A DNA stretch of 64,000 nt from Vibrio sp. JC009. GTDB taxonomy: Bacteria; Pseudomonadota; Gammaproteobacteria; Enterobacterales; Vibrionaceae. Of the stretch, positions 1 through 64,000 are shown piece by piece (position 1 is the first letter of the stretch; each line of letters begins with the position of its first letter). The position numbers and the translations under genes are program-made. The DNA is taken from contig NZ_CP092106.1 of the NCBI RefSeq assembly GCF_029016485.1, forward strand, positions 2,232,001 through 2,296,000, given 5' to 3'. The notes below the pieces were generated by a model. It saw only the letters and a program-made list of their open reading frames with translations, had not been told where the DNA came from and searched no databases.

Positions 1-320
1 ACAAAATATCTTCCTGAATACTGACCTGTGGCTTCAACCGCGGCAATATCCGCCGGGCTTTCAACCACACAGAGCAAGCCGTTTTCCTGCCGCTTTGGGT
101 TGCTGCAGATATGGCAGATATCTTCTTCAGTAAAGGTTCTGCACTCTTCGCAGTGACCAATTTCAGTCATGGCTTTTGACAGCGCATCTGCCAGTTGCAG
201 GCCGCCTTTTCTGTCTCGCTGCAATAAATGAAAGGCCATACGTTGTGCCGACTTGGGGCCAACCCCAGGCAGGCAGCGCAAGGCCTCCATCAATTGCTCC
301 AGCATATTACTGGTTCGCAT
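1..320 (-). CDS. recR: Recombination mediator RecR, N-terminal part (runs off the window)
   Basis: RecR works with RecF and RecO to load RecA on gapped DNA. The visible 106 codons start at an ATG at 320 and read [20 protein letters not shown], the family's N-terminus with its helix-hairpin-helix. A four-cysteine zinc finger follows (CEEC and CHIC pairs), then [18 protein letters not shown], the start of the Toprim domain. The stop lies left of base 1, so this is an edge truncation and not a broken gene. It starts 24 bp after ybaB ends, within the conserved apt-dnaX-ybaB-recR order, so cotranscription is likely. Confidence 0.95.
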
Positions 321-344
321 TATTACTCGTACTTCTTGTGCGAG

Positions 345-677
345 TTAGAATGGCATTTTCATGCCTGGTGGTAGTTGCATACCGCCAGTCACTGATGCCA
401 TCTTCTCTTTCTGAGTCTCTTCAACGCGGCGTGCTGCATCGTTAAATGCTGCTGCGATAAGATCTTCAAGCATCTCTTTGTCATCTTCCATAAGGCTTTC
501 GTCGATATCTACGCGACGAACACTATGGCTGCCAGTGATAGTAACTTTAACCAGACCTGCGCCTGACTCACCCGTTACTTCCATATTTGCAATTTCTTCC
601 TGAAGCTTTTGCATACGATCTTGCATCTGCTGGGCCTGCTTCATCAGGTTGCCCATTCCGCCTTTACCACCAAACAT
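345..677 (-). CDS. ybaB: YbaB/EbfC family nucleoid-associated protein
   Basis: This 110-residue protein matches the YbaB/EbfC family in length and form: a glycine- and methionine-rich start ([19 protein letters not shown]), a long helix, then a beta-rich centre and a C-terminal helix ([20 protein letters not shown]). Family members form dimers that bind DNA with little sequence preference. It lies between dnaX (98 bp upstream) and recR (24 bp downstream), the usual position in gammaproteobacteria. The biological role is only partly understood in the family. Confidence 0.93.
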
Positions 678-775
678 GTTTTTCTCTCTGTTTGTTTACT
701 TGAATATTCTGCACCAAATTACACTTCTCTTTTATATAGAGGCTAAAGAACACTTCTTCAACCCCGATGAGTTCT

Positions 776-2902
776 TTATATCGGTCTGACGCTATCTTCA
801 TCCAGCTGTGCGGCAAACCTTTTAACAATAAATTCTACGTTGGGATCTTCTGCCAGGCTCTTGTGTGCTGACTGCAGTTTTCCCTGATAAATCTCTTCTC
901 TGATTTCCAGAGGCGTTTTTCCCTGAGTACCGATTTCAACCGACAGGTGACACTCTTCACCCAATATCTGGTTAATGGACTGCAACAGCTCCTGCTGCGC
1001 CTTGTCTGTATTCAGGTGAGCGTGTGCTTCACGAAGGGAAAGCTCTATTGTTGAGCCCTGCTTCCTGAACGCTGAGTTTAACGCTAACTGCTCAACCAGC
1101 TTGGCGACATTCAGCCGCTGAATCAGCGCTGACCACTTATCCGACTCGATGGACTCTTTAACCAGCTTCTCTGTCATTTCCGGCGTTTTGGTGTGCTCAA
1201 GGGCCTGCTTTATCTGCGCTGGAGTGAACTCTTTCTTATCACTCACCTCTTCCTGAATTGTTGGCTTCCATTGATAGGGCTCGTCAGGAACAGAAGGTTT
1301 CTCAGCAGAAGATGACTGTTGCGGCACACTGGCTCTGTTTCCCGACTGATTAGGGATCCGGTCAAACACAGATGTGGCAGGCGCCGCATTAGACTTTTTT
1401 GCAGGCCGCGCTCCCGAAGGCTGGCGAGTAGCTCCCTGAGGGGCTGCATTTCGCTGTGAGCGCAATTGATGACGTAATCCGGCCAAACGTGGAGGAGACT
1501 GTGGCTGAGTCGGCTCAGGCTTCACTTCCTGTGCAGGCTTAGGCGTGCTCTGCTCTTGCTCATACTGCGGATAATCCGGCTCTTCTCCGTCATAGGCAGG
1601 CAGATCATCATAGCTTGGGCCATCAACTAGCTGCTGAGCTGGCGCAGGCTGGACCGGCTGACTTGTCTGTGGTTGAGAAGGGATCTGAGCCTGAGGTACC
1701 TGAGGCTGAATTGGCTGAGGCTCAGGTTTCGCCTGAGCAGGTACAGCCGGAGGATTTACCGGCGCACTCTGCTGCGCTTCAGCAGAGGGTAATACAATTT
1801 CAGAGGCGGCGTTCTGCACCTGAGGGCGGAACGCAATCATGCGCAATACAACCATCTCAAGCCCGATTCGTTCCGTCGGTGCCAGTGGCAGGTCTTCACG
1901 GCCTTTCAGCGCAATCTGATAACAAAGCTGAACGTCCTGAGGCGTCAGTTGCTTACTCAGCAGTTCAATTTTATCGGCGTCCGCTCTTTCTCTGTCCAGA
2001 GAGGCCGGCAATGCCTGGTACATGGCGATGCAGTGCAGCTGAGTTGCTACCTCTTTCAGTAGTCCGTCCCAGTCAACACCGTTCTGAGCAAGAGCTTCAA
2101 CCGCAGCCATAGCTGTCTGTGCCTGCTTGCTGCTGATTGCCTGAATCAGGTGAATCGCCTGATCGGTATCCAGCGACCCCAGCATAGTTGATACCGTTTC
2201 AACCGTGATACTGTTGTTGCCCAGAGCAATAGCCTGGTCTGTCAGACTCAGTGCATCACGCATACTTCCGTCAGCAGCATGGGAGATCATTCCCACCGCT
2301 CTTGGCTCTGCGGAAACGTTTTCTTTTTCAAGAATAAAATCAAGCTGCTGGTGAATTGTGTCTGAGTTGATCGGTTTCAGGTGAAACTGAAGACAGCGGG
2401 ACAGAATTGTCACAGGCAGCTTCTGAGGATCGGTTGTTGCCAGCAGGAACTTAACGTACTCCGGCGGCTCTTCCAGTGTTTTCAGAAGCGCATTAAAGCT
2501 GTGGCGGGACAACATATGTACCTCATCAATGAGATACACCTTAAACCTGCCTCTGGCAGGTTTGTACTGGACGTTGTCCAGCAGTTCGCGAGTATCTTCT
2601 ACCTTGGTTCTTGATGCGGCATCGATTTCAAGCAGATCAACAAAACGGCCTTCATCAATTTCGCGGCAGGTATCGCACTGACCACATGGTGTCGCAGTAA
2701 TTCCGGTTTCACAGTTTAGCCCCTTGGCAAATAGCCTGCCGATGGAGGTTTTGCCCACACCTCTGGTGCCGCTGAACAGATACGCATGATGAAGTCTGTT
2801 CTGAGCCAGGGCATTTTCTAAAGCTGTTAATACGTGGGCTTGTCCCACTACCTGATTAAACTGAGATGGACGCCACTTTCGCGCCAGTGCTAGATAACTC
2901 AT
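776..2902 (-). CDS. dnaX: DNA polymerase III subunits tau and gamma
   Basis: This gene encodes the clamp-loader ATPase (gamma) and the longer tau form that joins the loader to polymerase and helicase. The 708-residue product has an AAA+ module with Walker A GTRGVGKTS near residue 45, a zinc-binding set of four cysteines (near 64-79) and Walker B LIDEVHML. A proline/glutamine-rich linker (about 370-560) and the tau-specific C-terminal region follow. A programmed -1 frameshift signal of the E. coli type lies in the linker and would give a 504-residue gamma form. The start ATG at 2902 is 9 bp after apt ends, so apt-dnaX is probably one transcript. Confidence 0.97.
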   Translation of the reverse strand: MSYLALARKWRPSQFNQVVGQAHVLTALENALAQNRLHHAYLFSGTRGVGKTSIGRLFAKGLNCETGITATPCGQCDTCREIDEGRFVDLLEIDAASRTKVEDTRELLDNVQYKPARGRFKVYLIDEVHMLSRHSFNALLKTLEEPPEYVKFLLATTDPQKLPVTILSRCLQFHLKPINSDTIHQQLDFILEKENVSAEPRAVGMISHAADGSMRDALSLTDQAIALGNNSITVETVSTMLGSLDTDQAIHLIQAISSKQAQTAMAAVEALAQNGVDWDGLLKEVATQLHCIAMYQALPASLDRERADADKIELLSKQLTPQDVQLCYQIALKGREDLPLAPTERIGLEMVVLRMIAFRPQVQNAASEIVLPSAEAQQSAPVNPPAVPAQAKPEPQPIQPQVPQAQIPSQPQTSQPVQPAPAQQLVDGPSYDDLPAYDGEEPDYPQYEQEQSTPKPAQEVKPEPTQPQSPPRLAGLRHQLRSQRNAAPQGATRQPSGARPAKKSNAAPATSVFDRIPNQSGNRASVPQQSSSAEKPSVPDEPYQWKPTIQEEVSDKKEFTPAQIKQALEHTKTPEMTEKLVKESIESDKWSALIQRLNVAKLVEQLALNSAFRKQGSTIELSLREAHAHLNTDKAQQELLQSINQILGEECHLSVEIGTQGKTPLEIREEIYQGKLQSAHKSLAEDPNVEFIVKRFAAQLDEDSVRPI
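1389..1412 (-). promoter_or_regulatory. dnaX programmed -1 ribosomal frameshift site
   Basis: On the coding strand the codons GCA AAA AAG contain the slippery heptamer A-AAA-AAG (1400 to 1394), with K503 as the last zero-frame residue before slippage. After a -1 slip the next codons are GTC and TAA (stop at 1391-1389), giving a 504-residue gamma. An SD-like GGGAG ends 10 nt upstream of the heptamer, the element that stimulates frameshifting in E. coli dnaX. A GC-rich stretch follows downstream, but I could not fold a clear hairpin by eye. Confidence 0.82.
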
Positions 2903-2911
2903 TAATGTCTC

Positions 2912-3457
2912 TTAGTGACCTTCAAATTCACAGATACTGTAAACGTTAAGGCCAAGACTTTCCAGACGCTTGTCACCACCAATTTCAGGCAGATTAATAA
3001 CAAACGCAGCGTGTTCCACTTCACCGCCCAACTGACGAATCAGTTTGGTTGTCGCTTCGATAGTACCGCCGGTTGCCAGAAGGTCATCAACCATGATCAC
3101 TTTGTCGCCTTCTTCGATTGCATCGACATGGATTTCAAGCGTATCCATGCCGTATTCCAGCTCATATGATTCTGCCACTGTTTCACGCGGCAGTTTGCCC
3201 GGCTTACGAACAGGAACAAAGCCCAGTCCCAACTCAAGAGCCAGCGGAGCACCGAATAGAAAGCCTCGTGCTTCAGTACCGACAACTTTTGTAAAGCCGT
3301 GGTCTTTGTATCTTTCAACAAGCAATTTAATCGTTGCCTGGTAAGCCTCTGAGTCTTCCATCAGGCTGGTCACATCGCGGAACAGGATGCCTGGTTTTGG
3401 ATAATCCTGGATTGATTTAATGCTTGATTTAATTAATGAAATTTTGTCTGTAGTCAT
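2912..3457 (-). CDS. apt: Adenine phosphoribosyltransferase
   Basis: Apt converts adenine and PRPP to AMP in purine salvage in the cytosol. The 181-residue protein has the type I phosphoribosyltransferase PRPP loop [17 protein letters not shown] and the Apt-type segments [12 protein letters not shown] and [10 protein letters not shown]. Its length is normal for the family. It heads the apt-dnaX-ybaB-recR series. The 296 bp upstream holds its promoter region and the terminator of rssB. Confidence 0.96.
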
Positions 3458-3603
3458 AATCTTAAAAAGTAACGTATTAAGCTTGCATTTCTCTACCTGA
3501 TACCACTTTATATTTAGTTATACCAATTCCGGTAATTATCCAGGTCAACAAGCATTGCTAAACCGCGCCAAAGCCTATGTGATAGCCCACATACCAAGCG
3601 CAG

Positions 3604-3633
3604 AAAATAAAGCCCATCCTAAGAAGAATGGGC
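3604..3633 (-). terminator. Probable terminator of rssB
   Basis: Read on the minus strand, GCCCAT and ATGGGC form a 6-bp stem around a 10-nt loop, followed by TTTATTTT. It lies 120 bp past the rssB stop and upstream of apt. The rest of the 3458-3753 gap shows no ORF or other clear structure. Confidence 0.55.
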
Positions 3634-3753
3634 GCACTTCCCGCACATGTTAGTGACTTTCTGAATAATGAGCAACCTCGTTGGAGAACGCAAACGTTCA
3701 AATGGGCTCTGAGGCACGAAAATGAGAACTGAGTGGTTAAGAATCCTTCTTTC

Positions 3754-4854
3754 TCAGTTTAGTAAAGGGCGAATATCCAGTGAGAAGTGGCTAACCCCGA
3801 TATTGGCAAGGTTCAGTTTTCCGCCCTGGTAGACCCTGAAATCTGTAACCTCAACTTTGTCCGCAACACCTTCACCCAGTCTGTTACCGGCATGAATCCG
3901 CACACTGTTTTTACCTTCGGTCCAGATAGCATCCAGACCCGCAGGCAGTATCTTTGCCGTGCCGTCGGTCATATCAATAATGCCGACCATGCCCGAAACA
4001 GAGCCGTTGGCACCCAGGCATTCAATCCCTTTCTCTACGTTAACAACAAACTCTTTTAACTTATCTACCCGCATCGTCTGATTTCTCAGGCTGTCATTGA
4101 ACAGTGCCCTGACCAGAAGCGAAGCGGCGACACCACACTCATCATTAGATGAAGAGTCGATAATATAGAAAGCAAATTGCCCCTGAACCAGCCAGGCATA
4201 ATCAAAAACCAGAGGCATGGATTCAGATGACTGGAGCAAATTGTAACTGCATGTCCAGTTGCCCTGCTTTGTATCTCTGTCGGGTAGCAGAGCCAGCAAT
4301 AGCTCTCTTGCTGCACTCGGATTATCCTGCAGATGGTCAAGGTGCCAGTGAAGCTCTTTATCATCAGGAATATCCCCTTTTTCCCCCACACGGAACCACT
4401 GACTGCTAAAGTCCTTATTTGCGCAGGCACCTTTCGCCTCCTCCTCAAGTACATTGGAGATGGCTGAAATCAGGTTTTGTGGGACAGAAATCGGCTTAGA
4501 GAGGAAATCTTTGATGCCGAACTTGAGCGCTCTGGCTACATCGGACATATCTTCGGTAGCAGAAACCACTATCATAGGAATATCAGGATATTCCCAGCAG
4601 ACTTCTTCCGCAAACTCGATACCATCCAGAATAGGCATAGACAGATCACAGAGGATAAGGTCCGGCACGTTACCCTTTAGCTTACGTAAAGCATCCAGGC
4701 CATGCTCGGCTTCAGAAACGGAATAGCCACTTTGTTTCAGCAGCGCAGTGATAAAATTACGGAAAATAGGATCGTCGTCTACCAGCAAAATACTCTGTTT
4801 AGCGACACTGGCCTTCTGCTCAATAACCAATGCCTCTGAATTGCTACTCGTCAT
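3754..4854 (-). CDS. rssB: RssB-type response regulator (RpoS proteolysis adaptor family)
   Basis: An N-terminal receiver domain (about residues 20-135) has the acidic pair DDD near 26-28, phospho-acceptor D70 in LILCDLSMPILDG, and K120. The C-terminal half (about 160-366) resembles the phosphatase-like domain of E. coli RssB; the segment SLLVRALFNDSLRNQ aligns with it, and the receiver segment SATEDMSDVARALKFG is also RssB-like. In E. coli, RssB delivers sigma S to ClpXP; that role is inferred here. The ATG at 4854 is chosen over an in-frame TTG at 4872 because CGAGG lies five bases before it. No kinase gene is adjacent. Confidence 0.82.
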   Translation of the reverse strand: MTSSNSEALVIEQKASVAKQSILLVDDDPIFRNFITALLKQSGYSVSEAEHGLDALRKLKGNVPDLILCDLSMPILDGIEFAEEVCWEYPDIPMIVVSATEDMSDVARALKFGIKDFLSKPISVPQNLISAISNVLEEEAKGACANKDFSSQWFRVGEKGDIPDDKELHWHLDHLQDNPSAARELLLALLPDRDTKQGNWTCSYNLLQSSESMPLVFDYAWLVQGQFAFYIIDSSSNDECGVAASLLVRALFNDSLRNQTMRVDKLKEFVVNVEKGIECLGANGSVSGMVGIIDMTDGTAKILPAGLDAIWTEGKNSVRIHAGNRLGEGVADKVEVTDFRVYQGGKLNLANIGVSHFSLDIRPLLN

Positions 4855-5135
4855 AAAAACCTCGTGTATCAAAATCAGTAAAACAGAACTTTTACTTTCC
4901 CGACTTACCTATAAAAAGTAGCTCTGAAATGGAAATTATACAACATATAGATCTCCACGAAACAATTCTTATTCACAGTTTTATTATTATGCTGACTTTT
5001 TCACCACTCCAGGAAGACAATAGCAGAGCATTCAAAAAAAATTTAAAAACAACATCAATTTTTGATATTGAGCAACATACCCCTTAATAACTAGGTATAG
5101 ATTGATGGAATCTGAATAAAAAAGTATCTGTTTTA
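4855..5135. other. Divergent intergenic region between rssB and a lysR-type gene
   Basis: This AT-rich stretch of 281 bp must carry the promoters of both divergent genes. I see no convincing operator, RNA gene or additional ORF in it. LysR proteins often bind next to their own gene, so a binding site for the neighbouring regulator is likely but not identifiable by eye. Confidence 0.4.
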
Positions 5136-6017
5136 ATGAAACTTGACGATCTAAACCTTTTCAGGCTAGTTGTAGAAAACGGCAGTTATACTGCAACTTC
5201 AAGGAAAACCCTGATCCCAGTTGCGACAATCACCCGTCGTATTCAGGCATTGGAAGAAGCTCTTCACCTTCGACTTCTTAACCGTCATGCCCGTAAGCTG
5301 ACTTTAACGGAAGCCGGTGAGCGCTTTTATCAGGAGTGCTCTCCCCTGTTAAAACGCCTTGCAGCAACAACTGAAGAAATCGCAGACGACTGTAAAGGGG
5401 CCGCGGGTAAGCTGAAAATTTCAGCTCCGTCGAACCTGACCAAACGCCTTATCCTTCCGATGCTGAACGAATTTATGGATCAGTATCCGGAGATCAGTAT
5501 TGAACTGACAATGAGTAATCAGGCCGAAGATATGGATCCTACTGAGTGGGATATCATTTTCAGAGCCGGCCCTCAAAGAGACTCAAGCCTGATTGCGCGC
5601 AAAATCGACGAAGTAAAAGATGTGCTTGTCGCCAGCCCTGAATATCTGGCCAGCAATCCGACTCCTCTGACCCACGCCGATGATCTGTCAAAGCATGCGC
5701 TGCTTAAAGGCCATCCGCTTCTTAAGTGGAATCTGACCAACACCCGTGGTGAAGTGGTGGTAAACACGGATAAAGGCCGGTTTGAAGCAAACGCGTTAAA
5801 CGTGGTGAGAAGGTCTGCGGCACACGGTCTGGGGATTACCCTGATGCCAGACATCATGCTGCAGGAGTATTTTGAACGGGGAACTTTGGTCAGAATTCTG
5901 GAAGACTGGAGTGCAAACCCGCGTGATATCTATATGCTTTATAACCACAAAGATCATCAGCCAGAAAAAGTGCGCCTTCTGATCGACTTTGTGACCCATT
6001 ATCACGACAACAAGTAA
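5136..6017 (+). CDS. LysR-family transcriptional regulator
   Basis: The 293-residue protein has an N-terminal winged helix-turn-helix (about residues 1-60; LNLFRLVVENGSYTATSRKT then ITRRIQALEEALHLRLLNR) and a periplasmic-binding-like effector domain from about 90 to 290. The length is typical. The DNA-binding part is the variant seen in the CrgA/AaeR-like branch, which often responds to aromatic or redox signals; that placement is tentative. Its targets are unknown. It is divergent from rssB and convergent with purF. Confidence 0.88.
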   Translation: MKLDDLNLFRLVVENGSYTATSRKTLIPVATITRRIQALEEALHLRLLNRHARKLTLTEAGERFYQECSPLLKRLAATTEEIADDCKGAAGKLKISAPSNLTKRLILPMLNEFMDQYPEISIELTMSNQAEDMDPTEWDIIFRAGPQRDSSLIARKIDEVKDVLVASPEYLASNPTPLTHADDLSKHALLKGHPLLKWNLTNTRGEVVVNTDKGRFEANALNVVRRSAAHGLGITLMPDIMLQEYFERGTLVRILEDWSANPRDIYMLYNHKDHQPEKVRLLIDFVTHYHDNK

Positions 6018-6024
6018 CCCCCCC

Positions 6025-6066
6025 CACCTCTCGTTCCCACGCAGAGCGCGGGAACAAGGTGAGGTG
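6025..6066. repeat. Diverged REP-like palindrome between the lysR-type gene and purF
   Basis: An imperfect palindrome with arms CACCTCTCGTTCCC and GGGAACAAGGTGAGGTG around CGC-AGA-GCG. The core CTCGTTCCCACGC matches the REP-like units near 19.1, 26.3 and 27.9 kb. It sits between two convergent genes, where it could also act as a bidirectional terminator, although there is no T-run. Confidence 0.65.
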
Positions 6067-6088
6067 AGATTTCGGCGCTTAACAGCAA

Positions 6089-7603
6089 TTAAGCCCCTTC
6101 GTTATACATTTCCAGGTTAGCAAGGTCCTGCTGAATATCTCTTTTCAGCTTTGCGTCATCGCTGCGCAGTTGCTCAAGGAAGTCCAGGTACGCCTGATTA
6201 ATATCCCCTGTGACATACTCACCGTTAAATACGGAAGTTTCGAAAACAGAGATATCCTTGTTTCCTTCACCGACTGCAGAAACCAGATCTTCAAGAGTCT
6301 GGTAAATCAGGGCATCAGCACCAATGATTTTTGCAATTTCTTCCGGTTCACGGCCGTGAGCAATTAGCTCATTTGCCGAAGGCATATCGATACCGTATAC
6401 GTTCGGGAAACGAATCTCAGGCGCAGCAGAAACCATATACACTTTATTTGCACCCGCTTCCCTTGCCATATCAATGATCTGCTCAGAAGTGGTACCACGA
6501 ACAATAGAGTCATCAACCAGGAGAACATTCTTACCTTTAAACTCAGAGCGGATAGCATTCAGCTTGCGTCGAACCGACTTCTTACGCTGTTGCTGGCCCG
6601 GCATGATAAAGGTGCGGCCTACATAGCGGTTTTTAACGAAACCCTGTCTGTATGGCTTATCAATCACCTGAGCAATGCGCAGAGCAATATCGTTTGAGGT
6701 TTCAGGGATTGGAATAACTACGTCGATATCCAGATCGGAGTAATCATTCATAATTCTGTGTCCCAGTTTCACACCCATCTCAACACGAGCGGCGTAAACT
6801 GAAATCTTGTCGATAAATGAATCCGGACGAGCGAAGTAAACATACTCGAAAATACACGGATTTAGCTGAGGATTATCGGCACACTGCTGAGTAAACAGCT
6901 CACCGTCAAATGTGGCATAGATAGCTTCACCCGGTGCCACATCGCGAACAAAATCAAAGCCAACAGCATCCAGTGCAACAGATTCTGAAGCAACCATATA
7001 TTCAAAACGGCCGTTAACTTCGCGCTTACCCAGGCAAAGAGGACGAATACCGTTAGGATCGCGGAATGCAATCATACCGTGGCCGATGATCATTGCCGCT
7101 ACGGCGTATGCGCCCTTAACATTGCGGTGAACATTGGTTACTGCACGGAATACATCTTCAGAGGTCACGTTGCCTTTTACAGTATCAATTTCATGAGCCA
7201 GTACATTAAGCAGTACTTCTGAATCTGAAGTTGTATTGATATGACGGCGGTCTTTTTCAAACAACTTCTCTCTGATCTCATGCGCGTTAGTCAGGTTTCC
7301 GTTGTGAGCCAGAGTAATTCCGAATGGAGAGTTTACGTAGAATGGCTGAGCCTCAGAAGCGCTTGAGCTGCCCGCTGTCGGGTATCTTACGTGCCCGATA
7401 CCTACGTTTCCCTGCAGGCGTTGCATGTGCTTTGCTTCAAATACATCCTTTACCAGACCGTTCGCCTTTCTCAGACGAAAACGATTGCTTTCTATGGTAA
7501 CAATACCCGCGGCATCCTGGCCACGATGCTGCAGCACAGTCAAAGCATCATAAATTGACTGGTTTACAGGCCTTGTACCCACGATTCCAACAATACCACA
7601 CAT
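6089..7603 (-). CDS. purF: Amidophosphoribosyltransferase
   Basis: PurF makes phosphoribosylamine from PRPP and glutamine, the first committed step of purine synthesis. The 504-residue protein starts with MCGIVGIVG, so the catalytic cysteine is residue 2 with no propeptide. An Ntn-hydrolase glutaminase domain (to about 230) is followed by a phosphoribosyltransferase domain with the PRPP loop [17 protein letters not shown]. It lies 31 bp downstream of cvpA, a widely conserved pair. The PurR box upstream of cvpA probably controls both genes. Confidence 0.97.
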
Positions 7604-7634
7604 GTCCTAATCCTCGATAATAAGAGCTCTGGCA

Positions 7635-8126
7635 TCAAGTGATGCCAGATATAAAGCTAGATGTTTCCTTTAAGTGTTCATAAAAAGGCGCAATGATCCG
7701 GCTAAATTCCGGTATAAGCGTCGAATCCTGCCACCAGTCTGTATTTGGAATTGTCGTAAAGGCGTCAACAAAAAAGAGTGTTGCAGCAACAATCAGCACG
7801 CCTCTCAAAGCACCGAATACCACTCCGAGTATCCTGTCTGTACCTGTCAGGCCGGTCTTTTGTACCAGCTGGGCAATAATGTAGTTTACCAGTGAGCCAA
7901 CTATCAAAGTTGCTACCAGTAGCGCTATGGCTGCCGCTCCGTGCCGGAACAAGTCGTTATCTATCTTGGTAAAATAGACGGCTAATCTTTCGTAATACTG
8001 GTTCGAGATAAAAATAGCAGCTGCCCAGATAATCAGGGACAAAGCTTCCTTAACAAAACCACGTACTAAACTGATAAGAGCTGAAAGCCCCACCACTCCA
8101 ATTATGACAAAATCAATCCAATTCAT
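7635..8126 (-). CDS. cvpA: CvpA family inner-membrane protein
   Basis: This 163-residue protein has four predicted membrane segments, starting MNWIDFVIIGVVGLSALISL, and the family's conserved RGFVKEALSLIIW stretch. CvpA is needed for colicin V production in E. coli and for bile or envelope stress tolerance in several enterics; the molecular activity is unknown. Its place between dedD and purF is conserved. A PurR operator lies 48 bp upstream of the start codon, so it is probably coregulated with purF. Confidence 0.93.
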   Translation of the reverse strand: MNWIDFVIIGVVGLSALISLVRGFVKEALSLIIWAAAIFISNQYYERLAVYFTKIDNDLFRHGAAAIALLVATLIVGSLVNYIIAQLVQKTGLTGTDRILGVVFGALRGVLIVAATLFFVDAFTTIPNTDWWQDSTLIPEFSRIIAPFYEHLKETSSFISGIT

Positions 8127-8174
8127 ACTCTGTACAACTTAAAGTTGGCGCGCATTTTAACAGAAAATCGCGCG

Positions 8175-8190
8175 ACGCAAACGTTTTCTT
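8175..8190. promoter_or_regulatory. PurR operator upstream of cvpA-purF
   Basis: ACGCAAACGTTTTCTT fits the enterobacterial PurR consensus (ACGCAAACGNTTNCNT) almost base for base. It lies 48 bp before the cvpA start and overlaps the last two bases of dedD, so it would control an internal promoter for cvpA-purF. The purR gene itself is not in this window. Confidence 0.85.
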
Positions 8191-8728
8191 AAAGATTTAA
8201 CGCGTTAAATTTGTGTAGTTGACCTTTTGAACCTGTAATTTTTTCAAGTTCAATAATCTGCTTTTCTAGTTTCGCCTTAGATACATCCGGCCCGACAATA
8301 ACCCGGGTAAAGCCATTTTCCTTCTTGGTATGTGCACGATAGCCGCGTTTTTGCAGATCTTTTACCAGTGTTTCCGCATTGGCAGCATTCTTCAATGCCA
8401 TCAACTGAATAATCCAGGCTTGCGACTGATATTCATTTTTTTCCTGAACCGGCTTCTCAGCAACAAGAATTTTTTCTTCACCCTTATCGTCGATGGTTTC
8501 AGTCACCACAACCGGAGACTCTGGCAGTTCAATTACCTCTTCCACAGGTTCAAGGACTTCGAAGGTCTCTGCAGAAGTCGCAATCTCTGGCTTAACCGGA
8601 ATAGTTGCAAAATCTTCTTTATAGTGAAGCTTCTCACCATCCAGCACATCGGGAAGAACGATAATGCCCACCGCCGCAAGAATGATGGTACCAACCAGAC
8701 GGCTTTGGAATTTACTTGCCACAGGCAC
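8189..8728 (-). CDS. dedD: SPOR-domain cell-division protein DedD
   Basis: This 179-residue protein has a short cytoplasmic tail, one membrane segment (about residues 12-30; VGTIILAAVGIIVLPDVLDG), an acidic linker, and a C-terminal SPOR domain (about 100-178) containing WIIQLMALKNAANAETLVKD. SPOR domains bind denuded glycan strands at the septum, and DedD supports constriction with FtsN in E. coli. It overlaps the end of folC by 17 bp, which indicates translational coupling. Confidence 0.92.
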   Translation of the reverse strand: MPVASKFQSRLVGTIILAAVGIIVLPDVLDGEKLHYKEDFATIPVKPEIATSAETFEVLEPVEEVIELPESPVVVTETIDDKGEEKILVAEKPVQEKNEYQSQAWIIQLMALKNAANAETLVKDLQKRGYRAHTKKENGFTRVIVGPDVSKAKLEKQIIELEKITGSKGQLHKFNALNL

Positions 8729-9989
8729 TCCTCTGTAACTTCAGGTAAACCAGTATTTCAGCAACGGTATAAAACGAACCGGCAACAATAATAACCTCAT
8801 CTTGCGGACATTTTACCAGAGCTTCTTTATAGGCGAGTGTCGGGGAGGTAAAGCATTTCACCTCACTGCCACTAACGTGAGGCTTTAAAGCCTCAGCAGA
8901 GGCCGCTCTCGGACCGTCAAGAGAGCCCAGATACCAGAAATCAACAATCTCACTCAGCTCAGAAATCGTGGCACCGATATCCTTGTCTTCCAACATACCC
9001 AGCACACAATGAATACGTTTATCCGCATAGCGCTGCTTTAGCTGAGAAACAAGATAGGCCGCAGACTGTGGATTATGGGCCACATCCAGGATAATCACAG
9101 GTGCATCAGAAACTTTCTGCATCCGGCCGGACAGCTTCGCATTATTCAGGCCGTTCACCACGTTGATATCCGTGATTTCAAGCCCCGATACACCTAAAGC
9201 CATCAATGCTGTTGCCGCATTCGGCAGTGGCAGTGACGGTTTCGGTAAATCAGTCATATCAAACGCACCGCTTTGCCAGTCCCAGCTATCACCTTTATCG
9301 GTGTAAGTGTAACCATAGCCAACCTGATACAGCTTAGCGCCGATATCATCCGCGTGGGCGGCAACACTTGCCGGAGCATCAGGCTGCCCGCAGATTGCAG
9401 GTCTGTCAGCTCGGAAAATACCGGCTTTTTCGTAACCGATAACTTCGATATCGTCACCCAGCCAGTCAACATGGTCGATAGCCAGGCTGGTAATGACAGA
9501 AACATCGTGATCAACAATATTGGTGGCATCAAGACGTCCGCCAAGGCCGACTTCCAGCAGAACAACATCCACCTTCTCTTCCTGAAACAGTTTCAGCGCA
9601 GCCAGTGTACCGAACTCAAAAAAGCTCAGGCTGGTATCGCCTCTTTGCTCTTCAATAAAAGAGAAAGCACTGGAATGTCTGTCATCGGCCAGTATCTGAC
9701 CGTTAACTCTGACACGTTCATTGTAGCGAATGAGATGAGGAGAGCTGTAAACACCGACTTTATAGCCAGCATCCAGCAGTATGGCTTCCATAATGGCACA
9801 GGTTGAACCTTTGCCATTGGTTCCTGCCACAGTGATAACTGTTGGGGCAGGCTTTCTTAGATTAGCTTTGTCAGCCACAACCTCCACCCGGTCCAGACCG
9901 AGATCAATTGCGCTGGTGTGAATATTTTCTAAATATTCAAGCCACATCGGCAGAGACGATGTGGCTTGAGGTATAAGATTGTTACTCAT
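8712..9989 (-). CDS. folC: Bifunctional dihydrofolate synthase / folylpolyglutamate synthase
   Basis: FolC adds glutamate to dihydropteroate and then to reduced folates. The Mur-ligase type ATP loop TVAGTNGKGSTCAIMEA appears near residue 50, and the family segments SSPHLIRYNERVRVNG and LLEVGLGGRLDATNIV follow. The ATG at 9989 gives MSNNLIPQATSS and 425 residues, the usual length; an in-frame TTG lies at 10007. It follows accD by 38 bp and overlaps dedD, as in other gammaproteobacteria. Confidence 0.96.
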   Translation of the reverse strand: MSNNLIPQATSSLPMWLEYLENIHTSAIDLGLDRVEVVADKANLRKPAPTVITVAGTNGKGSTCAIMEAILLDAGYKVGVYSSPHLIRYNERVRVNGQILADDRHSSAFSFIEEQRGDTSLSFFEFGTLAALKLFQEEKVDVVLLEVGLGGRLDATNIVDHDVSVITSLAIDHVDWLGDDIEVIGYEKAGIFRADRPAICGQPDAPASVAAHADDIGAKLYQVGYGYTYTDKGDSWDWQSGAFDMTDLPKPSLPLPNAATALMALGVSGLEITDINVVNGLNNAKLSGRMQKVSDAPVIILDVAHNPQSAAYLVSQLKQRYADKRIHCVLGMLEDKDIGATISELSEIVDFWYLGSLDGPRAASAEALKPHVSGSEVKCFTSPTLAYKEALVKCPQDEVIIVAGSFYTVAEILVYLKLQRSACGK

Positions 9990-10027
9990 TAGGTAAAACC
10001 GTTCCAAATTGGTTACTAATGAATACT

Positions 10028-10954
10028 TTACTCTTTTTCTTCGGCAACTGGTACTTTGTATTCAGGTTCTTCAGTACTATCGCTCACAGACTCGACAGCT
10101 GGTGAGTCAATATTGGTCATTTTAGCAATCAAACCACCCACTTTATCGCGCATTTCGCGACGATCGACGATCATATCGATTGCACCATGCTCAAGAAGGA
10201 ACTCACTACGCTGGAAGCCTTCCGGCAGATCTTCACGTACCGTCTGCTCAATAACGCGGCGACCGGCAAAACCAATCAGTGCATTAGGTTCACCAATGTT
10301 GATATCACCCAGCATTGCAAGGCTGGCAGAAACGCCACCCATTGTCGGATCTGTCATCACAGAGATAAACGGCAAACCTTTCTGAGTCAGTCGCTCCAGT
10401 GCTGCACTGGTTTTAGCCATCTGCATCAGCGACATCAGCGCTTCCTGCATTCGCGCACCACCACTTGCCGAGAAGCAGACAAGACCACAGTTGTTTTCCA
10501 TCGCCGCTTCTACCGCTTTTACAAAACGGGCACCCACAACAGAACCCATAGAGCCGCCCATAAATGAGAACTCAAAGGCACACGCTACCAGAGGAATACC
10601 AAGCAGCTCGCCCTGCATAACCACAAGCGCATCTTTCTCACCGCTGTTCTTCTGCGCAGCAACCAGACGATCTTTGTAACGCTTGGAGTCTTTAAACTTC
10701 AGTTTATCTTCCGGTTCCAGATCATTAGCCAGTTCTACACGGTTATTTTCATCCAGGAAGGTTTCCAGACGGCGACGCGCCTTCATTCGCATGTGGTGAC
10801 CACATTTAGGACAAACCTCCAGGTTACGCTCCAACTCTGCGTGATACAGAACCTGTTCACAAGAGGTACATTTTGTCCAAACGCCTTCTGGGATAGAAGC
10901 TTTACGAGAACTTACAATACTGCTCTTTGTTAAAATTTTTTCAAGCCAGCTCAT
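10028..10954 (-). CDS. accD: Acetyl-CoA carboxylase carboxyltransferase subunit beta
   Basis: AccD pairs with AccA to move the carboxyl group from biotin to acetyl-CoA, giving malonyl-CoA. The ATG at 10954 ([20 protein letters not shown]) is the family start and gives 308 residues. An in-frame TTG lies 34 codons upstream but would add an unrelated tail. The zinc ribbon has two CxxC pairs (CTSC and CPKCGHH, near residues 27-50), and the crotonase-like core includes [15 protein letters not shown] and [15 protein letters not shown]. Confidence 0.96.
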
Positions 10955-11174
10955 GGAAGACCTTTTTATCTGATTTTCCCCGCCCCGTGGTGAGGAATAT
11001 GTACTATTCAATTTAAGCTGAGGGATTAAACCACAGATTATCCGATGTGTGGACAAAAAACTGGTTGTACCTATGCTTAGACTAGCAAACTATCATCGGA
11101 AATGTTCAAACATAGGGCGTGTTTATCTTTCATCGCCTAATAGCACCCTAACAATTTGAAAGCTTTTCAGAGTA

Positions 11175-11969
11175 TTAGTTCAAATTATCTGGCAAAAATA
11201 CCGGGCCAATCGGCTCTACCGGTAATTCAAATTCCTGCGGGTAATCCACATCGACCAGGTACAACCCGCCCGCTTTTGCTGTCGCACCGGCAAGATTCCT
11301 GTCTTTGGCTTCCAGCAGCCACTTAATCCACTCTGGGTTCTGGTCGCCCTGACCAACCACAATCAGGCTGCCTACAATATTACGGACCATATGGTGAACA
11401 AAGGCGTTTGCCTTGATATCTACAACAATGTAATGCCCCTGACGAATCACATTCAAATGCATGATATTTCGCCACGGACTTAAAGACTGACAGTGAGCTG
11501 CACGGAAGGAAGAGAAATCATTTTCACCAAGCAGGTACTGCCCTGCCTGATGCATTTTTTCGGCATCAAGCGGGTTGTGATAGTGACTAAGACCGGAAGA
11601 CAGAATTCCCGGACGCAGTTTATTGTTGAAGATAATGTAGCGGTACCGGCGCGCTGTTGCTGAAAACCTGGCGTGAAAATCCTCAGGCACTTCCTTAGCC
11701 CAGCGAACCGCAATATCTTTCGGCATATTGGCATTAACGCCCATTGTCCACGCCACCAGCTTACGGTTAGAAGGCGTATCGAAGTGCACCACCTGCCCGG
11801 TTCCGTGCACACCGGCATCGGTTCTGCCTGCACACTGAACTTCTACCGGATGGTTGGCAACAATGGTGAGCGCTTTTTCCAGCTCTTCCTGGACACTATT
11901 AGCATGGCTCTGTCTCTGCCAGCCTGAATAGTTGGTGCCGTTATATTCAACGCCTAGTGCAATTCGCAT
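11175..11969 (-). CDS. truA: tRNA pseudouridine(38-40) synthase
   Basis: TruA converts uridines 38-40 of the anticodon stem-loop to pseudouridine. The 264-residue protein carries the catalytic aspartate in [19 protein letters not shown] near residue 60 and the family's [14 protein letters not shown] and [11 protein letters not shown] segments. Its length is normal. It starts 308 bp past hubP; that gap holds a repeat element, so truA may have its own promoter. Confidence 0.96.
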
Positions 11970-12277
11970 ACTTATCTACTCGGAGTTTTAGGGGAGGGAG
12001 AGTATATACCCAATGGGAGGATCAATAAACGCCAACTTACCTGTGATTTCAAGGCATGACGGTGCTGGCTACCGTGACAATAACAAAAAGTAAGCGAAGC
12101 TAAACGTTGTCATTCCGGAAGTTGCAAAACTATCCGGAATCTACTTGCAGCGCGTTGTCAGTCTCGGATAAACCATTAACTCTACAACACCCGGTGAGCA
12201 GATCCCGGATATTGCTTTGCAATTCCGGGATGACGGAGCCGTCCCCCCGGCTACCGTGGCTATAAATGATGGACGTT
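11970..12277. other. Gap between hubP and truA: no gene, holds a paired-hairpin repeat
   Basis: No ORF of note on either strand. The interval 12109-12234 is a repeat element described separately. The left part (11970-12108) is the truA leader region and shows no clear structure. No good terminator for hubP is visible unless the repeat hairpins serve as one. Confidence 0.6.
12109..12234. repeat. Paired-hairpin repeat, copy 1
   Basis: Two hairpins bracket a spacer. The left one begins GTCATTCCGGA and closes TCCGGAATCTACT; the right one begins GTGAGCAGATCCCGGA and closes TTCCGGGATGAC. The element's ends (GTCAT and ATGAC) are also complementary to each other. Spacer words GCGCG-TGT and TCTACAAC recur in the copies near 23.3 and 31.5 kb. 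It resembles paired REP (BIME-like) or MITE-type elements. Confidence 0.75.
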
Positions 12278-15200
12278 TTACGACTGACTGTTTAACTTAT
12301 CAATCAGCGCCTTCGCTTCCTGGCGGGTGGCGTCTTCGCCATAAACAATCGCTTCCTCAAGCAGCTTAATCGCGCCCTCTGTATCGTTCATTTCAATATA
12401 GATTTTCGCCAGATCCAGCTTACCTGCAGCTTCGCCGCCGGAATCCACATCAAACTGCTCTATATCACCAATAACGTCCGGGAACTCATTCAGGCCCACA
12501 TCTAGGTTAAGATCCTCTTCATCAGGGTCCGTGTCATTCTCAGAGCCTTCAACCTGCGCCATCAGCTCTTCAACGCTCATAAACTGGCTGTCTGATTTCT
12601 CAAGTTCATCAACACTTGGCTGGTTGCCCCAATCCTCAGCGGTTATCTGAGGCTCTTCTGATTCAGCGCCCCAGATAGCCTGCTGGTCTTCAGGCACCTC
12701 TGCTGAGATTTCTGCCTGCTGCTCTTCGGAAAGATTAAAGCCGTTCCAGTCCTCTCCCATCTCCAGCATGGCATTGAGATCCATACCGGCGCTATCAATG
12801 GTTTCACTATCCAGCTCCTGAGGTGCTAATGGTGAAGCTTCTGCTGCCGGCTCGTCATTTAGCAACTCATCCATAACCGCTGGGTCTTCAAGCGGGTGAG
12901 TTTCTACCTCGGCAAGAAGTTCATCCAGTTCACTGAAAGCCTGCTCATCAAACGCATCATCATCAACAGAGACGTCATCCTGCGGTTCATCAGGTTCAGC
13001 TTCGGTTTCCGGAACGGATGGCAACTCAGGCTCATCTACTGCACTATCAAGCGCAGTAAACTCATCAAACTCACCTAAATCTTCATCACTGATTTCCAGC
13101 AACTCATCCAGCTCAGTTTCTGCCTCTGGCGGTGAAAGCTCTTCAGCCTCATCTTCCGCTGCCGCTTCCAGAGCTGAAAGCTCGTCAAACTCGCCAAGGT
13201 CGTCATCGCTGATTTCCAGCAATTCATCCAGCTCAGCTCCGCTCTCCGGCAATAAAAGCTCTTCACTCTCTTCTGCTGCTGCCGCCTCCAGAGCTGACAA
13301 CTCATCAAACTCACCAAGATCGTCATCACTGATTTCCAGCAGTTCATCTAACTCAGCTTCCGTTTCCGGCAGTGAAAGCTCTTCACTCTCTGCTTCTGCC
13401 GCCGCTTCCAGAGCTGATAGCTCATCAAACTCGCCAAGATCATCATCGCTGATTTCCAGCAGTTCATCTAACTCAGCTTCCGGCTCCGGTAGTGAAAGGT
13501 CTTCACCCTCTTCTTCAACTGCATCAAGAGCGGCAGACTCGTCAAATTCACCCAGATCTTCATCACTGACTTCTATCAGCTCTTCATCTGTTTCCTGAAC
13601 AGTCTGCGGTTCTGACTCAGCCTGATGGCGTTGCTCCTCATGATGCTCAAGGTTTTCAGAAATCAGCTCTTCAAAGTCTGCCTCTTCTTCGAGACCATCA
13701 ATTTCATCATCAGCAATTTCAGCCAGCTCATCCACCTGAGATTCCAGCTCTGCCACTTCATCACTCAGGTTTTCAGAAACAAACTCTTCAAATGCAGCCT
13801 GATCATCAGCAAGGTCTATTTCATCATCGGCAACTTCTGCCAACGCATCGGTCTGAGACTGCTGCTCAGCAGCATCATCCAGGCTTTCAGAAATGAACTC
13901 ATCAACCTGACTAGCTTGATCATCGACTGCTGCTAGCTCATCAGCCTGAGTTTCTGGCTCTGCTACTTCACCCTGACCTTCAGAGATGAACTCATCAAAT
14001 GCGACAGGCTCATCAGGTAAACCAAGATCATCATCGCCAACAGCCGCCAGTTCATCAGCCTGAATTTCAGGCTCAGTTACTTCATCCTGCTCTTGAGAAA
14101 CAAGTTCTTCAAATGCGCCAGTTTCCTCAAGATCAATTGCATCAAGGTTATCACCGGCGATTTCTTCCGGTTGCGTAGCAGCCTCTTCCGCTGGAGCTAA
14201 CTCTTCCTCTTGCTGATCCATGCTTTCAGCAAGAATATCTTCAAATGCGGCTGGCTCCTCATTTAGCTCTTCATCAACAAGCCAGTCTTCATCCTGCGGT
14301 ACACCAAATTCGTTTGCCAGATCCTCAGCGCTGCTTACCGCTTCAGCACTCTGTTCCGGCTCTGCTTGCTCAGTTTCAGCTAAGGCTTCCGGTTCTTGCT
14401 CCGGGTATTCTGCTGCTTCAATCTCGGGTGAAAAATCAAACTCACTTTCAGAATCTGCTTCATCAAAACCTTCCAGCAGAACATCCGGGATATCTGAATC
14501 ATCTTTACTCAGTTCACTGATCTCTGACGCAGCGATATCATTGGTTATATGCGGCTCATCGTCCGCAGCAAAGTCTTCATCTTCCAGTAATTCATCCAGC
14601 AGCTCTGTGCTGTTTTCGTCCAGTTCAATCTCATCAGAATCAGAAAGCAGACTGTCATCAACCAATTCGTCCAGCAACGCGGTGCTGTCACTGTCCAGAT
14701 CAATTAACTCTTCATCCTCGTCATCATCACCCAGAAGTTCATCCAGCAACTCGGTTGTATCATCGGTGATTTCAGGAATGCTATCCGAGCTGTCTTCGCT
14801 CTCTACAATTTCATCGAGCAGCGCCGTGCTGTCTTCACTCAGGTCAAAATCACCAAGATCAGGCTCATCATCCTCAATCAGCTCATCAAGCAGTTCTGTG
14901 CTGTTTTCATCAAACTCCGGAAGCGTTTCATCACTTTCAAAGTCATCTTCAATCAGCTCATCCAGAAGCTCAGTGCTTTCATCAGCTACAAGGTCAATAT
15001 CATCTGTTTCGGCCAGTTCTGATGGCTCGTCTAAGTTGAACTCACTATCGTCCGGAGCTTCGTCATCTGAATCAAACTCAGCAAGCAAATCATTGATATC
15101 TTCATCGTTCAGAACCGGTTCACCGGAATCGGCATCTTCGGACAGTTCAAACTCAGACTCATCCATCGGCTCGTCAGTCAGAAGAGAATCAAAGTCTAAA

Positions 15201-16735
15201 CCGTTCTGATCAAGGTTATCGTCATCCGCACCTTCTTCTGTTGTCTGGTTGAACAGGTCATCCAGCATTGACTGATCCAGCTCATCGGCATCCAGCGCTT
15301 CGTTAGGATCATCTTCAGCCAGCAAATTATTCAGCTCATCCTGAGAAATCTCATCATCATCAGCCAGGTCAAAGTCATCCGCAGCCGCCTCTGTAGTTTC
15401 AGACTCAGGAACGCCTTCATCCAGTGCTCTTTCCATCTCTTCAAGGCTGAGAGCTTTGTCATCTCCGTCCACAGAGATACCGTTAGAGCTGGCTTCCGGC
15501 GCGTCGGTCTCTTCGCTTAACTCGCCGTTATCATCAATGCTTGCAAATGGATCGTCACCTTCGCTTTCACCCTCATCCAGATTGAAGTCCAGATCGCTGT
15601 CATCAAGGTTGGCAAAGATATCGCTCTCTTCATCACCGCCACTGTCTTCAACATCAAAGATGTTCTCTTCGGACTCTTCACCAAACAGGTCATCTTCAAT
15701 GTTCAGATCATCATCCAGATCGGCATCCAGATTAATTTCCTGGACATCTTCGTCCTCTGTCAAGTCAATCACCGGTGATTCATCAACCTGAGCAACTGCT
15801 TCTTCCGAACCTCTTCTGCGGGTCATAAACAGAACGATCGCCAGAACAAGAAGCGAGCCAGGGATAAGTGCCAGCAAGGCAACAAAGAGTTTGTTTTCAA
15901 TCAGCAGGTCAATCTGGCTTGGCTGCATCGCTTCAAACTCAGCTTGCTTTACCCGCTCCTCTTCAAGCAGCTTTTCTACTTCCGAGCGGATTCTGCTCTC
16001 GTCACCAAGTTCTTCCTTAAGATCGCCCACCTCTCCCTGGAGCTCGGAAAGCATCAGACGCAGTTTGTGGTTTTTCTCTTCCAGTGCAATCAGCTCACCT
16101 TCAGAGGCCGTCAGCTTATCTTTAAGATTTCTTACCGCTTTTTCCTCAGTCGCCGGTTTTGGCGCTTGCGTTTTTGTCTCTGCGGTTTCTGTTGTTGCCG
16201 GTTTTATTTCCGCTGCTGGTTTCTCCGGCTGGCTTTCAGGCTGAGGTGCCGGTTGTGGCGTTGGTCTGGCCGCTGGTTGAGCTTGCGGAGCAGGAGCGGC
16301 TTGTTGTCCCGTTTTTTGCTGATGTTGCTCAAGAATTCTTCTTGCCGCTTCTGTGCTTTCGGCCTGTACCTGAGCCAATGACGGCACCCGCAGACGGCTA
16401 CCCGGAATCAGCTCGTGAATATTTTGGTTGTCAAAGGCCTGCGGGTTTAAGCGGTAAATGGCTAACAGAGTCTGCTGAATGCTCAATGCATTGGATGGTC
16501 TTAGCCGGGTTGCGATAGACCAAAGGGTTTCGTCAGCGCGGGTTGGACCGTAAGTATTGCTGGAAGGGACAGCTGTCGTTGTTGTGTTACGAACTATTGG
16601 CTGAGAATATTGTGGTGCTGACTGAATATTTCCGTCCGGGCCTACCAGGCGAATAGTTTCCGCGCCAACACTCTGAATTTGAGTTGTCAGTAAAATCGCT
16701 AAAGGCGTAATAAAGCGCTTTAGAATATGATGCAT
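12278..16735 (-). CDS. hubP: Polar landmark protein HubP / FimV family
   Basis: The 1485-residue protein has a signal peptide, a LysM-type peptidoglycan-binding domain (about 65-115; DETLWSIATRLRPSN), a Pro/Ala/Gln-rich stretch, a coiled coil (about 205-260) and one membrane segment (about 283-306). A very acidic cytoplasmic region with tandem repeats fills most of the rest, and the last 50 residues form the conserved FimV domain (LDLAKIYIEMNDTEGAIKLL). This is the HubP architecture of Vibrio, where the protein gathers ParA1, FlhG and chemotaxis partners at the pole. It lies between asd and truA, with a long divergence-free leader. Size differences from other HubP proteins come from the acidic repeats. 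Confidence 0.92.
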   Translation of the reverse strand: MHHILKRFITPLAILLTTQIQSVGAETIRLVGPDGNIQSAPQYSQPIVRNTTTTAVPSSNTYGPTRADETLWSIATRLRPSNALSIQQTLLAIYRLNPQAFDNQNIHELIPGSRLRVPSLAQVQAESTEAARRILEQHQQKTGQQAAPAPQAQPAARPTPQPAPQPESQPEKPAAEIKPATTETAETKTQAPKPATEEKAVRNLKDKLTASEGELIALEEKNHKLRLMLSELQGEVGDLKEELGDESRIRSEVEKLLEEERVKQAEFEAMQPSQIDLLIENKLFVALLALIPGSLLVLAIVLFMTRRRGSEEAVAQVDESPVIDLTEDEDVQEINLDADLDDDLNIEDDLFGEESEENIFDVEDSGGDEESDIFANLDDSDLDFNLDEGESEGDDPFASIDDNGELSEETDAPEASSNGISVDGDDKALSLEEMERALDEGVPESETTEAAADDFDLADDDEISQDELNNLLAEDDPNEALDADELDQSMLDDLFNQTTEEGADDDNLDQNGLDFDSLLTDEPMDESEFELSEDADSGEPVLNDEDINDLLAEFDSDDEAPDDSEFNLDEPSELAETDDIDLVADESTELLDELIEDDFESDETLPEFDENSTELLDELIEDDEPDLGDFDLSEDSTALLDEIVESEDSSDSIPEITDDTTELLDELLGDDDEDEELIDLDSDSTALLDELVDDSLLSDSDEIELDENSTELLDELLEDEDFAADDEPHITNDIAASEISELSKDDSDIPDVLLEGFDEADSESEFDFSPEIEAAEYPEQEPEALAETEQAEPEQSAEAVSSAEDLANEFGVPQDEDWLVDEELNEEPAAFEDILAESMDQQEEELAPAEEAATQPEEIAGDNLDAIDLEETGAFEELVSQEQDEVTEPEIQADELAAVGDDDLGLPDEPVAFDEFISEGQGEVAEPETQADELAAVDDQASQVDEFISESLDDAAEQQSQTDALAEVADDEIDLADDQAAFEEFVSENLSDEVAELESQVDELAEIADDEIDGLEEEADFEELISENLEHHEEQRHQAESEPQTVQETDEELIEVSDEDLGEFDESAALDAVEEEGEDLSLPEPEAELDELLEISDDDLGEFDELSALEAAAEAESEELSLPETEAELDELLEISDDDLGEFDELSALEAAAAEESEELLLPESGAELDELLEISDDDLGEFDELSALEAAAEDEAEELSPPEAETELDELLEISDEDLGEFDEFTALDSAVDEPELPSVPETEAEPDEPQDDVSVDDDAFDEQAFSELDELLAEVETHPLEDPAVMDELLNDEPAAEASPLAPQELDSETIDSAGMDLNAMLEMGEDWNGFNLSEEQQAEISAEVPEDQQAIWGAESEEPQITAEDWGNQPSVDELEKSDSQFMSVEELMAQVEGSENDTDPDEEDLNLDVGLNEFPDVIGDIEQFDVDSGGEAAGKLDLAKIYIEMNDTEGAIKLLEEAIVYGEDATRQEAKALIDKLNSQS
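13063..13560 (-). repeat. Tandem 120-bp repeats in the HubP acidic region
   Basis: About four units of 40 codons encode ELDELLEISDDDLGEFDEL followed by an Ala/Glu-rich linker. Units are close copies but not identical, so this is an older array than the one in the TpsA gene. A second looser motif, STELLDELIEDD, repeats upstream in the protein (14.5-15.0 kb). Confidence 0.8.
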
Positions 16736-16883
16736 ATAAAGACTCGGTACTGTACTTTTATTAAAAATTCTTTGATCTGCTAAATATATCGGAATGAAGA
16801 AGGAAAACTATAGTAATACAGAGAAAAATTGCTGCCTTATGACAATTATTTTGTTTTTTGCATTGAATTTCACAGGTTCAGAT

Positions 16884-16911
16884 AAAAAAGAAGCTCCCAG
16901 GAGGAAGCTTC
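16884..16911 (-). terminator. Terminator of asd
   Basis: On the minus strand GAAGCTTCC and GGGAGCTTC pair (9 bp with one G-U) around a 4-nt loop, followed by TTTTTT. It lies 32 bp past the asd stop, so the pdxB-asd transcript ends before hubP. Confidence 0.8.
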
Positions 16912-16942
16912 GCATTAGTATTCTCTTTGATTGAATTTGCTA

Positions 16943-17956
16943 TCAGAAGTAGTCTCTGATTAAAACTTCAGCAATCTGGACTGCGTTGGTTGCCGCGCCT
17001 TTGCGCACATTATCGGCAACCACCCAGAGGTTAATTCCGCTGTGATGGCTGATATCATTCCGGATACGGCCAACCATTACTGAATCTTTACCACCGGCAT
17101 CACGTACCTGAGTCGGGAAATCTTCTCCGTGGAAAACTTCAATACCTTCTGTCTGCTCAAGCATCTGAGCAACCTGCTCTGCATCAATTGGCGACTGAGT
17201 TTCAATATGAACCGCTTCTGCATGTCCGTAGAAAACCGGCACACGTACACAAGTCGGGTTAACCATAATTGCAGAATCGTTAAAGATTTTCTGGGTTTCC
17301 CAGACCATCTTCATCTCTTCTTTGGTGTAACCGTTGTCCATAAACTGGTCGATTTGCGGAATACAGTTAAAGGCGATCTGCTGGCTGAACTTTTCAGGTT
17401 CAGCCGGTCTGCCGTTCAGCAGTTTTGCGGTCTGACCTGCCAGTTCATCAATACCAGATTTACCGGCACCGGAAACAGACTGATAAGTGGAAACATTGAT
17501 TCGCTCAATGCCTACTGCATCGTAGATAGGCTTCAGTGCCACCAGCATCTGAATAGTTGAGCAGTTCGGGTTGGCGATAATATTACGGTTACGGAATTCA
17601 GCGACGGCTTCAGGGTTCACTTCCGGCACCACAAGCGGGATATCGTAGTCGTAGCGGAACTGTGAAGTGTTGTCGATAACCACAACGCCTTCATCAGCGG
17701 CAATCGGAGCCCACTTTTCAGACAGCTCACCGCCGGCTGAAAACAGGGCGATATGGCACTGAGACCAGTCAAAGTCTTCTACGTTCTGCACTTTCACTGT
17801 TTTGCCGTTAAAACGGTAGGTTTTCCCTTCGCTGCGCTCGCTTGCCAGAAGAAACAGTTCTCCAACCGGAAACTTTCTCTCCTGCAGCACTTCTAGCATG
17901 GTTTCACCAACCGCTCCGGTTGCACCAAATATCGCAACATTGAATTCCTGGCTCAT
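16943..17956 (-). CDS. asd: Aspartate-semialdehyde dehydrogenase (short form)
   Basis: Asd reduces aspartyl phosphate to the semialdehyde for lysine, threonine and methionine synthesis. The 337-residue protein has the NADP-binding N-terminus FNVAIFGATGAVGETMLEVL and the catalytic cysteine in NPNCSTIQMLVALKPI. Its length and position after pdxB match the shorter Asd type, the slot of usg in E. coli. Usg lacks Asd activity, but here the catalytic cysteine is kept, so activity is likely. Vibrios usually have a second, longer asd elsewhere. It starts 3 bp after pdxB ends. Confidence 0.93.
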   Translation of the reverse strand: MSQEFNVAIFGATGAVGETMLEVLQERKFPVGELFLLASERSEGKTYRFNGKTVKVQNVEDFDWSQCHIALFSAGGELSEKWAPIAADEGVVVIDNTSQFRYDYDIPLVVPEVNPEAVAEFRNRNIIANPNCSTIQMLVALKPIYDAVGIERINVSTYQSVSGAGKSGIDELAGQTAKLLNGRPAEPEKFSQQIAFNCIPQIDQFMDNGYTKEEMKMVWETQKIFNDSAIMVNPTCVRVPVFYGHAEAVHIETQSPIDAEQVAQMLEQTEGIEVFHGEDFPTQVRDAGGKDSVMVGRIRNDISHHSGINLWVVADNVRKGAATNAVQIAEVLIRDYF

Positions 17957-17959
17957 AAT

Positions 17960-19090
17960 CTAATTAACCTCAATCTGAAAACCTAACTTAGCTAACGGTG
18001 ATAAATTGCACTCTTCATCACCCACTAACCGAATTGCGCTATATTCGCGTCTGTCCCAGTAGTTTTTACGCATTTCATCAAATACGCCCTCTGGCCCAAT
18101 TTTACGGCGGAAAATAGCATCATCATGGCGCACATCATAAATCAACTGGATAAGATTGTGCAGCGTCGCCTCACTCCAGGCTCTGTCCAGTCTGACTTCC
18201 GGGATTGGCGCGACCGGAAGTAAATCGGCAGCATTTGCACGCTCTTCCCGCGCAAGGAACTCACAGAAGAAGTTGAATATCATGGTGGTTCCGCGCGCTT
18301 TGCCTTCCAGCCCGTACCCTGCAATATGCGGGGTGGCGAAGTCTAGCAAAGGTAACAGCTCCATATCAACCACTGGTTCGTGCTCGAACACATCCAGAGA
18401 AGCACTAAAACCATCACCTTTCTGCAATCTTGCTTTTAGTGCCTGATTGTCTACAACCGGGCCTCTGGCTGCATTAATCAGGATCTGGTCGCTGCGAAGC
18501 TTATTTAATCTGTCTTCATCCAGCAGATGATAAGTCGGGAAATCACCATCACGGGTAATCGGCGTATGCAGGGTGACCACATCAGCTTGTTCCAGCAGTT
18601 CTTCAAGCTCTGTAAATTCCCGCGTGTCGCCTTCTCTCTGCTTTGGCGGATCATTAAGAAGCACTTTTATTCCTATGCCACTCAAACATTCAGACAGATA
18701 AGTGCCAACCTGACCGGCACCTATAATTCCCACTGTTTTATCAAAAATTGAGAAGCCTCTTTGCTGAGCAAGCACCATGAGTACGCTGATAACATATTCG
18801 GCTACACCCACTTTGTTACACCCCGGAGCTGCGGTAAAGAAGATGCCTTTTTCTTTCAACAAGCTCTGATCAACATGGTCCATACCGGCCGTGGCGGTAC
18901 CGACGAACTTTAACTTGTTTGCAGAGGTCAAAAGCTCTTTATTCACCTTTGTCACCGAGCGGATCATCAACGCATCAATATCGGTCAGATCTTCAGCAGT
19001 AATGGCTCGCCCTGCTTTGGTGACAACTTCACCTAACTGGCTAAACAGCGCCTTCGCATAGGGCATGGCTTCATCAATTAGAATTTTCAT
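17960..19090 (-). CDS. pdxB: Erythronate-4-phosphate dehydrogenase
   Basis: PdxB oxidises erythronate 4-phosphate in pyridoxal phosphate synthesis. The ATG at 19090 gives [20 protein letters not shown] and 376 residues, the family length. An in-frame upstream extension runs into a REP-like repeat and is not credible. The NAD-binding motif is [16 protein letters not shown] near residue 120, the D-isomer dehydrogenase segments follow, and the last 90 residues form the PdxB dimerisation domain. It overlaps no neighbour and is tightly coupled to asd. Confidence 0.95.
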
Positions 19091-19131
19091 TTGAGGGGAA
19101 ACTTCCGTTATTCTTGTGGTAATAGGAAACA

Positions 19132-19168
19132 CCTCTCGTTCCCACGCTCCAGCGTGGGAATGCATACC
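19132..19168. repeat. REP-like palindrome, intact unit
   Basis: Reads CCTCTCGTTCCCACGCT, CCA, then GCGTGGGAATGCATACC. The core CGTTCCCACGC pairs with GCGTGGGAA. This unit shows the uninterrupted 3' tail AATGCATACC that is useful for interpreting the IS insertion at 26.36 kb. Confidence 0.8.
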
Positions 19169-19312
19169 TTAGCTGAAGGAAGCATCAGAGGCATCCAGAA
19201 TAGTACTCTTCTCCAGTTTCTTTACAAGCAGATATTCTGGTGTAGATACATCGAATATAAAAAGAAAAACACAAGAATTAGCAACAATATATGCTGACAT
19301 ATTGCCGAGGAG

Positions 19313-19422
19313 AGCAGGTTCAAGGCACTTGATTCCACAAAACGCTCAAGCCATCCCTGGGCGCTCAAACTTGCCCTTCCCTGGGCAAGTATGTTTGTTC
19401 CATCAAGTACCTTAAACCTGCT
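19313..19422 (-). repeat. Structured intergenic element, copy A
   Basis: On the minus strand a 21-bp closing stem (5' arm from AGCAGGTTTAAGG, 3' arm to CCTTGAACCTGCT) has two mismatches, both U-G. Inside is a 7-bp hairpin (CTTGCCC with GGGCAAG), then a related CCCAGGGATGG lobe. The inner 80 or so bases match copy B exactly in opposite orientation. It lies upstream of pdxB and past fabB. Confidence 0.8.
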
Positions 19423-19437
19423 ATTAAACTCCCCAGT

Positions 19438-19470
19438 ATAAAAAACGCCCGGCTCTTAGGCCGGGCGTTC
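19438..19470 (-). terminator. Terminator of fabB
   Basis: CGCCCGGC and GCCGGGCG form an 8-bp GC stem with a 6-nt loop; on the minus strand it is followed by TTTTTTATAC. It lies 20-50 bp past the fabB stop. Confidence 0.9.
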
Positions 19471-19490
19471 CATAATCAAAGAAGTAAAAA

Positions 19491-20702
19491 TTAACCTTCG
19501 TACTTCTTAATAACCAGCGTAGCGTTAGTACCGCCGAAGCCGAAGCTGTTAGACATAACTGTCTTCAGTTCCTGATCGCGCTTCTCAGTAACAATGTCCA
19601 GACCCTGAGCTGCTTCATCAAGCGTTTCGATATTGATGCTTGGTGCAATAAAGCTGTTTTCCAGCATCAGTGCAGAGTAAATCGCTTCCTGAACACCAGC
19701 CGCGCCCAGTGAGTGACCTGTCATTGCTTTCGTTGCAGAGATAGCCGGGCTGTTGCCGCCAAAGACTTCCTGAATCGCTTCAAGCTCTTTACCGTCACCA
19801 ACTGGTGTCGATGTACCGTGCGTGTTTACATAGTCAACACCGTCCACATCCTGCATCGCCATCTTCATACAGCGAACCGCACCTTCACCGGAAGGAACCG
19901 TCATATCGTAGCCATCAGAAGTTGCACCGTAACCTACAATCTCACCGTAGATTTTTGCACCACGTGCAAGAGCGTGCTCAAGCTCTTCAACAACAACCAT
20001 ACCGCCGCCGCCAGCGATAACAAAACCGTCACGGGTTGCATCGTAAGTACGAGAAGCTGTTTCAGGCGTATCGTTGTACTTAGTTGAAAGTGCACCCATG
20101 GCATCGAACATCATAGTCTGAGTCCAGTCCAGCTCTTCACCGCCACCCGCGAATACGACATCCTGCTTACCAAGCTGGATCAGTTCAAGCGCGTGACCAA
20201 TACAGTGCGCAGAAGTTGCACATGCAGAGCTCATTGAGTAGTTCACACCGCGAATTTTAAATGGTGTAGCAAGACATGCAGAAACCGTAGAAGACATTGT
20301 ACGAGGTACCATGTAAGGACCAACGCGACGAACGCCTTTCTCACGCATAATATCTACAGCCGCAGACTGGTTAAGTGCAGAAGCACCGCCTGAGCCCGCT
20401 ACGATACCGGTACGCTCGTTTGAAACCTGATCTTCAGACAGACCAGCATCTTCAATTGCCTGCTCCATTGAAAGGTATGCATACGCAGCTGCATCACCCA
20501 TGAAACGCATCTTCTTACGATCAATGTGCTCTGCCGGGTTGATTGTCGGCTGGCCCCATACCTGAGAGCGCAGTCCCATTTCTTTAAACTGCTCAGAGCC
20601 CGTAATGCCTGACTTACCCGCTTTTAGTGACTCCAGAACTTCTTCTACATTATTACCGATACTGGAAACAATACCCATTCCAGTGATGACAGCGCGTTTC
20701 AT
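19491..20702 (-). CDS. fabB: Beta-ketoacyl-ACP synthase I
   Basis: FabB elongates acyl-ACP and is needed for unsaturated fatty acids. The 403-residue protein has the catalytic cysteine in [18 protein letters not shown] near residue 163, and the two catalytic histidines in [12 protein letters not shown] and [13 protein letters not shown]. Length and sequence fit FabB better than FabF. It is transcribed away from mnmC across a 148-bp region that carries both promoters; I could not identify a FabR or FadR site with confidence. Confidence 0.95.
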
Positions 20703-20850
20703 TTCACAATCCTATTAATATTAAAACCGTTAAATAATAACTAACTTAGCAGACAAAAGTGGTCAGCTTTCCTGTAAAACCGTACAATTCTGCACTATTA
20801 GTTACTTTTTCCCTGAAATTATTGACTCACATTCAATAAATGCGACATTT

Positions 20851-22857
20851 ATGACCACTATTACCAATGCAGATCTGGACTGGAATGAATCCGGCACTCC
20901 AGTTTCAGAACACTTTGACGATGTTTACTTCTCCAACGTTAATGGCCTGGAAGAAACCCGGTACGTATTTCTTAAGCAAAATCATCTGCCAGAAAGATGG
21001 CAAACATTTGATCAGCGACGCTTTGTCGTAGCCGAAACAGGCTTTGGTACCGGATTAAACTTCCTGGCAGTATGGCAGTACTTCGAGAAATTTCGAGAAG
21101 AATTTCCTGAATCAGCCTTAAAAGAGCTGCATTTCGTCAGTTTTGAGAAATTCCCGCTGACAAAACAGGATCTTGAAAAGGCACATCAGTCCTGGCCTGA
21201 GCTTGCAAAATACGCAGAGCAACTGCAACAACACTACCCGATAGCGGTTCCGGAATGTCACCGAATCGTACTGGCTGACGGCGCTGTTACTCTTGATCTC
21301 TGGTTTGGTGATATCAAAGACTGTATGCCACAGGTTCCGACCAACCCTCAGGGAATAGTTGATGCCTGGTTCTTAGACGGCTTTGCCCCAAGTAAGAATC
21401 CTGAAATGTGGAATCAGGAGCTGTTTAATAATATGGCGAAGCTGGCGAAACAAGAATGCACTTGTGCCACCTTTACCGCTGCAGGTTTTGTCAGACGCGG
21501 GCTGATTGAAGCCGGCTTTGATATGAAAAAGGTCAAAGGCTTTGGTACCAAAAGAGATATGATCGCCGGACACCTTCCGCAGAAAGCGCCTTTTACTAAC
21601 CTCAAGCCCTGGTATGCCCGTACTACTAACGAGCAAATTACCGATGTCGCTATTATCGGCGGCGGAATTGCTAGTGCTACGCTTGCCCGGACTTTAAGCC
21701 TGCGTGGCGTTAAAGTGTCTCTTTACTGCGCCGATGCCGAGCCCGCAGCCAATGCCTCCGGCAACCGTCAGGGCGCGGTTTATCCTCTGCTAAACGGTAA
21801 CCATAGCGACTTATCCAGAGTTTTCGCTCCTGCGTTTCTGTTTGCACGCCAGTTTGTTGAGCAAACGGCAAAAAAGGTTGCCTTTGATCATGACTGGTGT
21901 GGTGTTACTCAGCTTGCCTATAACGACAAAGCGGCAGAAAAACTGAACAAAATTCTGCAAGGTAATTTCCCGGAAGAGTTAATTAAAAAGCTGTCGGTTG
22001 AAGAAACCGAGCAAACTATCGGCTTACCTACAGGAACAGAAGCAGTCAGCTATCCGCTTGGTGGCTGGTTATCTCCTAAAGAGTTGACTCAGGGGCTGAT
22101 CAGTAAACTGGAGCAGGAGAAGCTGCTGACTACGCATTTCAACACCCGTATTGATAGCATTGAGCAAGCAGAAGAAAATCAGTGGGTACTGCACTCTGGT
22201 GAGAACTCATTTACTCATCAGGCAGTGGTTATCGCCAACGGCCATCTGTTTAATCAGTTCCAGCAAGCGAGCAAAATTGCCACTTCCAGTGTAAAAGGTC
22301 AGGTTAGCCATATTCCGACCACACCGTCACTAAGCAAACTTAAAACCGTGCTCTGCTTTAACGGCTATATGACACCGCAAAACCCGAATAACGGCCACCA
22401 CTGTACCGGGGCCAGCCATGATCGTCAGAATATCGATCAGCTGTTCGACCCTCAGGCACAGATAGATAACGGGCAAAAGCTTGCTAACTGCCTGCCGGAG
22501 ATAGAGTGGGTAAAAGACGTGGATACCAGCGGAAACCTTTCCCGTCAGGGCATTCGCTGCGCGACGCGGGATCACCTGCCCTATATCGGCAATATCTGTG
22601 ATTATGAGCAGGTACTGGAGCAGTATGCCACTTTGCAGAACAACCAGAAAGAGGCTGAGGATATTCCGGTTCATGCAAATCTGTTTGGATTAATCGGGCT
22701 TGGCGGGCGTGGTGTCTGCTCTGCGCCATTTATGGCTGAGCTGCTGACATCGCAAATCTGTAACGATCCGCTGCCGCTACCTGCTGATGTTCTGGAGTTA
22801 TTGCATCCGGGGAGAATGTGGGTGCGTAAGTTATTGAAAGGAAAAGCGGTTGATTAA
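20851..22857 (+). CDS. mnmC: Bifunctional tRNA mnm5s2U34 methyltransferase / FAD-dependent oxidoreductase
   Basis: MnmC completes the 5-methylaminomethyl group on wobble uridines. The 668-residue protein is a fusion. The N-terminal methyltransferase (to about 245) has the SAM motif [16 protein letters not shown] and [13 protein letters not shown]. The C-terminal oxidase begins with the FAD motif [19 protein letters not shown] near 268. Both catalytic halves appear complete. It is divergent from fabB and convergent with yfcL, with structured element B just past its stop. Confidence 0.96.
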
Positions 22858-22863
22858 TCCAAA

Positions 22864-22975
22864 GTGTTGGCTGAATGTACTTGATGGAACAAACATACTT
22901 GCCCAGGGAAGGGCAAGTTTGAGCGCCCAGGGATGGCTTGAGCGTTTTGTGGAATCAAGTACATTTAGCCGACAC
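22864..22975 (+). repeat. Structured intergenic element, copy B
   Basis: A 22-bp closing stem has a 5' arm starting GTGTTGGCTGAATG and a 3' arm ending CATTTAGCCGACAC. Its only two irregular pairs are U-G and G-U. The interior holds hairpin CTTGCCC/GGGCAAG and a second CCCAGGGATGG lobe. It fills the gap between the convergent genes mnmC and yfcL and could end transcription, but there is no U-run. Confidence 0.8.
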
Positions 22976-22986
22976 AGCCACCGATA

Positions 22987-23250
22987 TTAAAGCTGCCCCA
23001 CCAGTTGCTGCCACATATCGTTCACTACCACCCGATCTGCCGGCGACAACTCTGACTTAGCTTCTTCAATACTGGCTTCAATTCTCGCCTTAAAAGTCTC
23101 CAGGTCATCAATGCCTTCCGACTCGCATGCGGCGGCAGAAAGCGAGATATGTCCTCTCAAATAACCACCGGCAAACAGCTCATCCTCTGATGCGCTTTCA
23201 ACAGAAGAGTCGATCAATTCGAGGAGTTTTTCTTCAAAATCTAAAATCAT
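22987..23250 (-). CDS. yfcL: YfcL family protein
   Basis: This small acidic protein of 87 residues is similar to E. coli YfcL along its length (EDELFAGGYLRGHISLSAA and the C-terminal NDMWQQL). The function is unknown. The ATG at 23250 (MILDFEEKLLELIDSS) is chosen; an in-frame TTG lies four codons upstream. It keeps its E. coli position next to mnmC, but the yfcM, yfcA and mepA genes that follow it there are not between it and aroC here. Confidence 0.85.
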   Translation of the reverse strand: MILDFEEKLLELIDSSVESASEDELFAGGYLRGHISLSAAACESEGIDDLETFKARIEASIEEAKSELSPADRVVVNDMWQQLVGQL

Positions 23251-23280
23251 TGTTGTTCTCAACTGACGAAATGTATCCGT

Positions 23281-23399
23281 GTCATCCCGGAAACAGCGAA
23301 GCCATTATCCGGGACCTAATTTATGCGCATTGTGGAGCTACAGAAAATCTTTAGCCTTACAACAAGCGTCAATCAGATTCCTGCCTTCGCAGGAATGAC
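23281..23399. repeat. Paired-hairpin repeat, copy 2 (diverged)
   Basis: The left hairpin is GTCATCCCGGA ... ATCCGGGA and the right one is AGATTCCTGCC-TTCG-CAGGAATGAC. The spacer keeps GCGCATTGT and TTACAACAAGCGT, related to the copies at 12.1 and 31.5 kb. It lies between yfcL and aroC. Confidence 0.65.
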
Positions 23400-23422
23400 A
23401 ATGAGTTGGCTGTTGTAACCTT

Positions 23423-24508
23423 CTAAATCTTCGGAGTTTCAGTGCTCACACCCTGATTCTGCCCGCGATGGCGCAGCAGGTGATCCATCAGCACAATCGC
23501 CAGCATAGCTTCCGCAATCGGCACTGCACGAATGCCCACACAAGGATCGTGACGGCCTTTGGTAATTAGCTGAGTTGGCTCACCGGTTTTAGTGATGGTG
23601 TCACCCGGAACCGTAATACTTGAAGTCGGCTTAAGAGCGATATTTGCAACAATATCCTGACCGCTTGAAATACCGCCAAGGATGCCGCCTGCATGGTTAC
23701 TTGTAAAACCTTCCGGAGTCAGTGGATCTCTGTGCTCACTGCCACGCTGGTTGACCACATCAAAACCATCACCAATCTCAACACCTTTAACCGCGTTGAT
23801 ACCCATCAACGCATGCGCAATATCGGCATCAAGACGGTCAAACACAGGCTCACCAAGGCCAACCGGAACATTGGTTGCGACCACCTGAAGCTTAGCGCCG
23901 ATGGAGTCACCCTCTTTCTTAAGATCACGGATTAACTGGTCAAATGCTTCAACTTTGTCGGCATCAGGACAGAAAAAGGCGTTATTTTCAATTTCATCCC
24001 AGTCGACCTTATCGATGGAAACATCACCCATCTGAGAAAGATAAGCGCGAACTTCAACGCCAAACTCCTGCTTAAGGTACTTTTTCGCAATCGCACCAGC
24101 TGCAACACGCATTGCTGTTTCACGGGCAGATGAACGGCCGCCACCGCGATAATCACGGATGCCGTATTTCTGGTGATAAGTGTAGTCAGCATGACCCGGA
24201 CGGAATTTATCTTTGATTTCCGAGTAGTCTTTTGAGCGCTGGTCGGTATTTTCAATCAGCAGACCGATTGAAGTACCCGTTGTTTTTCCTTCAAACACAC
24301 CAGAAAGGAATTTCACTGCATCGGGTTCCTGACGTGCTGTTGTATAGCGGGACGTTCCCGGACGGCGGCGATCCAGATCTTTTTGCAGATCGGCTTCGTT
24401 AATTTCCAGTCCCGGAGGGCAGCCATCCACGATACAACCAAGCGCTACACCGTGACTTTCGCCAAATGTTGTTACTCTGAAAAGTTGTCCAATACTATTT
24501 CCCGCCAT
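23423..24508 (-). CDS. aroC: Chorismate synthase
   Basis: AroC removes phosphate from EPSP to give chorismate, using reduced FMN. The 361-residue protein has the family signatures [20 protein letters not shown] at the N-terminus, [14 protein letters not shown], and [20 protein letters not shown]. Its length is typical. It lies 267 bp downstream of prmB; a terminator and heptamer repeats fill the gap, so aroC probably has its own promoter. Confidence 0.97.
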
Positions 24509-24608
24509 TACATCCTCATTGTAGATCCTGATTTCATTTTCAGGTTATCTTGTATCTGTTTTTCGTGCCTTCATAGTCGCTTTATCGGGGGGGGATGTAA
24601 ACCTCTTT

Positions 24609-24640
24609 TTAGCTTTCAGCTTTCAGCTGTCAGCTATCAG
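24609..24640. repeat. Heptamer repeats, left arm
   Basis: About four units related to TTTCAGC/TGTCAGC/TATCAG run in tandem. They are the inverted counterpart of the GCTGATA units at 24743-24776, with the prmB terminator between the two arms. Confidence 0.55.
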
Positions 24641-24710
24641 TTTGGAGAAAGCCTAGCTTGCAAATGAAATATCAGCTTAATATCAATGTATTGAGCAAAA
24701 TTCAGGTAAC

Positions 24711-24736
24711 AAAAAAGGTGGTCAACATGACCACCT
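24711..24736 (-). terminator. Terminator of prmB
   Basis: On the minus strand AGGTGGTCA and TGACCACCT form a 9-bp stem with a 3-nt loop, followed by TTTTTTG. It lies about 40 bp past the prmB stop. Confidence 0.88.
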
Positions 24737-24742
24737 CTGAAA

Positions 24743-24776
24743 ACTGACGGCTGATAGCTGATAGCTAATAGCTAAT
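24743..24776. repeat. Heptamer repeats, right arm
   Basis: Units CTGACGG, CTGATAG, CTGATAG, CTAATAG, CTAAT follow one another with a 7-bp period and touch the prmB stop codon. Similar words recur at 27923-27942. Confidence 0.55.
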
Positions 24777-25723
24777 CAATCTTTATAAAGACTAAACTCA
24801 TCCGCACATTCAACAAGCTGCTCACGGGTCAGCATAAATACGCCGTGGCCGCCATTTTCAAACTCGATCCAGGTGAACGGGATCTGCGGGTACTGATCCA
24901 TCATATGAACCATTGAATTGCCCACTTCACAGATTAAGATGCCGCCTTCGTTCAGATAATCTGGTGCATTCGCCATAATACGGCGTACCAGTTTCAGGCC
25001 GTCAGTACCCGCAGCCAGACCAAGCTCAGGCTCATGGGTGAACTCTTCAGGAAGACTGTTCATATCCTCTTCATCAACGTATGGAGGATTAGTAACTATC
25101 AAATCGTATTTATCTGCATTTGGTAGATCTCTGAACAGGTCTGAACGAATCGGGAACACCTGCTGCTCCATACCGTGGTCCTGAACATTCTGCTCAGCCA
25201 CTTCCAGTGCACCTGCAGAGATATCAATGGCATCAACCTCTGCATCAGGGAACGCATGCGCACAAGCGATAGCAATACAACCGCTGCCGGTACACAGATC
25301 CATAATTCTCATAGGCTCATGAGTCAGCCATGGCTGGAACTGAGCTTCAATCAGCTCACCAATTGGCGAACGTGGCACAAGAACCCGCTCATCAACAAAG
25401 AACTCCAAGCCGCAGAACCAGGCCTTGTTTGTCAGGTAAGCCGTTGGTGTACGATCATTAATGCGTTTTACTACACGGTTTACAATGCGCTGACGTTCAG
25501 ACGTTGTCAGACGAGAGTTAAGCACATGCGGAGGCACATCGATAGGAAGATACAGTGTCGGAAGTATCAGCTGAACAGCTTCATCCCACGCATTGTCGGT
25601 CCCGTGTCCGTAAAAAAGACCAGCAGCGTTAAAACGGCTCACAGTCCAGCGAATCAAATCCTGAAGGGTATAAAGCTCCGATACCACTTCTTCCACAAAA
25701 ATCTTATCCAAATTTGCCTCCAA
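24776..25723 (-). CDS. prmB: 50S ribosomal protein L3 N5-glutamine methyltransferase
   Basis: PrmB methylates a glutamine of ribosomal protein L3 during 50S assembly. The 315-residue protein has the SAM motif [20 protein letters not shown] and the catalytic [10 protein letters not shown] typical of glutamine N5-methyltransferases. Its N-terminal helical domain fits PrmB rather than PrmC. It is divergent from smrB with only 48 bp between start codons, so the two promoters overlap or face each other. Confidence 0.94.
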
Positions 25724-25771
25724 AAAGCGCTACAATACTGCGATTAGATGTAATTAACGATTTTCAGCCAT

Positions 25772-26302
25772 ATGAGTAACAAAGACGAAAGCTTTGAAGA
25801 TGACTTTTCCCTGTTCAAAGACGCAGTAAAGGGCGTAAAAAAGTTGCGACAGGATACCATAATCCAAAAGCCAACAAGAAATACAAAACAAAAAGAAGTG
25901 CAACGAACCTTCAGAGAATCAAAAGATAACGAGTTTTTCTTCTCCGATGAGTTTATTCCACACCTAGATGAAGATGGCCCGACCCGCTACGCCAGAGATG
26001 ATGTTTCTAAGTTTGAAGTAAAAAGGCTGAGAAGAGGTGTTTATGTTCCGGATGTTTATCTGGACATGCACGGAATGACGCAACAGGAAGCAAAGGCGGA
26101 ACTCGCCGCCATGATCGCGTACTGCATCAAAGAAAACGTGCACTGTGCCTGTGTGATGCACGGCATCGGCAAGCACATCCTAAAACAGAAAGTGCCGGTC
26201 TGGCTGGCGCAGCACCCGGATGTAATGGCCTACCACCAGGCTCCGCTTGAATTTGGCGGGGATGGAGCATTGTTGGTGCTGCTTTCTGTTCCTGAGAAGT
26301 AG
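25772..26302 (+). CDS. smrB: Smr-domain endonuclease SmrB (ribosome rescue factor)
   Basis: SmrB cleaves mRNA at collided ribosomes in E. coli. This 176-residue protein has a charged N-terminal extension that in the family contacts the ribosome, and a C-terminal Smr domain with YLDMHGMTQQEAKAEL (the DxH catalytic motif) and a glycine-rich VMHGIGKHILKQKVP. Length and position next to prmB match SmrB. A REP-like unit and the IS element follow. Confidence 0.93.
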   Translation: MSNKDESFEDDFSLFKDAVKGVKKLRQDTIIQKPTRNTKQKEVQRTFRESKDNEFFFSDEFIPHLDEDGPTRYARDDVSKFEVKRLRRGVYVPDVYLDMHGMTQQEAKAELAAMIAYCIKENVHCACVMHGIGKHILKQKVPVWLAQHPDVMAYHQAPLEFGGDGALLVLLSVPEK

Positions 26303-26329
26303 TCCTCTTTCTTTAAAGCTAGTGCCTAG

Positions 26330-26360
26330 CCTCTCGTTCCCACGCTCCTGCGTGGGAACG
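26330..26360. repeat. REP-like palindrome, interrupted by the IS
   Basis: CCTCTCGTTCCCACGCT, CCT, GCGTGGGAACG reads up to the left IS end. The tail GCATACC that follows GGGAAT in the intact unit at 19.13 kb is found on the other side of the IS at 27720-27726. This indicates that the IS entered this repeat. Confidence 0.7.
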
Positions 26361-26384
26361 TATATGGACTCCCCCTGTAACACA

Positions 26385-26621
26385 AGTGGTTTAAGATAAT
26401 AAGAGTTTATGCAAGTGCACGTATATTCGGTTTCATCATGGGGCGCTACCCCGAACCTTTATGGCTAAATCCACTAACAAGGCTTCTAATCGCAGTCCAG
26501 GCATTTATTGCCTCATTCCCACACAGAGTTTGCCTTGTGTGCTGTGCTAACACTTTATCTTAATTACTTGCTATTACGCTGGTTTGTCGTTTGCTCCAAA
26601 TTCAGCTTTACCTTATTTCAG
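26385..26621 (-). ncRNA. Candidate IS1111-type guide RNA (seekRNA/bridge RNA) region
   Basis: IS110/IS1111 elements encode a noncoding RNA that pairs with target and donor DNA; in the IS1111 group it lies 3' of the transposase. This 237-nt segment is noncoding in all frames. It contains a GGTT-GGGG / CCCC-AACC nested hairpin (26427-26456) and an AGGC/GCCT hairpin (about 26499-26513). Just 5' of the latter, in the RNA sense, is GTGGGAATG (26522-26514), which equals the REP target. TGGACT (26499-26494) matches the IS end. Boundaries are not determined. Confidence 0.6.
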
Positions 26622-27644
26622 TTAAGCTAACTTAAGCTGGTAAGGCTGTTTTGATTTCAATATGGCACACGCCATCCTGACTATCTTATTCGCTAGAGCA
26701 ATAACGACTTTATTCACATGGTTTCTCTCTAACAGAGAGCGTATCCACTGACTAAGTGGATCAGTTTTATCTTTGACATGACTAACTACAGCTCGGGCAC
26801 CATGAACGACAAGAGCTCTGAGATAACGATCTCCTCGCTTAGTAATGCCAAGGTTGATATTTCTACCTCCACTTCCTGTATGAGCAGGCACTAATCCAAT
26901 GCTTGCGCTTGCATCCCTACCACACTTATAAGCCGATGCATTTCCTAACCTGGCATACAAAGCACTGCCTGAAATCCATGAAATACCCGGTAACGAGGCT
27001 AAAAGCTTACAATCTTCATTTTGTTTTGCCTGATTGGTAAGAGCTTGAGTGGCATCATCAATTTGGGTATCAAGCGCGAGCAACTGTTCTTTAAGATTAT
27101 TTAGAATAAACCGAGCAGCATGGGTTAATTCATTTTCAGCATTTTCCAACTCAAACGGTAGCTGTTTTCTGAGCGAATTGATTCCTATGGGAAATTTGAT
27201 GCCATATTCCATCGCAAGCCCCCGGATACGGTTAGCAAGCTGTGTTCGTTGCTTAATATAACCTTCCCGCAGTCTTAGTAAGCAGGCAAGATCTTGCTGT
27301 TCAACAGTTTTAACCGGAACGAAATGAATATCTGTCCGCTGACTGGCTTCATAAATAGCCAAAGCATCATTGGGATCATTTTTATTTCCCGAGCGATACT
27401 TAGCGGCGATCTGAGCAGGCACGAGTAAGACTTGATGTCCTGCCTGCTGGAACTTTCGACCCCAATAATGAGCCGTTGCACAAGCTTCCATACAAATAAC
27501 AGCTTTGGGGTGCTTAGCCACCATTGAAATTAACTTTGATTGAGATACTTTTTGATTAGATGAAAGCTTTCCGTGCTTATTAATTATCGCAACTTGAATA
27601 ACAGTCTTAGCAAGGTCGATAGAAATAGTGATATTCTTGTTCAT
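26622..27644 (-). CDS. IS110-family transposase
   Basis: The 340-residue protein has a RuvC-like DEDD N-terminal domain with D10, E53, D90 and D93 (ISIDLAK, CMEA, NKNDPNDA). The C-terminal Transposase_20 domain contains LLASLPGISWISGSALYAR and a candidate nucleophile S258 in HTGSGGRNINLG. An SD (AAGGAG) lies 8 bases before the ATG. No frameshift or truncation is seen, so the element may still be active. Confidence 0.95.
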   Translation of the reverse strand: MNKNITISIDLAKTVIQVAIINKHGKLSSNQKVSQSKLISMVAKHPKAVICMEACATAHYWGRKFQQAGHQVLLVPAQIAAKYRSGNKNDPNDALAIYEASQRTDIHFVPVKTVEQQDLACLLRLREGYIKQRTQLANRIRGLAMEYGIKFPIGINSLRKQLPFELENAENELTHAARFILNNLKEQLLALDTQIDDATQALTNQAKQNEDCKLLASLPGISWISGSALYARLGNASAYKCGRDASASIGLVPAHTGSGGRNINLGITKRGDRYLRALVVHGARAVVSHVKDKTDPLSQWIRSLLERNHVNKVVIALANKIVRMACAILKSKQPYQLKLA

Positions 27645-27778
27645 GGCATGGGCTCCTTTTTAGTTGACACTCTTACCTTAGCCGATATTTTCGACGAAGG
27701 TGAGGGAGTCCATGCCATTGCATACCATGGCCTAAGGTGCAATCCATAACACCCATCATTTCCTCTCCAGAAAAAAGC

Positions 27779-27880
27779 ATGCAGCATTCAAGTAAGGACA
27801 TTGAATTTAAAGGGATATTCCCAGAGTACGCTAGTATAGATACAGAGCTAAGGTCGCTGTATTATGTGCGTTCTCTTTAG
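27779..27880 (+). CDS. Possible 33-codon ORF, unknown
   Basis: ATG to TAG, starting MQHSSKDIEFKGIFPEYAS and ending YYVRSL. It has no good ribosome-binding site. It resembles nothing I recognise and may be a leftover fragment of an older gene or chance. Low confidence. Confidence 0.15.
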   Translation: MQHSSKDIEFKGIFPEYASIDTELRSLYYVRSL

Positions 27881-27886
27881 CTCCGA

Positions 27887-27919
27887 TATGCATTCCCACG
27901 CTGGAGCGTGGGAACGAGG
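27887..27919. repeat. REP-like palindrome, intact unit, inverted
   Basis: The complement reads CCTCGTTCCCACGCT, CCA, GCGTGGGAATGCATA, the same unit as at 19.13 kb in the opposite orientation. It is 160 bp from the IS right end. Confidence 0.8.
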
Positions 27920-27946
27920 ATATAGTGGATAGCTGACAGCTTTCTC

Positions 27947-28411
27947 TTAAGGATGCACATGCCACAAAAACTCACCCTTCTGAGTTTCCGGATCATACTC
28001 CAGACAAACCAGCCCGGATGTCGGGAACATTGGCGGAGTCATATCCTTAACAAACTCAGCCGTGAGATAACCTACCAGTGGCAGGTGAGAAACAATAAAT
28101 ACGCTATCAAGCTGCTTTGCCGATGCAAGTGCTGAAATATAGTGGTAGGCGTCATCCGACTGACCATAGGGAGTGATTTCATCGTAGGTCTCAGTCTCTC
28201 TGGCAGACAAGTCATGGGAAATCGCATCCCAGGTCTGCTGAGCACGGATATAGGGGCTGACCAGAACATAGTCAAACTCGCTATAGCCCTGAGAAATCAC
28301 AGCTCTCGCAACTGCGATAGACTGAGAACCACCTCTTTCTGTTAACTCTCTGTCTGCATCACTGGTCGCTGAATAACCTGCTTCACCGTGGCGCATAATG
28401 AAAATTTTCAT
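27947..28411 (-). CDS. sixA: Phosphohistidine phosphatase SixA
   Basis: SixA is a histidine-phosphatase-superfamily enzyme that dephosphorylates phosphohistidine; in E. coli a target is the PTS-Ntr protein NPr. The 154-residue protein has the catalytic RHGEAG at residues 8-13, the second arginine in VSPYIRAQQTW, and the late histidine in IVSHLPLVGYL. Length is normal. It keeps its order after smrB apart from the IS. Confidence 0.93.
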   Translation of the reverse strand: MKIFIMRHGEAGYSATSDADRELTERGGSQSIAVARAVISQGYSEFDYVLVSPYIRAQQTWDAISHDLSARETETYDEITPYGQSDDAYHYISALASAKQLDSVFIVSHLPLVGYLTAEFVKDMTPPMFPTSGLVCLEYDPETQKGEFLWHVHP

Positions 28412-28635
28412 GCGATATTACCCTTTATTTATCAAAGAGAGTACTTCGCTCTCTTTTCGTTCGAAGACTCTTCAACTACACTTAGACAATTAAATATATC
28501 AATTACCTTGCAAAAAAAACTCTGGCATTATGGTTACTTATAGAAACTCTTAATTACCGCCAGAGGCGTAAGCAAATATTTTTGCCATCTTGTGTTTTAG
28601 TCAATTAACACTCTCATCTTTTGCTGGAGAACATT

Positions 28636-31413
28636 GTGCATCTGAGCCCAAATGATACCAATCAATACCGATACCTGACATTAAGTAACGGACTACGTAC
28701 GCTTTTAATTCAGGATGACTCGGCTCAAAAATCAGCAGCAGCTCTGGCAGTTCAGGTGGGGCACTTTGATGACCCGTCTGATCGTGAAGGTCTGGCGCAC
28801 TACCTGGAGCACATGCTGTTTCTGGGCACGGAAAAATACCCTAAAATCGGCGAGTTTCAAAGTTTTATCAGCCAGCATGGCGGAACCAATAATGCCTGGA
28901 CCGGAACCGAGCACACCTGCTTCTTCTTTGATGTCACTCCGAAAGCCTTTGAAAAAGCGCTTGATCGTTTTAGCCAGTTCTTTGTCGCGCCTCTGTTTAA
29001 CTCAGAAGCTCTGGATAAAGAACGCCAGGCTGTAGAGTCCGAGTATCGCTTAAAGTTGAACGATGATATGAGACGTCTGTATCAAGTTCACAAAGAAGTA
29101 GTAAACCCCGATCATCCTTTTTCAAAATTCTCTGTGGGAAACCTTGAGACGCTTGGCGACAGAGAGACCGGCTCTATCCGTGATGAAATCATCGGCTTTT
29201 ACCAGCAGAACTATTCTGCCGATTTAATGACGCTGGTTCTGGTCTCAGCACAACCTCTGGATGAGCTGGAAGCGTGGGCGAGCGAAAAGTTTTCATCAGT
29301 TAGCAATCAGGATCTGGCGCAAAAACGCATCGATACTCCGATTGTCACCGAAAATGAGTCTGCCATTTTTGTCAGAATCGAACCGATTAAAGAAGCCCGT
29401 AAGCTGGTCATATCCTTTAACCTTCCGAGTATGGATGAGCACTACAGCTGCAAGCCGCTCTCTTATATCGCGCACCTGATCGGTTATGAAGGTAACGGCA
29501 GTTTACTGCTGAACCTGAAAGAGAAAGGCTGGATTACTTCGCTGGCAGCCGGCGGTGGTGTCAGTGGCAGTAACTTCCGTGAATTTACTGTCAATCTGAT
29601 GCTCACTCCCGATGGAATGGAGAAAACCGATGAGATTCTGCAGGCGGTTTTCCAGTACATTGAACTAATTAAAACGCAGGGCGTTGAAGAGTGGCGCTAT
29701 AAAGAGAAACAAGCGGTACTTGAGTCGGCATTCCGTTTTCAGGAACCGACCCGGCCATTAGAGCTTGCCAGCCATCTGGTAATCAATCTCCAGCATTATC
29801 CGCAGGAAGATGTTATCTACGGCGACTACAAGATGACGGATTATGATGCGGACCTGATTCAGTCTGTACTGACCCGGTTTACCCCGGAAAACGCCAGAAT
29901 CACTCTGATTGCCCAGGATCAGGATTTTGACCGCGAAGCCAAGTGGTACTTTACTCCTTATTCGGTGAACAAACTGACTCCCGAGCAGATCGCCATGTGG
30001 AGCCGGCCTGGTACAAACAGTGACGTATTCCTGCCTGAGCCGAACCCGTTTATCTGCTATGACCTGGATCCTAAACTGGTTGAAACAGGCTCATCCCATC
30101 CTGAACTCATTCAGGATCTGCCGGGGTTCCGTCTCTGGCATATGCAGGAAACCGAGTTCAGGGTTCCTAAGGGTGTGGTATACATCGCCATCGACAGCCC
30201 GCATGCGGTATCGACGCCGAGAAAGATCGTTAAAATGCGTCTCTGTGTGGAGATGTTTCTGGATTCTCTGGCCAAAAGAACCTATCCGGCAGAAATTGCG
30301 GGAATGGGCTACAACATTTACGCCCACCAGGGTGGTGTGACTTTAACTATCTCCGGATTCAGCCAGAAACAGCCTGAACTGCTAAAAATGATTCTCGAGC
30401 GTTTTGCCGCCAGAGATTTTAGTCAGGAAAGGTTCGATTATATTAAGCAGCAGATGCTGAGAAACTGGAGAAATGCCGCTCAGGACAGGCCTATCTCCCA
30501 GCTGTTTAATGCCATGACGGGGATACTGCAGCCAAACAATCCGCCCTACCCGGCACTTATCGAAGCCATTGAAAGCATAGAAATCGATGAGCTGGCAAAC
30601 TTTGTCAATGCACTCCTGGCTGAGCTGCATATCGAGATGTTTGTGTATGGCGACTGGCCGAGAAAACAGGCGCTGGCCATTGCCGAAACATTGAAAGATG
30701 CAATGCGTGTTCAGGACCAGCAGTATGAAGAATCCCTGCGCCCGCTGGTTATGCTGGGCAATTCAGGCACCTTCCAGAAAGAAGTTTTCTGCAATCAGGA
30801 AGACTCTGCCATTGTAATCTACTATCAGTCACCGGATATCGACCCTAAGAGTGTCGCACTGTACACTCTGGCAAATCATCTGATGTCTGCGACTTTTTTC
30901 CACGAGATCAGAACCAAGCAGCAACTTGGCTATATGGTAGGAACCGGCAATATGCCGTTAAACCGCCATCCGGGATTAGTGCTTTATGTTCAGTCGCCGA
31001 AAGCGGCACCTAAAGATCTGCTCAGTGCCATTGATGAATTCCTCAACGCCTTTTATATGGTATTGCTGGAGCTTAACGAATATCAGTGGCACAGCAGTAA
31101 ACGCGGCCTGTGGAATCAGATTGCAGCTCCGGACAATAACCTGAGAGGAAGAGCGCAAAGATTCTGGGTAGCCATAGGCAATAAGGATTTTGACTTTGAC
31201 AACAGAGAAAGAGTACTGAAAGAGCTAAAAGAACTTTCACGTGCCGATATGATCCGTTTTGTTGTGAATATCTTAAAACCAAGAACCGCAAGCCGCCTGG
31301 TGCTGCATTCGAAAGGAAACAGCCATGAGAAAGATGCATCCTTGAATATTGGTAGCGAGATTGGGTCTGTGGATGAGTTTCAGTTGAGGCCGGTTGATAC
31401 TGATTTGGGGTAG
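28636..31413 (+). CDS. M16-family zinc metallopeptidase (insulinase/pitrilysin-like)
   Basis: This large protease of about 925 residues is related to E. coli protease III (PtrA). The inverted zinc motif HYLEH lies near residue 55 (GLAHYLEHMLFLGTEKYP), with the distal glutamate in VESEYRLKLNDDMRR. Four M16 half-domains fit the length. I chose the GTG at 28636 (VHLSPNDTNQYRYL) because GGAG lies 6 bases upstream; an in-frame TTG at 28621 overlaps that SD. No signal peptide is visible, so it may be cytoplasmic, unlike periplasmic PtrA. Confidence 0.9.
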   Translation: MHLSPNDTNQYRYLTLSNGLRTLLIQDDSAQKSAAALAVQVGHFDDPSDREGLAHYLEHMLFLGTEKYPKIGEFQSFISQHGGTNNAWTGTEHTCFFFDVTPKAFEKALDRFSQFFVAPLFNSEALDKERQAVESEYRLKLNDDMRRLYQVHKEVVNPDHPFSKFSVGNLETLGDRETGSIRDEIIGFYQQNYSADLMTLVLVSAQPLDELEAWASEKFSSVSNQDLAQKRIDTPIVTENESAIFVRIEPIKEARKLVISFNLPSMDEHYSCKPLSYIAHLIGYEGNGSLLLNLKEKGWITSLAAGGGVSGSNFREFTVNLMLTPDGMEKTDEILQAVFQYIELIKTQGVEEWRYKEKQAVLESAFRFQEPTRPLELASHLVINLQHYPQEDVIYGDYKMTDYDADLIQSVLTRFTPENARITLIAQDQDFDREAKWYFTPYSVNKLTPEQIAMWSRPGTNSDVFLPEPNPFICYDLDPKLVETGSSHPELIQDLPGFRLWHMQETEFRVPKGVVYIAIDSPHAVSTPRKIVKMRLCVEMFLDSLAKRTYPAEIAGMGYNIYAHQGGVTLTISGFSQKQPELLKMILERFAARDFSQERFDYIKQQMLRNWRNAAQDRPISQLFNAMTGILQPNNPPYPALIEAIESIEIDELANFVNALLAELHIEMFVYGDWPRKQALAIAETLKDAMRVQDQQYEESLRPLVMLGNSGTFQKEVFCNQEDSAIVIYYQSPDIDPKSVALYTLANHLMSATFFHEIRTKQQLGYMVGTGNMPLNRHPGLVLYVQSPKAAPKDLLSAIDEFLNAFYMVLLELNEYQWHSSKRGLWNQIAAPDNNLRGRAQRFWVAIGNKDFDFDNRERVLKELKELSRADMIRFVVNILKPRTASRLVLHSKGNSHEKDASLNIGSEIGSVDEFQLRPVDTDLG

Positions 31414-31422
31414 TAGACTGCA

Positions 31423-31465
31423 GGTCAATAAAAAAACCTCCATACTCGGAGGTTTTTTATTGACC
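31423..31465. terminator. Bidirectional terminator between the M16 protease and nagE
   Basis: A long palindrome: GGTCAATAAAAAAACCTCC pairs with GGAGGTTTTTTATTGACC around a 5-6-nt loop. The GC part CCTCC/GGAGG is flanked by A and T runs on both sides, so it can end transcription from either direction. Confidence 0.9.
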
Positions 31466-31476
31466 AACTTTATGTT

Positions 31477-31583
31477 GTCATCCCCGCGGAGGCGGGGATC
31501 TACTATCTGCGCGCTGTAAAGTCACATTAACCAACTCAGTCTACAACTCGCTGTGAGCAGATTCCTGCCTTCGCAGGAATGAC
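31477..31583. repeat. Paired-hairpin repeat, copy 3
   Basis: The left hairpin is GTCATCCCCGC-GGA-GGCGGGGATCTACT, and the right one is GAGCAGATTCCTGCC-TTCG-CAGGAATGAC. The spacer words GCGCGCTGT and GTCTACAAC match copy 1. It lies between the terminator and the nagE stop codon. Confidence 0.75.
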
Positions 31584-31604
31584 GCCATAGTTGCGGCTTT
31601 ATTT

Positions 31605-33140
31605 TTAAACATTAAGGCTCTTCATCTCACCGGCAATGATCTCAGCCAATGGACCAAGGATTACCTGAAGGTTGTTGTTGCCTAGCTTAACAACACCCAT
31701 GGCGCCCAGTGCTTTTAGTTTGTCTTCATCGATAATATCCATATCTTTCACAGTCAGACGCAGACGTGTGATACATGCATCGATGTTTTCAAGGTTCTGA
31801 TGACCGCCAAGAACTTCAAGGTACTGTTTCGCCAGGTCACCATTTTGCTTCGCTTTTACGGCATCGTCTGCTGCTTCTTCACCGTCGTCGTCTTCACGGC
31901 CCGGAGACTTCAGGTTGAATGTGCGGATAGCGAAGGTAAAGGTCACAAAGTAAAGCGCTGCGAAAGCAAGGCCAATCATCAGCAACATCACAGGTTTGGT
32001 TGCCAGACCCCAGTTAAGAACAAAGTCAATCAGACCTGCTGAGAAACCGAAGCCGTGCAGTGTGCCGAACATGTTAGCCACAACAAGAGCCAGACCGGTA
32101 AATACTGCGTGCAGTGCATACAGAGCCGGAGCCAGGAATACGAACATAAACTCAAGAGGCTCAGTAATACCTGTCAGGAATGAACAGAATGCCACTGAGA
32201 ACAGAGCACCACCTACCTGATGACGTTTTTCAGCAGGAGCAGCAAAGTACATTGCAAGCGCCGCGCCCGGAAGACCGAACATCATGATTGGGAAAAAGCC
32301 GTTCATAAATACGCCAGCGCCTTTATCACCACCGAAGAAACGGTGCAGGTCGCCAGATTTAACAGTGTCAGTCACCTGCTCAACAACCGTGGTTACTTCA
32401 GGTGTTACTGCATTTGCAAATGTAAAGGTGTGCTCCTGACCGACAATCAGAGACTTAGCCAGCTCTGGGTCAACACAAAGCTTAGTTGCATCATTCAGAG
32501 CCGGAACCGCCGCGACAACGATTTCCTGACAAGTACCCATACCGAACCAGAAGTAAGAGTTCAGCACATGGTGAAGACCAACAGGGATCAGCGCACGGTT
32601 AAGCGTACCGTAGAAGAACTGGCCAAGAGAGCCGGAAGAAGAAACGCCATGAGCCAGTGCATCAAGACCATTTTGAATACCCGGCCATACGATACCTGCG
32701 ATAGCACCGGCGATCAGCGCAAACAGACCGGCCATAATTGGAACCAGGCGCTTACCTGAGAAGAATGCCAGCCATTCAGGAAGGCGGGTAGCGTGGAAAG
32801 CGTTGTAAGAATGGCCCGCGATAATACCGGCGATAATACCGCCGAAGAAAGACATATTAATGTCTGCGTTAATGGTTTGGGCGGTTGCTGTCAGAACAAA
32901 GTAAGCGACAGCACCAGCGATACCGGCTGCGCCAGCACCATCTTTAGAAAGGCCAACGGCAATACCAAGACCGAAAAGAAGCGGAAGATTGCTGAAGATA
33001 GCACCACCAGCCTGTGCCATAAATGGAATATCAAGCAGGTCGCCCTGACCTAAACGTAGTAATAGTGCTGCAACCGGAAGAGTTGCAATTGGTAACATTA
33101 GCGCTTTACCAAGCTTTTGCGCATAACCAAGAATATTCAC
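31605..33140 (-). CDS. nagE: N-acetylglucosamine PTS permease, EIICB
   Basis: NagE imports and phosphorylates GlcNAc to GlcNAc-6-P. The 511-residue protein has an EIIC membrane domain (about 1-385; ALMLPIATLPVAALLLRLGQ) and a C-terminal EIIB domain with the phosphocysteine in NIDACITRLRLTV near residue 456. Unlike E. coli NagE it has no EIIA domain, so phosphate must come from a separate EIIA-Glc. It is divergent from nagBA, which supports GlcNAc as substrate. Confidence 0.93.
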   Translation of the reverse strand: MNILGYAQKLGKALMLPIATLPVAALLLRLGQGDLLDIPFMAQAGGAIFSNLPLLFGLGIAVGLSKDGAGAAGIAGAVAYFVLTATAQTINADINMSFFGGIIAGIIAGHSYNAFHATRLPEWLAFFSGKRLVPIMAGLFALIAGAIAGIVWPGIQNGLDALAHGVSSSGSLGQFFYGTLNRALIPVGLHHVLNSYFWFGMGTCQEIVVAAVPALNDATKLCVDPELAKSLIVGQEHTFTFANAVTPEVTTVVEQVTDTVKSGDLHRFFGGDKGAGVFMNGFFPIMMFGLPGAALAMYFAAPAEKRHQVGGALFSVAFCSFLTGITEPLEFMFVFLAPALYALHAVFTGLALVVANMFGTLHGFGFSAGLIDFVLNWGLATKPVMLLMIGLAFAALYFVTFTFAIRTFNLKSPGREDDDGEEAADDAVKAKQNGDLAKQYLEVLGGHQNLENIDACITRLRLTVKDMDIIDEDKLKALGAMGVVKLGNNNLQVILGPLAEIIAGEMKSLNV

Positions 33141-33256
33141 CTTAAATTCCCCCTATAGGATGTATATTAGGTTCGGAAAACTTATTTTAGCTCTCCAATT
33201 TAGTCCCTTTCAGTTTATGCCGGTAATTTTACATCGCAAATTAAAACCTGCTTATT

Positions 33257-33272
33257 TGTGATTTTTGTCACT
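33257..33272. promoter_or_regulatory. CRP-cAMP binding site
   Basis: TGTGA, six bases, TCACT (TGTGATTTTTGTCACT) matches the CRP consensus TGTGA-N6-TCACA at nine of ten core positions. It lies between the divergent nag promoters. Confidence 0.8.
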
Positions 33273-33316
33273 ACAAAAATCGCAAATACGGTTAATTTGC
33301 TAGCGAGATCATAAAA

Positions 33317-33339
33317 CTTATTTTATAATTCGAAATAAC
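33317..33339. promoter_or_regulatory. Probable NagC operator
   Basis: The palindrome TTATTT, eight or nine bases, GAAATAA resembles NagC operators (AT-rich TTATTT/AAATAA arms around a C/G pair). It is 54 bp upstream of nagB. NagC is encoded two genes downstream. Confidence 0.6.
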
Positions 33340-33392
33340 AAATCAAACTGATTATGATTTGACCGTTCTCTGATATAACTTGAGGTGTCCCA

Positions 33393-34196
33393 ATGAGACT
33401 TATCCCACTAAATACAGCACAAGATGTCGGCCTGTGGTCAGCACGACACATTGTTAATAAAATCAATAAATTCAAACCAACAGAAGATCGTCCTTTTGTA
33501 TTGGGCTTACCTACCGGTGGCACACCTTTAAGCACATACAAAAGACTGATTGAGCTTTATAATCAGGGTGAAGTAAGCTTTAAACATGTTGTGACCTTTA
33601 ACATGGACGAATACGTGGGCATTCCTGCGGACCACCCGGAATCTTACCGTTCATTTATGTATGAAAATTTCTTTAATCATGTTGATATTCAAGAAAAAAA
33701 CATTAACCTTCTGAATGGCAATACGTCAGATCACGAAGAAGAGTGCCGACGTTACGAAGAAAAAATTAAGTCTTACGGCAAAATTGACCTGTTTATGGGC
33801 GGTGTAGGCAACGACGGCCATATCGCATTTAACGAACCGGCTTCTTCTCTCTCTTCGCGTACCCGTATTAAAACGCTGACGGAAGATACCCGTATCGCCA
33901 ACTCACGATTCTTTGACAATGACATCAATCAGGTGCCGAAATACGCTCTGACTATCGGTGTCGGCACACTGCTGGATGCAAAAGAAGTGATGATCCTGAT
34001 TACCGGTCATAACAAGGCGCTGGCTTTAGAGGCCGCCGTTGAAGGCTCGGTAAACCACCTATGGACAGTAACGGCACTTCAGTTACATGCAAAATCTGTC
34101 ATAGTATGTGATGAATCTTCTACTCAGGAACTTAAAGTGAAAACCGTAAAATACTTTAAGGAACTGGAGGCGGAAAGCATCAAGGACTTGAAATAA
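33393..34196 (+). CDS. nagB: Glucosamine-6-phosphate deaminase
   Basis: NagB turns GlcN-6-P into fructose-6-P and ammonia. The 267-residue protein has the family signatures [26 protein letters not shown] (catalytic aspartate) and [25 protein letters not shown] lies before the ATG. It begins the nagB-nagA-nagC operon (15 bp to nagA). Confidence 0.97.
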
Positions 34197-34211
34197 TAGA
34201 GGACAAATAAA

Positions 34212-35348
34212 GTGTATGCGCTAACCAATTGCAAAATATATACAGGTAGCGATGTGCTGTTTAACCATTCCGTCGTCATCGGCGGAATGGATATCGTTTC
34301 AGTATGTCCTGACTCAGAACTTCCAGCAGATATCGAAGTAAAAGATCTGAACGGCGCAAATCTGTGCCCGGGATTTATCGACCTGCAGTTAAATGGCTGT
34401 GGCGGCGTCATGTTTAACGATGAGGTTTCCGCAGAAACGCTTCAGACAATGCATCTTGCCAACCTGAAATCCGGCTGCACCAGTTTTCTGCCTACTCTGA
34501 TAACCTCATCTGATAAAGATATGCGTCAGGCAGTGGCTGCCGAAAAAGAGTACCAGAGCCAGTACCCCAACCAGTCTCTGGGACTTCATATTGAAGGTCC
34601 TTATCTGAATGTGCTGAAAAAAGGCATCCATAACCCAGATTTTATCCGTCGATCCGACGACGACATGATCGGCTTTCTGTGTGAAAACAGCCAGTATGTC
34701 ACTAAGGTGACTCTTGCACCTGAGCAAAACGACCCTGAGCATATCAAACGTCTGAAAGATGCAGGCATCGTTGTGTCCATTGGTCACACCAACGCCACTT
34801 ACGCTGAAGCCAGAAAAGGATTTGAAGCGGGTATCACATTTGCAACTCACCTGTTTAATGCCATGACGCCTATGGCCGGGCGCGAGCCGGGAGTAGTCGG
34901 AGCCATTTACGATACACCGGAAGTTTATGCCGGCATTATCGCTGACGGCTATCATGTTGATTATGCTAACATTAGAATCGCTCACAAAATAAAAGGCGAG
35001 AAGCTGGTATTAGTGACTGACGCCACAGCACCTGCCGGCGCCAGTATGGAATACTTTATTTTTGTTGGGAAGAAAGTATATTACCGTGATGGGATGTGCA
35101 TTGATGAAAACGGCACACTCGGTGGTTCAGCACTGACGATGATCGAAGCCGTTCAGAACTGTGTTGAACACGTCGGTATTGCATTGGACGAAGCACTGCG
35201 AATGGCCACTCTCTACCCTGCGCAAGCAATTGGAGTAGAGAACAAGCTTGGCCGTATCAAACAAGGAATGGTTGCCAACCTGACCGTGTTTGATCGTGAC
35301 TTCAATGTCCTTGCGACAATGGTTAACGGACAATACGAGCAAACATAA
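34212..35348 (+). CDS. nagA: N-acetylglucosamine-6-phosphate deacetylase
   Basis: NagA deacetylates GlcNAc-6-P before NagB. The 378-residue protein starts at a GTG (34212) with GAGG upstream. It has the metal and active-site segments [45 protein letters not shown] and the catalytic aspartate in [10 protein letters not shown]. It is 2 bp from the next gene, nagC. Confidence 0.97.
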
Positions 35349-35350
35349 AT

Positions 35351-36565
35351 ATGACAAGCGGTCAGATAGGAAATGTAGATTTAGTTAAACAACTTAACTG
35401 TGCGGCGGTATACCGCTTAATCGATCAGGAAGGTCCTATCTCCCGCATTCAGGTTGCTGACGTTAGCCAGCTGGCACCTGCAAGTGTCACCAAAATCACC
35501 CGTCAGCTGCTTGCTCAGGGATTAATTAAAGAAGTCGCTCAACAGGCCTCCACCGGAGGACGAAGGGCGATTTCTCTTACTACAGAAGTGGAGCCCTTTC
35601 ACTCTGTCGCCATCCGGGTTGGCCGCGACTATTTCCGGCTCAGCCTTATCGACCTTGGTGGCACTGTCCTTGCCAGCGATGCCGTTGAATTCCGTTACGC
35701 CAATCAGAACGAGCTATTAAAAGGCTTGATCAGGCACATACGACGCTTCCTTAACCAGAACCAGCAGATTATCAAAACCCTGATCGCAGTCGGGATTGCC
35801 CTGCCGGGGCTGGTCAACCCGGAAACAGGCGTGGTTGAGTACATGCCGAACACCAACATTGATAATCTGGAGCTTGCAGACGAAATCAAAGCCCAGTTTA
35901 AAGTCGAGTGTTTCGTCGGCAACGATATCCGGGGTAAAGCGCTGGCCGAGCACTACTTTGGTGCCAGCCGCGACTGTCAGGACTCCATTCTGGTCAGCGT
36001 TCACCGTGGTACCGGTGCCGGTATCATTGTCAATGGTCAGGTATTTTTAGGTCATAACCGCAACGTGGGTGAAATCGGCCATATTCAGATAGACCCACTA
36101 GGGGAACAGTGCCAGTGCGGTAACTTTGGCTGCCTGGAAACCGTTGCCGCTAACCCGGCCATTATCGACAGAATAAAAAAACTCATCAGCCGTGGGTACA
36201 ACTCTTCACTGGCTGAGCTCGACAACATCACCATGAAGGACGTTTGTGAGCACGCCTTAAACGGCGATGAACTGGCAAAAGAGAGCCTGATCCGTGTCGG
36301 CAATATGCTGGGTAAGGCCATCGCCATTACCGTCAACTTATTTAACCCGCAAAAAATTGTTATTGCCGGTGATATCACTCAGGCGCAGGATATTGTTTTC
36401 CCTGCCATTCGTAAGAATGTTGAAACCCAGTCTCTGACAAGGTTCCACAAAGATCTGCCCATCGTCGCCTCCGAGCTGGAAAGCCAGCCAACCATGGGCG
36501 CTTTCGCTATGGTCAAACGGGCCATGCTAAACGGCGTGCTGCTGCAGAAAATTCTTGGCGAATAA
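35351..36565 (+). CDS. nagC: NagC-type ROK-family transcriptional regulator
   Basis: The 404-residue protein has an N-terminal helix-turn-helix (about 30-70; IQVADVSQLAPASVTKITRQ). The ROK sugar-binding domain (about 85-400) contains the zinc motif CQCGNFGCLE. In E. coli NagC represses nag genes until GlcNAc-6-P binds. Its place as third gene of the nag operon makes the same role likely, with control at the divergent region. Confidence 0.93.
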   Translation: MTSGQIGNVDLVKQLNCAAVYRLIDQEGPISRIQVADVSQLAPASVTKITRQLLAQGLIKEVAQQASTGGRRAISLTTEVEPFHSVAIRVGRDYFRLSLIDLGGTVLASDAVEFRYANQNELLKGLIRHIRRFLNQNQQIIKTLIAVGIALPGLVNPETGVVEYMPNTNIDNLELADEIKAQFKVECFVGNDIRGKALAEHYFGASRDCQDSILVSVHRGTGAGIIVNGQVFLGHNRNVGEIGHIQIDPLGEQCQCGNFGCLETVAANPAIIDRIKKLISRGYNSSLAELDNITMKDVCEHALNGDELAKESLIRVGNMLGKAIAITVNLFNPQKIVIAGDITQAQDIVFPAIRKNVETQSLTRFHKDLPIVASELESQPTMGAFAMVKRAMLNGVLLQKILGE

Positions 36566-36583
36566 CCGGTAAGAGACAAGAAC

Positions 36584-38182
36584 GTGCCTGTTGAAATTAC
36601 ACTCATCTCTGCCGCCTTCGTTTCAGGTTTTCTGGCATTAAGAGTCAACCTTCCGCCGCTTGTGGGCTTCCTTCTGGCGGGTTTTACCCTAAACCTGCTG
36701 GGTTATGAGACCAATCAGAGCATAGAGTTACTTGCCGACCTCGGTGTTACCCTGCTGCTGTTTACCATCGGTCTGAAGCTGGATATCAAAACCCTGCTTT
36801 CAAAAGAGATCTGGGCCGGTGCCACGCTGCATAACCTGTTATCCACCGCAGTTTTTACCAGCGCGTTTATGCTGCTAAAAACTCTGGGCGTAACGACCCT
36901 TGCCGGTTTAGCCTTTGAGCAGTTACTGCTGCTCAGTTTTGCTCTTTCCTTCTCCAGTACCGTATTTGCGGTAAAAACCCTGCAGGAAAAGGGCGAGATG
37001 AACTCCATCTACGGCAATATCGCCATCGGTATTCTGGTAATGCAGGATATCTTTGCGGTGCTGTTTCTCACCATCTCCACCGGCAAGTTGCCGGAGTGGT
37101 ATGCCATTGCTCTGTTTGGCCTGCCGCTGATTCGTCCGGCTTTATATAAGTTACTTGACCGTGCCGGGCACGGAGAAATGCTGGTTCTGCTTGGTATCTT
37201 TTCCGCTCTGGTGCTTGGTGCAGGTCTGTTTGAGTTTGTGGGAATGAAGCCGGATCTTGGCGCGCTGATACTTGGTATGCTACTGGCAGGACATAAAAAA
37301 TCATCCGAGCTTTCCAAATCCCTGTTTAATCTGAAAGAGCTGTTTCTGGTCTGCTTCTTCCTTAATATCGGCCTGGCTGAGCAACCGACGGTTTCCGGAT
37401 TCCTGATGGCATTGCTGTTTATGCTTCTGCTGCCGATAAAAGGGGCACTTTATTTTGCCGTCATCAACGGTTTTAAGTTCCGCGTCCGGACCTCTCTGCT
37501 TGCGTCTCTGTCGCTGTTTAACTTCAGTGAATTTGGCCTGATTGTCGGTGGCCTGGCTTATAAGCAAGGGTGGCTTGACGGAAATATTCTGGTTTCAGTC
37601 GCTATCGCCGTTTCCCTCTCCTTTATTATTGCTGCGCCGCTCAACCGCTTTGGTCACAGGATCTACCAGCGCTCTTCCAGCTGGCTGAAAGAGCATTCCG
37701 CTGAATCTCTTAATCACAGAGATCAACTGATCAATCCGGGTGACGCTCAGGTGTTGATCCTGGGTATGGGCCGGATTGGCAGCGGCGCCTATGACGAAAT
37801 CAGAGAAAGATATGGCGATATCTGCCTGGGTGTGGAAGTGCACAAAGAAGGAGCTCGTCAACACAGTGAAGAAGGCAGGAATGTACTTTGCGAAGACGCC
37901 ACCGACCCTGACTTTTGGGAACGCATTCTGGATACAGGCAGAGTAAAACTGGTTCTGCTGGCAATGCCCCACCACCAGGGAAACCAGCTAGCCCTGAATA
38001 TGCTGACCAACAAAGGCTTTAAAGGGCAGATTGCGGCAATTGCCGAGTATCCGGATCAGATTGATGCTTTGTATGAGCAGGGGATTGATGCGGCATTCAA
38101 TATCTATCGTGAGGCTGGTAGTGGTTTTGCCAGGCATGTTTTTGAGCAGTTGGATACCGATCTAACAGCAAGAAATCACTAA
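36584..38182 (+). CDS. CPA2-family cation:proton antiporter with TrkA-N domain
   Basis: The 532-residue protein has about 12 membrane segments (CPA2 fold, residues about 1-375) and a cytosolic RCK/TrkA-N domain (about 385-510) with LILGMGRIGSGAYDEI. It is related to KefB/KefC and YbaL. KefC-type glutathione control cannot be inferred. The GTG start at 36584 is 18 bp after nagC, so it may be transcribed with the nag operon; a link to GlcNAc use is not obvious. Confidence 0.85.
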   Translation: MPVEITLISAAFVSGFLALRVNLPPLVGFLLAGFTLNLLGYETNQSIELLADLGVTLLLFTIGLKLDIKTLLSKEIWAGATLHNLLSTAVFTSAFMLLKTLGVTTLAGLAFEQLLLLSFALSFSSTVFAVKTLQEKGEMNSIYGNIAIGILVMQDIFAVLFLTISTGKLPEWYAIALFGLPLIRPALYKLLDRAGHGEMLVLLGIFSALVLGAGLFEFVGMKPDLGALILGMLLAGHKKSSELSKSLFNLKELFLVCFFLNIGLAEQPTVSGFLMALLFMLLLPIKGALYFAVINGFKFRVRTSLLASLSLFNFSEFGLIVGGLAYKQGWLDGNILVSVAIAVSLSFIIAAPLNRFGHRIYQRSSSWLKEHSAESLNHRDQLINPGDAQVLILGMGRIGSGAYDEIRERYGDICLGVEVHKEGARQHSEEGRNVLCEDATDPDFWERILDTGRVKLVLLAMPHHQGNQLALNMLTNKGFKGQIAAIAEYPDQIDALYEQGIDAAFNIYREAGSGFARHVFEQLDTDLTARNH

Positions 38183-38672
38183 GCTCTATTATTTGCTCCT
38201 CATTTAGCAGCGAGTAACGAACAGTTCTCCCCCTTGAGTGAAAAAGCCTAACTAGTTGATAAAGCTAACAGAAGGGGGAGTTAGAGGGGGTTGGTTATGC
38301 CACACATGGCTAAATCACAATGGTTTAAGTTCATGAGAAGCAACCCCTCCCAACCTCCCCTTCGATGGGGCTTCTTCGATAATCCAACCTTCTGAGATTA
38401 AGGGGAGGGGCCGACCTTTGCCCTAATCAGGCTTTCCGTCGTATAGAGAGCTTATCAACTCCATAGACCCACTAAAGCTACAATCAGTAAAAATCAGGCA
38501 CAAAAAACCAACAGACTTTAAATCCCATTTAATAAATTCGCATTTAATTAAATAATTTCTAATTCCAACGCTATTTATTCAACTTTTTTATCGCTAACGG
38601 TTGCTTTTTTTATTCAGGATGGCAAATTGAACGCCTATAACAAAACAGAATTTAATATGGGAATCGTATTGT
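38183..38672. other. 490-bp gap between the antiporter gene and asnB
   Basis: The left half is a C/G-rich hairpin repeat (38224-38420). The right half (38421-38672) is very AT-rich with several T- and A-runs, and is the asnB leader and promoter. Only a weak GGGAA precedes the asnB ATG. No ORF or tRNA is seen. Confidence 0.6.
38224..38420 (+). repeat. C/G-rich hairpin repeat, copy 1
   Basis: Begins GTTCTCCCCCTTGAGTGAAA and has GAAGGGGGAGTTAGAGGGGG about 45 bases on, so CTCCCCCTT pairs with AAGGGGGAG. The second half has CAACCCCTCCCAACCTCCCC and later TTAAGGGGAGGGG. A second copy in reverse orientation is at 46975-47164. Confidence 0.75.
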
Positions 38673-40349
38673 ATGTGTTCGATCTTCGGCATCTTAGATA
38701 TTAAAAGCGACGCGGCTGCACTTCGCCCGGTTGCTCTGGAAATGTCAAAAAAACTTCGCCACCGTGGTCCTGACTGGTCAGGTATCTACGCGTCAGACAA
38801 AGCTATCCTTGCTCACGAACGTCTGGCTATCGTTGGCCTGAACAGTGGCGCTCAGCCAATCTACAGCCCGGACAAAAAACTTATCCTGGCAGTAAACGGC
38901 GAAATCTATAACCACAAAGAGATCCGTGCAAGATACGAAGATAAGTACGATTTCCAGACAGACTCTGACTGTGAAGTTATCCTGGCGCTTTACCGTGAGT
39001 ACGGTGCAGACCTTCTGGAAGAGCTGAACGGTATCTTCGCTTTTGTTCTTTACGATGAAGAGAAAGACCAGTACCTGGTTGGTCGTGACCACATCGGTAT
39101 CATCCCTATGTACCAGGGCTATGACGAGAACGGCAACTACTACGTTGCTTCTGAGATGAAAGCTCTGACGCCGGTTTGTAAAACCATCAGTGAATTCCCT
39201 CCAGGTTGCTCTTACGGCAGCGCAGATGCAGAACCTCAGCGCTACTACGTTCGTGACTGGATGGAATACAACGAAGTAAAAGGCAACACAACAAGCAAAG
39301 AAGAGCTGACAAAAGCGCTTGAAGATGCGGTACACCGTCAGCTAATGACAGACGTACCTTACGGCGTACTTCTTTCCGGTGGTCTGGATTCATCTATTAC
39401 ATCTGCTGTTGCTAAGAAATTTGCGGCAATGCGTGTTGAAGATAACGACAAATCAGCAGCATGGTGGCCTCAGCTTCACTCATTTGCTATCGGCCTTGAA
39501 GGTGCACCTGACCTTGCAGCTTCACGTGAAGTAGCAGAAAAACTGGGCACAGTTCACCACGAAATGACTTACACCATTCAGGAAGGCCTGGATGCGATTC
39601 GTGACGTTATCTACCACATCGAAACTTACGATGTAACCACTATCCGTGCTTCAACTCCTATGTTCCTGATGGCGCGTAAGATCAAAGCTATGGGTATCAA
39701 AATGGTACTTTCCGGTGAAGGTGCGGATGAAATCTTCGGTGGTTACCTGTACTTCCACAAGGCACCAAACGATAAAGAGATGCACGAAGAGCTGGTTCGT
39801 AAACTGCTTGCTCTGAACATGTTTGACTGTGCACGTGCGAACAAGTCTCTTGCTGCATGGGGTGTTGAAGGCCGCGTACCATTCCTTGATAAAGAATTTA
39901 TCGATGTTGCAATGCGCGTAAACCCGAAAGACAAGATGTGTGGCACTAACGGTAAGATGGAAAAACACATTCTGCGTGAATGTTTTGAACACTACCTGCC
40001 GGATTCAATCGCATGGCGTCAGAAAGAGCAGTTCTCTGATGGTGTTGGCTACGGCTGGATTGATTCACTGCGTGACACTGCTGAAGCAAAAATCACAGAC
40101 CAGCAGATTGAGACAGCGAGCTACCGCTTCCCGTACAACACGCCTCAGACTAAAGAAGCGTACATGTACCGCGAAATCTTTGAAGAGCTGTTCCCGCTGC
40201 CATCAGCAGCAGAATGTGTACCAGGCGGCCCGTCTATCGCATGTTCTTCAGCGAAAGCTATCGAATGGGATGAAGCATTTAAAGATATGGCTGACCCATC
40301 CGGCCGGGCTGTACAGACAGTACATAACGATTCTTACGAATCGCTATAA
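38673..40349 (+). CDS. asnB: Asparagine synthase (glutamine-hydrolysing)
   Basis: AsnB makes asparagine from aspartate, ATP and glutamine. The 558-residue protein starts MCSIFGILDIK, so the glutaminase cysteine is residue 2. The Ntn domain runs to about 190. The synthetase domain has the PP-loop VLLSGGLDSSITSAVAKK and SGEGADEIFGGYLYFHKA. Length matches E. coli AsnB. A terminator follows, so it is monocistronic. Confidence 0.97.
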   Translation: MCSIFGILDIKSDAAALRPVALEMSKKLRHRGPDWSGIYASDKAILAHERLAIVGLNSGAQPIYSPDKKLILAVNGEIYNHKEIRARYEDKYDFQTDSDCEVILALYREYGADLLEELNGIFAFVLYDEEKDQYLVGRDHIGIIPMYQGYDENGNYYVASEMKALTPVCKTISEFPPGCSYGSADAEPQRYYVRDWMEYNEVKGNTTSKEELTKALEDAVHRQLMTDVPYGVLLSGGLDSSITSAVAKKFAAMRVEDNDKSAAWWPQLHSFAIGLEGAPDLAASREVAEKLGTVHHEMTYTIQEGLDAIRDVIYHIETYDVTTIRASTPMFLMARKIKAMGIKMVLSGEGADEIFGGYLYFHKAPNDKEMHEELVRKLLALNMFDCARANKSLAAWGVEGRVPFLDKEFIDVAMRVNPKDKMCGTNGKMEKHILRECFEHYLPDSIAWRQKEQFSDGVGYGWIDSLRDTAEAKITDQQIETASYRFPYNTPQTKEAYMYREIFEELFPLPSAAECVPGGPSIACSSAKAIEWDEAFKDMADPSGRAVQTVHNDSYESL

Positions 40350-40356
40350 AACAGAA

Positions 40357-40384
40357 AGGCTGCCAATCGGCAGCCTTAATTTTA
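40357..40384 (+). terminator. Terminator of asnB
   Basis: AGGCTGCC, AATC, GGCAGCCT form an 8-bp stem followed by TAATTTTAT. It lies 8 bp past the asnB stop; it may also end the opposing lipoprotein transcript. Confidence 0.85.
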
Positions 40385-40402
40385 TATCAATCCCGCTTTT
40401 AA

Positions 40403-40762
40403 CTAATTTTTAGAGCCCAGCATATCCAAATACCACCGGGACGGAAGCTGATATTTCGCACACTCCTTACAGGAAAGCTCCATCCCCGTATCATCCTGAT
40501 AAAAAGTCAGAAGAATGTCATTCTCCTTGCCCAGCGGATCAGCGTAGTGCAACTTCAGGTGATTGTCTTCAATGGCAAATGGCTTAGTGATACTGCCGCT
40601 TGGCGTCACAATGTCCACCACATCGGTATTAAAGTCCAGAGAGAACTCCAGCCCCTTATCTACAAACTTCTTCTGAAACGGTGGCTGTTCCTCTTCCGTA
40701 CATCCGGCCACCAGAAGTGTAGCGACTACCGCATACACGCACTTTTTTATAACACTTTTCAT
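40403..40762 (-). CDS. Small predicted lipoprotein, function unknown
   Basis: The ATG at 40762 has AGGAA five bases upstream and gives 119 residues. The start MKSVIKKCVYAVVATLLVAGC is a lipoprotein signal with lipobox LVAGC (cysteine 21). Glu at +2/+3 after the lipid cysteine suggests outer-membrane sorting. The mature part is acidic and beta-rich, with a CKEC pair near the C-terminus. An in-frame upstream extension is ignored. It lies 28 bp downstream of rfaH and is probably cotranscribed with it. I do not recognise the family. Confidence 0.8.
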   Translation of the reverse strand: MKSVIKKCVYAVVATLLVAGCTEEEQPPFQKKFVDKGLEFSLDFNTDVVDIVTPSGSITKPFAIEDNHLKLHYADPLGKENDILLTFYQDDTGMELSCKECAKYQLPSRWYLDMLGSKN

Positions 40763-40790
40763 CTCAATTCCTGAATACACCTGAGCGGTT

Positions 40791-41285
40791 TTACAGCTCA
40801 ATATCCTTGTTATCCACGCTAACCTCAACCGTCTGGCTGATCAGTTTAATCAGCAGAATAGAGCGCTTCTCACCATCCGGTTCATGGTAAATCGCATCAA
40901 TACCGGCAAACTGCCCTTCTCTGATACGCACTTCCTGGCCTTTTTCCGGCAGGCTGTCTGTCATAGGTTCCGCCGCCGCACCTTCAAGCTGACGAAGCTC
41001 ATACACAAGACTGCCTGTCACTTCCTGCGGATAACTACCCTGACGAATAAAGTCCACCACGCCCCGCGTGGAGCGAACTGTGGTAAACGAGGGCCCCTCT
41101 TCATAATCAAACCGGATAAAAATATATGAAGGAAACAGTGGCTCTTTAACCACCTGGCGCTTACCACGTACAATTTTTTCCACTTCAACCTGAGGATAGA
41201 AACACTCCACCCCCTGATTCTCCAGATGCATCTGTGCTCTGGCCTGATCGCCCCGCTTACAGTAAAGCAGATACCAACGTTTCAT
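40791..41285 (-). CDS. rfaH: Transcription antiterminator RfaH
   Basis: RfaH is a NusG paralogue recruited at ops sites to help transcribe long surface-polysaccharide and secretion operons and to bind ribosomes. The 164-residue protein has the NGN domain (MKRWYLLYCKRGDQARAQMH, FPSYIFIRFD) and a short C-terminal KOW domain (EKGQEVRIREGQFAGIDAIY). Its length is closer to RfaH than to NusG. I saw no ops element in the window. Confidence 0.92.
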   Translation of the reverse strand: MKRWYLLYCKRGDQARAQMHLENQGVECFYPQVEVEKIVRGKRQVVKEPLFPSYIFIRFDYEEGPSFTTVRSTRGVVDFIRQGSYPQEVTGSLVYELRQLEGAAAEPMTDSLPEKGQEVRIREGQFAGIDAIYHEPDGEKRSILLIKLISQTVEVSVDNKDIEL

Positions 41286-41378
41286 AATTTTATTATTCGA
41301 GTAAAGTCACATAAAGACTGATGCTACCACTAAACCGGGCAGCAAGGCACAAAACTTTCATGTTTCTTTGCCGATAGT

Positions 41379-42338
41379 CTATATATTCAACACCAACTCA
41401 GCCATCATCCGGATATGAGCTTCATCATCATTAAGACATTGAATATAGCGGTAATCCGCACCACCGGCAGACTGATAAATCTCTTTACACTCTTGTGCAA
41501 TTTCTTCCAGTGTTTCTAAACAGTCTACCGAAAAAGCCGGAGTAATAATGTCCAGCGAAGCAAAGCCTTTTTTGCCCAATTGCTGAAGGGTTTCGTCCGT
41601 GTACGGCTTCACCCACTCCTCTTTGCCAAAGCGGGACTGAAAGCTAAAACCGATCTGTTCTTCATTCAGCTCCAGTTCTCTCGCCAATAACTGAGTCGTA
41701 ATTTCACACTCCTGGGGATAGTCATCACCGTTATCAGCATACCGCTGCGGAATGCCGTGATAAGAGCAGAGCAGATAATCCCCTCTTCCATTCTTATCCC
41801 AGTGCGCTTTCACACTTTCCGCCAGTGCACTGATATACAGCGTATGGTCGTGATAACGCTTAATCACACTGCATTCCGGTGCGTTCTGTACCTGCTTCAG
41901 TGCTTTTTCCAGAGCATCTTCCACAGCGCCGGTTGTGGTACCTGAATACTGAGGATACAAAGGCAGAACAACAATCTGCTCCACACCCTTTTGCTGTAGC
42001 TTTTCAATCCCGCTCTGAAGACTTGGGTTACCATAAGTCATACCCGGCTCAACCGGCAAACCGGTCGCTGCCGCCAGCTTTTCCGCCTGCCTTTTGGAAT
42101 AAACCATCAATGGCGAGCCCTCATCCATCCAGATGCTTTTATAAAGCTCAGCAACCCTTGGTGATCTTTTAGGAAGAATAATGCCGTGCAGAACCGGACA
42201 CCAGATCCAGCGAGAAGTATCCACCACCCTCTTATCATGAAGAAACTGGGCAAGAAACCGTTTAACAGCTTGTGGTGTCGGCTCATCGGGTGTACCCAGA
42301 TTGACCAGCAGAATTCCTTTTTTAGCTTGTTGAGACAT
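41379..42338 (-). CDS. hemH: Ferrochelatase
   Basis: HemH inserts Fe2+ into protoporphyrin IX. The ATG at 42338 gives [20 protein letters not shown] and 319 residues, the usual size; an in-frame start 24 codons upstream adds a non-family tail. The catalytic histidine is in [20 protein letters not shown] and the later conserved [15 protein letters not shown] is present. It follows adk with structured element C between them. Confidence 0.95.
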
Positions 42339-42380
42339 GCCTTGTAATTTCCAATTATTTTTCGAACGCAGGAGTTTCAT

Positions 42381-42494
42381 GTGGTGGGTTAAGGGTACCT
42401 GATGGAACAAACATACTTAGCCATGGATGGCTAAGTTTGAGCGCCCATGGACGGCCCGAGCGTTTTGTGCAATCAGGTACCCTTAACCCGCCAC
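42381..42494 (+). repeat. Structured intergenic element, copy C
   Basis: A 23-bp closing stem has a 5' arm GTGGTGGGTTAAGGGTACC... and a 3' arm GGTACCCTTAACCCGCCAC; the single irregular pair is U-G. The inner hairpin is CTTAGCCA/TGGCTAAG, where copies A and B have CTTGCCC/GGGCAAG, so both arms changed together. The second lobe also has CCCATGGACGG instead of CCCAGGGATGG. It lies between adk and hemH. Confidence 0.8.
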
Positions 42495-42512
42495 GATCTC
42501 CGGATAAACAGC

Positions 42513-42541
42513 AAAAAAAAGCGACCTTAAAAAAGGCCGCT
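42513..42541 (-). terminator. Terminator of adk
   Basis: On the minus strand GCGGCCTT and AAGGTCGC pair (8 bp, one G-U) across TTTT, then TTTTTTTTGC. It lies 26 bp past the adk stop. Confidence 0.85.
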
Positions 42542-42567
42542 CATACTATATCAGACTGAACTGAAAA

Positions 42568-43224
<657 letters not shown>

Positions 43225-43267
43225 TTATATTGATAAACGATCCGTTTAAATCGTTACTTTCATATTC

Positions 43268-43299
43268 AGGCCCGCGATTCTAGCACAGAATACGGGCCT
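43268..43299. repeat. Inverted repeat between htpG and adk
   Basis: AGGCCCG and CGGGCCT (7 bp), then ATTCT/AGAAT (5 bp), enclose a short loop. There is no U-run on the minus strand, so it is a poor terminator. On the minus strand it contains TGTGCTAGAAT, a possible extended -10 for adk. Confidence 0.45.
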
Positions 43300-43341
43300 T
43301 AGGGTGAAGCAATTTATATCACCTTTAAGAACTTTTGACTG

Positions 43342-45243
43342 TTACACCTTAGTCAGAAGCTTATTTACCGCGCCAAGGAACTGGCTCGGGTCTTCCAGAG
43401 AGCCACGCTCTGCCAGCATCGCCTGACCAAGAAGCAGCTCAACCCAGCGGCCAAATTCCACTTCATCCGCCTCGTCAGCCATACGCTTAACAAGGTCGTG
43501 CTCCGGGTTGATCTCAAAGATATACTTCACTTCAGGAGCCGCCTGACCCGCCGCTTCAAGCAATTTCGCCATCTGCGTCCCCATCTCGTAATCGTCCGTT
43601 ACCACAACCGCAGGCGTTGTCGCCAGCTTAAATGTAGTGCGAACCTCTTTTACGCGATCGCCAAGATACTCTTTTGTGCGTTCAACAACAGACTTAAACT
43701 CTTCTTCCGTTTCCTTCTGCTTCTCTTTTTCTTCTTCATCGTCGAACTTGCTCAGATCAAGACCCGCTTTGGTAATGGACTGAAGCTGCTTACCATCGAA
43801 CTCAGTAAGATAGCTCATCATCCACTCATCGATGCGGTCGTACATAAGCACAACTTCGATGCCTTTGGCTTTGAACTGCTCAAGGTGCGGACTGTTCTTC
43901 GCCGCGGCATAGCTGTCCGCTGTCAGGTAGTAAATTGTGTCCTGCTCTTCCTTCATACGCTCAACGTAAGAAGCCAGTGACACTGTCTGCTCCGAAGAGT
44001 CAGTATTGGTTGAAGCAAAACGCAGAAGACCCGCGATCTTCTCCTTGTTAGACATATCTTCCGCCAGGCCTTCTTTCATCACCTGACCAAACTCTTTCCA
44101 GAAAGAAGCGTATTTCTCATCATCTTTTTTCGCCATACGCTCAAGCATAGTAAGCACTCGCTTAGTACACGCATTACGAAGGGACTGAGTTACCTTGTTA
44201 TCCTGAAGAATTTCACGCGATACGTTCAGTGGCAGATCGTTGGAATCTATCAGGCCACGAACAAAACGCAGGTAAGACGGCATAAACTGCTCAGCGTCAT
44301 CCATAATAAACACACGCTGAACATACAGCTTCAGACCACTCTTATGGTCGCGGTTCATCATGTCCCACGGTGCTTTTGAAGGCACATAAAGCAGGCTGGT
44401 GTAGTCATTCTTACCTTCTACGCGGTTGTGGCTCCACAGCAGCGGGTCAGTAAAGTCATGAGAAACATGCTTGTAGAATTCTTTATACTCTTCTTCCGAA
44501 ATATCTGACTTGTTGCGGGTCCAAAGAGCCTGGGCCTTGTTGATCTGCTCCCACTTGCCCTCTTTGTCATTACCTTCTTCGTCTTTCTCAACCGTCCAGA
44601 TAGAAACCGGAATACCGATATGGTCAGAGTACTTGCTGATAACATCTCTCAGACGCCATTCAGACAGGAACTCTTCACCCTCTTCACGCATGTGTAGGAT
44701 GATGTCTGTACCACGAGAAGTTTTAGTGATGTCTTCAATGGTGTATTCACCCTCACCAGAAGAGTGCCACTGCACGCCCTGATCTGCCGCAAGACCGGCT
44801 GCACGGGTGCGGACGGTTACAGCATCAGCAACGATAAACGCGGAGTAGAAACCTACACCGAACTGACCAATCAACTGAGAGTCTTTGCTCTGGTCTTCAG
44901 AAAGCTTGGCAAAGAAATCTGCTGTACCTGATTTTGCAATCTTACCAAGGTGTTCAATCACATCTTCGCGGCTCATACCGATACCATTATCAGTAACCGT
45001 AAGGGTCTTCGCCTGGGCATCAAAGGTCAGTTTTACGCCCAGATCGGCATCACCTTCGTATAGTGCGGTATCAGACAGAGCCTGAAAACGCAGCTTGTCC
45101 GATGCATCCGACGCGTTTGAGATAAGCTCACGCAGGAAGATCTCTTTGTTTGAATACAGAGAGTGAATCATCAGGTGAAGTAACTGTTTTACTTCAGTTT
45201 GAAAACCTAAAGTTTCTTTGTTGTGAGTAGCTGTCTCGGTCAT
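43342..45243 (-). CDS. htpG: Molecular chaperone HtpG (Hsp90)
   Basis: HtpG is a cytosolic ATP-dependent Hsp90. The 633-residue protein has the GHKL ATPase N-terminus ([61 protein letters not shown]), the middle domain ([11 protein letters not shown]) and the C-terminal dimerisation domain. Length is normal. It is divergent from toxR, the standard Vibrio order. I could not identify a sigma-32 promoter with confidence. Confidence 0.97.
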
Positions 45244-45532
45244 TTTAGCTCCATTAATTCTGCTTTCGATGACATTGTGAATAATAAAAATTGAGAAATC
45301 TTTATGAACTCAATCACATTTCAGTTGTATACTGCACAGACGGATAGTAAACTACGCCTGCTGTGTAAATTTACTGTAAAGAATTCTAAAAACGATTTTT
45401 TTTTAAGGAAGATTATTTATTCTTCCCCGCACAAACCTCAAAAAAGGTAAAAAACTAACCTTTCAGGTGGCTCAGCTCGCTGTTCTTTTACACACGGTTT
45501 CTACGTATATAGGGTTAAAAAAGAAAATTTCA
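45244..45532. other. htpG / toxR divergent intergenic region
   Basis: This AT-rich stretch of 289 bp must hold both promoters. In V. cholerae heat induction of the divergent htpG promoter lowers toxR expression; the same arrangement makes this possible here. An A/T run (GATTTTTTTTTAAGG) is near 45391-45406. No ORF is supported. Confidence 0.5.
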
Positions 45533-46372
45533 ATGAATCAGACAGACACCAAGTTCATACTTGCTCAAAAATTTACTTTTGATCCGAACAATAACTCGCT
45601 AATGGACTTATCAAGCGACAGTGAAGTTATCCGTCTCGGCAGCAACGAAAGCAGAATTCTGCTTATGCTTTCAGAAAATCCTAACAAAATTATCAGCAGA
45701 GATGAGCTGCATGAGTTTGTCTGGCGTGATCAGGGTTTTCAGGTAGATGATTCAAGCCTGACTCAGGCAATTTCAACCCTGAGAAAGATGCTCGGTGACT
45801 CAACAAAGCAACCTCAGTTTGTAAAAACTGTGCCAAAACGTGGCTACAAGTTTATCGCAACGGTAGAAGCACTTGATGAAGATTCATCTGAAGAAAGTAT
45901 GGAGAGAAGCGAAGCAGATATTCAAACGGCAATATCTGCTGCAAGTTCTGCCAGCACTATTAAAACCGAAGAAAAACCAGCTTCTGAACCAGCTGGTGAA
46001 AAGGTGCGTTATACCACCAAGTTTGCCTATAAATTTGTATATCTGATTGCCCTTCTGTTACCGGCATTTGTTTATCTTTCAGCCGATCCGGTAAGGTCGA
46101 AAATGAAAGTCATTGATAACGTTCGCGGTGTGCCAATTGAAACCACAATCGGACATCCGCCACTGAATTCCTGGCAGGATACCGTCAAGCGATGTATTGA
46201 TACCTACCTGGAAAACCACCCGGGAGAGAGAAAACCAGCAGAGATTATTATTACGGCAGGCCCAAGGAACAACATCATTCTGAATACAATACACGCCGAA
46301 GAATACTCAAACGACAACAGTACTATCCAGTTGATTACCGATCAGCGGGATATCGAACAACTTTGCCGCTAA
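45533..46372 (+). CDS. toxR: Membrane-bound transcriptional regulator ToxR
   Basis: ToxR controls porin and other envelope genes in response to bile and other signals. The ATG at 45533 (MNQTDTKFILAQKFTFDP) gives 279 residues. It has an OmpR-type winged helix (about 15-112; VDDSSLTQAISTLRKMLGDS and VPKRGYKFIATV), a variable linker (113-160), a membrane helix (164-184) and a periplasmic domain with two cysteines (C221, C278) as in V. cholerae. A start 22 codons upstream is not family-like. It is followed by toxS after 13 bp. Confidence 0.96.
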   Translation: MNQTDTKFILAQKFTFDPNNNSLMDLSSDSEVIRLGSNESRILLMLSENPNKIISRDELHEFVWRDQGFQVDDSSLTQAISTLRKMLGDSTKQPQFVKTVPKRGYKFIATVEALDEDSSEESMERSEADIQTAISAASSASTIKTEEKPASEPAGEKVRYTTKFAYKFVYLIALLLPAFVYLSADPVRSKMKVIDNVRGVPIETTIGHPPLNSWQDTVKRCIDTYLENHPGERKPAEIIITAGPRNNIILNTIHAEEYSNDNSTIQLITDQRDIEQLCR

Positions 46373-46385
46373 AGCAGGAGCTGAC

Positions 46386-46910
46386 ATGAAACAAAGAATC
46401 GCACTGGTTACATTAGTTCTTTCCTGCATCTTCAGCCTTTGGCTTTACTTTGCTTCTGATATAAAGATAGAAAGAGAGCTGACATCCAAAGAGTGGCAGT
46501 CGACCATGACAACACTCCTGTCTGAAACCATTGTTAATGATCCGGAAAACCCTTTAAACCAGCTTGCCAGGGTAACGGTAAGAAGCAATGTGAAATATCT
46601 GCCAAATTACTCTTATATCAGAGTTTCATACATTGAACTCTTTGATAAAGAGCAGACTCTGGTTGGTACGCTGGGCATCTCTGAAACAGGATCATGGGAG
46701 CTGTCAGATCAATATCTGCTGGTTAATCCTGCTGAGTTTAAAGACTCTTCAGCACCGCGCCCTAAAACACTGAGTCAGGAGCAGGTCGACATCATTAAAG
46801 GACTATTTGTTTCAGATGCTCAACAGAGCAGAAGGGTGGATGTGATTAACAGCAGAGCCATCCTGCTGACAAGCCTTGACCACGGTTCACGGGTTCTGTC
46901 TTCAAATTAA
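46386..46910 (+). CDS. toxS: ToxR partner protein ToxS
   Basis: ToxS protects ToxR from proteolysis and helps bind bile at the periplasmic side. The 174-residue protein has an N-terminal membrane anchor (about 5-22; ALVTLVLSCIFSLWLYFA) and a periplasmic domain with no cysteines visible beyond the anchor. Length and coupling to toxR fit the family. Confidence 0.95.
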   Translation: MKQRIALVTLVLSCIFSLWLYFASDIKIERELTSKEWQSTMTTLLSETIVNDPENPLNQLARVTVRSNVKYLPNYSYIRVSYIELFDKEQTLVGTLGISETGSWELSDQYLLVNPAEFKDSSAPRPKTLSQEQVDIIKGLFVSDAQQSRRVDVINSRAILLTSLDHGSRVLSSN

Positions 46911-47253
46911 CAACCTATAAAAATCCCCACAAAAATCTGTCTCTGATACACAAGTCTAATGGGACAGAGAAAAATTCCTCCCCTTAGACACGAAAGGTCG
47001 GTTTTTAGAAAAAGTTACATCCAAGGGGAGGTTAGGAGGGGTTGCTGCTTAGAGGTTTAAGGTTCTACGATTTAGTTAATTATTGTATAACCAACCCCCT
47101 CTAACTCCCCCTTCTATTAGCTTTATCAACCAATTAGGCTTTTTCACTCAAGGGGGAGAACCATTCTCTGAACACTTTAATATTTGTGTATAAAAGTCAG
47201 ACAAACGTGGGGAATTCTCATCCTGATCGGTATTCGTTTCTCACCGGAACCGC
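46911..47253. other. 343-bp gap between toxS and yfcE
   Basis: It is mostly filled by the second copy of the C/G-rich hairpin repeat (46975-47164). The two ends are short and featureless. The convergent genes toxS and yfcE have no simple terminator here, so the repeat hairpins may serve. Confidence 0.6.
46975..47164 (-). repeat. C/G-rich hairpin repeat, copy 2 (inverted)
   Basis: The complement begins GGTTCTCCCCCTTGAGTGAA and carries GAAGGGGGAGTTAGAGGGGG, as in copy 1. The second half has CAACCCCTCCTAACCTCCCC and CTAAGGGGAGG. The GC-rich arms are kept while the loops between them differ strongly. Confidence 0.75.
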
Positions 47254-47799
47254 TTATATTCTGGTCTCTGCCAGCACTTCACCCTCAAAACTCACTACCT
47301 TCAGCATTTCATCTTCAAGCAAGCCATAGCTGCGGACAAAACCACCTTTAGGGAAAGTGACTGAACCCGGATTAAAAATAATCTGCTCGCCATCCTGCTC
47401 CGCAACCGGAAGATGGGTATGACCGTGGGCAATAACATCGCCACTTTTTAGTGCTGGCCTGTTGCTGCTATTGTAGATATGTCCGTGAGTAAGAAAAATC
47501 CGCTTACCCGATTCCAGCAGTATCCAGGAAGAGTCCAGCATCATAGGAAACTGCAGCAACATCTGATCCACTTCGCTGTCACAGTTGCCGCGAACCGCGA
47601 TGATTTTATCCTTGTAGCTATTAAGCAAGTCTGCCACCGCAGCAGGATCATAACCTTCAGGGACAGAGTTCCTTGGGCCATGATTAAGAAGGTCACCTAA
47701 CAGTACAAGAATATCCGCATCAGATGCATCAAATTTTGCCAGTGTTTCCTGAGTTGTCGTCAGACAGCCATGCAGATCCGACGCAAAAAAAAGATTCAT
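47254..47799 (-). CDS. yfcE: YfcE-type phosphodiesterase
   Basis: The 181-residue calcineurin-like metallophosphoesterase has all five metal motifs: FASDLHG, LGDLLNHGP, VRGNCDSEVD, FLTHGHIYN and AHGHTHLPV. E. coli YfcE is a manganese-dependent phosphodiesterase on model substrates; the natural substrate is not known. It lies 43 bp downstream of the CBS-domain gene on the same strand. Confidence 0.9.
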   Translation of the reverse strand: MNLFFASDLHGCLTTTQETLAKFDASDADILVLLGDLLNHGPRNSVPEGYDPAAVADLLNSYKDKIIAVRGNCDSEVDQMLLQFPMMLDSSWILLESGKRIFLTHGHIYNSSNRPALKSGDVIAHGHTHLPVAEQDGEQIIFNPGSVTFPKGGFVRSYGLLEDEMLKVVSFEGEVLAETRI

Positions 47800-47842
47800 A
47801 AAATAATCCCTGAGTTCTGTTTTTTTCTATTGTACCCAAATA

Positions 47843-48247
47843 TCAGGTATCCAGGGCCATACCATTTACCACAATATTGTTGTAACTCACCATGCCGATA
47901 ATCTTACCGTTTTCGATAACAGGCGCCCGGCTGATCCCAAACCTTTCAAACAGTCTGGCACAGTATTTAACGTTCATCTCCGGGTCCACTGACAGGGCAG
48001 GCTTAGTCATTATTTCGTAGATATTGGTTCTCTCTCCTGAACGGTTTTTTGCCAGTACTTTCTTGGCGATATCGTTCATAAGAACAATGCCGTATTCATC
48101 ATCATCGTTTCTTTTGTCTACGATCAGCGCCTTTACCGCGTGTTCACGCGCCAGGCGAATGCCTTCCTGCACCGTTGTTAAACCATCGACCATCACATAA
48201 GTATTCGCCATTACATCACGAACCCGAATTATCTCATGTTTGCTCAT
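47843..48247 (-). CDS. Stand-alone CBS-domain protein
   Basis: This 134-residue protein is a pair of CBS motifs (RVRDVMANTYVMVDGLTTVQ and EIMTKPALSVDPEMNV), with no other domain. Such proteins bind adenine nucleotides and regulate partners. Its ATG overlaps the stop of the PII-like gene (ATGA-type, 4 bp). It ends a coupled four-gene operon with two DUF1538 membrane proteins, which suggests that it regulates them. Confidence 0.9.
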   Translation of the reverse strand: MSKHEIIRVRDVMANTYVMVDGLTTVQEGIRLAREHAVKALIVDKRNDDDEYGIVLMNDIAKKVLAKNRSGERTNIYEIMTKPALSVDPEMNVKYCARLFERFGISRAPVIENGKIIGMVSYNNIVVNGMALDT

Positions 48248-48594
48248 AGCTCATCCTCTACCACTCTGGTTAAAGTTTCGACCTGATGCGCGACACCCAC
48301 TGCATCTTCTATATCTATTTGTACGGCAATTCCCTGCCCCGACTCTGCGTCGAACTCTCCCACCTCGTTAATTTTTTCAAGAATATGGCGGGAAAGGTGC
48401 TCCTCTACAACAAAAAGTAATACATCTTTCTGAACTTCCAGCGTTAGCCCAAAGAAGGTTTTTTTCTGATTAAGGCCTTCTCCTCTGGCATTATTAATGA
48501 CTGTCGCTCCGGTCGCTCCAGCTTCTCGTGCAGCATCCAGGACGGCATCGGTTTTTGCATCCTCTACGAAAGCTAAGATCAATTTAAAGCGCAT
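48244..48594 (-). CDS. PII-like signal protein
   Basis: A protein of 116 residues starting at M3 of the longest frame (ATG at 48594, with GGAG seven bases upstream). It has the PII-like fold pattern: [23 protein letters not shown], a glycine-containing loop NNARGEGLN, then LLFVVEEHLSRHILEKI. It lacks the typical uridylylated-tyrosine T-loop of GlnB, so it is probably not controlled by GlnD. It overlaps the upstream DUF1538 gene by 11 bp, indicating translational coupling. Confidence 0.85.
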   Translation of the reverse strand: MRFKLILAFVEDAKTDAVLDAAREAGATGATVINNARGEGLNQKKTFFGLTLEVQKDVLLFVVEEHLSRHILEKINEVGEFDAESGQGIAVQIDIEDAVGVAHQVETLTRVVEDEL

Positions 48595-49378
48595 TCTCAT
48601 TCTCCTTCGAGGTTGAATTCTGGTTTATCCACTGAGTAATCTGGGCATAAGCCATAACAGAAATCATAGGGAACAGGCTGGCAAATGCGATAAGCCCGAA
48701 ACCATCAATAACCGGGTTACGCCCCGGCACGGTAGACGCAAGTCCAAGCCCCAAAGCCGTTACCAGAGGCACGGTCACCGTCGATGTGGTTACCCCTCCT
48801 GAGTCATAGGCCAGCGGCACAATTAACTTAGGAGCAAAATAGGTCTGAATCACCACCACCACGTATCCGGCGATAATGTAGTAGTGAATCGGATCCCCAA
48901 CCACAATCCGGTAGCTCCCCAAAGAGATACCGATGGCAACACCAAGGGCTACCGCAATCCGCAGGCCATTTACACTGATCGCCCCGGCTGAAACCTGATT
49001 AGCTTTAATGGCAACGGCAATCAGAGACGGCTCCGCAATCGTGGTACTGAAACCTATGGTAAAGGCAAAAATGTAGACCCAATAATAATCTATCCAGCTA
49101 AGGGAGTCTGTGAGGCTGTCTTTAAACTTATACAGAAACTCCGGCGCGGTAAGCTGGGTTGCCATGGTTTCCCCCAGCGGGAACAGGGCCATCTCCAGCC
49201 CCAGCAGGAAGAGTGAAAGCCCCAGTATCACATAGAAAAAACCAAGCAATACGCGGCTAAGGTTAGTCACCGGCTTTCTCAGTACAGCAATCTGAAAGCC
49301 AAAGATAATCACCGCAATCGGAACAACATCGCGCACGGTGGAAAGAAAAGTACCTACCAGCTGGTCTACGCTAATCAT
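48584..49378 (-). CDS. DUF1538 membrane protein, second of pair
   Basis: The 264-residue protein has about six or seven membrane segments. It shares with its neighbour the motifs [37 protein letters not shown] and [22 protein letters not shown]1538 pairs (UmpA/UmpB) have been reported as Na+(K+)/H+ antiporters in halophiles, so a heteromeric transporter is a reasonable inference. Its ATG overlaps the stop of the first gene by 4 bp. Confidence 0.88.
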
Positions 49379-50109
49379 GACAACACCATCCCGTAAACCA
49401 TAACGAACATCATAGGCAGCAAAGAGGCGAAGGCGATAAGGCCAAAGCCGTCTACCATGGGATTCCGGCCTTTAATTGAAGAAGCCAGTCCGACACCAAG
49501 TGCGGTCACCAGGGGTACGGTGATCGTCGAGGTGGTCACACCGCCAGAGTCATAAGCGATACCGATAATGGTCTCAGGTGCAAACCAGGTCAGGGTTACC
49601 ACACCGATATAACCTGCAATGATCATGACATGAATCGGCCAGCCTTTGATGATCCGGATAACCCCAAGCACAATGGCAATCCCGACTGACAGAGCTACGG
49701 TTATCCTGAGCCCATTGGCATAGCTGCCCATCTCTTCTTCGGTATGCTGGATTAGCCCCCCTTCGGCAGCCACCTGGGCGGCTTCTGCGGCAACAGCGGT
49801 TAAAGCAGGCTCTGCGATTGTGGTACCAAAGCCGAGACAAAATGCGAACAGAATCAGCCAGAACACGCTCCCCTTTCTGGCAAAGGACTGCGCCATGGAT
49901 TCGCCGATGGGAAAAAGCCCCATCTCCAGGCCGAAAATAAAAAAGGTAAGACCAAGGACAACCAGAAGCAGTCCGAAAAGTATTGAGGCGATATTGGGCA
50001 GTGGCTCCTGAAGCACCACCAGCTGAAAAAAGGCAATCACACACACAATCGGAAGAAGGTCACGTAAACTGCCAAGCATTGCTTTAAATAAAGCAATTAT
50101 CGCACTCAT
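49375..50109 (-). CDS. DUF1538 membrane protein, first of pair
   Basis: This 244-residue paralogue of the next gene has [20 protein letters not shown] near the N-terminus, then [37 protein letters not shown] and [20 protein letters not shown] short hydrophilic insert (about 118-130) carries most of the charge. It opens the operon DUF1538-DUF1538-PII-CBS. The 258 bp upstream holds the promoter shared with the divergent epimerase gene; no operator is recognisable. Confidence 0.88.
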
Positions 50110-50367
50110 AGACTTCCTCCCTGGCCAGTACTTTTCCTCGATTTGTCATTGATACTTAGATTCAACATACTCCATTAAGTATGTAGCTAACATGTCGACA
50201 AATATAGATATTTCTTATGTGTCTTTACAAAAATGAGACATTTACCTTCTTTGGTTAACATATCAGCTCTGTGCTTAAAAACCAGTGGTTTTCATCAAAG
50301 CTGCGCAAAAGACTTTTGATCTTTCGGCGGGGCACTATAATTAACAGAGCGAATACAGGGAGGTCGT

Positions 50368-51282
50368 ATGCAGATACTATTAACCGGAGGAACCGGATTT
50401 ATTGGCTCAGAGCTGGTTAAACAATTGATTACTCATGAGATAGTGCTGCTGACCAGAAACCCGGACAGAGCAAAACAGACCCTAAGCCACGCCGATAACG
50501 GCAACATTACCTATATCACCTCTCTTGAAAGCTTCAGCGACCTGAATCATTTTGATGCTGTAATTAACCTTGCCGGTGAGCCTATTGCAGGAAAACGCTG
50601 GACAAGAAAGCAGAAAAAAAAGATCTGTCAGAGCCGCTGGAATATCACTGAGCAGATTGTGGAGCTTATCCACGCCAGCACAGAACCACCTTCGGTCTTT
50701 ATCAGCGGCTCTGCGGTTGGCATTTATGGTGACCAGCAGGAACACCCCTTTGACGAGTCTCTGCATACCTATCATGACGGATTTACCCACCATGTCTGCA
50801 CCACCTGGGAAAATCTGGCCCTGAAGGCGGATCACTACGATACCCGAGTCTGCCTGATAAGAACCGGGCTGGTACTGGGCACCCAGGGTGGCGCTTTAAA
50901 ACTTATGCTTCCCGCGTTTAAAATGGGCTTTGGTAGTATTCTGGGCTCAGGTAAGCAATATATGCCCTGGATTCATATTCAGGATATGGTCAAAGGCATT
51001 CTGTATCTGCTGGAAACGCCACATGCCAAAGGCCATTTTAATTTCTCTGCGCCGCACCCGGTAAACAACCATGAGTTCAGTAAAACACTGGGGAACGCTC
51101 TGAAAAGACCTGTCTTTATATCCACACCAAAATGGTTTTTCGATATTGTTATGGGCGAAGCTGACTGTCTGCTGTTTGACAGCATCAGAGCCAAGCCCAA
51201 GCACCTGACCGAGCTGGGCTTTAATTTTGCTTATTCAAGGCTGGAGCCTGCTCTGAAAAACATTATTGAGCATCAGCATTAG
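50368..51282 (+). CDS. yfcH: YfcH-type NAD(P)-dependent epimerase/dehydratase (TIGR01777)
   Basis: The 304-residue extended-SDR protein has the nucleotide-binding start QILLTGGTGFIGSELVKQL and the family segments NLAGEPIAGKRWTRKQK and PWIHIQDMVKGILYLLETP. A short C-terminal domain ends near 300. The substrate is unknown. In E. coli yfcH lies near yfcE, which is also close by here. It converges with the TpsB gene. Confidence 0.88.
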   Translation: MQILLTGGTGFIGSELVKQLITHEIVLLTRNPDRAKQTLSHADNGNITYITSLESFSDLNHFDAVINLAGEPIAGKRWTRKQKKKICQSRWNITEQIVELIHASTEPPSVFISGSAVGIYGDQQEHPFDESLHTYHDGFTHHVCTTWENLALKADHYDTRVCLIRTGLVLGTQGGALKLMLPAFKMGFGSILGSGKQYMPWIHIQDMVKGILYLLETPHAKGHFNFSAPHPVNNHEFSKTLGNALKRPVFISTPKWFFDIVMGEADCLLFDSIRAKPKHLTELGFNFAYSRLEPALKNIIEHQH

Positions 51283-51291
51283 CTATCTGAC

Positions 51292-53025
51292 TCAGATATC
51301 CACCACCAGTTGTAGCCATAATCTGGCGTCATCATCTTTGCCGTCAGCGTTATTACCATTGCTGTCAGCGCCCGGATTCGGTCCAAGCACATGAGCCACC
51401 ATCGCGTTAAATCTCACATTAGAGCCAGGTTGCCAGTTTGCTCCTGCTCCAAATGAATAGAGTGCGTATTCATTGGGAATACCGCTGTTATCACTCTCCC
51501 AGCCGTCCCATTTATTTTCATTCAGACGCACCCAGCCAGCATCCAGAAATCCAAAAATATCCAGCGTTTCAGAAGCCAGTTTATGAACCTGTGCTTTGGC
51601 AAGAAAAGCGGTAGAACCTGAAGCCTCCCCTACGGGATAACCCCGCACACCATAAGCACCACCTAAGCTCATCTGTTGGGATGAATCCAGATTCTCATTC
51701 GCCAATTGCCCTTTCAGGCTTAACCTCAAAAGAGAGTCGGAAATAAACGATTCTGAGCGGTTTAACTCAAAGTTAAGCTTACTGAAAGAGCCGTGAACAC
51801 CGGCACTCTCTTCATCCTGTTCAAGATCAGAGGCGTTGCCGGATAAATCCACTCTGCCGCCTGTCAGGGTAAACAGATAATAAGTGCCATTTTCCGGACT
51901 CGCATTTTCGAACAACTGGTCATCTTTAATTGTCCCACGGCTACTTAAACTGAGGGCATTAACATCTTTATCCGAAGTCTCAACGCCAACGATATAGTCT
52001 TCCAGTTGCGTAGAACTAAAACTGACCGTTTCATTGGAATTAAAAGCGGGAGCCAGAAGTCTCGGGTGGTCATACTGAAGACTGAATGACTCAGATTTGC
52101 CATCTGCATCTATCCCATCCAGCCCTTTTACGATTTCATAGTTTAGGGTGGAATAAAATGCACTTAACCTTGAGCCGTAATCAGAAACAGGCACCGAACC
52201 AGACAGTTGAAGCATTTCAATGCCTTCGGTTTTCATCGCTATAGCGGCTAACCTGTCACCAAAGCCAAAGGGACCATCCAGCACCAGTGTACCCAGTGCT
52301 CTCTCTCTTCCTGTACTTCGTGAACCATGATTGTCCAGCTGGATCTGTGTTTTGGTAAGCTCACTGTTTTCCATACCCACAATAACATCAGTCCCTTCCA
52401 CTCTCTGGCTGGGAACCAGTCTTGCGTTGGCATTCACGCCCGGCATATTATTCAGCACCTGCATGGAGTTTCTCAGGGCAGGTAAATTCAGCAAGCCGCT
52501 GTCCGGCTGATCTGTCCTTGTAATTTTTTCAGCCCGGATTTCAGAAAAGCGCAAATGATCTTCATGGGTATTAATCACCACATCACCCAGTTTCCCCTCG
52601 GTAACCTTTAAAACCACATGGCCACTGGTAATGTCCTGCTCAGGAATCGACGTTTTCGCAAGATATCCGCTAAGTACATAGTGATGGTCAATCGCTTTAC
52701 ATAAGCTGTCTAAATCACTGATGGACACTTTTGGCCCAATAGCCATCTGCTTAAGATCTGTAAAGTCTTCCTGGAGAAACAGGGTTGAACCGGAGATCTC
52801 AATATCGAAAACCTGAAAAAACGGCCCGAATCGCTGCGCGGGCTCCTGCTTTAACTCAGGCTTAACCTGTGATTTTAATTGTGTCTCCGGTTTGACCGAA
52901 GGTAACTGCGCATCCCTGAGCACCTGACCTGCATCCGGTGTATTTGCCCCCAGAGCAGGAAAAGCGACTGAAAAAGCCAGAACCGACACTGCAAACTGAC
53001 GACCCTCAAATCTGGTCTTTATCAT
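51292..53025 (-). CDS. Two-partner secretion transporter (TpsB, ShlB/FhaC family)
   Basis: The 577-residue outer-membrane protein exports the adjacent TpsA. It has a signal peptide, a proline/lysine linker (about 28-60), a POTRA-type region (about 65-215, including GKLGDVVINTHEDHLRFSEI), and a 16-strand barrel (about 230-577) with GGAYGVRGYPVGEASGSTAF (the VRGY motif of loop L6). The ATG at 53025 has AGGA five bases upstream and is preferred over the ATG two codons before. It lies 36 bp after tpsA. Confidence 0.93.
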   Translation of the reverse strand: MIKTRFEGRQFAVSVLAFSVAFPALGANTPDAGQVLRDAQLPSVKPETQLKSQVKPELKQEPAQRFGPFFQVFDIEISGSTLFLQEDFTDLKQMAIGPKVSISDLDSLCKAIDHHYVLSGYLAKTSIPEQDITSGHVVLKVTEGKLGDVVINTHEDHLRFSEIRAEKITRTDQPDSGLLNLPALRNSMQVLNNMPGVNANARLVPSQRVEGTDVIVGMENSELTKTQIQLDNHGSRSTGRERALGTLVLDGPFGFGDRLAAIAMKTEGIEMLQLSGSVPVSDYGSRLSAFYSTLNYEIVKGLDGIDADGKSESFSLQYDHPRLLAPAFNSNETVSFSSTQLEDYIVGVETSDKDVNALSLSSRGTIKDDQLFENASPENGTYYLFTLTGGRVDLSGNASDLEQDEESAGVHGSFSKLNFELNRSESFISDSLLRLSLKGQLANENLDSSQQMSLGGAYGVRGYPVGEASGSTAFLAKAQVHKLASETLDIFGFLDAGWVRLNENKWDGWESDNSGIPNEYALYSFGAGANWQPGSNVRFNAMVAHVLGPNPGADSNGNNADGKDDDARLWLQLVVDI

Positions 53026-53061
53026 ATACATCCTGTTTTTATTTGTTTTTTATAAATTCCA

Positions 53062-56000
53062 TTACCCGGAAAAATTAAAGCTAAAATAGGCCATTCCCAC
53101 AATGCTGGTTGAGTCCTCGGCCTGTACATGGATATCCAGTTTCCCTGCAGGCGCTCCGTCTTTGGTATTAACAGAGAAACTCAGATTTTCAGAGTCAAAA
53201 TGAATCCATGAAGGCAACTCACTTCCATCATCCATTTCCGCTTTGTAAGTGACCTTTTCGCCTGTTTCGGTATGGTTAAATGTTCTTTTCGGAATAAAGA
53301 CCAGATAGTTGGTATCAGACTCCAGTACAGGATCTGTCATATCAAATACCTTCAGATAACCAAGATGGGCAGACTCTTCAGTATGGGGTTCTTTGTCTAT
53401 AATCAGAATACGATCCAGCTCATCATCAAGCTGTGCTTCGTAATTCGCCAGAGCCGTTTCCGTTGGCTCACCTGTGTCCACAAGCTGATCAGGTTGCTGA
53501 TCATCATGGACAGACTGTCCCTGGTCAGTTTCAGGTGAAGCGCCATCGGCAGAGGCTATTTCCGTTGGCTTTTCACCCTCATCCGAGTCTACATCTGTAT
53601 CATCATCCGCTGAAGCTACTTCTGTTGTACCTTCTGTCGTGTCACCACCGTTTGTCTCTTCCTCTTCACCACCTTCAACCAAAGCTGTAGCTTTATCATC
53701 GGCTGGAGATGCGGTATCACCAACATCAGCTGTCTCTGTGCTATCTGCTGAAGGACCGGTCCCTGTATTAGTAGCTGAAATTTCTGAATCTCCTGCTTCA
53801 ACAGCAACCAAACCGTCCGCTGAGGTGCCTGTCCCTTCATCAGCCTCAGCGGTAACCAAAGTACCTGTAGAAGTATCTGTTCCCGTATCTGCCCCTGAAA
53901 TTCCTGCGGGATCCGTGCTCGTTGAACTCCCTGCTCCCGGAGCAGCGCCGTACTCATCCAGGCCGGAATAAAAGTCTGAGCCCACTTCATAGCTGATATC
54001 CGGTCCCAGAACATCTGCCAGAATTCCTGTGTCAGTGTTTACAGAACCGGAACTGGTGTTGACTGTGCCTCCGGTATCTGCCGAATTGCCACTGTCTCCG
54101 GAATCACCTGTATCTAAAAGGTTGCCTGTCAACGGGTCTGTGGTGCTTGGTACATCAGCGGTATCAACCACATCTCCCTGATTTATTGATGCTGTAGTGA
54201 TAAATGAACTGGCTATAAAATAATTACTTGCGGAGTTGCCAGCCAGAGTAATGCCGTTAACCATTACGGTTTTACCCTCTCCCACCTCTGCATCAGAGAA
54301 GTTTGCCGTGGCCGAACCACCATTAAGTGAAACAGAATCAGACCCAAGAATACCAAGCAGTGTTCCAAGGTCATTTATAGTGGCATCTGTTGTACCGTCA
54401 TAAAGCTTATCCAGAATATCTAAGCCACTTATGGACAGTTCTTTTTGCTCAATATCCCCCGAGATATCTGCCAGCGCATAGTTCGCCGACTGAGCTCCAC
54501 TCAGAGTCAGACCGTCAACTGTCACGGCTTTATCCGTACCTGCATCAGCGTCTTCAAAGCTTCCGCCCGTGACAATTCCCGCCAGCGTCACATCATCTCC
54601 GGTATAAACCGCGCCGTCCTGATCACTCACCGCTCCCGAAGTGACAATACTGGCGCTGCCGCTCACTGAAGCATCTGTTGTGGTATCGTAAACTTTGCTA
54701 TCCACCGTCAGGCCAGTGATATCCAGCACCTTCTGCTCAATATCTCCCGAGATATCTGCCAGCACATAGTTCGCCGACTGAGCTCCACTCAGAGTCAGAC
54801 CGTCAACTGTCACGGCTTTATCCGTACCTGCATCAGCGTCTTCAAAGCTTCCGCCCGTGACAATTCCCGCCAGCGTCACATCATCTCCGGTATAAACCGC
54901 GCCGTCCTGATCACTCACCGCTCCCGAAGTGACAATACTGGCGCTGCCGCTCACTGAAGCATCTGTTGTGGTATCGTAAACTTTGCTATCCACCGTCAGG
55001 CCAGTGATATCCAGCACCTTCTGCTCAATATCTCCCGAGATATCTGCCAGCACATAGTTCGCCGACTGAGCTCCACTCAGAGTCAGACCGTCAACTGTCA
55101 CGGCTTTATCCGTACCTGCATCAGCGTCTTCAAAGCTTCCGCCCGTGACAATTCCCGCCAGCGTCACATCATCTCCGGTATAAACCGCGCCGTCCTGATC
55201 ACTCACCGCTCCCGAAGTGACAATACTGGCGCTGCCGCTCACTGAAGCATCTGTTGTGGTATCGTAAACTTTGCTATCCACCGTCAGGCCAGTGATATCC
55301 AGCACCTTCTGCTCAATATCTCCCGAGATATCTGCCAGCACATAGTTCGCCGACTGAGCTCCACTCAGAGTCAGACCGTCAACTGTCACGGCTTTATCCG
55401 TACCTGCATCAGCGTCTTCAAAGCTTCCGCCCGTGACAATTCCCGCCAGCGTCACATCATCTCCGGTATAAACCGCGCCGTCCTGATCACTCACCGCTCC
55501 CGAAGTGACAATACTGGCGCTGCCGCTCACTGAAGCATCTGTTGTGGTATCGTAAACTTTGCTATCCACCGTCAGGCCAGTGATATCCAGCACCTTCTGC
55601 TCAATATCTCCCGAGATATCTGCCAGCACATAGTTCGCCGACTGAGCTCCACTCAGAGTCAGACCGTCAACTGTCACGGCTTTATCCGTACCTGCATCAG
55701 CGTCTTCAAAGCTTCCGCCCGTGACAATTCCCGCCAGCGTCACATCATCTCCGGTATAAACCGCGCCGTCCTGATCACTCACCGCTCCCGAAGTGACAAT
55801 ACTGGCGCTGCCGCTCACTGAAGCATCTGTTGTGGTATCGTAAACTTTGCTATCCACCGTCAGGCCAGTGATATCCAGCACCTTCTGCTCAATATCTCCC
55901 GAGATATCTGCCAGCACATAGTTCGCCGACTGAGCTCCACTCAGAGTCAGACCGTCAACTGTCACGGCTTTATCCGTACCTGCATCAGCGTCTTCAAAGC

Positions 56001-59000
56001 TTCCGCCCGTGACAATTCCCGCCAGCGTCACATCATCTCCGGTATAAACCGCGCCGTCCTGATCACTCACCGCTCCCGAAGTGACAATACTGGCGCTGCC
56101 GCTCACTGAAGCATCTGTTGTGGTATCGTAAACTTTGCTATCCACCGTCAGGCCAGTGATATCCAGCACCTTCTGCTCAATATCTCCCGAGATATCTGCC
56201 AGCACATAGTTCGCCGACTGAGCTCCACTCAGAGTCAGACCGTCAACTGTCACGGCTTTATCCGTACCTGCATCAGCGTCTTCAAAGCTTCCGCCCGTGG
56301 CAATTCCCGCCAGCGTTACATCATCTCCGGTATAAACCGCGCCGTCCTGATCACTCACCGCTCCCGAAGTGACAATACTGGCGCTGCCGCTCACTGAAGC
56401 ATCTGTTGTGGTATCGTAAACTTTGCTATCCACCGTCAGGCCAGTGATATCCAGCACCTTCTGCTCAATATCTCCCGAAATGGTATTACTCAGAATATAG
56501 TTGTCTGCATCAGCACCTGTAAGACTCAAACCTGACAGGATAACGGTCTTGTCACTTCCTGCATTCACCGTATCATAAACGGCATTGGTGACACTTCCGG
56601 CCAAAGATACCGTATCACCATTCATCACAGCGCCATCACTACCGTTAACGCCGCCACTGGAGGTAATACTCGCTGAACCGCTTACTGATGCGTCTGTGGT
56701 TCCATCATAGGTTTTGGTGTTAACCGTCAAGTCATTGATATCAAGCTCTTTCGGATCAATAGTAAAAACGCCGGATACATAAGTTATATCGTAGTTATTA
56801 CCACTGTTTCCATCGTCAATACTCAGGGTATTCTGATTAATGCTGTATGGTCCGCCCAATACCGTATCACCACTATCCCTTGCTAACTCTCCGCTAAAGC
56901 TGTCGCCTGAAATCAGACTACCATTACTGCTGTATGTGAGAGTCGGATCGCTGTCACCGTATGTTTTGCTCAGATCATCTGCGGTAATCGTTATTGAGAA
57001 TGGATCTATAGTTGCACTCAGAGAAGTTTCTACAAGCGTATAGTTACTGGCAAGGCCTGAACCATCGGACAATAGGTAGCTAGCTGTTGCAGTTTGTGTG
57101 CCTGCGTTTGCACTGGCAAAGGTGACGCTATCAATAGTCACACCAAGTGTTTCTGATCCGACTAAACCACTTAAAATTCCCGCAGTACCGCTTCCCGAGG
57201 TGGTTCCGTCATAGGTTTTATCTGAAACACTGGTGCCTGAAATAGTTAAGACCTTGGGATCAACAGTCAGATCGCCTGCCACATAAGTTATGGTGTAATT
57301 ACTGCTGTCAAAGGTGCCTCCGGTTGCTGCACTGACAAGGATATTTCCTGTGTATGTACCTGCATTACTGGTCGCACTGCCCGCGTAATTATCTGTACTG
57401 GTTAGTGTCACTGAACCTATCGTTTCACTATTTTTCAGCCCGTCAGAAGTGAATGCGGCTGTATCAATAGTTAGCGAATCTCCGTATGTTTTGCTCTGAT
57501 CATCTGCTGTTATGATCAAAGAAGCGGGTGTTATATCCCAGGTGCTCGCCCAGCTTCCTATCCAGTAATCAGAGTCTGACAGGCTCAGCCCTGAGTCATA
57601 AACATAGTCATATTCACCCACATTGGTTGTGGCAGAAAGCGTTCCGTCAGTGGTACTTCCGTCACCACTTCCTGCTGTATCACCGGTTAAAGCAAAGTGG
57701 TAACTTGTCGTTCCGCTTTCGGTCAGCCCTCGGGATGAGAGATCAACAGGGTTTCCGTCGGAATCAACCCACTGGTATCCCAGACCCGATGGTGTATCGC
57801 CATACTCACTGGTTCCATCTAAAGTCTGGACAAAAAGTAAGTCCGTAGGGAAAGCATCTTCCTGCACAGTCGAGGAAACTAAAGAGTTATCTAGTGTCGG
57901 ATAAGGATTTCCGGGCTCAAAAACAAAATTACTGCCCAGCAGATCTGTGAGGTTATAACCGTCCAGGGCACGGGTGGTATCGGAAAACTGTTGGGTGCTA
58001 AGTGAACGTATCTGGCTGGTATCGCTGCTGCCTGAGTTTCCGGCATCGCTTGTACAACCGTAAGCGCCAATAACGCATAAGTTTGCTCCGGCAATATCCT
58101 GCTGATCCCGCCAGAAAACATTAGAAAAGGCTGCCGTTGAATCTGTGTCGTAATCATATAAATTACTGTTGGCTGAAGTTCCTGCATCCCCAACAATGCC
58201 ACCAACAATTCTTGCATTGGCAGAAGAAATTGTTCCGGAGGCAAATACATTACTCACATCTAACGAAGATGTATCATAGTAGCGAACCCAGCCAATTAAA
58301 CCTCCGGTACCCCGGCTTGCAGCTGTTCCTGTATCAACGGTAGATGTCACATCGCCTGCAACATAGGTGTCTGAGATACTTGCCTGTCCTCCCTGGGTGT
58401 ATTGATCTAAATGTCCAACGACGCCACCAACATTAGAGCCACCTTCCACATTCCCCAACACAGCAGTATCCGTTACTGTGAGTGTTCCATTAAACAAGTA
58501 ACCAATAACACCACCAACACCATACCCGGTTGCCCAGTTCGAGCCGGAAGTTTTTACGTTACCTGAAACATAAGAATCATCTACCGTTACAACACCGTTG
58601 TTGCTCCCGCCAACAATACCCCCCACAAAATTGGCATCACTTGTTCCTGTAACGGTTCCTGATACGTAACTGTTTTCTACTGAGATATCTTGCACTGAGC
58701 CTATCAGGCCACCTATATAATTATTACTGCCGCTCACTGTTCCTGAGAAATAAGCGTTACTAACTTCAACATCAACATCTGTTCCGGCACCACCAATAAG
58801 TCCCCCGGTATAAGTTCCTCCGGAGGAAGTGACAGCACCTTGAGCATAGGAGTTATCAACTCTGGTTGTACCGTGACCAGCCTGCCCTATCAGGCCACCA
58901 GCATAACTTTGATTTGAAGCATTACTTCCAGCAGTGATATCTCCGGTGGAGTAACTACCTGTTATATTCAGAGAAACCGATGCACCTGCCCCTTGTGAAG

Positions 59001-61674
59001 AACCAATCAGGCCACCAACACTCGCATTACTGCCAGTCACATCACCGGATGTATTTGACTGCGAAATCACACCCTCTCCGGAAAAGGAGCCAACTAACCC
59101 GCCAACGACAGACGTTCCAGCAACATTACCGCTGGTATAACTTTGATCAATAATCACATCCCCGGCATTACCTAACATGCCTCCGGTATTTGTGCCACCT
59201 GTGACCACTATTGACGAATAACTATTTAGAATAGTTATGTCACTGCTACTGCCGACAAAACCGCCAACATGAGATTCAGTGGTCGCATTAACAGATGCAT
59301 CTACAATATGCGTATTGGCTATCAGGGTCTCATCATAAGCTTCAGTACCACCATTTAGAGTCCCGCCAATCAAGCCACCAACAGAGTTACCAGTTGAAGT
59401 CACTTCAACTTTTGAAACAGTGTCTTCTATCAGAACCTCACTGCTTCCCCCCATTCGGCCAATCAGACCGCCGCAATTTCCCCCGGTACAAGAAACTGTC
59501 CCGGTTGCGTAAGCGTTGTGAAGCGTCAGCCCCTGTGTGTAATCAGAAAAGATGCCGTGGTCACTATCAGCACTGTTTGAATTAACGATAGCAAAGTTAA
59601 TCAGACCAAGATTACTAATGGTGGCATCAGCAGTGTTGCCCAAAAAACTGCTTGTCATACTGGAACCATCACTTTCAATGGTATGACCCAGTCCGTTAAA
59701 GTTACCGCTAAAAAAGTCAGTTGTTGTACTGTTAGAGCCTAACTCAAGCCCGCTTCCTGAATAACCTGTGATATCGCTGCCCAGCGCTATGTTGGCCGTA
59801 TACAGGTCACCGGAATAACTGGCCAAATCATCCATAGAATTTATAACGTAGTATTCTTGCCCGTTAATGGTCAGTGTGCCAGAGGAACCATAATCGACAC
59901 TGCCGGTAAACCCGCTGTCATCTGAAGCCAACCCCACACGTACACGACCAACGCTATCCAGTGCATCCTGCGTTGCATCCGCTGTGGTTACCACCGACTC
60001 GTCGAAATAGTCGATATCATCAGAGGTATTATTGTTCGCCGTCATGGTCAGCGCTGCTGTCCCGGTTGTGCTCATGGTCGCATTAATATTGATATCCCGG
60101 TCCGCAGTCAGCGTTAAGGTATTCGCCGACCAGGAAACATCATCATTAACATAAATATCGCCATTCCCGGATGAGTCACCACTGCCACAACTGGTCCCGC
60201 TACAGCTCACCGAACCTGATGCAGCCTGAATTTCCACAGAGTTCGAAGCAAGAGCTGCACTCAAGGTTGCGCCGGTAATATCGCCACCAGATGATGCGAT
60301 AGTGAAATCATAAGGATCCAGCAGCCATTTTCCTGACTCACCATTTTCGGCGCTGGTAGAAACGGTTATATCGTTAACATCCAGACTATGGCCTGAAGTC
60401 TCAATCTGACCACCATTGCCACTTTCGCTGCCACCTTTGGCTTCTAAGCTACCGTGAACTTCTGTTACCGACTCTGCATTATCAATATCGGACCAGGCTA
60501 CAATCGTTCCGCCATCACCGGTTTCCGTTGCATTGGCAGTAACTAAAGCTCCCTCTTCGATAGTGGTAGATACCGCCTGACGAATCTCAGGATCTTCCCC
60601 CTGCCAGCCACCACCAAGATAAACCTCACCACCTCCGGTTTTACCATCGGCATGCACCTCTGCTGTGGACTCAATACTTACCGCTCCTCCGGTAACTGTA
60701 ACTGTGCCTCCCTTTGCAGTATCTGAACTTGCATCCAGTTCACCGGAAATAACGGCCGAGCCGTTATCACCTGCGTCAACAACAATGTCATCCGCCTGAA
60801 TCGTCCCGGAAGAGGAGACCAGCTTAATTCTGCCATCAACGATTTCCACACCACTTGCCGACTCAGAAACTCCGGACACAACATCTGAAAGATAACTGCT
60901 GGCCACATTGGCTTTAACAATGGCAAGTCCGCCATCGGCAACAATTACGCCGCCATTATCAATAGCCGCATTCCAGTCCGCCGCTTCCACATCGACAGAA
61001 ATCAACTGCTCTTCATCAAAGCTGACCCTTACCCGGCTACCCGCAGCTAAGGCCACATCCCGGCTGATAACCGAACCGTCATTTACGATCTTTCCGGCAA
61101 TAAAGATCGCCGTATCAGCCTGAATCTGCCCCATGTTAAAAAGATCAGCAGCCTGACCGTCAGAGTTAAACTCCAGTACACCCGCTTTAAAATTTTCATT
61201 ACTGAGTTCAAGCGTCGAGGCAATAACAGAGCCCACATTAACCTGAGCCCCCTGTCCGAAAACAACACCATTAGGGTTAATCAGGATAACCTGACCATTA
61301 GCGTTTAGCTGACCGAGAATCTGACTGGGGTCGACACCGGTTACCCGGTTTAACAAAGAGGAAGAGGTATTTGGCTGAACGACATTCACGCTCGCCTGCG
61401 AACCAATATTAAAAGTATTCCAGTTAATGCCCGCTTTCTGGCTATTCTGGTTGATGGTCATGGTATTTCCGGAAGCGGAAATGCTGGCATCACCAATAAT
61501 CACCTCGCCCCCGGCGGGCAATTCATTCACACCGGTAGCGGCAACAACAGGAAAAGCCGGTATCACCAAAAACGGCAACACAGGCAGAATGCGTTCTCTT
61601 AAATGAGTAAGAGCTAGAGTAGTCACTTTTACCATCCCTGACAGACATGCGTATTCTATAAACTGCCGGAACAA
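53062..61674 (-). CDS. Two-partner secretion exoprotein (TpsA), filamentous-haemagglutinin type
   Basis: This 2870-residue secreted adhesin-like protein has an extended signal peptide and the TPS (haemagglutination activity) domain at about 45-170, with NQNSQKAGINWNTFNIG and INPNGVVFGQGAQVNVGS. Glycine-rich GLUG-type repeats (about 690-1190; GGLIG, GGLVGS) come next. MBG/YDG repeats (about 1280-2480; KTYDGTT, KVYDTTT) include seven near-identical 96-residue units at 1738-2410. A Thr/Asp/Glu-rich low-complexity region (about 2480-2760) and a final putative-Ig-like domain complete it. The start is uncertain: TTG 61674, ATG 61635 and GTG 61626 are all possible. Its function is inferred to be adhesion or biofilm. 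Confidence 0.9.
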   Translation of the reverse strand: MFRQFIEYACLSGMVKVTTLALTHLRERILPVLPFLVIPAFPVVAATGVNELPAGGEVIIGDASISASGNTMTINQNSQKAGINWNTFNIGSQASVNVVQPNTSSSLLNRVTGVDPSQILGQLNANGQVILINPNGVVFGQGAQVNVGSVIASTLELSNENFKAGVLEFNSDGQAADLFNMGQIQADTAIFIAGKIVNDGSVISRDVALAAGSRVRVSFDEEQLISVDVEAADWNAAIDNGGVIVADGGLAIVKANVASSYLSDVVSGVSESASGVEIVDGRIKLVSSSGTIQADDIVVDAGDNGSAVISGELDASSDTAKGGTVTVTGGAVSIESTAEVHADGKTGGGEVYLGGGWQGEDPEIRQAVSTTIEEGALVTANATETGDGGTIVAWSDIDNAESVTEVHGSLEAKGGSESGNGGQIETSGHSLDVNDITVSTSAENGESGKWLLDPYDFTIASSGGDITGATLSAALASNSVEIQAASGSVSCSGTSCGSGDSSGNGDIYVNDDVSWSANTLTLTADRDININATMSTTGTAALTMTANNNTSDDIDYFDESVVTTADATQDALDSVGRVRVGLASDDSGFTGSVDYGSSGTLTINGQEYYVINSMDDLASYSGDLYTANIALGSDITGYSGSGLELGSNSTTTDFFSGNFNGLGHTIESDGSSMTSSFLGNTADATISNLGLINFAIVNSNSADSDHGIFSDYTQGLTLHNAYATGTVSCTGGNCGGLIGRMGGSSEVLIEDTVSKVEVTSTGNSVGGLIGGTLNGGTEAYDETLIANTHIVDASVNATTESHVGGFVGSSSDITILNSYSSIVVTGGTNTGGMLGNAGDVIIDQSYTSGNVAGTSVVGGLVGSFSGEGVISQSNTSGDVTGSNASVGGLIGSSQGAGASVSLNITGSYSTGDITAGSNASNQSYAGGLIGQAGHGTTRVDNSYAQGAVTSSGGTYTGGLIGGAGTDVDVEVSNAYFSGTVSGSNNYIGGLIGSVQDISVENSYVSGTVTGTSDANFVGGIVGGSNNGVVTVDDSYVSGNVKTSGSNWATGYGVGGVIGYLFNGTLTVTDTAVLGNVEGGSNVGGVVGHLDQYTQGGQASISDTYVAGDVTSTVDTGTAASRGTGGLIGWVRYYDTSSLDVSNVFASGTISSANARIVGGIVGDAGTSANSNLYDYDTDSTAAFSNVFWRDQQDIAGANLCVIGAYGCTSDAGNSGSSDTSQIRSLSTQQFSDTTRALDGYNLTDLLGSNFVFEPGNPYPTLDNSLVSSTVQEDAFPTDLLFVQTLDGTSEYGDTPSGLGYQWVDSDGNPVDLSSRGLTESGTTSYHFALTGDTAGSGDGSTTDGTLSATTNVGEYDYVYDSGLSLSDSDYWIGSWASTWDITPASLIITADDQSKTYGDSLTIDTAAFTSDGLKNSETIGSVTLTSTDNYAGSATSNAGTYTGNILVSAATGGTFDSSNYTITYVAGDLTVDPKVLTISGTSVSDKTYDGTTSGSGTAGILSGLVGSETLGVTIDSVTFASANAGTQTATASYLLSDGSGLASNYTLVETSLSATIDPFSITITADDLSKTYGDSDPTLTYSSNGSLISGDSFSGELARDSGDTVLGGPYSINQNTLSIDDGNSGNNYDITYVSGVFTIDPKELDINDLTVNTKTYDGTTDASVSGSASITSSGGVNGSDGAVMNGDTVSLAGSVTNAVYDTVNAGSDKTVILSGLSLTGADADNYILSNTISGDIEQKVLDITGLTVDSKVYDTTTDASVSGSASIVTSGAVSDQDGAVYTGDDVTLAGIATGGSFEDADAGTDKAVTVDGLTLSGAQSANYVLADISGDIEQKVLDITGLTVDSKVYDTTTDASVSGSASIVTSGAVSDQDGAVYTGDDVTLAGIVTGGSFEDADAGTDKAVTVDGLTLSGAQSANYVLADISGDIEQKVLDITGLTVDSKVYDTTTDASVSGSASIVTSGAVSDQDGAVYTGDDVTLAGIVTGGSFEDADAGTDKAVTVDGLTLSGAQSANYVLADISGDIEQKVLDITGLTVDSKVYDTTTDASVSGSASIVTSGAVSDQDGAVYTGDDVTLAGIVTGGSFEDADAGTDKAVTVDGLTLSGAQSANYVLADISGDIEQKVLDITGLTVDSKVYDTTTDASVSGSASIVTSGAVSDQDGAVYTGDDVTLAGIVTGGSFEDADAGTDKAVTVDGLTLSGAQSANYVLADISGDIEQKVLDITGLTVDSKVYDTTTDASVSGSASIVTSGAVSDQDGAVYTGDDVTLAGIVTGGSFEDADAGTDKAVTVDGLTLSGAQSANYVLADISGDIEQKVLDITGLTVDSKVYDTTTDASVSGSASIVTSGAVSDQDGAVYTGDDVTLAGIVTGGSFEDADAGTDKAVTVDGLTLSGAQSANYALADISGDIEQKELSISGLDILDKLYDGTTDATINDLGTLLGILGSDSVSLNGGSATANFSDAEVGEGKTVMVNGITLAGNSASNYFIASSFITTASINQGDVVDTADVPSTTDPLTGNLLDTGDSGDSGNSADTGGTVNTSSGSVNTDTGILADVLGPDISYEVGSDFYSGLDEYGAAPGAGSSTSTDPAGISGADTGTDTSTGTLVTAEADEGTGTSADGLVAVEAGDSEISATNTGTGPSADSTETADVGDTASPADDKATALVEGGEEEETNGGDTTEGTTEVASADDDTDVDSDEGEKPTEIASADGASPETDQGQSVHDDQQPDQLVDTGEPTETALANYEAQLDDELDRILIIDKEPHTEESAHLGYLKVFDMTDPVLESDTNYLVFIPKRTFNHTETGEKVTYKAEMDDGSELPSWIHFDSENLSFSVNTKDGAPAGKLDIHVQAEDSTSIVGMAYFSFNFSG
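54446..56461 (-). repeat. Seven tandem 288-bp repeats in the TpsA gene
   Basis: Each unit encodes 96 residues, from VLDITGLTVDSKVYDTTTD to YVLADISGDIEQK. Spacing is exactly 288 bp (for example 54731, 55019, 55307). Middle units look identical at DNA level. Only the end units differ by a few bases (GIAT for GIVT in the first, YALAD for YVLAD in the last). This is typical of recent expansion or gene conversion. Confidence 0.95.
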
Positions 61675-61870
61675 ACTCCTTTCCCGGCATAACTCTGGCC
61701 AGAATGATAAATTGCCTGAATACTAAAACCCTAACTCAGACATAAGCCATATCACATTGATTAATAGTTATTTATCTAGCCAATTATTTTATTATTTGAG
61801 TATAGTAAAGACCTATCATAGAGCAATAAACCAAGAGGCTTTGCTCTACTTTTGAGACATAGGGACAAAC

Positions 61871-62698
61871 ATGAAAGGTTCGATTTTAATCACAGGTTGC
61901 AGCAGCGGGATCGGAAGATATTGTGCTGAGCAGTTACATCAATCCGGTTATCAGGTTATTGCCAGTTGCAGAAAGTCTGAGGATGTAGAAGAGCTAAAAG
62001 CTCAGGGACTTAACTGCGTCCAGTTAGATGTAACCGATCCTGAATCTATTCATAACGCCTTAAATGAAACTCTGAAGATCACCGGGGGCACGCTGGATGC
62101 CCTATTCAACAACGCCGCGTACGGTCAGACCGGAGCAATTGAAGACCTGCCAACCGATGCGCTACGGGCACAGTTTGAGACGAATGTCTTCGGCTGGCAT
62201 GAGCTGACAAAAGCAGTCATCCCGCTCATGCTTAAGCAGGGAAAAGGAAAGATTATCCAGAACAGCTCTGTTTTAGGACTTGTCGCTATGAAATATCGCG
62301 GAGCCTACAACTCAAGTAAATTTGCCCTTGAAGGCTATACAGATACACTCCGGCTTGAACTGATGGATACCGACATCTCCGTTAGCCTTATAGAGCCGGG
62401 GCCTATCGTCAGTAAGTTCAGGGAAAATGCACTGCGCATGTTCAACCTTAATATAGATATGGAACACTCACGGCATAAAAGCAGCTATCAGAATACAATT
62501 GAAAGACTGGGCAAGAAATCACCTTCCAATCGTTTTACTCTTCCGCCAGAAGCAGTTTTAAAACCTCTGATTCATATTCTGGAAAATGATAGACCCAAGC
62601 CGCGATATTACGTCACTCAACCAACTTATCTTTTCGGCTTTTTACGCAGAATTCTTCCGGTCAAAACCCTCGACCGCATACTGGTGAAAAGTGACTAG
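61871..62698 (+). CDS. ybbO: SDR-family oxidoreductase, YbbO type
   Basis: The 275-residue short-chain dehydrogenase has LITGCSSGIGRYCAEQL, FNNAAYGQTG and the catalytic YNSSK (Tyr-x-x-x-Lys) with an upstream serine in QNSSVLGL. It resembles E. coli YbbO, an NADP-dependent aldehyde reductase, including the C-terminal RYYVTQPTYLF region. As in E. coli it is next to ybbN. It is divergent from the TpsA gene. Confidence 0.88.
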   Translation: MKGSILITGCSSGIGRYCAEQLHQSGYQVIASCRKSEDVEELKAQGLNCVQLDVTDPESIHNALNETLKITGGTLDALFNNAAYGQTGAIEDLPTDALRAQFETNVFGWHELTKAVIPLMLKQGKGKIIQNSSVLGLVAMKYRGAYNSSKFALEGYTDTLRLELMDTDISVSLIEPGPIVSKFRENALRMFNLNIDMEHSRHKSSYQNTIERLGKKSPSNRFTLPPEAVLKPLIHILENDRPKPRYYVTQPTYLFGFLRRILPVKTLDRILVKSD

Positions 62699-62786
62699 AA
62701 ACATTGCACTGATGTCATAAAATAGTCACAAACTGCTATTAAAGTAAGCAACCTGACTCGTACAGATCGTGTAATCAGGTAATGCA

Positions 62787-62852
62787 ATGACATTAAACCA
62801 ACTGAATCTGCTTGGTTTAGGTGTTGCACTGATATGGATATTGGCGCTGTAA
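62787..62852 (+). CDS. Candidate small hydrophobic protein (21 residues)
   Basis: ATG to TAA encodes MTLNQLNLLGLGVALIWIL plus two residues, one potential membrane helix. AGG lies seven bases upstream. It is in the 295-bp gap between ybbO and ybbN and is followed by a strong hairpin. Too short for a similarity argument, so this is a candidate only. Confidence 0.4.
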   Translation: MTLNQLNLLGLGVALIWILAL

Positions 62853-62875
62853 CACCTTAGTTCGACCAGCCTGGA

Positions 62876-62912
62876 AAACACCCCAATGGATGCAGGGGTG
62901 TTTGGCCGTTCC
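62876..62912 (+). terminator. Hairpin after the small hydrophobic ORF
   Basis: AAACACCCC and GGGGTGTTT form a perfect 9-bp stem around AATGGATGCA. No T-run beyond TTT, so it may be a weak terminator or an mRNA structure ahead of ybbN. Confidence 0.5.
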
Positions 62913-62993
62913 CGATTTAAATCCGCTTTTCACTTGATAATTCTGACTATCGACCCTATTTACCTGTTATAAATTGATAGTAAGGAACTTCTC

Positions 62994-63848
62994 ATGCAGC
63001 CTGAGTTCATCGTCGAGTTAAATGAACAAAACTTTCGTCCTGTGCTGGAAAGCTCACTGGAAAAACCTGTCCTGATCCACTTCTGGGCACCAATGAGCCC
63101 TGAAAGCGCAGATATTATCCCGCAGCTACAAAATCTGGCTCAGCAATATGCCGGTGCCTTTACTCTGGCGTTGTTGAACTGCGAGCAGGAGCAGGCTATC
63201 GCAGGGCAGTTTGGTGTTCAGGCGCTTCCTACTATCGCACTGTTTGCAAACGGTCAGCCTATTGACGGCTTAGGAGGCCCTCAGACCATTGAAGCCATCA
63301 CTGAAATGCTGACCAAGCACCTGCCAAGTCAGGACGAAATGACATTCCAGGCGGCGCATGCAAAATTGCAGGAAGGGGCTCATAGCGAAGCTCTGTCACT
63401 TATCAGTACGCTAACTGAAGAGTTCTCCACCAAAGCGGAAGTTAAGCTGATTAAGGCCGACTGCCTGCTGGAAACCCTGCAATTTGATCAGGCGAAAGAG
63501 CTGCTTAGCCATATCCCACTGGAGTATCAGGACAACTATTACAAAGGCCTGATAGCCAAACTGGAACTGCACGAACAGGCCAAAGACAGCCCGGAGATCC
63601 AGGCTCTGGAAGCGAAACATGCTGCTGCGCCTGAAGATGCAGCGGTCGCCACAGAGCTTGCCCTGCAATACCACCAGAGCGGAAGAAGCGAAGAGGCACT
63701 GGAGTTGCTCTGGCGCTATCTGATGAAAGATCTGAACAGCCTGGATGGAGAGATGAAAAAATCCTTTATGGACATCCTTTCTGCCTTAGGTCAGGGCAAT
63801 CCGGTAGCGGGTAAATACCGCAGGCAACTCTACTCCCTTCTTTACTGA
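62994..63848 (+). CDS. ybbN: Thioredoxin-fold co-chaperone YbbN / CnoX
   Basis: The 284-residue protein has an N-terminal thioredoxin fold (about 1-110; [14 protein letters not shown] and [16 protein letters not shown]) and a C-terminal TPR region. The usual CxxC site is replaced by PMSP, with no cysteine there, so it cannot act as a disulfide oxidoreductase. E. coli CnoX (SxxC) protects substrates and works with GroEL and DnaK; the holdase role is inferred here. A terminator follows. Confidence 0.92.
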
Positions 63849-63856
63849 TTTTGACT

Positions 63857-63881
63857 AAACCGGGCATTGCCCGGTTTTTTT
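63857..63881 (+). terminator. Terminator of ybbN
   Basis: AAACCGGGC, ATT, GCCCGGTTT then TTTT: a GC-rich stem followed by a T-run, 9 bp past the stop. Confidence 0.92.
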
Positions 63882-64000
63882 AATCCGCGCTTTACTTTCC
63901 GGTCACCACCCACTTCATGTAGACCGTGATCTCATAAATGAGCATCACCACTTATTTGTAGTATTTTATTATGTTATGTTTATTTGCGTTTTCATAGTAG

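Follow-up and report, generated by a model that had tools for sequence, protein, structure and literature searches.

The RNA sponges known for CsrA are encoded by one or a few dedicated genes. CsrB/CsrC and RsmX/Y/Z come from one to few genes, each with many binding sites, its own promoter and a terminator. The published binding consensus of CsrA/RsmE is CANGGANG, and the Campylobacter flaA mRNA is described as carrying a pair of GGA hexaloops with 21-nt spacing that titrates CsrA. The Alteromonas sRNAs Aln1a-c have A(N)GGA loops and have been proposed to sequester CsrA. The family closest to the element described here is Rfam RF01731 (TwoAYGGAY), whose function is unknown. Rfam assigns it the type Cis-reg, while Weinberg et al. 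2010 judge it probably not cis-regulatory. CsrA binding was predicted for TwoAYGGAY in 2014 (PMC4333381), and the same source names tandem G-A pairs in the stem as one of its features. In the open-licence PMC literature no description was found of RF01731 as a dispersed repeat or of Vibrio repeats that carry CsrA sites; PMC10969869 mentions ERIC repeats of Vibrionaceae.

The window analysed here is a stretch of 64,000 nucleotides of the Vibrio sp. JC009 genome, in which a first-pass annotation had claimed three copies of an intergenic element closed by stems of 21-23 bp. All three can be located: copy 1 at 19311-19425 on the minus strand (R1 score 123.2 bits, along with its fold and flanking genes), copy 2 at 22862-22976 on the plus strand (127.3 bits, with fold, structure counts and gene context) and copy 3 at 42380-42494, also plus (124.8 bits, with an RF01731 match and flanking genes). 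Folded as sense RNA, the copies form an outer stem (P1) of 21, 22 and 23 bp, respectively, followed by a three-way junction with two hairpins (P2 and P3), with shuffle z-scores of -9.3, -11.3 and -9.6. The P1 arms lie at 19402-19423 and 19312-19333 in copy 1, at 22864-22885 and 22954-22975 in copy 2, and at 42382-42403 and 42472-42493 in copy 3. In copy 2, a symmetric GGA/GGA internal loop (22886-22888/22951-22953) leads into P1b (22889-22893/22946-22950), then P2 (22894-22921) with the hexaloop AGGGAA at 22905-22910, and P3 (22924-22944) with AGGGAU at 22929-22934. The corresponding P2 and P3 loops are AGGGAA (19377-19382) and AGGGAU (19353-19358) in copy 1, and AUGGAU (42423-42428) and AUGGAC (42447-42452) in copy 3. 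Irregular pairs in the outer stems number 2, 2 and 1, and every one is G-U or U-G, just as had been stated for all five. The two-armed change from CTTGCCC/GGGCAAG to CTTAGCC/GGCTAAG, reported earlier for an internal hairpin, is present and belongs to P2.

These three copies are part of a genome-wide dispersed family. At least 43 sense-strand copies of the ~110-nt element, with scores of 42-127 bits, can be found in the Vibrio sp. JC009 genome as single, mostly solitary sites scattered over both chromosomes, and none of the 43 overlaps a gene called by a simple ORF caller. Integron attC sites were considered too; these sit in clustered cassette arrays with conserved core sites, a layout unlike the scatter seen here. 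Copy 2 had no match at E<=1e-5 in plasmid and phage collections, from which records of near-identical genomes may be absent.

Among ten close paralogues from this genome, double-sided changes are seen at 29 of 41 pairs, and 98.3% of paired cells remain paired, against 73.8% in shuffles; for 59 distinct rows aligned to the model the values are 94.1% and 57.7%. A covariation test had been proposed in the first-pass annotation. Our home-made version, which used a tree-based null, was run on 35 type-A sequences and found 13 column pairs at E<=0.05; every one is a base pair of the model, and P2 and P3 covary as well as the outer stem. When the strand is set by the core, G-U cells outnumber A-C cells by 85 to 8. 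Type-A copies have the symmetric GGA/GGA internal loop, and in 10/10 of them G25 and A27 lie opposite G and A in this 3x3 loop; type B copies differ. RNAalifold alone favours a different P3 apex (pairs 71-78 and 72-77) that buries part of the GGA, whereas the tree-based test prefers the open P3 hexaloop pair. Covariation, G-U asymmetry and conserved loops together give strong support to selection for RNA structure, which bears out the structural part of the first-pass annotation's reading as a transcribed structured RNA.

The element is also a dispersed and apparently mobile repeat, a property that had not been proposed before. Relatives that were examined lack the element at the window sites: it is found in 0/80 MnmC loci and in 0/29 adk loci of relatives. 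In one relative, G041, it takes the form of a MITE of 148-149 bp with inverted ends TACCAATCT/AGAATGGTA, and 3-bp (TNA) target duplications flank 9/10 of the distinct copies with both ends located; an eleventh copy lacks intact ends. We take this MITE to be IS5-type. In a second relative, G098, elements are paired head-to-head twice and tail-to-tail once. No shared ends were found among the copies of the JC009 genome, and when the arms were compared by eye with the empty sites of G098, as if they had been copied from the target, no convincing resemblance was seen. Alignment to the nearest relative is only ~70-90% around the sites, too low to fix the exact insertion boundaries of the JC009 copies. 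Any transposition mechanism in this genome is conjectural.

The dispersal, the empty loci, the MITE with its inverted ends and duplications and the paired copies of G098 would all fit a palindromic repeat or MITE acting at the DNA level, whose arms stay complementary through hairpin-templated repair (quasipalindrome correction) and not through selection on RNA. This explanation is unlikely, however, given the 85 to 8 excess of G-U over A-C on one strand and the covariation within P2 and P3. It also sits poorly with the ANGGAN loops, which are retained while the P2 stem varies, including at two sites common to JC009 and G098.

The loops point to a possible partner. In 42/43 JC009 copies both hairpin loops read C-ANGGAN-G, are spaced 22-24 nt apart and account for exactly two CANGGANG per copy; the remaining copy has neither loop. 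Across the genus, 81/92 distinct sequences carry both CANGGANG loops 22-24 nt apart, against 2/2000 mononucleotide shuffles, and 11/92 lack one or both. The element thus carries paired CANGGANG motifs at the apices of its hairpins, as is characteristic of CsrB/Rsm-type CsrA-binding RNAs. The host has one CsrA gene (single PF02599 match, 89.6 bits), and over residues 1-54 the alignment of its protein to CsrA of solved structure shows a single difference. The element RNA is a candidate ligand of CsrA, and the two hexaloops, whose GGA motifs are separated by 22-24 nt, form a predicted bipartite site for one CsrA dimer. The most frequent loop, AUGGAU, makes up 42/81 P2 loops and 46/81 P3 loops, and where the preceding base is C it creates the self-complementary CCAUGG. 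This could mean that the loops kiss one another or serve some other partner, with the CsrA match a coincidence. But the variants AGGGAA, AAGGAU, AGGGAC and others lose self-complementarity and still fall within the CsrA consensus ANGGAN, and we rate this as the least probable of the explanations weighed.

Copy 1 is flanked by fabB (beta-ketoacyl-ACP synthase I, 19491-20702, minus) and a pdxB-like gene (17960-19165, minus; the assignment is under NCBIfam cut-offs), copy 2 begins 5 nt from the stop codon of mnmC, and copy 3 is antisense between hemH and adk, both on the minus strand. A cis-acting mRNA element, through which CsrA or another factor controls the stability or translation of a neighbouring gene from its UTR, would be in keeping with the Rfam type of RF01731 and with the 18/43 copies that lie <=25 nt from the stop codon of a called gene; 7 of the 18 are sense-oriented, copy 2 after mnmC among them. 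Against this, the window neighbours are unrelated housekeeping genes, their sites are unoccupied in relatives, and the 2010 assessment of TwoAYGGAY points the other way. Moreover, when each neighbour is scored as antisense (A) or sense (S) to the element RNA, the 43 copies divide into (A,A) 19, (A,S) 11, (S,S) 7 and (S,A) 6; 19 oppose both neighbours and 7 run with both. A role in cis is quite improbable. With gene orientation so mixed, many copies cannot depend on sense read-through.

No conserved promoter or terminator could be recognised at the copies, and no U-run follows the 3' arm at those of JC009. Upstream of copy 3 there is one sigma-70-like site in the correct direction, about as many as expected by chance, and none in the right direction was found at copies 1 and 2. 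GGAG is in excess <=25 nt upstream, at 12/43 copies compared with 0-4 in ten more distant bins. An upstream orientation bias (30/43 antisense, p 0.014) was considered as a sign of an own promoter, an argument dropped because the bias is absent in G098 (6/18). A general terminator on the antisense strand was likewise rejected: antisense P2 of each window copy draws terminator-like calls, but the type B tail is not T-rich by eye.

The first-pass annotation recognised no named family. This holds at Rfam gathering thresholds, where no family is found in the window, but it overlooks a clear sub-threshold relative in RF01731. The best match is copy 3 with 40.3 bits, under the gathering score of 43, which none of the 20 matches in the JC009 genome reaches. 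Of these 20 weak matches (E<=10), 19 fall on R1 copies, while 1/14 control genomes (M. jannaschii) also gives a below-cut-off match at E<=10; with stricter filters none is found in JC009 at E<=0.001. Both families have a long, poorly conserved outer stem, a G/A-rich internal loop and two hairpins with GGA loops, and RF01731 is multi-copy in part of its carriers, namely several other Gammaproteobacteria. They differ in that the two terminal loops here follow the broader ANGGAN, with strict AYGGAY in part of the copies only. In addition, RF01731 copies elsewhere often form divergent pairs (24/25 close pairs head-to-head in 8 genomes), unlike the mostly solitary ones here. Folding of 23 RF01731 representatives from other Gammaproteobacteria shows two CANGGANG in only 8, one in 14 and none in 1, which goes against the favoured reading; the second loop is CAGGA in several and without any GGA in others.

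Taken together, we favour, at a probability of roughly 60%, a dispersed CsrA-binding RNA that forms a Vibrio branch related to RF01731, has spread as mobile repeats and titrates CsrA where it is transcribed. In the proposed mechanism, the sense RNA would form a long outer stem with little constraint on sequence beyond pairing, enclosing the symmetric GGA/GGA loop (type A) and the three-way junction, and the C-ANGGAN-G hexaloop pair would take one CsrA dimer. A transcribed copy would most likely bind and titrate CsrA as a minimal CsrB/RsmZ-like sponge, and tens of copies may add up to a distributed pool of CsrA sites; how strongly copies are transcribed and what titration they achieve are conjectural. 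The copies would have spread as mobile repeats, with the MITE form in one relative. A bolder version, which we hold only tentatively and think rather doubtful, is a mobile element with a CsrA-binding RNA as cargo, whose multiplication along the chromosome would install tens of CsrA-dimer sites as a selfish or domesticated sponge and so reset the carbon-storage regulon of some Vibrio lineages, with the whole of RF01731 being such an element. If the favoured reading is true, a dispersed dimer-binding module, free to vary almost everywhere outside pairing and loops, would be a different architecture for control of a global regulator, and the spread of such modules could be followed in the element. 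RF01731 gains a natural experiment from genomes with tens of paralogues, sister species in which the sites are empty and a single lineage that has the MITE form, and the 2014 prediction of CsrA binding becomes directly testable.

Compared with other known systems, the element may be a distributed form of CsrA sponge. It shares with CsrB/CsrC and RsmX/Y/Z a GGA recognition motif in usually paired hairpin loops, but has two hexaloops per copy and tens of copies that lack a recognisable promoter or terminator. The flaA leader of Campylobacter has a like pair of GGA hexaloops titrating CsrA, in a single-locus mRNA leader and not a dispersed element. With ERIC and other bacterial MITEs it has in common short, palindromic, intergenic repeats; it differs in that its arms vary from copy to copy yet stay paired and its core has CsrA-type loops. 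Aln1a-c are marine gammaproteobacterial RNAs with A(N)GGA loops, but they are three sRNAs within one 404-bp region, whereas the Vibrio element is spread over the genome.

The element, an RNA-forming repeat of about 110 nt, occurs in the window as copy 1 at 19311-19425 (-), with fabB and a pdxB-like gene as neighbours, copy 2 at 22862-22976 (+), beside mnmC, and copy 3 at 42380-42494 (+), with hemH and adk as neighbours. The core of the three copies aligns without gaps on the sense strand, which folds into a closing stem (P1) of 21, 22 and 23 bp and a three-way junction carrying two hairpins, P2 and P3. Fold energies lie 9-11 standard deviations under those of shuffled sequence, and the antisense strand folds more poorly. 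The first-pass annotation had described closing stems of 21-23 bp in which every irregular pair is G-U, and both points hold, with 2, 2 and 1 such pairs in the three copies. Elsewhere in the window, a single open reading frame of 2870 aa spans 53062-61674 (-).

With copy 2 as query, BLAST returned 10 close copies, termed type A, from the whole genome (5.21 Mb, 3 contigs), and a covariance model, R1, was built from these ten. R1 finds at least 43 matches in the genome at E<=10 (150 of 1848 first-look candidates scored); rescanning the fetched regions gave 43 sense copies, plus two weak antisense echoes of members of that set. The remaining 33 copies score 42-68 bits and share a similar plan with different sequences (type B and others). 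Most copies lie on the large contig C1 (38/43), the others on C2 (5/43), and no overlap was found between the 43 and genes from a simple ORF caller.

Covariation supports the fold. Among the ten type-A copies, 29 of 41 pairs have changed on both sides, paired cells make up 98.3% versus 73.8% in shuffles, and the covariation score is 0.721 versus 0.201. In a wider set of 59 distinct genus rows, 94.1% of cells are paired versus 57.7% in shuffles; these rows were aligned to R1, which favours the model, and one of them is an antisense echo. The covariation check proposed at first pass was run as a self-written, R-scape-like, tree-based test on 35 type-A sequences of at least 75 bits, aligned by MAFFT without structure, with same-locus repeats and L285, a copy carrying an insertion, left out. 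The statistic was G with APC for column pairs at least 4 apart; the null consisted of 40 alignments in which parsimony substitutions on a FastTree tree were re-dealt over columns. Thirteen column pairs reached E<=0.05, and all 13 belong to the proposed structure: seven in the outer stem, one just inside its GGA internal loop, four in P2 and one adjoining the closing pair of the P3 hexaloop. That P3 pair is consistent with an open hexaloop; unconstrained RNAalifold pairs the P3 apex differently.

The irregular pairs also point to an RNA strand. Across 1700 pair cells in the 43 copies, 1544 are Watson-Crick, 85 G-U, 8 A-C and 63 other, an excess of G-U over A-C (p 2e-17, echoes left out). The alignment model does tolerate G-U more than A-C, but it is the conserved core that defines the strand. 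A bias towards C-to-T change on a transcribed strand would be another source of this excess, and would again imply transcription.

What stays constant is the form of the loops. In 42 of the 43 copies the CANGGANG word occurs exactly twice, once at the tip of P2 and once at that of P3, the exception being L110. Both loops, spaced 22-24 nt, are present in 81 of 92 distinct genus sequences, with one loop in seven and none in four. Variants include AUGGAU, AGGGAA, AGGGAU, AAGGAU and AUGGAC, with A-N-GGA-N and the C-G closing pair kept; stem letters are free to change while the ANGGAN loops remain constant in form. The loops match the optimum published for RsmE/CsrA, A/U-CANGGANG-U/A (PMC6849547). 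High-affinity CsrA sites are described as CANGGANG apical hexaloops with an optimal intersite distance of 18 nt, and a 21-nt-spaced pair in flaA mRNA titrates CsrA (PMC4894983). The genome has one CsrA match, whose protein aligns with solved CsrA and RsmE chains. The economical reading is that the element is predicted to be an RNA that binds a CsrA dimer. Titration of CsrA is the likeliest predicted role, because the copies are many and alike in site, lie beside unrelated genes and lack the orientation of UTR elements, their sense RNA running antisense to both flanking genes in 19/43 and sense to both in 7/43.

Transcription is the weak point of the CsrA-titration reading. The JC009 copies show no recognisable conserved promoter or terminator, and the one sigma-70-like site upstream of copy 3 is no more than chance. 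Copy 2 could be produced as the 3' part of an mnmC mRNA, and copy 3 would require an antisense start. As a separate observation, GGAG lies within 25 nt upstream of 12/43 copies, versus 0-4/43 in ten farther bins.

A covariance-model search of relatives, likewise proposed at first pass, gave R1 matches under stricter filters in 27/227 genomes of the genus, JC009 included, and in 9/197 genomes of a family sample (3/13 genera). The sites of the window copies are unoccupied in the relatives examined. The element was absent from 80 MnmC loci (named Vibrio, Aliivibrio, Photobacterium and a few unassigned records; seven shorter than asked, and gene order not confirmed locus by locus) and from the adk locus of 29 relatives. 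In G098, the nearest relative seen, the adk-hemH site is empty, yet copies occur elsewhere. At two sites common to JC009 and G098 (L120/L283 and L136/L284) stems have changed with pairing mostly kept and loops ANGGAN. At a third (L119/L281) the arms are wholly different, which may reflect an independent insertion. In another shared intergenic region, L113 and L272 have opposite orientation and different arms, as if it had been occupied twice independently.

One relative, G041, has at least 40 DNA matches, part of them incomplete, from the 40 candidates scored out of 157. Both ends were located in ten distinct type-A copies there (L286-L291, L227, L306, L312 and L318), each a unit of 148-149 bp bounded by the inverted ends TACCAATCT/AGAATGGTA, and nine of the ten have identical 3-bp flanks, TTA, TGA or TAA (a TNA duplication). 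We take this unit to fit an IS5-type MITE. Intact ends are absent from L097, also in G041, and MITE-like inverted ends were not found at the JC009 copies. A 26-base stretch beside L287 (query bases 177-202) recurs many times in G098 and G153, and is another dispersed repeat of the genus.

The first-pass annotation recognised no named family. Rfam at gathering thresholds indeed gives no match in the window; once the threshold is relaxed, copy 3 is hit by RF01731 (TwoAYGGAY) with 40.3 bits, short of that family's gathering score of 43. At E<=10 the whole genome holds 20 RF01731 matches, all below the cut-off, and row-by-row comparison identifies 19 as R1 copies; stricter filters give none, and 1 of 14 control genomes also gave a match below the cut-off.

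In some of the genomes that carry it, RF01731 itself appears to be a dispersed repeat. It was found at E<=0.001 in 23 of 369 sampled Gammaproteobacteria (15 over the cut-off), with two or more matches in 13 and one in 10 (at most seven candidates scored per genome). A rescan of eight genomes, seven of which had shown at least six matches and the eighth two, gave 3, 6, 10, 14, 15, 16, 20 and 30; three of the eight belong to one genus. Among these 114 matches are 25 neighbouring pairs less than 600 nt apart, 24 of them divergent, head to head. Such pairs involve L330, L354, L363, L326, L349, L322 and L360 (G430, G611, G705, G501), and resemble REPIN-like doublets; by eye, a CCCCTT-type motif lies just 5' of several copies. 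Most of 23 folded representatives share the element's plan, but of the 23 only eight have two CANGGANG words, 14 have one and one has none. In many the second loop is of CAGGA type, and in some it lacks GGA, so loops outside Vibrio are less uniform than the Vibrio element's.

The element is real and strongly structured, has a relative in a known though obscure family, and comes with a specific candidate partner; it is not categorically new. TwoAYGGAY, from human gut, gamma-Proteobacteria and Clostridiales, was rated probably RNA and probably not cis-regulatory (Weinberg et al. 2010). That this family binds CsrA was already predicted by Gardner and Eldai (2014), who describe tandem G-A pairs and note that the external stem is poorly conserved; the element resembles TwoAYGGAY in both. 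As far as literature searches show, what is new is tying the Vibrio repeats to RF01731, together with their dispersal, and the surprising part is that a CsrA-type module should be dispersed and mobile.
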